This document shows, one piece after another, positions 1 through 64,000 of a stretch of 64,000 nucleotides of DNA; position 1 is the first letter of the stretch, and each line of letters opens with the position of its first letter. Origin of the DNA: Branchiostoma floridae (taxonomy: Eukaryota; Chordata; Leptocardii; Amphioxiformes; Branchiostomatidae). A program made the position numbers and the translations under genes. Below the pieces are notes generated by a model. That model saw only the letters and a program-made list of their open reading frames with translations, was not told where the DNA came from and did no database searches. The stretch covers positions 18,873,994 through 18,937,993 of the forward strand of contig NC_049990.1 of NCBI RefSeq assembly GCF_000003815.2. Direction: 5' to 3'.

Positions 1-435
1 TTTGTTATACTTTGTTACTTCTTCTATCATGAAGATCAATGAAAATGTTGCCAGGAGGCCTATTTGAGTTTCTTATGAACATAAAGACTCAAACAAATAT
101 AGCAGTTGGGATTAGGTAGTAGACCGATCCTGACTTTCAGCCCATCACAATTAGCGGCTCAACCAATGAGAAGAGTGCAGGGTCAATGAGAGAATGGCTG
201 GATGTCCGTCAAATACTTAGGTTTTCATTTTGAATTCTACATTTTGAAGTTGAGCGAGACTATTGAATGAGTCGGTCCCTTAGCGCCAATACATTTCTCT
301 AGAAGTAATGATGGTAGTAGACATTCGACATGTAAGATTTCTACGTACCCAATGTCAGAGAAATAACAGTACTAACTGCGATCGCAACTTAATCACAAAC
401 GTTACATTTGACACATCGTAGGTACGATTTCTTAC
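1..435. other. Intron sequence, no exon seen
   Basis: This is the intron downstream of the last REJ exon in the window (donor GTAAGA at 435-430 on the minus strand). I found no continuation of the REJ reading frame here. The next exon must lie left of the window. Confidence 0.6.
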
Positions 436-2198
436 CATCTGATGGCTGCACCGTACAGTTACCTCCGGTAGGAGGCGTGTTTGTCACAAACTGGAAGTCA
501 AAGATTCCCGGTGAGCGGCCATGTTGTCTGCCTGTCACACGTATCTGGTACATTGATCCGAATCGCAGGGAGTTCTTCTTCACCACCAGTATCGAAGATC
601 TTGCCAAATTTGCTGTTGAAAAATGGTACTTCAGTTTACAAAAGACAGAAAAGCTGAACTAATAAATCAGAAGGACGCCGAATCTTTGTACTTATACGAG
701 TAGTGGTACTTTCACATGATTTGCACGTTTTTTTACATTCCATTTATCATTTGGTTTTAATTTTTGTTTATGTGCTAAACAAATAAAATCGAATCAAAAT
801 CTGCTCTCGAACGAGATCTCCTCAGTACAGTGTCACTGACGAAAGATAGAGGATTCTACCTGAAACGTCTAACCGTTTCCAAATCATATCCAGTTGCTCG
901 ACTAATCGCTACGTGGCATACCTTATTACCTGGATGTCTAACCTTCGTCGACACAAGTCATGATATGTTAAACATTTTTAAGTGTACTGTAAGTTTTTCA
1001 AATATCACCAATGAGCAAACAATAGTACATACTTATAGTTGCGTTTTGTTTCCAAGCTGGAATTAGTTGGTAGTGAGAACCATTGTAAATTGCCAGTTCC
1101 CAGTCCAAAGAGACGTCACCGGTTGTACATGATGTGCACTCCGCTGTAACAGTCATGTCACTTCCAGGGCTGGTCTTCAACCTGCAATTCTCCACACATC
1201 TGGAAATAGGATTAGATAGATCAATGGTCACAACGTAAGAAGACCCAAAGGCACATAAAGACTACGGGTTACATGTATAATTGTTAGATGTTGCTCACGG
1301 AAGAGATGTTCTATCTTCCACTGTTAGTGACAGATAAAACAGACACTATGTACAGTATTTACAGGTTTATTGTATCGGGGAAACTGCCCTCACTTTTGTG
1401 ACAAGCACATTAAACAGTGGACCATGGCTACGCATCTGGTCCTAAGAACTTCGTCCCTTTCCGGTAGCGTGCATGTCGGGTGGGCGACCAAGCTGGAGTC
1501 GAACTCACGGCTTCTAGTTCTAGAGGCTGAGCCGCTGACCACTGGACTACGCTGAACTGAACGCTACCTACGCACTCTCAGTTACAAGTGAGACATACAT
1601 TATACACAACACAACTTGATGCCTCACCTTATATCAATATCGTGCGGTTCACCTTCTGCTATGGTCACAGACTGGTCGAAGAAGGAGCATCTGGTATCTT
1701 TCCGCGCCTCTACCCTGAACACATACACAGAATGGACCTGCAAAAGAAAGACAATGTCGACGTAGTTACCACGTAAATGAATAAGTGTGCACACATTTGC
1801 ATGTATTTGCATAAGTGTACAATTTTGTCTGGTCGACGATAATATGCTACTGACGCAATATCAAACAGCGTTTTATTGCAGAAAAAAATGATTTAAAGAG
1901 TGTCATCGGAAAGAATCACCAAGATATGCATCACAATAGCGGAGCACACGTCAAGAAGCACAGGTGTCTTAGATAACAAAGGAAACTCTCAAGACTACCA
2001 GTAGTAATTTTTGGTACTTGGACGACAACATTACCTGGAGACTGCGTGTGTCTTGCAGTACAACTGTGCCGTCGCTGTGATTCCTCAACAACTGGCCCTC
2101 TCCAAAGCAACCGGCACCACGCAAAGCGGATGAGACGCTGGTGCATGCTTTCGGAAAAGCGTCTTCGGCTTTGCGACAAAACCAGGTGAAGGAGATGC
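436..2198 (-). CDS. REJ domain exons (middle part) of the polycystin-1-like protein
   Basis: Four exons, 2198-2035, 1737-1628, 1199-1033 and 612-436, continue the REJ (receptor for egg jelly) domain started at the end of the giant exon. Seen: an aromatic/cysteine strand (ISFTWFCR) matching the family YxWxC position, a segment ending in a Q-x-V-T-I strand, a paired-cysteine segment (CVENC then CTSC) followed by a tryptophan strand, and a proline/glycine-rich stretch (TNTPPTGGNC) typical of the REJ core in polycystin-1 and sea-urchin suREJ proteins. Phases are 1-0-2-1-1, all consistent, with donors GTAATG, GTGAGG, GTATGT and GTAAGA. In known family members REJ leads to a GPS self-cleavage site and a PLAT domain; neither is in this window. 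The domain is incomplete because the gene runs off the left edge. Confidence 0.88.
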
Positions 2199-5100
2199 CT
2201 TAAACATAAGACAAAATGATGTTCGTTATAAAACGACAACGACCGTTCCTCAAGTATTACTTGAGAGAGGACTGATCCCAAATATCTTGCCTCATAGTCA
2301 TGCTACGGTTGTGAATACAGAAATCTGACCAAAGCTCATAGAAGAACATAAATGTGTCCATGCGTTCCTCATAACTATGGAGTAACGTTCATGCGTCGTG
2401 AACACTTTATGATATTATGATAGCAATTAATGGAAAATGTCGACAGTGTAAAGTTACGAAATTTGCTGGCGCTGATACCTGTGGAACTATGTGGATCATC
2501 AGGGTCGAATGACAGATGAGTGGCGTTCAAGACGAGCGGTCGTCCATACCCAGCTGGTCGGGCCACACCACCCTTAATTCCCGCTATCAAGTCGGACTTC
2601 ACCACCTCGATGAAAACAAAGTCACTACTTTCCACAGATGTCATATTCGGCATGGACACGATCAGCTCAATTCTGTAGAGTCCATATTGAAACACCAGTG
2701 GGTCCAGATCTACATCAGCCGTTTTCAATGTTTGTATCATTTCCGATGGATAAGGTTCAAACTCTGGCACAATGCTTCTGTTGGAAAAGTCTACAGCCTG
2801 ATACGCTCTCCATGTCATGTTAGCAAACGTTTCAGCTTTACATTTGAGTTTAACATTTGCACTAACACGGATCCGACTACTTCTTGTCTCTATCCGAGGT
2901 GAGGTCATGAACCTTCCAATGCCGAGTACTCTTACAAACGGTCTCTCACATGGCCAACCTATTCGTGCCTTTGTTTCTAACTGCTGTACAGAAATGTCGT
3001 TGAAGGCAAATACAGTGACGGTGAATATTTCATCTATGCCGTAACTGTAATTGTGAACGAGGGTGTCGGTCTCGTGTATTGTTATGGTTGTGTCTCCAGC
3101 AAAGTTACCCATATCAAGACATTTCTCCGATCCATAGACTGTCCTCTGGGTATTGTCTCCCATGTCGAAAATAATACACGGGTCTGTACCAAACTGGGTT
3201 ATCTTCAAAATGAATGATACGGTGGAGCTTTTATTGATAACAGGTCCTGTGTTGAACAGAGATTCCAAGATGATCGCCTTGCGTACTGCAACAGCAAGAT
3301 GAGCGGTTGTATTTGCCACAGGGTTGTCAGCTGCAAGAGTGACGTTATAGTTACCAACAGTATTGTATTCATGTTCAACTTGACTGTCGCTTGTTACAAC
3401 CAGAGCAGTACTGTCCCCGAAATCCCATGTAAACGTAACGTTACTGGCAGCCTTGTGGGTGGCTTGGAGACTAACAGGTTGGGACATGTTGTGATATGAG
3501 ACAGCAGAAGCCGGGTGAAGCTGTTTTATCAAGTCTGGGTCAACGCTGTACAACGGAAAGATGGTAAGATCTTCAATGATTCCAAACACGTATGCTTTGG
3601 TTGAGAGCTCGACACGACTCACAAGGTTAGATATAGTGAGATGGGACGTATAGACGCCATCTGTGGAATATACATGCTCGTACGTTGTGACGGTATCCAG
3701 GCTTGTAGTGATGATGTCTGTCTCCGTGTCCCCAAAGTCCCAAGACAGAGTCGGATCAGTAGGAACATTCGTGCTTTCTCCTATCTCAAGCTTGAACGTA
3801 ACGACGCCAGGAGGAGTTGCAAAAATACCAGCAGAGCTCAGTGTGACATCGGCTACTGGGTATTGCACGGTGACGAAGTGATTTTCGCTGTATGCATGAA
3901 ACTCATTAAACACCATTACAAGGACGGTGTAGAGTCCTGGTGATTTGTAACTAAATGAGAATTGAACAGCACCGTTCGGTCGGTCCTTGCTTGTGTATGT
4001 GTTGTTTTTATCACCAATGCCGTAGTGAACTTGGAAGGTTAAGTATGAGCCAGTCTCCACGGTTGTGTTGACTGTGAAGTTTGTACCAACAGGAACAGCA
4101 GTGTTGCTGATTGAAGACCTGAATCCACTGATTCGTTCAACGATGTTCACTCTTGCAGTGAAATTTTTCTCGCTGATAATATTATAGCAATGCACTTGTA
4201 CAAGGATGGTTCCAGTCACGTTATAGTGATGGGTAACAGAGATGGTATTGCTGTTGGCAATGTCGTATTCCGTTTTAACCATATCAGTCCCATCACCGAA
4301 GTACCAGTGAACCGACAAGTTTGTCGGAGACGCTACATCATCTGGCCAAGTTAGCTGATATAGCGATACCCCGGGAGGGTAAAGAATGGACGTCTGATAC
4401 AGTAGCGTGACGTTTCGTATCGGATGTTGAACAACGACAGGTTCAGTTAAGTGGCTTGTCACCTCGTTTAGCTTGTTATACGCATTTACACTAACGACGT
4501 ATAATCCGTCGTCATTGTACGAGTGGGTTACAACTGAGGGGAACTGAAGATTGTAAGGTGCTTCCTGGACAATCATTGTCTGATTTCCATCACCGAACAT
4601 AACTGTGTAGACGATATGGGACCCGGCAGTCGTGCTAATTGTAAAATTTACACTCTGTCCCACTTGGATCTCTGTTTTGTTAGTAGCAATGACAACACCA
4701 GCTATCCTTTCCTGAATTTCGATCTGCTTTTTCACTGTGGCGGAGCTGACAAGGTTCATACATGTCAGAGACACGACCAAAGTGCCTAAGGATTCTCGCG
4801 CATATTTGTGATGTTGTTTACGGCTTCCGTTGACAGTCACAGCGTCTACCTTTTCTTGAAGAGAGACGCCATCGCCAAAGTCCCAGATATACATGGCGTC
4901 CGTCGGCAGAGAGCCGTTCAGATCGACACGAAATTCAGCATCACCTGGCGGGAACACGAGTATTGCAGGCGCGACCAGCACAATATCAGGAACAGGCATT
5001 TGTACAACAATTGTTTCGGGTAATACAAAGTCCTCTTGACTGATCTCGTTGAATGCCACGACGGTGATGGTAAAGTTCCCAGCGGTAGCGTACGCATGTT

Positions 5101-8100
5101 CAACGGCAAAGATTTTCTCGAGGGCCCCTGTGTTACTTTGAGAGATGGAAGTTTCATTGCCATCTCCGAAGTCAATACTCATCGTTACTCCAGATCCATG
5201 CTCAATAGTGATCTCAATCTCAGCGGCCTCCTCTACAGAGATGTTCTGTTTGGTAACTGTTACAACTAAACCCGATATAACTTCTTCGAAGACGACCAGT
5301 ACGTCGAATCGTTCCGAATCAATTATGTTCTCACACGTGATGGTCGATAAGTAATTAGATGTTGGAGATGTTGGCGTGTAAAGGTGTTCTTCGCGATCTT
5401 CAAGCCCAGAGGAAAGATTAGAAGCTTTTCGAGCCAAGACGATACCATCACCAAAGTTAAAGAGTACACTGAGGTTAGAAGGAGGAGCTGTGCCTCTTTC
5501 AACACTAAGAGTGATCTCAGCAATGCCAGGCGGCAATGGCACAGGGTTGTTGACGGTTACAGTAAGATTGACGATGGGATGTTGCACGAGAAGCTTATCA
5601 GCAAGGCTGTAATTCAGCATGCTCACGTCGTTCTCCACACTGATATCTACTTGAAAGGATCCAGATGTCTTGTAAGTGTGAACAATCTGGAAGGACTCTT
5701 CGGAAGCAAACATCCGTGGGGAGCTGGCGATATCTGTAAAGCCATCACCATAGCTCACCGTGAAAGTAGCATGTGAGCCGGTGACTACTGTCATAACAAA
5801 AAGCACGTCTGCTCCGACAGCGACTTCATTGCCAGGTAGTATCGTAACGGACAAGCCCGAAAGTTCCTCCTGTACTTCAACTTCGCGTTCCAGTCTTCCA
5901 TAGCTGACAAGATTGTATGCCTCTATCGTAGCATCTATACGCCCTACGTCGTCCCTTCTAATGGGAAAGGTGCCACGGTGTGGGTATCCGCTAGACAGAC
6001 TCGCGGAGTAGGCTGAGGACGTGTAGCCATTGCTAAGAGACACATTTACATAAACGTCTGTAGGAATGTCGTCGGAGTATTTGAAGACCAACCTGAATGG
6101 ATGCTCGGCAGAACCTTGCGATGGCAGTGCAGCTACGCTGTCAGTTTCGAGAAGCAGTTCGTTCAAAGGTTTCTGCACCACAATGCCAGGTTCGGAGGTC
6201 TTCCACTGCAATGGCCCGGTAACGTTGTTGGTCAACACAACGCGTACTATGTACTTTCCCGGTTGTTTGTAGATGTGTGTCCAATTGAAACTCGTGACAG
6301 GGCCGTCTCGGTACTCCTTGTCGTTTTCTCCGTCCCCATAGAAGATGTTGAACACAACCATATTAGCGGCTGAAAGGGTAACCGTTCCGTTCACTTCATC
6401 ATAGACTGCAATCGGTTCTAGAGAAAGAGTTACCTTCAAGTCCGTTATCTTTGTCTGAATGGCAAATTTTCTCGTGAAGTTGACTTCACTCACGTGGTTT
6501 TTGCAAGCCACCCTTGTAGTGTGTATGCCCAGTAAGGAACCAAATGTATAGCTCCAATAATGAAAGCTGTTGAAAAATGATAGTTGATCGGCCACAGGGG
6601 ACAGTAGGGTGTCCTCCAGGTAGTAATGACATGAAGCATCTGTTGGTGCGGGGACATCTTTAGCCAGTCTGAAGGTATAAAGAAGTTCCCCTGGAGGTGC
6701 AGAGATGAAATCCGCAGTAAGCAACTCAATGCCTCTGATAGGATGCTCGGAAATCACTCGATAACTCAAAGATACTTCTTCTGTGCCAAAGTCATTTGTG
6801 GCTACCACTCTAACCTGGTATCGACCTGTGTACGTGTATGTGTGATTTAGAGATATGACATCCTTTTCCCACGGTTGTGCACTGCGATTGGCTAAGACAG
6901 TAACGTCGCCAAAGTTGACCTCAAAGATGACACCTGATCCGGTGGTGGTTTTGACCATGATGTGCAGAGGGTCTTCATTGGTGCGTAGATGGACACTGTT
7001 ACACTCCAATGTTAGGTTGGTAATAGGAAGCCCCACGCGCAAAGGAGCGGTCCAGTTGAGATGGCTGACGTCGTTATACACATTTACCGTTACATTGTAG
7101 TCCCCACTACGTTTGTAGTAGCGCTGGTATGTCGTAACGGAATCTTCAATGGGGTCACCTTCTACCTTGTGAACTAAGTCATCACCGAAATGCATGTCAA
7201 CAAATGCATTATCAGGCAGCTCGTCTCCGATGTTAACTTTAATTGTCACATTAATCGGCAGGGATGAATCCGGGGAATCTACAACGTCAACGTCCAAAGA
7301 GGAAACTGGGATTTCGCTAATGATGAAAAAGCGGTCTCTCCATCTCTCAAAATTAGTGGCAACCTCTAGAAGTACCAGGTTGTCCAAAGTGTCATTAAAA
7401 ATCAGGTGCGTTGTCACATTCCCAGTGTCACCACTCTGTAGAATTGAGAGTTCATGATTGATGTACCACATCAGGTCCCAACGATATCCTTCTCCGACAT
7501 CCATTGTGACGTCTAGAGTCGACCCTCTCTCTATAAACTCTGGATACTGCCCTGTTTTTATACTTTCAATCTGCCCTCCTATGTCAATGAATGAGTAAGC
7601 AACTTCTTTACTCGCCGAGTTTTCTGCAACAAGTTCGACAATATAGGTACCTTGGTCTGAGTACTGGTCAGAAGTAAGAGTATGCGAGATTCTTCCAGGG
7701 ATGCTGTCATGTATTGACATATTGCCGTAAAAAGAGACATTGGCACCAAACGATAGCATGTACCACACACGCGTCCCATTAAACAACGTGTAGTTGAGTT
7801 CTTGGTCGTCTCCAAATACATACAATTTGTCAGTGATGTTGGTGTCAACGACAACTGCTTCTTCAACTTTCACAACAGCAAATGCTGTTACATTGCTTTG
7901 TTCGTTACTGCAGTAAAGAGAAGCATGATATATTCCAGAATGGTTGTAAGTGCGGTTTGTCAAAACGTAGGGGTCAGAATAGTTATTTTCTAACCAATCT
8001 ACTGGATCGAGGTTACATTCGCTTTCGCCGTCTCCAAAATCGAGTGTACAAATCCCCTTGGCGGAAGGAACCGGGGGATGAATTTCAAACACAGTAAGGT

Positions 8101-11100
8101 CCTGCACCAGTTTTGGAGAGGCATGAAGCCAAATGTCATCAAAGTAACCAAAATCCTCGGTTATATTGACCAGCGCTTCAACAGTCTGCGAGGATACCAC
8201 ATTTCTTGCTCTCACACGGATACGCTGCGTGCCTGTTGTATTAAAGCAAACGTAACGTGGAAATGTTACAAATGTGATCGGGTCACCGTTGATCCAAAGT
8301 TCATATGTTACATCGTCGCCTTCCTCTACTGTCACGCTGATTTGCACGGTGTCATTCACAAAGACAAGCTTTGTTTCTGCGTGCAATATGTCTACATGTA
8401 GACCAGATACTGGTTTTATTTGGTCTTGTTCTCGGTATGCAGTTATGTAGTAAAAAGCACTGCAGTTTCGTGGATCCGATGTTTGGAGTTCTGATACTGT
8501 ATTACAACGTTCGCCGGAGGAACCACTTACAGACCTCGCACAAAGGCATGTTGACTCATTGTGAATGTTGGAATAACGGTACAGTAATCTTCCACAAGCT
8601 CGTCTGCACCCTGCAGATGTAAGTTCATCACTGGTAACCTGGATTGCCGTGAAGCTTGAATCGCTGACACCGTTGATGCACCCAATGATGTATGGGTCTG
8701 CAAAAGGATCAATGCAGATGAAGAGCCATGTATTACAAAACAATCATAATAAGAACTACAATAGAACTTGAACAGTCTATCAGGAAAAAGCGATGAACTG
8801 CATCTTAAGCCGAGAGAGGCATCTTAAGACACCATTGCCGGGTATGATTGCTTTCAACTTTGGTTCTCCTCACCATGCTGTTATCAATATGCTAACAATT
8901 GTAATGGAAATGTACATTCGCGTGGTGTATACTTATAGTTTAAGCAGACCTAAAGCACAGAGGTCGAGCTTTTCCTACAACAGAAAGAAATTCCAGGAGC
9001 CAAGGAAGCTTGCAGGATGCAAAGCACAATGGAAAAGGATGAAGAAAGACTGAATGCAGCTATAGGACTTTCCAAAGATGCAGAACCCAGTGACTGCTGC
9101 TGCTGTGCGTGTGTTAAATCTACATGAAAGAACAGTCCTTACTTTATGCTTACTGAAAGAAGAGATAAAACACTTACCTAGATTTCCAAAGAATGCAATC
9201 TCGCCTACCGCGGGCGAGATGTCGGATTCTTGAGAGTACGTAGAGCTGAAATGAATCTTCCACAGTCTACCTGTAAAAGACGAATATACCACTAACATTA
9301 AAGTTACTGCGTCTGAAACTACAAATTTCTAAACTAAGTGAATAAGACGAAAGTTAATATATTTCCTTTCACAAAATCACATTCGTTATGACTCTTCTTC
9401 TCTTTAAAGCTACAGGCACTTTGTATTTTTCTGTTTTCTACTCCACTCTACTCTACTCTACTCTACTCTACTCTACTCTACTCTACTCTACTCTACTCTA
9501 CTCTACTCTACTCTACTCTACTCCACTCTACTCTACTCTACTCTACTCCACTCTTCTCTACTAAGTTTAGGCTCGAAAAGGCTCTTACCCGTGACATTGA
9601 AGCCAGTAAATATCTGCACTTCTGTATTATTCAAAGCTGTAAAAGTAGCAACTTCCATCCACCCACATGCCTCAGTCAAGGCGGCTGTCATCACTGTAAA
9701 AGTCTTCACTTGGCGGTTATGTTGATTTGAGGCGCTTTGAATGGCCAACTTTGAAACTGTGTAATAATCCTGCAAAATTGAAGTAAAAAATCTGTTTGTT
9801 TTCTTCAAATATATATTGATCTCCGGTAGCGGTGATGATGATAGGATATGTACACAGCATATAAGTTAAGTGTTTTAATGCATATATATGACTAATATAT
9901 GAATAGAAATATATAGCCTGAGTTGTCCAGCAAATAAACTTATAGGAACAAAAAAGTATACTGTATTTGGATCTGAAGAGAAACTGCTTTCAGTGTCTAC
10001 TGTTTTCAGTAGATTCTTGAATTGCTTGTTACCAGTATTTCTGATCGTTCTAAGAAAAACATTGATAGTGTTTTTATCGTACTTCTTGACTTGTGTGAGA
10101 CTCATACTATGTAAACGATGTAAATTGTGCCTCTGTTATATACTTTGTCTAACCCGTGCATCTTCCCTCATGACCACAAACAAACAAAGAAACAAACAAA
10201 CAAACAAACATACTAGCATGTATTACCTGTAGATCGTACACGATGTAATACTCGGTGAGACCTATTGCCCACCACGGTCTTTCAAGACTATTGTCAATGG
10301 TGACCCTGGCGGAACGGCGAATATCAGAATTTGGGTCCTCCTCGGCAACAGAGAGGGTACTCTGCGGGATCCATTCACCAGGCATAGCTAAAATAACAAT
10401 CAATGATCATTTGCTGTGATATAAGAATAACCAAAAGAGTCGACCAGTAGAACAGTAGTCGAATTATCGTATTAAAGAATTGCTTTCAGGATGTACATCA
10501 CACCAACCCTTGATTGAATAACATAGCTAAAGTAACAATCAATAATAAACTGCTATGATTTAGAGTAACCAACCAAGAGAGTCTACCAGTAGTCAAGTTA
10601 TGGTAAAAACGAATTGCTATAAAAAGCACATCATGTCAATCCTTAGTAAAATAACCTAAAACTGCAACAACATCAAAATCAAACCTAATATCTATGTACC
10701 TTTGAATTTAGTTATTGCTGTTTTTCGTTGAAGAGGTTCATCAATCACGTATGCAAACAGTTACAACAATTTTCATCAATCAATGACTGTTTTTGAAAAG
10801 GTACAGTACATACCTCCCAAATTTTCGATGTCTACCAGTACATCATCTTCAGGGGAATGACCTAATCTCAGTTCTCGCGAGAGAACACGAGACTAGGTCA
10901 TGCGTAAGGTGGCCATCCACATTCAGCTAGAGGCTGCGTAGTTGAACCGGACAGAGGGTTGGGAGCTGCCCAAGTGCTACCTACCCCTTCTCCGCAAGGA
11001 GGCGGGGGGAGGGGGCAGATGATCCACGCAAGCCTGACCTAGTCTAGCGTTGTCTCACGAGACATGAGACTAGGTCCTTCCCCTGAAGATGATGTACTGG

Positions 11101-14100
11101 TAGACATCGAAAATTTGGGAGGTATGTACTGTACATTTTCAAAAACAGTCATTGATGGATGAAAATTGTTGTAACAGTTATTGCTGTTTGATTTTAACAT
11201 GTACTGTACTAGTATATGCAAAATTAACACAATTCGGTGGCACAGGCTCTACAAATTGTGCATTGCTATTTGCATGGTTTCACCCAGGTTTCACAAAAAT
11301 GGAATTTAAATTGAAATTTGGCAAGATCCTACAAATAACTTTTACACGATCGAAGCATTTCCGTTTTGATGAAGTAAAATAACGTTTTGATGAAGTAAAT
11401 AAATGTGAAAATTTACCTTGTTGTAGATTTTCAAGGTCGCGAAGCCCTTCCCAGAAGTAGATGGACTTTATCTTGACTTCAGCAGGTGTGCCGGTGGATA
11501 TAAGCCCCCTGCCGATGTAAAACGTGCTGTAGATGTCTTCAGCGGACTCAATACCAGGCCAGTCCCACCCTTTGGAACAAAAAAACATGAAGTAAAGCAT
11601 TAATAGTGATGGGTTAAAAATTGCACTAGTATAAAAGCAATATTTTAGAAACTTAACAATGAAGCTAAGTTAAAGTGAATCCTGCAGAATTCATCTTGTA
11701 CCAGGAAAAGACATTCTAAAATCTTTACCTCGAGAATATCTTAAATGCCATATACGATTGATAACAACGTATTTGTATTTTCCTCACTTATTTTTATGCT
11801 TTTACCTTTCAGAATATAGCTTACACTATAAAACATTTGTGTCTTAGATTAATAGATGTGTAACCCCTATATGTGAAAAGGAATTGGACGTTACTCGTTC
11901 AACTTTGTGATATTCAACATTACATTTTGAGCCACTGTTCATAAACGCCAAAGCGTATTTACTGGTATTCATGTGCTACGCAGTGTTACAGACTACGTCA
12001 GATATCCAGATCGAATGGCCTCGTTTCAGTCTCAACAACAGGAATTGAATTTCCTGTTATTTAAGCAAATTAGGCCCTTATTTGCAAAATTCGCATAAAA
12101 ATTTGAACATGCATTTCATTGTTCTCTGTCAAAGCTACCAGCATACCGACTATTATGGAAATCTGTCGTTCATGTGTTCAATTATTCTCCTTGGAACTTT
12201 TTAACAACAATGTCACACATCAGTAGGCCCAAAGTCAACCTTGACCTTCGTGTCAACTAGACCTACACGCATACCAAATATTATCGTAATCAATCGGAAA
12301 GTTATGACCATAAATATCTGCAAAAACACACCAAAAACTATACCTCAATATTTCGTGGAGGTAATAACAGAAAGATATCTAGATGTATTGAAGCGACTAA
12401 CCTGTCTGGTCCCTCAAGGTGTGTATACCATCAACGGACAGGAACAGTCCACCCTCCGGGTACCACTTCAGCGCGATATGGGCCCATTCCTGGTACAGGT
12501 TGAACCTAACCTTCCACATTCTGGAGCCGTTGTTTAGACCTACCTGCAATTCAACGATAGAAAACAGTCAAATGTTACTTTGTATGCAATTATAATGAAA
12601 CAAAACTGTTGCTATCACTGACCATGAGAGGGATGGAATGACCAGAATGGGTTTGTTTGTTTGAACCTTTATTTATTCATGAGAAGCTCAAATCAGCTTG
12701 AAGTCCGCTTCTCATTGATCATGAGGTGATGAAGAAGGTAAGGGTTAGATAAAATATAACAGAGATACAGATTATATCGAGTCCTATTAAATCCATATAC
12801 ATAATAACATATATAGTGGAGCAAAAGCCTTGTCCGTTCCTTTTGGTCATTTACTTAGAGTCTCTTTAATCTAAATTCTAAGATACTAAGATTAATTATA
12901 AGTAATTGAATGTACATACAGTATACAGAATATGGTTCTATACCTACAATACTATTGCGGGGGTTGACTTCTTTAAAACCAGTTGAAAATAAAAAATCCA
13001 ATATTTTCGAAAAAAAAAGATTCTATGGTAGGTTGGTTTGATGATCTCAGTAGAGAGAGTATCATATACCTGGATCCCTGGCTTTTATCGATTTAAAGAT
13101 AAGGATGGTTTTACGATCCCAGACACCTTATCGACTTAACTAGTTCGCTAACAGATATACTCTGGATGCCTTAAGTTGTCAATGGATTGGAGGTACATGT
13201 GTTGTTCTCGATTAACTCATTAATGACATGTTGGATGAAGCGAAGGAGTCTTACCTCGTAAAGGTTTTTAATATATCCAAAGTAAAATCCTGCAGACATT
13301 TCACTCTCCCCTCCTGTAGAGAGAATGTACTGGTCCGTCAGCAGTCCGCTGTGTTTGAAGGAGAACGCCAGAGTAAAGCCGTATTCACACAGTCGCGGAT
13401 CCGACAGGCACTGGTTTGGGTAGTCACCAAGCTTCTCACTTCCATAAGGTTCTGGTGCTTTGGTAAATTGAATGAGGCATATCAAATGTGTCAATGTCTA
13501 TATAGATTGTATGATTGCTTCCGCAAAAAAACGTAGTCAGTTAATGTCTTTGCTTGCTTGTTTCTGTATCCGTAGTTATGTGAATATTCCAGAGTAGTCT
13601 ATACATGTATATTGTCCAATCAGTGTGATTAGATACATGGGGAGTTGGAAGAGTCGTTTGGGTCGTGTTCATTTGCCCTTGTTTTGATGGGACGGACATG
13701 GACATTTCATTACCATTTTTGTGTGGAAAATTACAGTTCGTTTTTGCTTCAAAATGAAATATTTGGCTAGTCTAAATTTCTCTGGAGGGACAGAAAGCCG
13801 TGCATATGCTCACCAAGGTTTCTGTCGTAGATGACGGATTTTCCATCTTTGTTAGTATCATTACAGGTTCTGATCTTCGGGTGGCACCGCTTGTTGTCAA
13901 AGAAAATGAAGGCAACACAGTCGGGATGGCTCGTGCACCTCTCAGCACACTCCTCTAGGATGATGCCGTCTCCATATATGGACGAGATGTCGTTCCCATA
14001 ACAGTCCCCGGGACGGACGGAGTAACCACGAACGGTGGGAAGTTGAAGATCTTGAATTCATGCAAGAAAAAAAGTAGAATCAAAGGCGCCGTCGGAAAAT

Positions 14101-17100
14101 TTGACTTTTGATTTGAGATCTAATAGGAGATACACCACCACGTTGTATTCTATACATGCATCACAGGTGAGTCTATTTGTATCGAATGGAATTTTAACGT
14201 TGCTAGATTTATGGGGACTGAGATAAGATGTCTTTGGTGACTCTTGTTGGTATAGAAACAACCCACAGTTAGTGACGGTTCGTGATACGAAGTTATCAAG
14301 GAGTAACAAGACGTTTGTACTTAAGGTAATCTAACTCGTACGCACTGGTAGAGTTGCAGCCTAGTATCTCTGCTCTCATGCCGATGTAATTATGCCAGGA
14401 CTGAGCCACTAGACGAACATAACGAGCTTCAACAGGATTGTCCAGTAGATTGGTTACAGGGGTGTTCTTGTCAATGTTGCCTGGAAAGACCTGAAAGGGA
14501 TTGGGGGAATTTGATTCAGATTATATCCTCTACTCTGTGTCTCAAATATGATGTATTCAGCTAGCCAAAACAAACATTGACCAAACAGGATCGGAATCAT
14601 TATACATTTTATAAAAAAAACAACGACGGAAGTATCAATGACGAGTTAAACACAAACACTCCTTTAAAAGAAATAAAGAACCAAATATGCCAGCACTGGA
14701 AACTGTGTGAAAAGAGAAGCACAAAGTTTGGGTGGGACCCAAACTTAAAATCTCATCTTACTCAATCTGTAAGGTGTTGGAAGGTAGGGAGCCAGATATC
14801 ATCTGCATGTACTAATATTAAAACCATGAAATACCAATCACTTTCCTCTGTAGAAGTTGCTTCGCAAAACGTCTAAATTTCACTGATATTTTTTCGTGAT
14901 ATTTGTGAAGAAGAATACGAGCATGGGCAGTATATATTTAAGATACCTTTTCTGAGCCATCGCCATCTGCATAGGTCATCAAAGTAGTAACATCTGTACC
15001 GTACTGTAGTTTGTACGAGGTCACCCATTGGTCTTGATGAACATTATAGCGACCTTGAATGATGGTGCCCGTGATGATCTTAACTTCTCCTAAGTCCACC
15101 TAAAAGGCAATAATTGTTTTTCGTTCACACTGCACAAGGAATGGAAGGAGATCGTAATACTTTATACATAAATATGGATAACAGACTGTTTGTTTGTTTG
15201 TTTGTTGAAATGACATATATTCTTCCTGGAGTCAATGATACAAAACTACAGGAAATAGAAATAACAAAGAAGTCAAACATACGTCTGAATCAAGTATTAC
15301 ATTAAAAAACCATCAAAGTAAACGAAAATCTGATATCAAAACAGTGAACCGAAAGATGATTAGGAGGGTAATATCAACCATGAGAACTGTAGAAATGAGA
15401 AAGGTCGACATTTGCTTGAGAGCAAATACAGCATATTTTAGCCATCTCCCTCCCCATGCAACAATCACCCATTTGCAAAAATTGAACACTTCTGCTTAAA
15501 ATGACTTCTAACTACTAGTCACACTAATGAGCGAAAATTAATCTTACAAAGTCGTCCTGAGCAAGAATGAACTCTTACAGTGTATCCATGTAAAAAGGTA
15601 AAATAGACCAGTCCAAAATCCGCTAAAAATGGGTTTTGAATCATAACCGCCCAAAACTGAATTTGAAAAAAAAAACTCCGTGCAAAAATTCCTGTGATAC
15701 TCCTATGTATAGTGGAGCAGTAAAAAAAAGACTTCCACGAAAATAGGACTTGACATAATCACCAAACTCCAGAAATGAATTTAAAAAATACCCCCCTCCG
15801 TGCAAGAATATACTCTTCCAACACACCCCATGTAAAATTGCAAATAGACCAGTCCAGAAATACTCCCACTGAACACACGGCCTTTTGTATAAGAAACCCA
15901 GTCCAAAATTGAATTTTAAAAAAGTCCCCCGTGCATGAATGGACACTTCTAGAAAACACCAGGCTCGCTGATTGACTGTCAAATCCTCCCCGGGATAGTG
16001 ATTCAGACTAGACCAGGCCTGCCATGCGAGAGAAGTCCTCATGTTGGGTCAACGACCTTGAGGTCTTTGACCCCTCCTTCTGACCATTGGAAAATGACAA
16101 AAAAATACCCCAATAAATAATTTGAAGTCTTTAATGGCACGAATTATACATGGGTCATTTCAATAAATATCCAGTGCACCCCTTTACCAAAATGTAGGTC
16201 AGTTGGTCGTAAAGCCAGGGTACAGGAGCCAAAAGTGTCTCTTTTTGGTAAAAAATTGGCCCAAAAATCGCAAAATAAAGCATTTTGTTGTACTGTATGC
16301 GAATAGTATTATTGAATCCATGTGTGCATATGTCCAGGGTACTCCAATACCAAATTCCATGTCATTTGGTTGAAACACCATGGTGCAGGAGCCAGAAATT
16401 TCCTTTTTTTGGTAAAAATAACTGGCACAAAATCATAAAACTAAGCATTTTGTTGTACTCTATACCACAAGTGTTATTGAATCTATATGGGCATGTCATC
16501 AAGGCACCTCTGTGCCAAATTTCAGGTCATTCGGCTGTAATACCATGGTCCAGGGGGCCAAAATATACAGTTTTGGTCTAAACATAACCAAAAAAACAAA
16601 CAATAAAATCCTTTTAGAGGCAGATTATGAAAAAAATGAAAAAGAGTCCGAAGGTATGGGCCCACTCCACCCTTGTACCATATTTCAGGTCATTCGGTCC
16701 AGGAACGACGGAGATGAATCAATTTGAAGATTTGACAGGAGAAAGAAGATGAAAGAAGAAGAAACATTAAGAATACAATATATTTCACCATACCTGTGAT
16801 ATGGCTGAAATATACATATACCGGTTCGATTGATGGAGTTAGTCATGAGGACTTTAGCAGAAAATGCGCCAACTGGTAGCTAGAACGCCCCTGTCTAATG
16901 TATCCAATTCAGTACCAACCTGTAACCACTCTCCGATGTTTCTGACATGGGTTAGCCATGACGTTGTACTGTTTAAACGTCCGAGGTGTGGAGCGAAATA
17001 TGGTTGACTGTCATAGAAAGAGGACGCCATGATGCTGCCGTCGGGTATAGCACCAGATTCCATCCCAAGTGGTCCAGGTGGATTACTACAGACTGGAACG

Positions 17101-20100
17101 ATGGTGTCACCTATCCGAGGATGAGCCCGGTATATTTATCACATTATTTTAGTTCCAAAAAGTGTTTCTGTCGAAAAACGTGTTAACTACGTTCACTTGT
17201 GATAAGGATTGACACAATTATATCACATTATTTAACAAGTAGATACAATTTAATCCATTACCATTCTTACTAGTAAAATAATGTGATACTGGGGTGCTAT
17301 CACATTATTTCGCTAATAGAGACCATCTTAACAATCTCTTACTAGTAAAATAATTATTTCACTAATAGAGACCATCTATACATCTCTTACTAGTAAAATA
17401 ATGTGTTAGTGGGGTGCTATCACATTATTTCACTAATTGTTCGGAAATTATTGAAAAACGATGTTATTGAGTGGAATGCTTTAATGTTTACCGGACAATA
17501 CATAGACAGTAACTCATGAGAGCTAGAGGTAAGATTTACAATACCACGCACGCAGTGCTTCCCAAAGATAAATTTTTGGAAAATGAAATCACTTTTGATA
17601 TAGATATATACCCTCAGAAAGTGTGTTGTTGGTTGACTTACCATTTGGTTCAGTTGATTCACCTAAGTTCAAATTATCACTTTCAGTGACAAGTTCCCAT
17701 TGCTTTTCCTGCAATGACTCCGTCATGTGTTCTGAAAGGTAATAAAGACCTCAGATGAAATTACAAAATATATCTCATATCCCTTTAGATAATCCCTTGT
17801 GGACAATAGCACCTAAACATCTCTGTAATATTTATACGATAAACGATAAATTTATTTTAAAAAGGGATAGATTTTGTTGCAAGCTGGTGTCATAAACAAC
17901 TCACCAAGCATCGTACTTGCTGTCATTACAGCCTCCTCTAACCACAGGCTTCGAATAGAGTAGATGGGTCCGTTAGCTGGTGTCTCGGATTGCCATGTTT
18001 GGGCGACGCTTTCAAGAAAACTGCCGTCATCCACAGTATCACCCACCCCGACGAACGCTTCATTTACATACAGCCGCAGTTCCCCTGTAGTAGACTGAAG
18101 AACTAAGAATGCTGGTTTGTTGAATTCCAACAGGACGTCAACCGTGGTAGCGTTGTTCTCGTGAAAAAGTGCTGCCGACAAGAGAGGCTCCTCCCAGTGG
18201 CTGTTTGATACAAACACAGCCACGCTTCCGGACTGGAACCAGTTAGTAGTGATAACAGGTGTGTATCCACTGGTACCTCTGTACACAGTTATCCAAAACC
18301 CTACAGAAAGACTACTACACGGAGAAGAACTGACATTACAGGAATAGAAGGCATTTGTAAGGTCTATGTGAGCTCCTCGTTGATGTACGTAAAGAGAGTC
18401 ATTTTGGACGGAGTAGGCACTGTTCATTGCAGGTGTTATGACGTCAATATCAGACATATACTTCATTTCAGCTTTGGGGCCTAGGGTCCCACAGAAAGAG
18501 CAGTACCATGGTGTCATTGATGCAAAAGAAGATCCTGCAAAATGAAAAATAACAATACTATTACAATTAGTCAATACAACATGATTTTATTTTGCAAATA
18601 GCACGACTATGTTTCGATATTACTCTATTATACGGTGTATCATGTAATAAAACAGCTCAACAAGTCTTGTGTACGATATGTCAAAGTTTATGAAGGTTCC
18701 TTAAAATAAACGATTGTTAGCCAACTCATATAATCTAACACAACCCAATTAAACAAGAAAGAAAGACAACTTACCGTAAAGTTGTGAAATCTCATCCATC
18801 GGAAGCATCCGTTCAATCCAACGGAACTCGTCGAGAACAACATCGGCTGGATATGATGGGACATCTCCCGCAAAACGCATTCCAATGGCCACCTTAGGAC
18901 AAAACAATGAGCATATGCATATGGCTCAATCAAGATGCGGTAATACGTAATGACAAATTCAAGCTACTGAAAAGGCATCTGTACACACGTTATAATCTAC
19001 AATGACGATGATGATGATGATTGGTTTATTGAAAGGGAAGATATCTGGCAGCCCAATGGCTGAATTATGTATCATCTTACAGAAATGACACTTAATTGTG
19101 TACTTTTCACTCCCAGTGAAGGAAGTTGTGTCTATTAAAGTGTATCGATTGCAAGATCATAAGATGTGGTACATATAAAGGGAGACATTGAAATGACTTG
19201 TTCAGATGTCAGCTAAATGCTTACTGTGGTATGTTTGCAACATTTTAGCGTTAAGGAACAAGCAATATCATCATTTTCCAAAATCATATCCTGTTTCTTG
19301 AGTAGCTGCTTTTTGGCATATCTTATTACCTGGATGTCTAATCTTCATCGACGTAATGTCATCATTGAATCTTTCCAAAGTCAGCGACTGTTATATACAT
19401 ATTGTTATATACATCATTAGCAAAGACTTACCTTTCGTGCTGCATCATCTGTTCTGGTGACATTTCGTACAGAAGGTGAAGAATCCACTTCGTAAAGTTT
19501 TCCGTCTAGGTACACGGACAGTGTGAGTTCCAGAGGATGCCACGTGAACGCAACGTGAGTCCAGCGACGCCTAAATGGAGGGAACGGCACCTGAAGGAGA
19601 TATAGTTTCAACAGTTAGTGATCCACCAAGGCACTTTTACTGATGATGGATATCTTGCAGTGATAGTGTGTGTGGTAAATATTGCAGTGTTAGTGTGTAT
19701 GGTAAATATTGCAGTTTTAGTATGTGTAGTTAACATTGCAACCCTAGTGTATATTGCAAATATTGCAGTTTTGGTGTATTTGTTAGATACTGCAGTTTTT
19801 GTGTACATGGTAAATATCACAGTGTTAGTGTATATGGTAAATATTGCAGTGTTAGTGTATTTGGTAGGATAGAAAAGTTGGGTTATAGTATGCTTGAACT
19901 TGATTTGGAATTTACAATAAAGGGAACGACATGGTACATGGCATGATGATTTGAACATACGAAAGACATACAAACGATGAGAAAATTCATTTAAGTATAA
20001 AAGTACATGTCATATAACAAATGATGAGAAAATACATTTAAGTATAAAAGTACATGTCATAAAATGACGCTACACAATAAGCATGTTTTCATACCTTGCT

Positions 20101-23100
20101 GATAACTTCCCTTGTTGATGAAATAACTACAAAGTTTTTGTCAAGTGGGTCGTAATATACACCGACGCCCCACGCATTGTGATGGTCGCCATGGAAATCT
20201 ATGACGTATGCCCTGTCTGTCTCCGGGACGGACGTGACGAACATCCAGAACGAAATGGTGAAACCCTCCGAGCAGTAGGAGATGTCTCTCATGCACCTGG
20301 AGTGGAAGATGAGTAGTCTACGAGTGATCAACGTTATGAAATGAGCATTGGCAAGACCACTTCTGTCTCCAATGAACAAGCCAAACGAAAATGTTATGTC
20401 ATCTTTTACACTTACGTACCTACCTCACTGCCTTTGTGCTCAGGTATACTACAAGTAATTGTTCTGAATTCGGCAATAACAATTATGTACTCCTAAATAC
20501 ATTGGCTCATTGGTCTATGAAGACAATGGTAGATACCTAGGTAGCAGATGTTTCCAGATTGTCAAAGGTCCTGCGCTACAGTCCATCGCTTTCCCAAAAA
20601 GTCCATCCACTGATGCAATGTTGGAATCTTCCATCGAGAAATACAGCTCTGCACCTAGAGGAAAGAACGGAAGTCAATTTAGTTATCATTGTTATAATGA
20701 GACTGAATATTGTTAACTATCATTAGAGAATTTCATGAATTCTGAAGCACAACCTTAGAGATAAAGGTACTAGTAAATGTCAAATGGATGGATACTGACG
20801 TTACAATCGGTAAATGTCAGATACTTGGAGCATTGATATTTATGGACGTTGCCCATATGTACATACCCCAAAGGGAATCAGCAGTTGTCATAAGACTTTC
20901 TGTCACGTCGGACTCCTCCAACCACCATCCAGAGAAACTCACGCTTCCAGATGTTGTATCATTGACGTCACCTGTCCATGGCCCAAGGTACAATGTTGTG
21001 GCCCTCACTTCGGTGATGTTAAGGTATAGATTTGACGTCATTGAGGTGTTCAGCGACCTCACTTTTTCATTATTTAGATAAGCCTCTAACTTGTAATCCT
21101 CCGTAACTCTCATCTGTAAAAAAAACAAGGACAATGTGGTTAAAATATGTCTTGCTAATGAAGTTAGATATAATTTCTAAATGTTCACAAATATGGTGAT
21201 GACCCTTGCGGCGTCAGAGAATAACGTTGTATTTTGTCATTGTCAAACGTTTAAACGTATGTCATTCATGTCAGGATACAATAGCTTTGCGTACAATCTT
21301 AGTCAGTGATAGGCCGAAGTTATTGCTTTCGTGTACTGTTATACCTGTGCGAATGTCCATATTCCTGGAGAAGAAGTAAAGTTGATGGAGTACTCTCCAA
21401 TGTCCCATGTACATGTTACTGTCCCTGGGTCACACGTGAGTTGCAGAACAGCTGTTTCGTTGGTATGTGCCACTCCCAGGATCCTACGTTCAGTATCTCC
21501 TTCATACATGAACCTAAAATGAAACAAGAAGCACCATTCAAAACAAAGACTATGAAGACAACATTCAGGATCTTTTCCCCATAGCTTTGTGTATAGCCAC
21601 TCGCACAAACAACTGTACTTTTAAGCTCGCCCAGTAGCATTGTGTGTGATCGTGATTAATAAACACTGCTTGCTTTATGGATCTGGTCATTAACGTGATT
21701 ATACTTTATCATTAGACCCACCCTATAGTATTGTGTGCGAGAAAAAATAAAACAAGTTTAAGATTCATCGTATCAACATACGCAGTCAATATCTATCCTA
21801 GGCTCTAATTGGCTACTGGCAGACGAAGAAAGAAAAAGAATGCACCGGGAAAACATAATCATATCTATATTCGAAAAAGTAGACGACGTTTAACATGTCG
21901 TGGATACTTCCGCTGGGTGTCATTGGCTTATCTGTCGAATCCTAGAAACGTTGGGACATGACATACAAACGAGAAAAATGTAATTGAATGGTCGTAAAAA
22001 TAAAGATTTACCTCAGGGACATCGTCATTTCTTGGAAGCAGGTCATATCTGCCAGACACTCCATGGAGAATGACCCGCAGTGCAGAAAAGACCCCGCCGT
22101 CAGATGTACATAATTACGATAGTCGCTGGTCTCAATCCTGGCATCACCGACGATTGCACACGGCGGATTGCCGTCAATGATAGATGACGTTTCCTGGAAG
22201 GTTGTCATGGGGATGGCATACTTCCGGGATATCCTTCCTGGTAAATGAACAAAAAGAAGAACTACATTGCGCGACGTCATTGTTGGAACAGGTACAATGT
22301 ATGGCAACTTCTACATACATGATAATTAAACCACATGTATTGCTAATATGTATAGATTTTAACCAAATCTAATTTTGCATAACAGTATAGGAAATCTAGT
22401 CAGCTTAATGCATGCTAATACTCTAGAACATTATGTTGATAACAGTACGCTACTTAATCAGGTATGGCATTATCTCGTCGCATTTGCAAGGAGTTGTATA
22501 TACATTGTAGGTGTATAAAAAAAACATATCAAACGTTGCGATTAATCTGAAAGTCTATTGTCTTACACTGAACTATCCAACTACAGCTATATGAAGACCC
22601 AAAAATGAAAGATAGTGTTTGAATAGCATGTGATCCATCATTCTTTACACTTTAACAAGAATGTTAGTATTTCTTTCCTATCTTGATTTCCGTACCTTGA
22701 TTGAGACGAAATACCGACAGAGCTGTTTCACCTCCACAGATCTGATCACTGTTTCCCGGACATAGGAAGTCACAGGAGGAGTTTACGTTGGAACTCCCTG
22801 GTATGGAAAAGTACTCTGTAGAGCCACAGTGGCAGTCGGTGCCATTCCCTAGAGCTGTAAGTAGAAAAAGGCTTGTGTCTTAATGTACATGTATCAATGG
22901 AAAGGTACTGCGTTAACAAATCGAAGCTCATGGACAACGGTTCACAACCACATTTGAACTGCTAAGGTATACAATTTCGTCGATTAAACTTAGATAAAAT
23001 CTTCTGTTTTATCTACACCAAAAAGTGAGACGACACTTAAGACAGTGGTGACATAGAATACAAAGTAATATACCTGCGAAGTGGTGACCCTCATCAGTAC

Positions 23101-26100
23101 AATAAGACAAGCATATTTCCACGTTCATGTCGGCGTAGGTGATGGCACTCTGTGAAATGATCTCTGTCGGACCTGTCTTGTAGCAGCCCATGTATCTGTT
23201 CTTGCCAACTAATTGAGAATATATGAATACATTAAGATCAACATATGGCCGTTAACTGGAGGAAAAGCTTTAGTATAGTTGCAAGCAATCATAAGCCTCG
23301 TAATGTATGGTTGAAGAGGTACTTACCATAGAGATGTTGAATGTCTTCTTGGAAAAACACTTCGTCCAAAGAAAAGCTCGCACCAGGATCTAGTTGATTG
23401 TTGTCCCGCCCGACATACAATCCAGAATACATATCATGCTGCAGATACCCTAGTGGAGTTCTTTCAGCTGAGTTGACAACCAGGCGACTATTTAGGTACA
23501 AGCGGAAGATACTATTTCCTGGTTCCCACACCAGCGCAACATGTAGCCATCGATTTACCAATACTGGAAATCTAATGGAAAACAATTCCTTTGAGTTGGA
23601 CACTTCTGCTATGCCCTCTTTTGTTGTTGAATTGTACTTGAGTGCAAACCCTCTGGTCGTGATGAGGTCACCGGAGTTGGAGATGATTGTCTGTGTCCCA
23701 CTCCCGCCGATGTCAACTTTCATCCAGACAGCAAGGGTGAAGCCTACGGCACAGTTAGTGGAGCTTCCCAGGCAGTCATGTGGAAAGTCTCCCACATGAA
23801 GGTAACCTACAGTGCCTAGAAGAGAAAATGAGATATATTGTTTGAAAAACTTTCCCCTGCTGAGTCATCATGTCATAGATTCAGGTGTCATTCTAGAGAA
23901 TATAGTTAAAGAGGAAAATCTTTGCAGAACAATTTCATCTGTGTTGGTAACGTTAGGTGACATTACGAAAAAAAAATTACCTAACCAACACTTGACATTT
24001 AGTTTTTGACTGACTCCATCTGCCGACATGGTCGGACAAGTCTGACTGCAGTTGGTTAAGTAAGTTTTATTTTTTCATAATAATGATAATAAGAAGAGGG
24101 AGAATGTGCTACAAATTAGGAAGATTTCGTGTACATCACACCTGACTTCGTGTCAATTTTCACAGCATTCCCAATAACTCCACTGGTGAGAGATACAGTG
24201 CCGTTCACCGCAGCATCTATTTCTCCTCGAATACGGCCATCCTCCAAAACCTGCATGGGCATCCGGTACCTTTTATGTCGAGAATGGGATCCTGCAAGAA
24301 GGAAAGTAGAATGATTGATTACCCACCGTTCCCCTACACGATATTTACTGAAAGCATCATTTAGAAACATACTGAAACATGTTCATGGCATGTGTACAGA
24401 TTTAGGATGTAGTAGAAAATCTCATTTAACACACATGTAAACAGATGAGTGAATGTAAAGAAAGGACGAAACTCCAGCTAGTTTTTTTATATTTGCCATA
24501 ACTAATGCTCGAATAGATACGGCAAGTTTTAAACCTGGGGACTTACCATACAATTCCAATGCCTCTGATGGCTGGAGTACCTTCTCGGTGAAGAAGAAAT
24601 TGTCCAGCAGCAGCTTTCCACTGTTGCAAGCACCATCATCCCGTCCCCTTGTCCCGATGTGCAGCATAGTGTCGTTGTATCCAACGCTATTTACAGGTCT
24701 CCAAATCTGTGTCACTGGGACATTACTCGGTACACCATTCACGAACACTTTCAACTCGTTAAGCCAGGAAAATTGAATGCTTGACCAGACACTATTGGCC
24801 AGTTGGACTGTGGTTGATTGTTCATGAGTGTCGTTTGATTGAACAGAGATTGTATACCGATTATGCAAAGCCTCGTAAGCTATAAAAAAGCCTGGCGTCT
24901 CTCCTTCACCACCATTTGAGAGAAGGGTAAGTGTTTCATTGACGTTGGAGATTCTATAAGTTTTCACCCAAATACTGACAGTAAACCCGAACACACAGTA
25001 TATCGGACTGCCTAAGCACTGTCCTGGAAATGGTCCAGCAAAAAGGCTATTCTCCCTATCAACTACAAGAGCATAGCCGACCAGGCCATGTTCTAATATC
25101 ATGCGGTTGATTGGCTGGAGAAAGACTGCTTCTTGGTTGTCAGCAATACTGCCACTGTATGTGAGGTCCATTGAAAAGTTGTACTGCCTGACTGACGCCC
25201 CAATAGCTGGAGAAAACAAGAAGGAAATGTCAATAATGGGAACATTCACAAATACACAAGTACAACCAGGCAAAAACAGCGATGGAATCAAACGTGACCG
25301 TGGTAAAATTAACTGCCTTTCGTCAGTAACTCTGACTTAGTGGGTTCTACAAGAAACGTCCAACCGTTTCGAATACCATGTCCAGTAGCTTGAGTAACTG
25401 CCATCTAGCAGATCTTATTATCTGGATGTCTAAGCTTCACCAAAGTACGTAGACATAATCTCAGACTGATAGACAAGAGAACATTCATGACATCATTTGA
25501 GCAAAACAGTATGTGTTTAGCGGAAAATGTGGCAGCTATAACTTGTCGATTAGTGAGCAACCGAAAGTAGAACCGGTTATGGAATTATATCTTATAAAAA
25601 AGAATCCCAAATAACATACCGTAAAGAATCTTTATTTCCTCCGTAGTTAGCTGTCTGTCATTGAAGCGGATCTCGTCAATGGTGAACTGTGATTGACTCT
25701 CTCCGTCCAATGTTTTCCCGAGGACCAGTTCCGAGAAACACTCGGAACTGTTTCCTGTGGCTTCAGCCACCCCAGATGTCGCTAAAAGAGAAAAAAATAC
25801 TTTATAAGAAGCTTATTTTACCTAATGATTTGTGTAGGTAATAATCGGTACAGGTATCAATGTTCTGAAGCAAATATATGTAATACTGTGGCTATGCATC
25901 AGTAAATGCCATATTTTGTACCTTGTACAATTTTTACGCCATAAAGTTACATGTATGTAATCTTAGACACAATTTGGGATTAATCCTTAGTCAAACGCTT
26001 CACAAAAGACACACGGTCTTTTGTAAACTGATGTTTTAAGATACTATAGATTTCGTAATGCACAAAATTAACAGTTGGTATGTCTACTAGAATCTTCAGA

Positions 26101-29100
26101 CCGTCCCTTCTTTCCCTTTAGTTAAAGTGATGGAGACCCATTGGATACATACAATTGCGCTTGATGCCGTTGATGAAAGTCGCTAGGTCTCCTACTTGGC
26201 TCCAAGAGAAGGCGAGATGCGTCCATTGTTCTGGGTGTACTTCTAACAATGACTTCCACATGTTGCCGTCAGCCCTGATAAAAAACTCTGCCGTTGTCTG
26301 GCTGTCGGCCTAAAGGAGCGGAATCAAACTTAAAAATCAACCTATCATTTAGGTTTTGAACAATTGACTTTGTAATGGGTTACGATTTCTTGGTGATACA
26401 TATTTCATCTAGACACTAGAGTTCCACGACCTCATGACTTCATCATATAATATCAACCATAACGACTGATTCAAGTATTGAATTCCCACTATTTTTTTAG
26501 TATGGCATAATACAATTTTATCATCATTCAAATTAGGTCTACATTTGCTAAATTGGTGACATATTTCTGACAAATAACACTGTTTGCTAGTTAATTAATT
26601 AATTGTCACTAGTGACATTTGTGGCTAGCCGAGCAGCAAGATTTTTGAGGACTTGTTTGTTTATGGAGTTGAGGACAGTAGTGCGGAGTAATAGTAGATA
26701 TGTGACAAAACTATGGGTTTTACGCCATTTTCGTCATTGTTTTATGCAATGCAATGCATATGAGAGAAACCCATTTGTTACTATGGTGAGTAGATCATTT
26801 GCAAACACTAAAAAAATGACAGTGGAGCAAAGCAGTTGCCCTGGGGTACACCAAACTGTTTACGCATACTGCCTGTTTCCAAGGTAACTACTATTCGCTT
26901 ACTAGCTGGTGGTTAGAAACCATTATAGCTTTCTAGTTTGGATGAACAGATGTCATGGTTAATGATATCAAAAGCTTCACTAACTAAAGATAACAGCCAT
27001 CACGGCGCCAGCCAAATCTCCTTTGTCTATCTCCTCCAACTATTTGTCTCACATTTGCATGAGTGCACTTACTGGATGGTGTGTGTGTCTTTTTTGCAGA
27101 AGGGAACAAGTAACTTAACCGGTTCATCAAGATCCCCCAAGTTATTTTGTCACCTGTCGACTCTACTTTTACAGATTTAGGTCATTGGTCGACCTAAGAT
27201 AAGTATTGACCACTCACATTGATTTTCTAAGGGGTTACGACAGAGCACGTCTACACAACTCAGACACAGGTAAATTATGTTTTTAATCCTTCTTCTGCCT
27301 AACCATGTAACCAATACAAAAGCGTTGCCAAATGGCACTTCACTAGCTGCAGGAAGAATTCCAGGCATACCTTTATGCTTGTTTCAAGGCCCCGCCTGGT
27401 TCATGTGAAGCCATTAGGGCAGTCTTTAGTATGTGATCATATCAAGTGATCTGTTTTGCCTTAACTACGATTCACGCAAAAATGCCCATACTACTGAGTC
27501 CAATCCAACCACCAAAACAACGGTGCTCTTCTGGAAAGTGGGTAGAATGGGGTACAGTATGGTTTTATACAGCTGGCCCCACACCAGTAGTATACTAGTA
27601 CCAAACTAGAAGTTATTTCGGAATATTCCTTACTCGTTGGTTACCCACTCCAAAAAAATTACCATAAAGTCGACTGATTAGACTTCATTCTCCAATATGT
27701 AAGTTTGATAAAGGAGGTTAGAATTGGGTTTGATTATTATTCTACATGTTTGTCTGCTGCCTGAGGGGCGACCATGTTTGTATCGCAATCACTAAACTAG
27801 TTAGTCCACATTTTTGGTGACGCCCCAGGGACGAAGCCTGTCCGAGGCAAACTACATGTACTAGTATACAAACTCACCGATGCATTTCGAAAGAGTGTAG
27901 AGAAATGTGTTTTTTTTTGGGGGGGGGGCAGAATATTTGAGTATCCTTCAAGCTCTGTTTCTTGCAACCTGAGCAAATACCAGCTTTGCTCATATCATTA
28001 TGCAAATCTATATCTGTTTTCTTGTCGTAAATGTATCCTACCAAAGCAGCCAAATGACAGAATAGTAGGTTAACGTTTATAGTTGACTCTAGGTCGGACA
28101 TAGCATTGCTACAACCGCATACAGATTGGGTAGATATATTCAAGCTATGCCTGTCATTTCTGATCCCCCACTACAATTATGAATTAGCTTGGAAATTTAG
28201 AATAACTTTATCATAATTTCCAATCAGGTTTTGAAGTTTTCCAAGCGACGCCTACCACTCCTACAACTATGCCGGACATGAAACGGTCGCTGACAATTGA
28301 TGAGGTGCCAGACGTGCACAAGGAGCCGTATGTTCTTACGGGATACAGGCCCCCGCAGCAGCCATGGCGTTTTTACCTGATGAGTATCTTCTCCCAGCAC
28401 AACGAAACCGTGAACGTCTGGACCCACCTTCTGCCATGTTTCTACGTGCTGTGGCTGCTGAAGACATACTCTGGTGAGAACTATACAAAATATTTTACAT
28501 TATTTTGCTGTGAATTTAGAAGATCTATACTTCGAGAAACTGAGAATCAGAAAGTAATCACTGTCAAATGTAGGGAACAGAAACGTGTATACAGCTTATT
28601 CTGTCATTATAAGCTAGTGGAAAGTCTATTTTTTATGTATTGAATGTTTAGGAACAAGCTTATAATGATCTTGAGGTGAACACAATAGAAATGATCTTTA
28701 TGCTTTGGTGCATGGGGAAGACAATAAGGCTCCAGCAAAACGTGGCCACATTGTTCATGAGGATGTCTTTATTTGGAGTGGCTAGTCCACATTTGACTGT
28801 ACTTTAAAACAGTATACGTATACCGTTCCAGAAATAAACAGGGGATATTGTGTGCAATTTGTGTTTACGTGGGCAATGATACACACAATACCGTTTTTTG
28901 TTGTTATGTTTCAGACGAGGTAAGCTTCGCAAGTGACGTATCTTCAACGCTTCTGCTTCTCTTCGGCACCAGCGTCTTCACTTCACAGTTCCTGAGCGCA
29001 TGCGCCCATCTCCTACACTCTCGCTCTGTAGCTGCGTATTACGTCACCTTTATCTTTGACTATCTGGGAATCGCCTACCACTCATACACCAGCGGGACCG

Positions 29101-32100
29101 TGCAATACTTCCTCAGCAGCGAAGCTTCGTTTTTCCACGCCGTGCATCCGTGGTATCCGTGGGCATGTGTGTTATTCAGTTGTTGCTACTTTGCTGTCAA
29201 TGCGTACTCACACGTTAGGTACCGGAGATGTCATTCGGAAAGAGCTATGATTCAAGTTGTCTCCTTCGGTATGACGTATCTGTGGACAGTTTCACCAGTG
29301 ATACACCGCATTTACTCTGATGTCTACAACGGAACAGCGGACGACGTCACATTGATGCATGTCAACCATATCCTCCTGGTCGCCATAGCAGGCTTCTTCC
29401 ACGGGTCAGGGGTGCCACAGAAGTTTTTCCCTGGAATGTGTGACGTCATTGGTCACGGCCATCAGATATTTCACGTAGCAAGTTCAACATCAATAACACT
29501 CCAGCTAAAAGCATCGTTCGCAGATCTGCAGAACCGCCGCCATCTTGATTTGGCTCGAATTCGTCCTACCGACATGTCAATCACAGCTTACCTTGTTGTG
29601 TTATTTACTTCATATGGTTACATCACTGTCATATTTGTGCGCAAAGCTTTGTCAAAGGCAAATTATAGTTAATATATATATATATTTATTTGTGGATTAC
29701 TATAGATTGGTATCTTGTTTGTCTTTTGGAGGGATGTTTTGTTGTTTTGTCTTATTGTCCACTAATGTAGTCAACGTCTGATTGTGGCAAAAAAAAAAAC
29801 GGCAAATGCGGTCAAATGAGATTTCAGTGCGCATTTATCTATTTGATTATCCTATCACAAAACTTTTAAGTATACCTATTTCCGATACCATTAAAGGCAT
29901 TTATATTTTACGGTGTACTTTTCCGTGGTTGCATATATGCAATTTTATTTTATTCCTACTAATTTTGTTATGCAATTGGATTTTATTATTTCATTAGTTG
30001 TTTAGTTAGTCCGTTTGTCTTTTTCTTAATCATTCATTTTTGTTTATTCTATGAACTTAATTGAAGTGTTATAATTTGGCAAAGGGAGGTCCCTATTCAA
30101 GCACGAGCGGCAGGCCTCTCTGGCACTTTTATATTACATCTAAATTTCTTCGTTATATATTTATTATGTCTTAAGTGCAGAAGATAAAACAGAAAAGTAA
30201 ACAAACATTAATAAGATACATATACTCAGTGTCAAAAATGATTAAACTTGCCTATAACAATCAGAACAAGGTTCTATGGACAGTATTTTTTTCAAACTTG
30301 TACCTAAATGAACGCTACTATCATCATTGGATATGCTAAAAATGTGATCCTTTGACGCTTTGATTGAAATCATTTAGATCATTTGGAAAAATGAAAAATA
30401 ATACTAGACCAAAGCAGCTGCCCTGGGTACACAGTACTTGGTTTCTCTGTTTACAAATACTGCTGGTTTCCTGTTTCCAATCTGACTAATATTCTGTGAA
30501 TAGCTGATGGTTTAATAGAAACCATAGTTTTGTAGTTTGGCTCAACAGATGCCATGGCTAATGATATCAAATGCTTCATCTAGCATATCGGCGCAAACCA
30601 TTCCTTTTGTCTACCTCCGCAAAATAGTTGTCTGACATTTGTCTGAGTGCAGTTCCTGTGGAGTGCGAGTTTTTGGAAAAGGTATAATAATCAACTAAAC
30701 CGGTTCATCAAGATTCCTCAAGTTATTTTGTCCACCCGGGTTTTGTAAAACGTTCATTGGTCGACCGATGATAATCATTGATCACACTGGCTATTCCGAG
30801 GAGTTACTACGACACAGCGCGTCTACACAACACGGTCACAGGTAAAGTAATATGTTTTAATCCTTCCTCTGCCTAACTATGTAACCAATACTAATGCGGT
30901 GTTAGGGAGAATTACAGGCATGGTCTTGTGCTTGTTTAAAAGCCGGGCGGGGGGGGGGGGGGGTCTCTTTCATGGGAAGCCATTAGGGCACTCATTAGTT
31001 TGTGATCATATCAAGTGATCTGTTTTGCCTTCACTACGATCCACACAAAAAGTACCAATACTTCTTAGTCCGATCCGATCCCCAAAACAAGAGACGTTCT
31101 GCCGAAGAGTGGGTAGAATGAAGTACAATGCGCGTTTATACATCAGGCACCAAACCAGGAGTTATTTAGGAATATTCCTTATTCGTAGGTTATCCTCTCC
31201 AAGGAAATTATCATTACGACGATTGATCGGGACTTTATTCTGCAATATGGAAGTTTGATAAAGTTGGTTAGAGTTTGGCTTGATTATTATTTTACTTGTT
31301 TGTCTGCTGCCTGAGGGGCGACCATGTTTGTATCGCAATCACTAAACTAGTTAGTCCACATTTTTGGTGACGCCCCAGTGACGAAGCCTGTCCGAGGCAA
31401 AATACTAGTATACAAACCAACCGATGCATTGCGAAAGAGTGTAGAGAAATGTTCTTTGTTGTATTAGAGTAGAGTATTATTGAAGCTCTGTTTCTGGCAA
31501 CCTTAGCAAAAACTAGTTTTGCTCGTATCATTATGCAAATCTATATCTGTTTTTTATCGTAGATATATCCTAAAAAAACAAATGACGGAAATCTAGTAGT
31601 GGGTTAACGTTTATTGTTGACTCTCGGTCGGACACAGCATTGCTACAATCGCATACAGATTGGGTAGATATATTCAAGCTATGCCTGTCATTTCTGATCC
31701 CCCACTACAATTATGCATCAGCTTGGAAATTTAGAATAACAATCATAATTTCCAATCAGGTTTGAAGTTTTCCAAACGACGCCTACCACTCTTACAACTA
31801 TGTCTGGCATGAAACGGTCGATGACAATTGATGAGGTGCCAGACGTCCACAAGGAGCCGTATGTTCTTACGGGATACAGGCACCCGCAGCAGTCATGGCG
31901 TTTTTACCTGATGAGTATCTTCTCCCAGCACAACGAAACCATGAACGTCTGGACTCATCTTATCCCATGTTTCTACGTGCTGTGGCTGCTAAAGACATAC
32001 TCTGGTAAGAACTATACAAAATATTTTACATTATTTTGCTGTGAATTTAGATCTATACTCTGCGATACTGAGAATCGGAAAGTAGTCACTATAAAACGTA

Positions 32101-35100
32101 GGGTACAGAAACGTGTATACAGCTTATTCTGTCATTATAAGCTAGTGGAAAGTCTATTCTTTATGTATTGAATGTTTGGAAACAAGCTTATAATGAACTT
32201 AATTGAGGTGAACACAATAGAAATGATCTTTATACTTTGGTGCATGGGGAAGACAATAAGGGTCCAGCAAAACGTGGCCACATTGTTCATGAGGATGTCT
32301 TTATTTGGAGTGGCTAGTCCACATTTGACTGTACTTTAAAACAGTATACGTATACCGTTCCAGAAATAAACAGGGGATATTGTGTGCAATTTGTGTTTAC
32401 GTGGGCAATGATACACACAATACCGTTTTTTGTTGTTATGTTTCAGACGAGGTAAGCTTCGCAAGTGACGTATCTTCAACGCTTCTGCTTCTCTTCGGCA
32501 CCAGCGTCTTCACTTCACAGTTCCTGAGCGCATGCGCCCATCTCCTACACTCTCGCTCTGTAGCTGCGTATTACGTCACCTTTATCTTTGACTATCTAGG
32601 AATCGCCTACCACTCATACACCAGCGGGACCGTGCAATACTTCCTCAGCAGCGAAGTTTCGTTTTTCCACGCCGTGCATCCGTGGTATCCGTGGGCATGT
32701 GTGTTATTCAGTTGTTGCTACTTTGCTGTCAATGCGTACTCACACGTTAGGTACCGGAGATGCCATTCGGAAAGAGCTATGATTCAAGTTGTCTCCTTCG
32801 GTATGACGTATCTGTGGACAGTTTCACCAGTGATACACCGCATTTACTCTGATGTCTACAACGGAACAGCGGATGACGTCACATGGATGCATGTCAACCA
32901 TATCCTCCTGGTCGCCATAGCAGGCTTCTTCCACGGGTCAGGGGTGCCACAGAAGTTTTTCCCTGGAATGTGTGACGTCATTGGTCACGGCCATCAGATA
33001 TTTCACGTAGCAAGTTCAACATCAATAACACTCCAGCTAAAAGCATCGTTCGCAGATCTGCAGAACCGCCGCCATCTTGATTTGGCTCGAATTCGTCCTA
33101 CCGACATGTCAATCACAGCTTACCTTGTTGTGTTATTTACTTCATATGGTTACATCACTGTCATATTTGTGCGCAAAGCTTTGTCAAAGGCAAATTATAG
33201 TTAATATATGTATATATTTTCATTTGTGGATTAATATAGATTGGCATCTTGTTTGTCTTTTGGGGGGGGGGGTGTTTTGTTGTTTTGTCTTATTGTCCAT
33301 TAATGTAGTCAACGTCTGATTGTGGCAAAAAAACAACAACGGCAAATGCGGTCAAATGAGATTTCAGTGCGCATTCATCTATTTGATTATCCTAACACAA
33401 AATTTTTAAGTATACCTATTTGCGATACCATTAAAGGCATTTATATTTTACGGCGTACTTTTCCGTGGTTGCATATATGCAATTTTATTTTATTCCTACT
33501 AATTTTGTTATGCAATTGGATTTTATTATTTCATTAGTTGTTTAGTTAGTCCGTTTGTCTTTTTCTTAATCATTCATTTTTGTTTATTCTATGAACTTAA
33601 TTGAAGTGTTATAATTTGGCAAAGGGAGGTCCCTATTCAAGCACGACCGGCAGGCCTCTCTGGCACTTTTATATTACATCTAAATTTCTTCGTTATATAT
33701 TTATTATGTCTTAAGTGCAGAAGATAAAACAGAAAAGTAAACAAACATTAATAAGATACACATACTCAGTGTCAAAAATGATTAAACTTGCCTATAACAA
33801 TCAGAACAAGGTTCTATGTACAGCATTTTTTTAAAACTTGTACCTAAATGAACGCTACTATCATCATTGGATATGCTAAAATGTGATCCTTTGACGCTTT
33901 GATTGAAATCATTTAGATCATTTGGAAAAATGAAAAATAATACTAAACCAAAACAGCTGCCCTGGGCACACAGCACTTGGTTTCTCTGTTTACAAATACT
34001 GCTTGTTTCCTGTTTCCAATCTGACTAATATTCTGTGAATAGCTGATGGTTTGATAGAAACCATAGTTTTGTAGTTTGGCTCAACAGATGCCATGGCTAA
34101 TGATATCAAATGCTTCATCTAGCATATTGGCGCAAACCATTCCTTTTGTCTACCTCCGCAAAATAGTTGTCTGACATTTGTCTGAGTGCAGTTCCTGTGG
34201 AGTGTGATTTTTTGGAAAAGGTATAATAATCAACTAAACCGGTTCATCAAGATTCCTCAAGTCATTTTGTCCACCCGGGTTTTATAGAACGTTCATTGGT
34301 CTACCGATGATGAGTATTGATCAGTCCGGCTATTCCAAGGGATTACGACGAAGAACCTCTACACAACTCAGGCACAGGTAAGGTAATATGTTTTTAATCC
34401 TAAATCGTCCTAACCATGTAGCCAACAATGTAGCGGGGAGAATATTAATGATTCTTTTAAGCTTTTTAAAAGCTCCCGTCTGTTTCATGGGAAGCCATTA
34501 GGGCCCTCATTAGTTTGTGATCATAACAAGTGATCTGTTTTGACTTCGGCTAAAAAAAGTACCCAATGCCACTGACATTATTATAAGTATCCCCTATTGA
34601 GTCGGTGTTCTGTTGAAGAGTGGGTAGACTAAGAGTGAGGTACAGTGTGCTTTTATTATACAGCTGGTCCCAAACCAGGAATTATTTCGGAATATTCCTT
34701 ATTTGTAGTTTATCCTTTCCAAGGAAAGTACTATTCGCTAAACCGTAAGGGTGGGTTAAGGACTGAGCTTTCTTGTGCTTGGAATAATGTATTGAAGTAA
34801 TTGATGGTTTTATATATGCACATAATTAACGTTATATATTTCATATTTTTTTTATTGTATAATTCCTTGTAAGTTACTTTTGTATTATAGAACCTTTGTC
34901 AGTTACCTTTTTGTTTATTTAGAACATTATTTAGAACACCTCAATAGTTACCTGTGTTGTTTATTTCAGAACACCATAGCCGTTACCTGTTTTGTTTATT
35001 TAGAACATAAGAATTATTCCTTGTTCCGAAAAAAAATTGTACAACTTCATTTTCTGATGAAGAACGGTGGACACCGTTCGAAACGTCTATCAAAATTCAA

Positions 35101-38100
35101 CAATTATCCAGAAGTATAGATTGACTCTTCTTCAATTTTTATATTAAAAGTCGACTGATCGGGACTACTTTCTACAATATGGAAGTTTGATGAAGGAGGT
35201 TATATCGACTTTAGATCATTATTCTTCATATTTGTCTGCTCCGAGGTGACATGAGAGCGACTATATTTGCATCACAATCACCAAACTGGTTAATCCACAT
35301 TTTTGGCGATGCCTCAGGGACGGGGCCTGTCAGAGGCAAAATATTCTAACAAAGCAACCGATGCATTTCCAAAGAGAGTAGAAAAGGGCTTATTTTTGAG
35401 AGGAGTCACAATATTAGAGCAGACTAAGCAGAGTATTCTTGAAGTTTTTTGTTTCTTGCAAGCTCTTTGATAATGACTAGTTAGCAAAGACCAAATTTGC
35501 TCATATCTACTTTGATGTTGTAGATGTATCCTTTAATCGTGCTTACAGGATACATCTTTATAGAAGGTTTACAGAATACAGAATAGATAAACATATGTAC
35601 TTGAAGTAAACCTGCCCTTTCTGATCCTCACATTTCAATTATGTATCAGTTTGAAAATTTACAATGACAATTTTTAACAGGCTTGAAGCTTGCCAAGCGA
35701 CGCTTACCACTCCAACAACTATGCCGGACATGAAAAGGTCACTGACAATTGATGAGGTGCCAGACGTGCACAAGGAACCGTATGTTCTTACGGGATACAG
35801 GCCCCCGCAGCAGCCATGGCGTTTTTACCTGATGAGTATCTTCTCCAAAAACAACGAAACCATGAACGTCTGGACTCACCTTATCCCATGTTTCTACGTA
35901 CTGTGGTTGCTGAAGACATACTCTGGTGAGAACTATACAAAATATCTTACATTATTTGCCATGTGTTTAAAAGATCTATACTTTGGAATACTGAAAATCG
36001 GACAATAGTTTCTATCAAATGAACTACAGCTTGACCTGTCATTATTAGCTACCAAAAAGTCACCTGGCTATTCTTTATGCAGCGAAGGTATTGAAAACAA
36101 GCTTAGTTTAAAGTGAAATTGAGGACCTAATGAACATCATCATAGTATATAGGGAAAAACAATAGAAATGGTATTTATATTTTTGTCGACGGGAGAGTGT
36201 CCGGTAAAATGTTGCTATATTGTTCATGAGGAGGTCTTTATTTGGTGAGGCTGCTAGTCCACATTTAACCTTACTTTAAACACGGCACGCACCATTCCAG
36301 AAATACACAGGGCTAGGGGACATTGTCCTACAATGTTTGTTTACGTGGACAATGATACATATAAGACCGCTTGTTGTTGTTTTATGTTTCAGACGAGGCA
36401 GGCTTCACAACAAGTGACCCATCTTCAATGCTTCTGCTTCTCTTTGGAACAAGCAACTTCGCCTTCCATCTCTTTAGCGCATTTGCCCATCTTCTACACT
36501 CTCGCTCTGTAGCTGTATATTACGTCATCTTCATCTTCGACTATCTGGGAATCGCCTTCCACGCTTTCACCAGCGGGACCGTGCAATACTTCCTCAGCAG
36601 CGAGACTTCGTTCTTCCACGCCGTGCATCCGTGGTATCCATGGGCATGTGTTCTATTCACTTGTTGCTACTTTGCAGCCAATGTGTACTCGCACGTAAGT
36701 TACAGGAGATGTCATTCGGAAAGGGCCCTTACGCAAGTAGTGTCTTTCAGTACGACGTATCTGTGGATCACTTTACCAGTAATACACCGCATTTACTCTG
36801 ATGTCCACAACGGAAACGTGGATGAAGTCACATGGATGCATGTCAATCATATCCTGCTGATGATCATAGCAGGCTTTTTCTTTGGGTCAGAAATGCCACA
36901 GAGGTTGTTCCCTGGAGGATGTGACGTCATTGGTCACGGCCATCAGATATTCCACGTGATGATCACGGCATCGGTCATGGTTCAACTAGAAGCATCGTTC
37001 GCAGATTTGCAGAACCGCCGCCATCTTGATTTGGTTCGAATTCGTCCTACCGACATGTCAATCACAGCTTACCTTGTTGTGTTGCTTACTTCATATGGTT
37101 ACATCACTGCCATATTTGTGCGCAAAGCTTTGTCAAAGGCAAATCATATTTAGTATGATTATTTTTTTTCGTTTCTCGATTAATTGAGATGGGCATTGAG
37201 GTAATATTTTGTTTTTCGTTTTGCTTGATTGCACACTAATGTAGTCCACTTCTGAATGTGGCCCAAAATGGCAAATGCTGTCAATATAGCTGTAGGTTTC
37301 AGTGGGTATCTATCTACGTAGTTATCATACCACAAAATTACGAACGGAATAGAAGATAAGCTATCTTTTGCCTCCTGATTTGTTTTCTTTCCTTGTTTTA
37401 TTTCTTTTTCATGTTTACCTATTTCTGTCAACATTCAAAGAATTCATATAATGCACTTATGCATAGTAACTTTGGATTTAAGCAATTTGATATTCTTTCA
37501 TTGTTGTTACATTTGTTATGTAATTTGATTGCATTATTCATTAGTTGTTTAGTTATAGTCCGTTTATCTTCTTTATTCTATCATTCATTCATAATTTCTT
37601 TTGTTTAATTGATTTGATTGAATTGTCATAGAAAGTCGTAGAAAAGAATTTTACAAAAAGTTTTTGGTGTGTTCCCATCATTGTTTACGTTTTACAAATG
37701 TTAAGTACAAGTTGATTTGTTGTCACCCACTTCTTGAGGGTGTTATGCCATCTTCGTACATAATTATCATACCATTCTTTGTCATTGTGGTGGGCAGATC
37801 ATTTGCAAAAATGGAAAATAATAGTGGGCCAAGGCAGCTGTGTTGGGGTACACCGCATTTGGTTTCTCTGTAAGAAGAAAAATTACCATTCCAAATACTG
37901 CTTGTTTCCTGTTTTCAAGCTAGCTACATGTACTTTTCACTTAAAAACTGATGGTTAGAAACCATTATCTTTGTAGGTTGGTTCAACAGATGTCATGGTT
38001 AATGATATCAAATGCTTCACTAATTATAAGATCTACATGTAGCATAACGTAACGGCGCCAATCAGATTCCCTTGTCTTTCTCCCCCGGCCGCTGTCTGAC

Positions 38101-41100
38101 ATTTGTTCGAGTGCGCTCGCTGAGGAGTGTGATTTTTGGGGAAGGTAACAAGTAACTTAACCGGTTCAGCAAAATGCCTCAAGTCATTTTGTCACCTGCC
38201 TGCCCTACTTTTAACGAACGTTCATAGGTCAACCCATGATTAGCATTGGCCACTCTAGCTATTCCAAGGGGTTACTGCGCACGTCTACACAACTCGGACA
38301 CAGGTATTAAAGGTAGTATGTTTTCAATCCTTTCCCTGCCTAATCATACAATAAATACAAATGAGGTGCCAAATGGCTACTTTGCTGGCCGCAGGGGGAA
38401 TTTTAGGCATACTCTTATGCTTGTTTTTAGGCCCCGCCCGAATCATCTGAAGCCATTAGGGCACTCCTTAGTTTGTGATCATATCAACTGATCTGTTTTT
38501 CCTTGATTACGGTTCACAAAAAAGTACTCATACTACTGAATCCAATCGGACCCCCAAACAAGAGGTTTACAACGGTGTTCTTTTGAAGAATGGGTAGAGT
38601 AAGGTTCAGTGTGCTTTTACCAAACCAGTAGTACCAAACCGGAATATTCCTTATTCGTAGGTTACCCTCTCCAAGGAAATTATTATAAAGTCGACTGATC
38701 GGGACCTCATTCTCCAATACGTAAGTTTGATAAAGGAGGTTAGAGTTTAGTTTGATCATTATTCTACATGTTTGCCTGCTGCCTGAGGGGCGACCATGTT
38801 TGCATCGCAATGACTAAACTGGTTAGTCCAGATTTTTGGTGACGCCCCAGGGACGGAGCCCGTCCGAGGCAAATACACAAACCAATTTATTACCAACCAA
38901 CCGATGCATTTCCAAAGAGTGTAGAGAAAGGCTTAATTTTGGGAAACAATATTAGAGCAGAGTATCACCGAAGCATGTTTCTTGAAACCTGAGCAAATAC
39001 CAGCTTTCCTCATATTATTATCAAAGAGTTTATCAATTTTGTACATCAAACATGGTAGAAGACGTGCACTTCATTGTTGATTGTGCTTTGTATGTCAATG
39101 ATAGAAAGACTCTGTTTAGTTACTTAGGAAGTAGATTCCCTCACTTTAGACACATGAGTAGCACTGACAATTTTATATTCCTCATGCATTTAACAAACAG
39201 ACCATAGCTAAACCCATATAGTCCTGCATTTTCACGATCACCAAGAAGCGAGAAGAAGCCGAACTTCTGTGTTAGACTAGATCTGTGATACTATTATGTA
39301 TACACATATATGTTTTGTCTTGTTGTGACCTGTACTTAGCTCGGTTGGGCAAAAATGTACAATAAAGGTCTTCGAATCATAATACAAATCTCTATCTGTT
39401 TTCTTCTCGTAGATGTATCCTACGAAAGTAGCCAAAGGTTAACGTTTATAGTTGACTATAGGTTGGACACCGCATTGCTATAATCGCATACAGATTGGAT
39501 AAATATACTTAAAAAATGTTTGCCATTTCTGACACCCCCCCCCCACCACTACAATGATGTATCAGTTTGGAAATTTAAAATAACAATCTTGATTTCCTGT
39601 CAGGCTTGAAGTTTTCCAAGCGACGCTTACCACTCTTACAACTATGCCGGACATGAAACGGTCGCTGACAATTGACGAAGTGCCAGACGTGCACAAGGAG
39701 CAAATCTATATCTGTTTTATTGTCGTAGAATGTATCCTACAAAAGCTACCAAATGACGGAATAGTAGATTAACGTTAATCGTTGACTCTAGGTCGGACAC
39801 GGCATTGCTTTCATCGCATACAGATTGGGTAGATATACATTTTGTATTTAAAATATGCTTGCGGCTTCTGATCCCCCCACAACAAAGATGTATCAGTTTG
39901 GAAATTTAAATGACAGTCTCCTAACTACAATATATTTCCTAACAGGCTTGCAGTTTTCCAAGCGACGCTTACAACTCTTACTACTATGCCGTATATGAAA
40001 CGGTCGCTGACAATTGATGAAGTGCCAGACGTGCACAAGGAGCCGTATGTTCTTACGGGGTACAGGCCCCCACAGCAGCCATGGCGTTTTTACCTGATGA
40101 GTACCTTCTCCCAGCACAACGAAACCATGAACGTCTGGACTCACCTTATCCCATCTTTCTACGTACTGTGGCTGCTGAAGATATACTCTGGTGAGAACTA
40201 TACACAATATTTTATATCATTTAGGATTTAGAAGGTTTAATACTTCGGGAAACCGAGAATCAGGAAGTAATCACTGTCAAATGTAGGGAAATTACAAGTT
40301 AACCCTGTCATTACAAGCTACTGGGAAGTTCCCTGGCTATTTTGTATGCTTTGACGGTATTGTGAAGGGACTTCAAGAAATATAATCACAGTAAACAGGT
40401 GAACACAATAGAAATATTAATACTTTGGTCAATAGGAAAGATAAGTAGTATCCAGCAAAATTTTGCCACATTTTTCATGAGGTGGTGGCTGTTAGTCCAC
40501 ATTTGACTGTACTTTTAAAAAATATTACGTATACCATTATAGAAATACACAAGGGACAAGGTGTGTTAACGTGGGCAATGATGCATGTAAGACCGGTTGT
40601 TGTTGCTCTTATTTTTCAGAAGACGTAAGCTTCGCAAGTGACGCTTCCTCAATGCTTCTGCTTCTTTTCGGAACCAGTGCCTTCACTTCACAGTTCCTGA
40701 GCGCATGCGCCCATCTCCTACACTCTCGCTCTGTAGCTGCGTATTACGTCACCTTCATTTTTGACTTTCTGGGAATCGCCTTCCACGTTTTCACCAGCGG
40801 GACCGTGCAGTACTTCCTCAGTAGCGAGGCTTCGTTCTTCCACGCCGTGTATCCGTGGTTTCCGTGGGCATGTGTTATATTCAGTTGTTGCTACTTTGCG
40901 GCCACTGCGTACTCGCACGTTAGGTACACGAGATGTCATTCAGAAAGAGTCATGACGCAAGTAGTGTCCTTCAGTATCATATATCTGTGGGTCACTTCAC
41001 CAGTGATACACCGCATTTACTCGGACATCTACAACGGAACCGTGGATGACGTCACGTGGATGCATGTAAATCATATCTTGTTGATCGCCATAGCAGGCTT

Positions 41101-44100
41101 CTTCCACGGGTCAGGGATGCCACAGAAGCTTTTCCCCGGCGTGTGTGACGTCATTGGTCACGGCCATCAGATATTTCATGTAGTAATGTCGACTTCGGTC
41201 ATATTCCAGCTAAAAGCATCGTTCGCAGATCTGCAGAACCGCCGCCATCTTGATTTGGTTCGAATTCGTCCTACCGACTGGTCAATCACAGCTTACCTTG
41301 TTGTTTTGTTTACCAGTTATGGCTACACCACTGCCATATTTGTGCACAAAGCTTTGTCAAAGGTACATAATAACTAACGTAATTTTTGTCCTTTCTAGAT
41401 TAATTCAGATGGGCATGTTTTTTTGTCTTCTGAGGTGATATTTTGTTTTGTTGGATTGCCCACTATGTAGTCAATGTCTGATTGTGGCAAAACAACGGCA
41501 AATGTGGTGAAATTAGGTTTCAGTGGTTATTTATCTACAATATATCATACCACAAAATTCGGAACAGAATACAAGAGAAGAGAAGTTAAATACTTTCTCC
41601 TGGTCTAATTTGTTTCCCTTCTTTCATTTCTGTTCTATGTTTACCTATTTGAGTTCAAGGCATTCATATTATACTGTTTGTTTGTTTGTTTTTTTGTGTA
41701 CTTTTGCGTAGTAACTTTGGATTTAGGTAATTCGATTTGCTTTCATTATTAGAATTTTATTCTAATATTTTAAAAGCTATTATGTAATTGGTTGTGTTAT
41801 TGCATTGAGTTAGTCCGTTTGCCTTCTTTGTTTTATTATTCATTCATAATTTCTCTTGTTTGATTGAATTGTTATAATTTGACCAAGGCAGACCTTTATA
41901 TAACCACAAGCTTCGGGCCTCCCTTGCACTGGCACTGTCATATTTCATTTATATGTCTTTATTGTGTTTTTAGTATGTTTTTAAGTGTGAATAAAACAAA
42001 CCAACAAGAATAAATCAAAACTACAAAGTGTCTATTTCCCCCCAATAAAGATTACCGAAACTTGCGCATGGCAATCAGGAGGTTCTATATACGGTATTTG
42101 TCATAAACTTGTATATAATTGAACGCTACTATTATAATGTCATATGACAAATGTTATCCTTTGACACTTTGACAGAAATACATTGTATTCCTATGCAAAA
42201 AAAACAACTTTATAACAATCAATTGAAGTCCTTCTTGCTCAGGTTCACTTGCAGTCGACTAAATGGGTATCTCATTGGACTACGTTATGTTATGCAAATT
42301 AGATCATGATTTGCATGATTACCATCTAATTATATAAACCATCCGTTAAATACATACCAGAAGTCGATCTCTCTACCCCTTCTTGAGTTTTTTTCTCTTT
42401 CAAAGTCAGAAACTGAACCGGCTCCTGCAGTTCCAAAAAGCTACGAACTGAAACCTCCACCACTTACTCTCTGCACCAAGAACTACCTGTCAAGAATCCG
42501 AGATATCAAAACTGGAAACTCCGCTTCAGCACCGTAAGAAGTTTCTAAGGGGCCCAAGATCTAATTATTTGAAGGTGTCATAAAGATCTGCCCACATATC
42601 AAATATCAATACGCTCCATCCAGGCCTTCTAGAGCCATGCTGTCCACCCACATGAATACATAGTACACATGTAAACGCTACCGAAAGCACAACCTTCTTT
42701 GCAAAGGTAATTAAGTTGTGACTGGTCACGGGGCTAATCTGTGCAATGTTTTTTTTTTCAAATTTCGTAAAAGAAACGTTGTATCCTTACACAATGACAC
42801 ACATTATTGAACGTTTCAAAGCGTTTGATGCTTATGGTAATGATGGCATGGGTCATGGCATGTACCTTGTGTCTGCTTGCTGTAAAAATGTTGGCAGCTT
42901 GTTTCAAAATAAGTACTATTTATCGCTTCTTACCTGTAACGCGATTCCGCATGACACATTGGAAACTGCTCCCGAGTCTAGATACACTCCCCGTAGTGGT
43001 GACGTAAACCGTATCCAGAACGCCAGGGTGAAGGCGACACTGAAATCAGCGTTGACGTCTCTCAGGTTTGTTCGCGAGGAACAGTCTGTTGATGGTAAGA
43101 GCCAGAAACAGAATATGATACATTTTGACATTTACGAATGGTGGTTGTCTGCGCTTCCACACTAATCCATTAACGTGACATAAATGACATATGGTTTGGC
43201 AACAGTATGTTACAAAGAATCATTACCTGCTTTTACATACCAAAAACCCAGTATATGTAGGGTGTTTATTTTACTCGCACACAATACAACTAGAAAGGCC
43301 GACATTTGCTTAAGAGCAAATACAGCATATTTCAGCCATACCCCTTCCCACGCAACATTGGACTGTTCCAAATCACCCCTGCGCAAAAATGGAACATCAT
43401 ATTAACAGTACATTATCCCCCAAAGTGGACTGGTATTGTGAATTGATTCCAGGTAAAAACAGAGCTTGCTTCTATTTTTCAGAAAATGACAATAATCACA
43501 CCTTCCATTCAGAAAATTTTCATCATGACTGAAAATTGTTGAATGACTTCATGTAATGTCATTAACAATTTTCAGTACGATAACTAGGTGTAAGTTTAAA
43601 AAAGTATAAGCTCCTTGTGATGTGGGTACATTTATTATTGCAGTGAACTTTTTTTATTCAAGTAGGGCATACGATTTAATAATTATCAAGCAGGTGCAGG
43701 TACTGTAGGAGCGTTTGTTTTCTTCAAGCTGTAAAACTGTTAAACTGTTTTACTTTGTATGCAATCAGCCATCGAGCCTATTCTTATTTTAGTTTAACAA
43801 CTTCCTGCCAGACCCGGAAGATACGATTGAACCTTGTTGGAGGATTTATTTTCGTCTGTCTGGTCAGTCTGTTCATACCCTGGCGCTGAGAGTGTTTTAT
43901 TGGGCTGAAACTCTGGCAGTTTAAAGTTACTTACAATTTAAATGTTCAAAGTTTATGTCAAACAACAACAGCACTAGCAAATGTGGCCACTATAGACAGG
44001 TGGTCACTATAGAGAAAATGCTGATCTATTGACTAGGAGCCATACGTTACACATGATTTCAGTACACTGATCATTAATCATATAAACATTGCACAGGTAA

Positions 44101-47100
44101 GCCAATTGTTTAGATGTACAATTAAGTTCAAATAATTCTGAAGAGAAATATTGATGAGAAAATAATCATTCTCGCCACTGTCTAACTTATAATTACGTAT
44201 CAAAACTAAACGCAGATTTTCTAACTAACGCACCTTTCGCCGACTTCATCAAAGGACCGCCGGCTATCAATCAAACACGGCTGTTGATTAGACTTAGAGT
44301 TTCAAACAGTCATGTGCTGTGTGCCAGTTGACAGCGAACTTCATGCTACGTGATGTTTTACATTGCTTGGACCTTCTTTCCTACAGCGGTGCTTCTACAA
44401 AATATTTAGACTGTAACACTGAGTCCCACATGTTTTATAGAATAGAATTTGACGCAGAACAGCGTTTTTGCTGGGTATATTTCTTGAAAAATGTCCGTGG
44501 GAATATCAGCGAGGCGGCGACGTAGGGATATCAGACCGTCAACAAAAGTCGCACGGCGGCTAACGGCACAGCGAAGATACTAGCGCTGTAAATAAGCGCT
44601 TCAACTAAGGATGACAACCCGTACAATATTTTTGTATACTGTTGAGCTAAGTAAAGTTTGTTGTTTATGAGGTTTTAGTTGTCTTTGAAGCTTTGACCCG
44701 AAATATTCTAAAGTCAAACTGCTGAAGAGAAGTAACTGACTGCTACGATTATCGTAGATATGGCCCTAAAAAAAACTGATAAAAGAAGCCTTCTCAATAG
44801 TCTAAAATGCAAGACCTTCCGGGGGAGCTTCGCCCACCTGGGTCCCCCCCACAGTGGCCCTGCCCCTGAACCCCGCCAGGGACATTCGGCGGCCCCCGGA
44901 CCCCTGTCCGACGCTTTGAAAAAATCCTGGCGAGAAGTCTGTACGGCCTGAGTCTTCAAGTTAACGTATTGTGTGGTCCCGCTTATGAATATTAATTAGC
45001 CTTCGCTTTCCTCTTCGCTGATTGGCTGAACCATTAATTGAATTAACTCTTCCTGCCGGCTAGACGCAGGTGCAGATGTCGGCTCTGTGGGGTGAACGTC
45101 CGAAAGGTCATGGCATGGAGAACGAAAGAAAACCAATTTCCCCTAAAAAAGTGCTGTAATTAAGCCTTTTACAGTACTTTATGCCAAAAATTTTACTTGG
45201 ATCATTTTACCAACTATCTTATGCCTATCTATACCAAATGTTACTCATACCAGGGTACAGGGGTGCAAAATATACCGTTATAAGACCGTCAACAACAGTC
45301 GCACGGAGCTAACAGCGCAGCGAAAATACCATCGCTAGCGTTTCAACTTCGGATAACAAGTTATAAGTACTGTTGAACTCAGTAACGTTAAAGTTTGTTT
45401 TTAGTTGCCTTTGACGGTTTGACCTGAAATAGTGTTACGCTAAAATCCTGAAGAGAAGTTAAGTGACTGCTGCGATTATCATAGATATGCCCCTAAGAAC
45501 TGATACAATATAAAGCCTTCTGAATAATCTAAAATGCGAGAGCCTTAGGCGGGCTTCGCTCCCACTGGCGGGAACACTGCTATATACGGGATCATGAGGC
45601 CCCGCTTATGAATATTAATTAGCCTTTGGCCTCCTCTTCGCTGATTGGCTAGGTCTTTGATTCAATTAACTCTCCGGCTGACGCGCACAGGTGTGGCTCT
45701 GTGCGGGGTCACGGAAGGTCACGTCAGGAGGCCGAAAGAAAACAAATTTCCCCTCAGAAAAGTGCCAAAATTAATCATTTTAAAGTTGTTCATGTCAAAA
45801 ATTTTACTTGAATCTTGTTACCAAGTATCCAATGCCTATCTATACCAAATTTCAGGTCATTTAATTGTAATACCAGGGTACAGGAGCCAAAAGTGTCCTT
45901 TTTTGGTCAAAAATTGGCCAAAAATCGCAAAAATAAGCATTTTGTTGCACTGTACACCAAAAGTGTTATTGAATTTATATGAAGGAATTATCAAGGCACA
46001 TCTGAGTCAAATTTCAGCTCATTCGGTTGCAATACCAAGGTACAGGAGCCAAAAGTGTCCTTTTTTGGTCAAAAATTGGTCAAAAAATCGAAAAAATAAG
46101 CATTTTGTTGTACTGTACACCAAAAGTGTTATCGAATTTATATGGGGGCATTATTAAGGCACATCTCTGTCAAATTTCAGCTCATTTGATTGTAATACCA
46201 GGGTACAGGGGCCAAAATATACAGTTTTGGTCTAAAATTGACCAAAAAATCTCAATAAAATCATTTTAGAGGCAGATATGAAAAAAAACTGAGAAAAAAA
46301 CATCAAGGTATTGGCCCATTCTACCCCTGTGCCAAATTTCAGGTCATTCGGTCCAGGAACGGCGGAGATGAATCACTTTGAAGATTTGACAGGAGAAAGA
46401 AAGAAAGAAGAAAGAAACATTACGAATACAATATATTTCACCATACTATGTATGGCTGAAATATAAATAGGGAGAGCATAATGGCACAGTATAGTGCGTG
46501 AGTAGCTTGGCAAAAGGCTACAGGCAAAGTATTCTTTCTGCATTTTCTCGAAAACGACGTCTTTTCAGTTGCTTTATTTTCGTCTTTGTTTGTCATTCTT
46601 TGGACAATCTCACAAATATAACGTTGATTACAGGGAATCAAAACAAAATGCGGAATACTGACCGTCTATCCATAGAGCTGACCCGACAACACCGTCCACG
46701 AGAGTCACGTTACATCCCGTTGTGGTGGTGACAGTATCAAGCGAGCCAAGTACGACCATGGGGTTGTCTGTATCGATGCTGTCCATTGGTAGATAAACCT
46801 TAGACCCTGGTTAAAATTACAAAAGAAAAGGTTACAGTGGAAATGTGGTTTTTGACAAACTGTCAAACTAGAGTCCAATATGAGGAAAATGTCAATCCCC
46901 CTACCACGCCAAGGCTGAACTGAAGATACGAAGAAACTATTACCATAAAAAATAAACATCTCTTTCTGCACGCCACGTCGTGCGTTGTTTGACCTCCATA
47001 TGTTCGAAATTTGCACTCTGGGTGCTGATTGGCCCGCGACAAATCAGGATGGCTCGTTCATATCTACATGCAAGACGCCCTCAGTACCTCATTTCTGCAG

Positions 47101-50100
47101 ATGGAATGTTGATACCGTAAATTGACAAACTCCTTACCTATGTAATGGTCGAATGCTCCAAGTTCTTCATGGTTCAGTGCCTTTTCTATAAAGACTACAT
47201 TGGACACAGACAGGATGACACAAGAAGATTCTGCTGTGCCTGAAAAAGGGATGAATTAAGTTTTATTTTGATACTTTTTTTAAAGTTCTCCTATATACGA
47301 CAGTGAGTGAAGGATCTCTAGAGTGTTACTGTGCTGGGATTTTGATGTGTCAACCGCTGCACCTCTTTGTCTTCCGCGACAAGGCCATAAAGCAGGGCCG
47401 GTGCCTCTCCATATTATTCAGTGAAAAAAGTAGAGTCTCCAAGTTTCCTGCGATGGTCCAATGGTTGGATGCGTGCCTTGTTCAGAGCAGCTCAGGAAAG
47501 TTTCAGATTTAAAGCCAAATAGCACAAAAAAGCATTGTATCAATTTAAATGCAAGCTCAAAAGTGATATTTGAAACGTTCAACCACAGGGTGCAAATGCA
47601 CAAATATTTAGCTTCATCATCATGAAAATAACACAATAAATGTTTCACTATACCGTAGGACTTTCCAATGAAGAATTCTGTAGTGTCGTCCTTTGTTATA
47701 GGAGACGTCAAGTCAGATAAACTCGCTGTTTGAATGTTGCTCCCTGCATACAGTGTAGCCGCAGATTCATCTGCTGACATCTGTAAAATTCATGTCAAAA
47801 ACATTCCAGTCTTTATAAATGGTGCACCTTACCAGAGTAAGATCTTACTATCAGAACGAATTATACCTATTGAATATCATGATACAGATAGATATCCTTT
47901 TCTCAATGGACTTAAAAAGAAGAAGAAGAATTGACTTAAAAATCAATGAATAAAGAGACTCTTTTCCCCACAACCATTGCTTTCACAACCCCACAACCAT
48001 TGCCGTTTTGGTTGTGTAAAAAGAGTCTCTTCATTCTGTGACGTACCATCCTGCAGATGAAACTGTTCCCGGACTTTAAAATCAAGTACAATAAGCAGTC
48101 AACTTTCATTTGCTACGGACCATAATACAAATGAAATACAACATGTGCTATCCATTTAAGCAAAGCCCATAGACTCAAATGGAACATTGATATGTAATAG
48201 TTAATGAACCTGGATGAGTAGCCATTCCCCCGTAGATACTGCCAACGACACAGTGAAGATTGAACCCATCTTAGTGACCACGGTAAGCTGTAGACTGTGG
48301 TTACCAGGCAGGTACGTCAGGTCAAATCCCCGCGTGGTTTCCAAGGAAGACATGTCGATGTTCGTCATGACTGTTCGCTGTGTACAGCCATCGTCGCCAT
48401 CGACCAGAAGCCAGAAGGACACCGTGAAGCCTCGAACACAAAAGACCATGCTCCCAACACACGACCATCTCCTGATGATGTAAACATTGTATGGTCAAGC
48501 CAAATTAACAGATCATAAAGGTTTAGGGATGAGAGGTGGAGGCGGTGACAGATTTATTGTATCTATTGTGTCTATACCACAACGCTGGGCTGAGTAATTT
48601 TTACCTACAAGACGTTGGTCAAATGCACACCTTGACTTGTGTTGGTCTTAAGAGTTGGGTTGTGATTGTAATCTACGTTTAACCCTATCCAGACTGGGGG
48701 GGGGGGGGGGCTAAAAGTGCCCGCGCCAACTTTGACCTCCTATACCTCCCAAACTGCTTATGCTAGAACAAACTTGGTGAGTTTTCCTAAAATATTGTTG
48801 GCAACAATTTAAAAAAAATTGGGTAAGTTTATGATTTTTCGTGTTGCCATGGCAACGGGTTTCTGAAAGGCAAATTTTACAAAAATCACAAATTTTGGTT
48901 TAAACAATGGGATTTTAATATTTTCTTGCTAAACTTAACTTCTTTTCATATATCTTTAATATCTAACACATCATAGTTAAACATTTATAATTAAATATTC
49001 ATAAATTATGCTAATGAGATGACGTAATTGCTCAAAATCCAATATGGCCGACAATATCATGATTTAAAGCATAACAAGCTTATTTTCACTCAGATTTCAT
49101 TACTACGTGGTATTGTCTTACAGAAAACATCCATGTGAACGTTTTTAATCCATTTCCATGAGATTTTAGCATTATATGTAGAAAAAAATGTATCTTGAAA
49201 AATTTAAGGTTCATAATCCAAGATGGCGGATAGCTAAACTACAGATGACGTCATTCTATGACGTCATTTTGACGTCGTTGCGTCGGCTTTTGACAACAGA
49301 AGTTATTACACTTAAATATTAATAAGAAACCTTTATTGGTAACTTTTTGAGTGAGATATTTAAGTATTATGGGAATTCCCCGTTTTAGCCAAAAATATCA
49401 ATTAAAAAAGCCCAGTCTGGATAGGGTTAAACCTACTTCTTATGAGAGAGAAAGAGTGAGAGAGGGCCCCGGGGAGAGAAAGAGAGAGATGCATATATAA
49501 TGTATATTCTACGCGAGTAAATATATATATAGCCTTATACGATGTTGAACATTGTTTACATGACATCCTTTGAAGGCAAGTTCACGTAATATTTTAATGC
49601 ATTTTATATTGTCATGAACAGAATGACACGACATACTTGTCACCACAGTCCAGCCAGTCGGACTGGTTAAGCTGTATGCCGTCCCCGTCTGGACCGGTGA
49701 TGTAGGTAACATTGCCGCGAGGCTGACATGGATGGGTGGTGTCGGATGAATCCGTTGATACTTGAGGCAGAAGAAAGTGGTGGCGGACGAAATCTGCAAT
49801 AAGAGATATGATTGATGAGTAACACATATTGAGTTGCTAATATTAAAGCAATTCGTTTAGAGGCTTTAGAGGCTTTATTCGTCTGTTAGCTGTCACAGTG
49901 ATACAAGATGGTACACCGCTAGTCTTCCTGGACATAAAAGTTCACACATGACATGACGTATACGTAACACATACAAAAACTTTTGTTTGTTTATGGCATG
50001 CAATTGGTTATCAGATCAATGCAGTAAAAATGCAATTTAAGTTACTATAAGGCAATATCTTCATAAATTTAGTCACATTCAGGCTGTGACATGCATATAA

Positions 50101-51656
50101 ATACCATATATTTGTATTGAAACATTGTGTACACATATGATGAGGCCGATGAGGCTATGGGACCGGTGAGGTGAGGTGAGAAGGTACACATATAATTTCT
50201 GTCTTTCTTACAAATAGTGTGCTTATACCCCATGTCACATTATCCACGATCTTCGGGCGTATCGATGGAAGGTCGGCCATATCTAAGATCGACAGAGGGT
50301 TGTGCGTATTTTTCACCTGAAAACAGTCCTATAAGCCATACTTTGTATCTTGTACAATTTTTGTGCAATAAAGTTATTATTATAAGCGAGGTTCGGGTAA
50401 TTGCCGCAGACTCGTCGTCCGATCGATTTTCGCGCAATTTGACAGGGGTATTACGATGCAAGTCTTTTTTACAGCGATGCCAGAAAAACAAATTGGAGCA
50501 AGCGTTCATACTCACAAAATTTGTCAAGAATGTCTGTGTCAGTTAGCGGCCTTTCATATAAGACAAAGTCGTCAAATGCTACTTCTGCTGGCTTCTCCAT
50601 GTCGATGTCTTCGACGCCGCCAAAGAACAATGAGGTACTAGAAAAAGCCTCTTGGTCGTCTGGGGCGCCAGTAATCGGTACCCCATTTACGTACCTGAAA
50701 ACACGGAAACATGACATAAAGTAATACTTTATCAAACTGGGTAAAAATGGAAGGCAGTTGCCGAACTATTACAGCAATAATCATGCTTAATCTTAATCAC
50801 TAAAAAGTATTCGATATGAAAACGTTCAATTACACCAATATGTACAGTCAAGTGCTGATTCATATATCTGGAAGGAACATGGTATGATATTCTCGACAAC
50901 ATGCTTTGGCCCTTAAGATTGTAAGATTTCTGATATTGCAAAAGATGTTGACAAGAGGGGGAAAAGCAGGTGATGGTGCAGAATTAATAAACAATAGAAC
51001 CTATGAATTCTTTAGCAGCCATATTTTGTACATATATGATATTCGTCGCCGTCTTATGGTAAAAAGTAATATTTTTTCAACGACTTACCAAGCATCCGTA
51101 GTACCCTTAGAGTAGACGAAGGTAAGATGAGTCCACCAGTGACTTGGGAGGTACAGATGGTGCGCGTGTGAGATGTTGCCATTGGCTATTCGCGCTTGGA
51201 ATAACCCTTCTCCACGTCTGGGGCTCTTCACCATGAATCCTGGTTGGCAAAAGACGTCAAACGGTAACAAATTCGTCCATTAAATAATCTAGAGAGATCT
51301 TAGCAATATTTCCCTCGAATTTTGCAGTCTTGTACTTTTCAAAAGTATTGGACATTTAATATCCTATCGAAAAAGAACGTCCAAATCAGGCGTCTTTGTG
51401 TATCTAATAAAACTTGTCATGGGGTTGTATACAACCTGACACACAAAAAAAGGTAACTAATTGGCGCACACTGTATAGCATGTGACATGTAGGCATAACC
51501 TGTACAGCAGTTAAACACGTGAGCATAAGCTGTTTACTTGTAGACTTATATTCAAGATATTCATGATAGCTGTCTGTCTCTCTCTCTAGAGAGCTCTCTC
51601 TCTAAATATATACATATGAAATTATATACATGCGTGTATATGTGTGTGTGTGTCCG

Positions 51657-51699
<43 letters not shown>

Positions 51700-54600
51700 G
51701 TATATTCTGTCTCTCTCTATTACACTGGAAAGTGAAACACAACTTTTTGTACCTGCATTGTTTCCGACGAGTGTAAAAGACCTGTTCTGAGAAAATAGGG
51801 ACACGTCTCCAGGGTTGATCCAGAAGGCTGCAGTAAAACCGTTCTCACAAAACTGGGCGTCATGGATGCATGTCTCTATAGTGCTGTTGTCTAACGTGGC
51901 ATTCAGAACTGTGTGTCCGGCAAGAAGGCTTGTGGCGTTTTTTCGGACACCCTAAGTCAAGAAAACCAACATTTTTAACGATACTTAGAGGGATAATAGC
52001 TTTATGGCTAGGTTTGAAGTACATGTAGGTAAAATCAGCATGTGCATTCTGATTGAGCCATTAAGAAGCTAAAACTAATATGAAAGACGAAAAATGTATT
52101 TTAACATTGAAATGAATTTCGTTGAAGAGGTTCATCAATCATGTATGAGAATTCTAGAAGTTGAATTAATATTTCTTAAAGAAAAGAAATGCTAACACTT
52201 TACTTCCAACGCCTAATTAAACTATTGGGACTTATCCCCCTAAACACACACCTTTGCCAAATAAACCAGGTTTGTTCTGTAGAATGATGTCTGTAGACAA
52301 ATGCGTTACTCATTTCATTTCATTTTATGACTATATGCTTGGAGTTGGTTTATAAAATTTCGGCATTGATTAGATCCCAAGTTACAATTGATTGATATCC
52401 AATTGTATCAAGCATTACTTAAGCTATCAGCATACAAAAAATCATGATGATCCTTTGATCCCTTCTTGACTTATTCTCTTTCAAACTCTTTAACCCTATT
52501 CAGACGGGGGGGGGGGGGCTTTTGAGGCCTGCGCCAACTTCGATGTCCTATAACGCCAGAACGCCTTACGCTAAAGCCACCAAATTTAGTGAGTTTTCCT
52601 AAAATATTGTTGGCAACAATTTTACGAAGTTTGACAAATTTTCTATTTTTTCGTGTTGCCATGGCAACCGTTTGCTGACAGGCAGTTTTGCCAAAAATCA
52701 CTATTTTTGGTTCTATCAATGTATTTTTCACATTTATTTGCTATATCACTGCTATTTTGTTACATAAATAAAATCTTATATTATTTACCATATCTTTCAT
52801 AATTATATATGCATAAATTATGCTACTTTGATGACGTCATCAGCCCAAAATCCAAGATGGCGGACATATGGCCAGATCACGAATAACAAGCTAATTATCC
52901 CTTAAAATTTGTAACAACCTGGTATTTTTTCATCAAAAACCATCTAAATGAATGAATTTAGTCTATTTCCATTGCCCTTTCTGATTTTTTGTTGCAAAAA
53001 AAAGTACTTTTAAAAATTCAAGTTGGTGGATATAATATGGCGGAGTCTAACTCGTATCTTAGATGTGCATGACGTCAATTTATGACGTCATTATGACGTC
53101 ATCGGTGTTGCTATTGGCAATACAAGTTGTAATAAACATTATTATTCTGTTATCTGCACTTGTTGTTACATTTTTGTAGTATAACTTGAAGTTTTCTGAG
53201 AATACCCTTTTTTCATGGGTCCGGCCAATATAATCAAATTGATGACGTCATAATTACGTCATCTACGTCAACGTAACGTCAAACGTCAAATCGTCGTCAG
53301 ATATTATGTCGATATTATGTCCTGGAAATTTTTTGGCCCTACGGCACGTCGTTCAAGAGTTAGAGGACTTAGAAGTGGAGGGCCTCAAAAGCCCCCCCCC
53401 CCCGTCCAGGGATGACCAAAAAAGCCCGGTCTGAATAGGGTTAAATACACCTCTTAGACTCTTCCCTCTTTCTCAGTTACATATGTAACAACTTTGAAAG
53501 TACTATACTTGAATGCAGTGGATTTATGAAATTTTCAATTATGCAAATTCGCTGTTATATAAGTCTCACTTAGGCTATTTACATGCCAAAAATCATGACG
53601 ATCCGTCAACAAGTTAATATTTTCTCATTAATCATGCAAATGAGGTCGTCATTTACATGATAAATATGTATTGACATTTCTCTCTTTCTCAGCTACATAT
53701 GTGACAAGTTTTAAAGTCCTATCATGGAATGAAGTGGATTCATGAAATGTCCTCATTAATTATGCAAATTAGCTGTTGATTTACATAATTGGTATCTCAT
53801 TATGTAGGTCTTCACTTACGCTACCTACATACCAAAAAACATGATGATCCTTCAACATGTTCATATATTCCCATTCACTATGCAAATGAGGTAATTATTT
53901 GCATAATCGATATCTATTGACATTTCTCTCCTTCCCAGCTACATATGTGACAAGTTTGAAAGAACTATCATGGGATGCAGTGGATTTCTAAACTTTCCTC
54001 ATTGATTATGCAAATTAGCTGTTGATTTGCATAATTAGTATTCCATTATGTCATCACTCATTCTATCTACATACCAAAAATCATAACGATCCTTCAACAC
54101 ATTCTTGAGTTATACTCGTCCAAAGTTTGAAAGGAAACTGGCAGTTCCAAAAAAGCCGCTAGGGGGTCCAAACTCACAGCACTTATTCTTTTTTCCAAGG
54201 GCTATCTACCACTCAAAAATCATGTCCAGAACACGAGATATGAAAAATTGAGTTTCCGCTGCAGTACCTTAGCAAGCCGCTAGGGGGTCCATTATCGAAC
54301 TTGACCTTCATTTTCCCTACCCCTATCCATCTACTAAATATCATCAGGATCTATCCAAGGCTTTTCGAGTTATGCTGTTGACACACACACACACACAGAC
54401 ACACAGACTCACAAACATGCCCCAAACATAACCCTAGCCATTCTGGCAAAGGTAATTAGAATAATTCTTCAGTGATTTTTGAATACACGTAAAACACGTA
54501 CCTCCCAATCTTCGATGTCAAGTTATACTGAGCAGACATCGAACATTTGGAGGTATGTGTCTTACGTGTTTTCAAGAGTCACAGATTTAAGAATTATTCT

Positions 54601-57600
54601 ATCAATTGAAATTAATCTATCATTAGAATTGCATTAATGTATGTATTCGTAGGATATTTTAGCAAAAGCTAGATGAACTCAACTTTACTACATGTCTCCT
54701 AGGTTGTTTGTTTACGAAATGTGTATTGATCGAGTGGGTGTATAGAAAGTATAAAGTTCGATATTTCTCACCTTAACGACAGTAACATTTCCGTATATCT
54801 GCAATGGCACAAACCCTTCACCGTCGCGGAAGAAATACTGTCCATAGGCAATGTGTAGATATTTTCTATGATGTACAAAAAATGGAGATGACAACTACAT
54901 TAAATAATCACAAAATCATATTTGACTAAAATTTACCATTGCTCTGATTATATTTATAAAAAGACCCTATTACTGTCAAAAGTACCATTAGCTAACTACG
55001 GGTAAAGTTGATTTCTTGATTTTAAACCTTAATTTTATGTCTGTGTATACTTTAGACATTTAAACAAAACTATATTCTTCTAATGATGGAATAGATGTTT
55101 TTGTACTATTTGCCAAAGGGCACAGTTGAGCTGACTGTATTTCACAAACTTGATTTTGCATGAAACATTAGGCTCTTGGTGTCCTATACACAATTTAAGA
55201 CACCATCGCATTTGATTTGTATAGATAGCATGGGTTTGTCTTATAGCACGAACCATGTGGCATTAATGAATGAATGATTTATTAATTTGTTAAGCATAGT
55301 AGCCTATAGCTGAATTCTGTAAAACATGTACATCACAAGGGAGAGAGCTCTCCTATTTCAGACATAGTATCTTATATCATATAATGGAGCTTTGCACGTA
55401 ACAGAAACTAGACTAGAACGTTTTGACCTTGCACGCGTAACATATTTGATAGATGGTAGGGCACCATTGTTTAAAGTACAATGAGTATCTCACTTGTGGA
55501 TGTTGTGACGCTAACTGCGGCACCGAGCCCATATTGAATAGAACGGAGGATGATCTTGTAGGTCGTCCCGTGGTTCAGGCTTGTGAACTGGACCTAGACG
55601 AAGTTGAGAACAACCACAATACACAGTGATCAGTAGAAATATAATATACATGTGCTTTCATTGTAAGTATCAAAGTCATCCATTGCTATCATTGCTTTAT
55701 ATATATATATATATATACATATACCATCGTAATACTACTTGTCTCACAAATATACTTGTTAGGCTAGTAATCAAACACAGATCACCTCCTTATCTGAAGA
55801 TATTCCTTGATTTGCGTTGTTTGTATAATGTAGTACGTAAAACAAACTTTATGTATCGGTAAACGCAACGTAACTGTTGCGGTTATCGGATTATATATTG
55901 TGCAGTTACAAGCGCAAGGGCTAAAGCTCAATAATAACTAGTTGGGCAGCCCTGGCTGCAGTTCTCTTTATACAACAGAATAAATTAAATCAAATGGCCA
56001 TCATACAATATTTTGAGTGTAAGTCTATTATGTTGACATAAAGTGAAGAATTCAGTTAAATCTTGTTCTGTTTACCACAAATAAAATGATTATTTGTGAC
56101 TCATGTGCCATACTGATCATAAGCTATACATATCCCTCAATCAGGGCATCAATTACATAATTACATGGTTAAAACAATTGATGAAGAGGGTACGAAATCA
56201 CTGAGTTCTAGTTTACATGATTTATAAAGTAAACACATGTAGTAATGTAATATTCACTGACGGTTCGTTGTTGATCATAAGGTCGATTCCAGATGAATGG
56301 TACACCGTGATTCGGGAGGTGTTTTATTTCGTAATGGTGAACATGGCCAGATGGTGGATGCTCCCACTCTACCGTGATTGTATCCTCATCTCGGTAGGGG
56401 ATGATTACATTTGTAGGAGGCAAAGGTTCTGTGGACAACATCGATATAGACACACTAAATTTAGATCAATCAATCAATCAATCAACTAGCAAGTAAACAT
56501 GATTTTTGTCGTTAAATTGAATTGTACTGCCAGTTTATTCTAGTAACGCTGAAGGGGAGTGATGGATGTCACTCGAAACGTCCGAAAGTAAATCTACGTT
56601 TTTTTCATTATCCAGTTGTAGAGAATAATTGTATTTGGATATTGTTTACCTGGATGTCTATCCTTCATAAATGTAACTGGCAATTAGTAAACACTGTGTC
56701 ATAGATTTTATCAAACTTAGCCTTTAAGGGTTACAATGATGACACTTATTGTTATGTTAACCAAAGACGAACTATTAGTTTGTACTTTGTACAATGACAG
56801 CCTATTTGTATGTATGATGACAGCCTATTTGTATGTATAACAGACAGCCACCGACAACATGTACACTGTACAACAATAACCCTTTGAGTTCGTATACACA
56901 TGTTTTAAGAAAAGGGAAGAGGTATGTAAGCAAGAGATATAGTGATAGCATAGCTCCAAATGTATTTTTCCAATTGTTCACTTGTAACACTACATGTAAT
57001 AGTACTCTTATCCTTTGGTATCTCATGTAACACAATGACACTGCTGCATTTGTGCATTCAAATAGAGATCATGATCATCATTAATCTTTTTATAACATAA
57101 CATGACATGACATGACATGACATGACATGACATGACATGACATGACATAACATAACATAACATAACATGATTCATTCTGCTCACAGAACGTCAAATTTCA
57201 TAACTGATAGCTAATGCACCATAGACTTCGGGCGTTTCATTTAAATTGGTGTGTTGAAGAGTTGATGATTAATTTCTCGGTTAAGTGGATATCTCACCGA
57301 ACCTGTGACACGTTGGTGACCTCGCTGCAGCAGTGCGATTTGACAGAGCGTTCAACAAATTTCCTCGGCAAACATAATTTTTTAATGCTTTGTGTGTTCT
57401 GTTGTCTATCAGTCATACTGAGTACGTGTTGCATTATATTCCCATTGTAAAACCAAGGGTAACACAATTAGAATCTAGGATGCAGCGATCACTTGCAGAG
57501 ATGTCAAGATGTCACAGTCTGGTGAGATATCCACATCACGCTACTAGCGTACGCAAATCTAACTCACTTGTATATATCACGTATAGAACATAAACGGGTT

Positions 57601-60600
57601 CGCTCTCCATGTTGCCGGCAATTGCAACCATAGAAACGTTGAATGCGCATCCTGGAACCAACCCGGTGACTGTCGCCTGTAAAGAGATGATGCATTTTAT
57701 TTATATACCATACCATACCGTCCATGCATCATGATGACGATATATGTATTAGAGACAAGCGCACTTAAATTGCATATGTTGTAGATTAAACATGTATATG
57801 TTGTAGATTGCTAAAAGATCAAAGGAAAGCATATAAATGTCAACGTCAATTCCAAGGGAAATGAGGATTTGAAAACAAAAAAGGAAGAATCTATAGTTTG
57901 GTAATTTGTTCAACCTTCCAAACCACCTAGATCTCATAATGAAGGCAAACTTCTTCTTTTTTTCATTTGCATGCTGGCATTAGTTTGGGGATTCCCAGAG
58001 GATGCCATCCATGTAATAAAATCAATGCCTAATAAATTTGAAATGAAAAGGCAGAACATTCAACCGCACTGATACAAAACATGATGTGAGCGAGTATACG
58101 GACAACTCAGGCTTAGCTCACCAACTCTAAAATGTATTATTACATCAGTAATTCATTTCCTAGAAAAAACATACCGATATTCTGTTCTGTCCAACTGAGA
58201 TAGTGATGCTGTCGCCACAGTCCGACTTTAACGGCACCACTGTGATGTTATAGGAGTCCACGTGACCTTCTGAGGCGATCCAGCTAACAGGAATTTTCGA
58301 TGAAGTCACATGCGAGGGATTGACGGAGGTCATGGCAGCAGGGACTGGTGGTGAGAAAACGTGACATAGTCAAAGACATAAAAGTCTGTAGCTAGTCATT
58401 GTAATGATGTGGGATTCTCAGTATACAAACTCATAGAAATCTGTTACGTTATAGAAATGATAGACATCACATGTGACTAGGGGTGTGTACCGGTACAGAC
58501 ACTTCAGGTACAGGTACGGTCCAGAAGTCCAAGTCCGGCCCTGAACCTTGACCTGATTATCTGTTAAAACTTGTGATATGGGCAATACTCAAGACACCGT
58601 GCCGGTACCCACCACTACATGTGACTATCATCCCTTTTAAAATGTCAACCCAGATACCATTGTGGTAGGCTTGATCCAATCACACTAGGAAATACCCAAA
58701 CTCTTTCCGAAAAAAAAGTGTGGTGGATCCTTTAACGTGTTCGATGTTTGGTTCGCCTCAAACAGGGGACCTCCATTTAACGACGGCCTTGTCCGAAGAT
58801 AGGTACTCTTTTCCTCTTAGTGAAGTGAGGAAATCTTGTAAAATGCTTTTCCAAAAGGCACAAGCATAGAGCTGATTCAATCCTGGGACCTTTGGGTTGT
58901 GGGCCAAACACACTGACGTTACGCCCCATTAACTCACGATCAAAAGGTAGGATTTGTAAGTGATAGCGCTAACAACAAGTCTACAAATAAAACGATATCG
59001 ACAATTCTACTCACCCACTCTGCCTGTTGATGAAACTGGTTCACTAAACACAAAACGGCTGATACTGTACACGGTAATGTTGTACAGCCTCCCTGGAACC
59101 AGGTTCCTAACGAAGCAAAAAGGTAAATGTGTTTCAAACATTGATTTCACCACTCCAAGAAGACAAAATTTGTAAATAGCAAAGGTATTATCAGTTATGA
59201 ACAGATTTGATAAAGGTGCATCGATTCACAAAACATCACTTCTAAGATATGGTACTGGTTCAACTTGCAACTGTAGAAAAATTGATGTAAGGTTCTTGCT
59301 TATGAAATATAGTTACAACATCTCCCCCAGGATGGCTTGTAATACTGTAACTGCATTTAATTTCGCGGGATTTAATTTCGCGGTAGCGGGAAAAGAACTT
59401 TTCGCGGTGGTTTTAAGTTTGCGGTAGTGCCATGCACTATAGGCTCTTACTGCAACGCGAAAATCGCGAACATAAAACTACCGCGAATATTTCTGCATTT
59501 ACAGTATTTGGACGGTAGCTTTAATCCATCGTAACAGTACCATGTGCCAAAGCTTTGAAAGACAATTTCTGACGTGAAATGGAAATTTAAAAAAAGGTGG
59601 TAGACTTACTGGAACGTGAAGGATGTCAAAGTGGTGTTGGTGCTTGTTTCCTCCATTCCGTCAGCCACGGTAGTCAGTGTTAGTCCATATATGGCGACTG
59701 TCCCACTTGGAGCAGCCCATGTGACGTGTAGACTTCGGTTCTGGGACATAATCTGCAGACCTTGAGGTTTCCCGGGCGCTGCGGTTAGAACAAACAAAGC
59801 TTTTACTCTATTTTAACCAGAATAAGGGAGAGGGACTTGTTCAAGTGAGAGGGACTTGTTCAAGGGAGAGGGACTTGTTCAAGTGAGAGGGACTTGTTCA
59901 AGTGAGAGGGACTTGTTCAAGTGAGAGGGACTTGTTCAAGTGAGAGGGACTTGTTCAAGTGAGAGGGACCTGTTCAAGTGAGAGGGACTTGTTCAAGTGA
60001 GAGGGACTTGTTCAAGTTAGAGGGACTTGTTTAAGTGAGAGGGACTTGTTCAAGTGAGAGGGACTTGTTCAAGTGAGAGGGACTTGTTCAAGTGAGAGGG
60101 ACTTGTTCAAGTGAGAGGGACTTGTTCAAGTGAGAGGGACTTGCAATTGTTCAAGTTGACATCCGTCTGTCTCGTTATTTCTTTTGTGGGTAAAATGATA
60201 AAGATAAGGTCCCCTAACTTTAAAATAGTTTTCCTCTCGACCATTGTCTCAATTTGCATAACATTGTTCGGACGTGCTTTGTTTATGTCCCAGGGGCCTT
60301 CACCTTTGACATATTACCCACTGTTCCTATCGCTGCACATGTGTACTCGGAAGTGTGAAAAGAGCTTACCTTACGTACAGCACACATTTGAATATATATC
60401 AATCTGAATGGCACTCATTGTAATGTTGAAACATAGGTGACATGTATCCTTACGGGTTGCTACAGTGACGTTTAGTCCTGTGCTGAGGACTACCTCTCCG
60501 CTGATATTCACGCTGGAGTACAAAACTGCGGTGTATTCTGTCCCGGGCACCAGACCATCCATGACGTAACTTAGACCTGTCACAAGAGAGAAAAACGAAC

Positions 60601-63600
60601 CGTGCAATATATATTAAATTCTTGTTTCAGGTTTAGCACAGTTGTGGATGACAAGTATTATGGACTTAATGTGTACAACACCAACTTTGAATAATCACTT
60701 CAGATTTGATTGAAAACTGAATTAAAAATTTGTCTATCGTATTGTCTGTTAATTGCCCCAGTTGTTCTTCCCCTTGAATGTAGATATTATGTCACTATCA
60801 TGTAAAGTGAATGTAGCGAAGTCCTACCCGTATATAGTACTCGTGGAGCTCTCATCGTTTAAGAATGTTTCAGAGACATACCTGGAGCACAAAAGACTTG
60901 AACCTCGCACACTTGTAGCGTCCGTGCGGATCCGGGAAGACGGATTCCCACGTAACGTCCCTGCATCGCCGGGCATAGGATGGTAACGAACACCTGGTTC
61001 TGCGCGGCTACATGATCACCGCCACACTTCGGGTTCGTGCTGACCTGGTCGGATTCCCCGATGTGGATGTTGAAGGGGTTGATTCGTCCCCAACAACAGT
61101 CCTGACGATTGACGATGACCACTCTGTTGACATTGAAGGCGAAGCAATGTCACATCTATAGTTCTTCGGATTTATATTTGTATATCCGTTGTATAGGTAT
61201 ATTCAACGATCTAATATTGATGTATCGAGTAAAAGCCCGAAAAGAGTCTTTAAATTATTCGCTTAACGTCCACGACCCCATACCTCCGCTAAGTGATTTC
61301 AACCTTTACGCTATTAATGTATCATCTACTATCCTCATTGATTCAACAAATAGACATAATTACACTCATTTTCATATATTATGGCGGTTAATCATCTTAA
61401 NNNNNNNNNNNNNNNNNNNNNNNNNNNNNNNNNNNNNNNNNNNNNNNNNNNNNNNNNNNNNNNNNNNNNNNNNNNNNNNNNNNNNNNNNNNNNNNNNNNN
61501 GAGCGCGAAGGTCCACTCGGCGTTAGCCACGGGATACCCCTTTGTAAATGAAGGCCATATTTGCATGATTAATAAGGCAATACTGCCATTCCGTGGTGGT
61601 AAATGGCGTAACATTTAAAAGTTACGAGAAGACGAAGTAGGACCTCATTTGCATAAATGGCTGATCAGAAAAATCTTCGTGTATCCTATCAAAGATGAGA
61701 CTTACATACTTTTGACAAATTCTGTTGTTTAGCTTAAGATGATTAACCGCCATAATATATGAAAATGAGTGTAATTTATGTCTATTTGTTTAATCAATGA
61801 GGATAGTAGATGATACATTAATAGCGTAAAGGTTGAAATCACTTAGCGGAGGTATGGGGTCGTGGACGTTAAGCGAATAATTTAAAGACTCTTTTGCAAA
61901 TTTAAAGGCAACCTGAGCAATATTAGATCGTTGAATGTGGAAAAAATATGGATAAGGCAATTTGTACAATAGTGACATCTAATGTACTATTTTAGCACAT
62001 TTACATCATTATTTCATAAATTGAGCCATTAGAAACGGCACAGAAACTAGTCCCACAAGGATTCCTGATCAAGGCCTAATTTTTTTTTTGGGGGGGGGGG
62101 GTCCAATAATAAGGAACATCCTCGTGCGTCTTGTCTCTGGGCCGTTTTTAACTGCTCAAATTGTAAAATAATGATGTAAATGTGGGAATACAGTGCGGTA
62201 GATGTCAATATTACAGATTGCCTTATCCAGAATATTTCCACTCATAACGCTGTGATATTACTTAGGGTGGCTTTATAATTAAAAACTCCATGCTGTACAC
62301 GTACCTGTCAACAGTATACGATTGACCAAGATCCACCCACCAGCTGGGATCAGATTCTTCCTGTGTGTGTGTACAGGAACCAGCGCCCATTACGGTACTG
62401 ACGATCCCGTCTACGGCACGGTTGGCAGCAAAGACATGGTTTGTGCTTGATTGAAACGCAGTCTTCCCCTCGGCGATATTGGTATCTGTCTCAGACAGGA
62501 GGATTTTCATCAGCAGTGTCTTATTTTGTTTCATTGTTTGAACCATTGTTTATTCATGAAAGCTCAAATCGGCCTGCTGGCCGCTTTTCATTGAGGTCAT
62601 GAGGGAAGAGACAAGGGTCAGATAATGTATATAACAGTTTACGTCATTAAAAGTCCTAACGAGTCTTGTAAGTCTATATACACAATTTTACATACATAGC
62701 ACAAAATACATAATAGCGAGAGACATGATTCGAGTCCATTCATATCGGTCATTTCCGATACTTTAAGAGTCTCTCAAAGTAAGCCAGTGTGTATGTCTGG
62801 TGGTAGGCTTGTCATTGATATTGTAGTTATCAATATCAATGTTGTATTGAAGTTTCAAATTTTAAAGTTACTCCCACCCTTGCGAGAGTTTTATACGCTG
62901 CTACATTTTACCGTTAATACCTGCTTAGCTATACTAGGAATCTAAGTAGAACGCATACTGTACCTGAGGATACTGTAGATATATCTGCATGTAAATATCT
63001 AATATTACAATCTCTAATGCTATATGCTACAATCGTTAGTAATGTTATATGCTACAATGAAATCGTTCTGCTCTATGACATGATTCTATTAGTAAAGCAT
63101 CGTAATGTCTTAGCAACAAATAAGCCACTTGGCTGCCACAGTGGGACACTTTTTATCTTTGTTCAAAACGAGCCATTCTTATAATCCGCCATGGATTTTG
63201 GCCTATGACGTCATCAAGTTAGCATAATCTATGCATATTTAATCATGTAAGATATTCTAGATCACATATTAAGATTTTATTCATGTAAGAAAATAGAAGT
63301 GGTATAGCAAATAAACGCGAATAAAAACATTGTTAAAACCGAAACTAGCTATTTTCGTCGAACATGCCTGTCAATATACAGCTATCATGACAACAAGAAA
63401 ATTAGAAAAATTCCAATCTTTGTAAAATTGTTGCCACTTAAATTTTTGGGAAAAGTCATAAAATTTGGTGGCACTAGCGCAAGCCGTTCTGGCGTTATGT
63501 GACATGAAAGTTGGCGCAGACCTCAAACCACCACCCCCCCACTGCCTGTTCCACAATATCAAAAACATAGGGGTGATTTCTGAGGATTATCACATCGATT

Positions 63601-64000: not shown

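Follow-up and report, generated by a model that had tools for sequence, protein, structure and literature searches.

A probable polycystin-1/REJ-family gene with a long lectin-rich head, and four PAQR genes apparently nested in one of its introns, in Branchiostoma floridae

The stretch of Branchiostoma floridae DNA analysed here (64,000 nucleotides, called the window) holds what is probably one giant gene on the minus strand, truncated at both window ends, and four PAQR-type genes on the plus strand. The intron-rich, animal-type layout of the window was the reason for building a gene model of our own; G+C is 35–46% per 4 kb throughout. The model combined codon log-odds, trained on a 2,122-aa open frame (2375–8743, minus strand), with simple weights for splice sites and exact tracking of phase; later versions also gave LamG-like stretches a bonus and used a retrained codon table. 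The resulting splice-and-codon model runs from 62,485 to 436 in 49 exons and gives a single open frame of 5,070 aa with no internal stops, open at both ends; the best parse opens with an internal exon. An earlier sequence-only reading had proposed 51 exons in one phase-consistent frame. The model gives 49 and one possible partial FN3 exon (64000–63928), and the single frame stands apart from one exon near 54.8 kb that is frame-ambiguous.

The modules follow one another in the order F-type lectin, FN3, five LamG, WSC, three LamG, F5/8C, PAN, LamG, F5/8-like, WSC, 15–19 PKD and REJ. FN3 consists of three complete copies and one second half, the 3.5 copies counted earlier. The features of the giant gene are:

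63928–64000, minus: possible first half of FN3 copy 1, in an exon truncated at the window edge, with donor phase 1; tentative
60882–62485, minus: F-type lectin (fucolectin), exons 62485–62305 and 61123–60882; Pfam F5_F8_type_C_2 1.3e-19
55494–60576, minus: FN3 array; Pfam fn3 8.8e-30, 3 stretches
60576–60454, minus: FN3 copy 1, second half; gene-model exon
59778–59015, minus: FN3 copy 2, part of the Pfam fn3 array
58344–57568, minus: FN3 copy 3, part of the Pfam fn3 array
56428–55494, minus: FN3 copy 4, part of the Pfam fn3 array
54815–54772 (uncertain), 51951–51753, 51239–51089 and 50694–50516, minus: LamG 1; Laminin_G_3 2.2e-15, hold-out 43.9 bits
47138–49793, minus: LamG 2, four exons; Pfam 6.5e-8, hold-out 62.7 bits
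46806–46663, 43085–42934, 26309–26153 and 25781–25620, minus: LamG 3; Pfam 59.9 bits joined, hold-out 59.8 bits
24547–25206, minus: LamG 4, one exon; Pfam (stretch with units 4–5), hold-out 68.0 bits
23327–24291, minus: LamG 5, two exons; Pfam (stretch with units 4–5), hold-out 96.9 bits
22696–22854, minus: WSC 1, one exon, phase 1 to 1; Pfam 7.8e-6, 26.5 bits
20867–22237, minus: LamG 6, divergent, three exons; hold-out 30.7 bits, best shuffle 5.1, no Pfam match
18775–20654, minus: LamG 7, four exons; Pfam 5.8e-16, hold-out 60.4 bits
17905–18534, minus: possible LamG 8, one exon, LamG by position only
17642–17731, minus: short linker exon of the gene model
17110–16920, 15099–14947 and 14490–14346, minus: F5/8 type C (discoidin); Pfam F5_F8_type_C 8.8e-29
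13814–14050, minus: PAN/apple, one exon, phase 1 to 1; Pfam PAN_1 1.4e-5, 25.2 bits, cut-off 21.4
11417–13457, minus: LamG 9, three exons; hold-out 61.0 bits, no Pfam match alone
9178–10387, minus: divergent F5/8-like, three exons; Pfam 17.2 bits, below cut-off 28.2
2479–8697, minus: WSC 2, PKD array and start of REJ, a single 6,219-bp exon; Pfam PKD 5e-80, REJ 1.1e-15
2198–2035, 1737–1628, 1199–1033 and 612–436, minus: further REJ exons, spliced REJ match

The Pfam run behind the LamG 4–5, fn3 and F5/8 entries used an earlier model; one of its proteins included an exon since rejected (44947–44838) and a misframed one (43039–42934), and for fn3 the run was without exon 55593–55494. The first of these belonged to the first gene model and proved spurious in later models; the first-model frame of the second was likewise rejected and was corrected later. 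Two intervals, 28.15–41.45 kb and 44.78–44.99 kb, were barred from the final model by the analyst's choice, after a low-cost model had placed four short minus-strand exons antisense to the PAQR genes, described below. With the homology bonus omitted, the parse again had 49 exons and the same two ends, though with a codon table previously retrained on a with-bonus model. In chance controls that left out both the 6.2-kb exon and the bonus, the minus strand scored 471 with 53 exons, some of them spurious, while the plus strand, which holds the PAQR genes, scored 180 with 27 exons at the same settings; ten dinucleotide shuffles scored at most 9.7. Searches for Rfam families at gathering score, for tRNA genes, and for plasmid matches to a repeat returned no matches, protein P0001 had none in PDB at E ≤0.01, and six of seven extra ORFs had none in Pfam at E ≤0.1, the seventh giving one weak sub-cut-off match.

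The membrane-near end of the model carries the family assignment. Pfam finds PKD in nine stretches, and an iterated PKD profile of our own finds 19, 15 of them near full length and four partial, at E-values made too favourable by training the profile on this very protein. The earlier estimate of about 17 repeats agrees with the 15–19 of our profile. The REJ domain, spliced over five exons, scores 183.3 bits over profile positions 2–324 of 452 (323 positions), where the window edge truncates it, so the polycystin-type gene very probably continues leftwards past window position 1. REJ is the family-defining domain in the part of PMC1934368 drawn on here, and PKD repeats ahead of REJ, common but not universal in the family, are also present. 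The PKD-REJ ectodomain core thus supports membership in the polycystin-1/REJ family. The WSC that precedes the PKD array is below the cut-off of 27.8 bits (18.8 and 21.4 bits in two Pfam runs; E 0.002 within the 6,219-bp exon). The locus is read as probably encoding a polycystin-1-family receptor with a WSC-PKD-REJ core and a long shuffled lectin head, in a single minus-strand gene, and in substance the domain searches of the spliced protein confirm the polycystin-like protein with a lectin-rich ectodomain proposed earlier.

The modelled part ends inside REJ and contains no GPS, PLAT or transmembrane sequence. The visible sequence, stopping at REJ profile position 324, would also fit a lectin-PKD-REJ protein of the REJ family that is secreted or crosses the membrane once and lacks the membrane part of the polycystins, and the sea urchin REJ proteins described in the relevant part of PMC1934368 have anywhere from 1 to 11 membrane segments. 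Such a protein is quite improbable here: the coral, sea anemone and full-length fish pkd1 entries with WSC-PKD-REJ also carry PLAT, and the sea anemone and several of the fish entries have a channel-like membrane part, as far as the published descriptions consulted go.

Ahead of the polycystin-type core lies the head, in which about nine LamG units had been counted. Pfam Laminin_G_3 matches units 1, 2, 3 and 7 and the stretch holding units 4–5; units 6, 8 and 9, submitted alone, have no Pfam match. In a hold-out test, in which each unit was scored by a profile built from the remaining units, eight of the nine passed. Unit 8 scored 4.3 bits, less than the best of 500 shuffles (10.0), and is unproven as LamG. 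The LamG profile gave 50 rows against PDB at E ≤0.1, mainly weak hits on lectin folds of the concanavalin-like type (an S-layer protein, an arabinanase, sialidases, binding domains of bacterial toxins and pentraxins, for example), which are to be read at the level of fold only. Of the smaller modules named earlier – two WSC, a discoidin, a PAN and a second F5/8-like domain – the discoidin and the PAN pass Pfam, while the WSCs and the F5/8-like domain are sub-cut-off, WSC 1 only just (26.5–27.3 bits in two Pfam runs, cut-off 27.8).

The F-type lectin is the one module for which a ligand class, fucose, can be argued from its residues. Against PDB it matches striped bass FBP32 (3cqo, 5.6e-42) and the eel lectin (1k12, 8.2e-19), and the His-Arg-Arg fucose triad and adjacent Cys-Cys are preserved in alignment to both, without gaps through the binding site in the case of 1k12. 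In eel agglutinin, His52, Arg79 and Arg86 form the basic triad that contacts fucose, an adjacent cysteine pair touches the sugar ring, and Phe45 and Tyr46 help to form the pocket for fucose C6 (PMC5712786, in the part used here). The amphioxus domain has Val and Met at the positions of Phe45 and Tyr46, which counts against the fucose binding reading. Residue-level support for the multi-glycan-binding receptor proposed by the sequence-only reading comes from the F-type lectin only; in LamG, WSC, F5/8 and PAN modules generally, the ligand may be a protein, a lipid or a glycan.

The lectin is encoded by a cassette of two exons (423 bp) that is entered and left in phase 1, so it could be skipped with the frame kept. 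A 100-N assembly gap (61401–61500) lies within the lectin intron. The cassette may have been inserted within FN3 copy 1, as a lead: joining 64000–63928 to 60576–60454 gives a Pfam fn3 match of 15.1 bits (cut-off 25) where the second half alone has none, while with a 3-seed FN3 profile the join scores no more than the second half alone (both 13.3) and 321 of 500 shuffles score at least as high as the join. A 19-bp minisatellite (16.8 copies, 97% matches, 59824–60143) occupies an intron between FN3 exons.

That the modules belong to one gene across the window, as claimed earlier, is supported, though not proven, by LamG 3, by the phases at module boundaries and by a multi-gene parse. It has to be weighed against two or more adjacent genes wrongly chained, a 5' gene with lectin, FN3 and LamG and a 3' polycystin-1-like gene. 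The 16.6-kb intron in LamG 3 is an outlier (the next longest is 3.6 kb) and houses four other genes, which would suit a boundary between genes. LamG 3 is complete only across this intron: joined, its halves score 59.9 bits over profile positions 7–151, against 42.5 bits over 57–151 for the right half alone, and the left half alone has no Pfam match. Its middle exon tops 125 in-phase candidates between 46.6 and 26.45 kb (59.5 bits as modelled, 52.4 for its own shorter variant, 51.4 for the best unrelated candidate and 41.1 for the right half alone). That the two halves complete each other across 16,624 bp argues for one gene. All 19 module boundaries carry a phase-1 intron, whereas phase 1 occurs in 9 of the 29 introns within modules (Fisher 6e-7, an indicative figure since boundaries were assigned by hand with the phases known rather than blind).

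The multi-gene parse returned a single gene when a break cost 3, 6 or 10 nats. At a cost of 0 nats two genes were preferred by 1.4 nats, a gain for the chained-genes reading, with the break at 48.2/47.8 kb; this lies inside LamG 2 and would split it, so the integrity of that domain contradicts it. A break near 55 kb was also considered, as no domain straddles that position, and the parse does not choose it. Taken with the phase-1 boundaries and the completion of LamG 3, the position of the costless break inside LamG 2 leaves adjacent genes unlikely and a single gene the preferred reading.

The exon near 54.8 kb (54899–54715, minus strand) has the start of a LamG (YTLPMDSI) and its own end in different frames, which could reflect an assembly indel, an allele or another splice site. 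The frame conflict could also hint at a decaying copy, a formerly functional giant gene that is now a pseudogene. An alternative acceptor near 54.8 kb removes the conflict, and the other 48 exons, one of them 6,219 bp long, are open with consistent phases and codon bias, making decay highly improbable. In the intron preceding the second exon of LamG 1, a 246-bp unit is repeated 2.2 times (53555–54099, 82% matches).

The long intron in LamG 3 holds the plus-strand genes, which lie within the span of the sequence-only reading, on the strand opposite to its gene, and were missed by it:

26310–42933, minus: host intron, 16,624 bp; next longest intron 3,577 bp
28269–28473 and 28915–29672, plus: PAQR/mPR-type gene 1, 320 aa; HlyIII 2.5e-30 spliced, AdipoR2 6.7e-16
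31800–32004 and 32447–33204, plus: PAQR/mPR-type gene 2, 320 aa; HlyIII 3.3e-21 (exon 2)
35721–35925 and 36393–37153, plus: PAQR/mPR-type gene 3, 321 aa; HlyIII 7.6e-25 (exon 2)
39986–40190 and 40620–41377, plus: PAQR/mPR-type gene 4, 320 aa; HlyIII 2.9e-20 (exon 2)

All four genes have two exons and intact frames, and exon 2 alone gives the HlyIII/PAQR domain in each (2.9e-20 to 7.6e-25). Gene 1 matches only AdipoR1 and AdipoR2 chains in PDB at E ≤0.01; the mPR (membrane progestin receptor) label is our assumption, from sequence features. Genes 1 and 2 arose by recent copying: they are 97.2% identical, have a dS of 0.04 where the other pairs have 0.27–0.34, and lie within a 3.6-kb duplication of ca. 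92% DNA identity. All six gene pairs have a dN/dS of 0.30–0.33; this was computed from the alignment and is unaffected by the one-residue shift that makes the positional identities of gene 3 artefacts. The four are separate, intact genes on the strand opposite to the host, apparently housed in one of its introns. Read in antisense, PAQR exon 1 has an open frame and splice-like ends in each of the four copies, and at low exon cost the gene model chose it; the resulting minus-strand "exons" of 72–78 bp (28377–28454, 31908–31985, 35829–35900 and 40094–40171) are taken to be artefacts.

Tandem clusters of mPR beta genes in lancelets (PMC6604198) are likewise tandem PAQR genes in a deuterostome; a location inside the intron of another gene is not stated in section 11 of that paper. 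None of the papers listed in the literature search showed PAQR nesting of such kind. If transcripts confirm the arrangement, it would neatly illustrate four genes under selection lying in an intron that interrupts a single protein domain, and it would show how an annotation pipeline could wrongly split the host gene.

Several known systems share core modules with the amphioxus gene and differ in the head. A coral (Acropora) REJ protein has WSC, PKD, REJ, GPS and PLAT (PMC4890752), and Nematostella polycystin 1 has WSC, PKD, REJ, PLAT and 11 membrane segments (PMC8846589); these are the accounts in the parts of the two papers used. PKD repeats and REJ, and probably WSC given its sub-cut-off matches, are common to the cnidarian proteins and the amphioxus gene, whereas F-type lectin, FN3, a LamG array, F5/8 and PAN are not named for them in those parts. 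PLAT and membrane parts are described there, whereas the amphioxus model ends inside REJ.

The sea urchin proteins SpREJ1–10 share REJ, with PKD in SpREJ2–7 and 10 and WSC in SpREJ6, 7 and 10, and beyond these they carry C-type lectin, EGF and SUEL, unlike the amphioxus head (PMC1934368, sections used here). The main text of PMC1934368 uses none of the words laminin, discoidin and galactose-binding. PKD1 of vertebrates (zebrafish, pufferfish, medaka and stickleback) has the order WSC, PKD array and REJ read for the amphioxus gene in the part of PMC5318412 covered, though its head consists of C-type lectin and, in some rows, LRR where amphioxus has F-type lectin, FN3, LamG, F5/8 and PAN. The same portion of that zebrafish survey reports no invertebrate protein well supported as outgroup for the polycystin-1 family. 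Because WSC-PKD-REJ is common to the coral, sea anemone and fish pkd1 proteins, the membrane-near part of the amphioxus protein looks ancestral and the lectin head looks added.

As for the lectin itself, the His-Arg-Arg triad and adjacent cysteines of the amphioxus domain are shared with the eel AAA (1k12) and striped bass FBP32 (3cqo) lectins. Known eukaryotic F-type mosaics, in the portion of PMC5712786 that treats them, have CCP, CTLD, pentraxin, transmembrane or FA58C partners; its section 13 names no mosaics with PKD or REJ, and polycystic, fibronectin and laminin do not appear as words in its main text. None of the papers listed in the literature search showed a polycystin or REJ member with LamG, F5/8, PAN or F-type lectin, although unnamed predicted proteins may well exist. 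The earlier remark that no described member with a nine-LamG, discoidin and PAN array before PKD was known is in line with this search. The polycystin-1/REJ kind is already known, while the lectin-rich ectodomain is without a described counterpart in the papers listed.

A possible mechanism can be outlined for the protein. Phase-1 module shuffling would have built the head out of F-type lectin, FN3, eight or nine LamG, WSC, two F5/8 and PAN, and the lectin head may bind glycoconjugates, fucosylated ones among them, on the surface of cells or matrix. The steps after binding by the head draw on family knowledge rather than on the window: an extensible PKD array would transmit pull or displacement to REJ, REJ would support autocleavage at a GPS site, and a PLAT-bearing, channel-like membrane part beyond the window would signal with a PKD2-type partner. 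Cleavage of polycystin-1 reportedly requires REJ, according to the title of a cited study. The membrane part, cleavage, partner, ligand and tissue are all matters that we infer, and the ligand, topology and role of a lectin-headed polycystin are accordingly putative, as would be a gamete or epithelial role of the kind suggested earlier.

To our knowledge, the natural ligands of polycystin-1 are poorly known, and a family member that combines a fucose site with PKD and REJ in one chain would provide a concrete ligand to test. For the family, the comparison suggests that the head is the fast-changing, phase-1-shuffled part ahead of a stable WSC-PKD-REJ core. A bolder and very doubtful proposal is that of a reproductive or steroid-responsive locus, in which a fucose-reading sperm or egg REJ receptor would have its transcription coupled to the intronic progestin-type receptors, and splicing the lectin cassette in or out would switch glycan recognition. 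Were the coupling true, transcribing the host or the receptor set would tune the other.

Other sequence in the introns includes short open pieces at 26811–26999 (minus strand) that we take to resemble reverse-transcriptase motifs (..FDIINHDI.. and ..GVPQGNCFAPL..) and that have no Pfam match. Two tandem arrays in distant introns (16215–16563 and 45846–46251) have units of 165 and 163 bp with a similar consensus, and are perhaps members of a dispersed repeat family.
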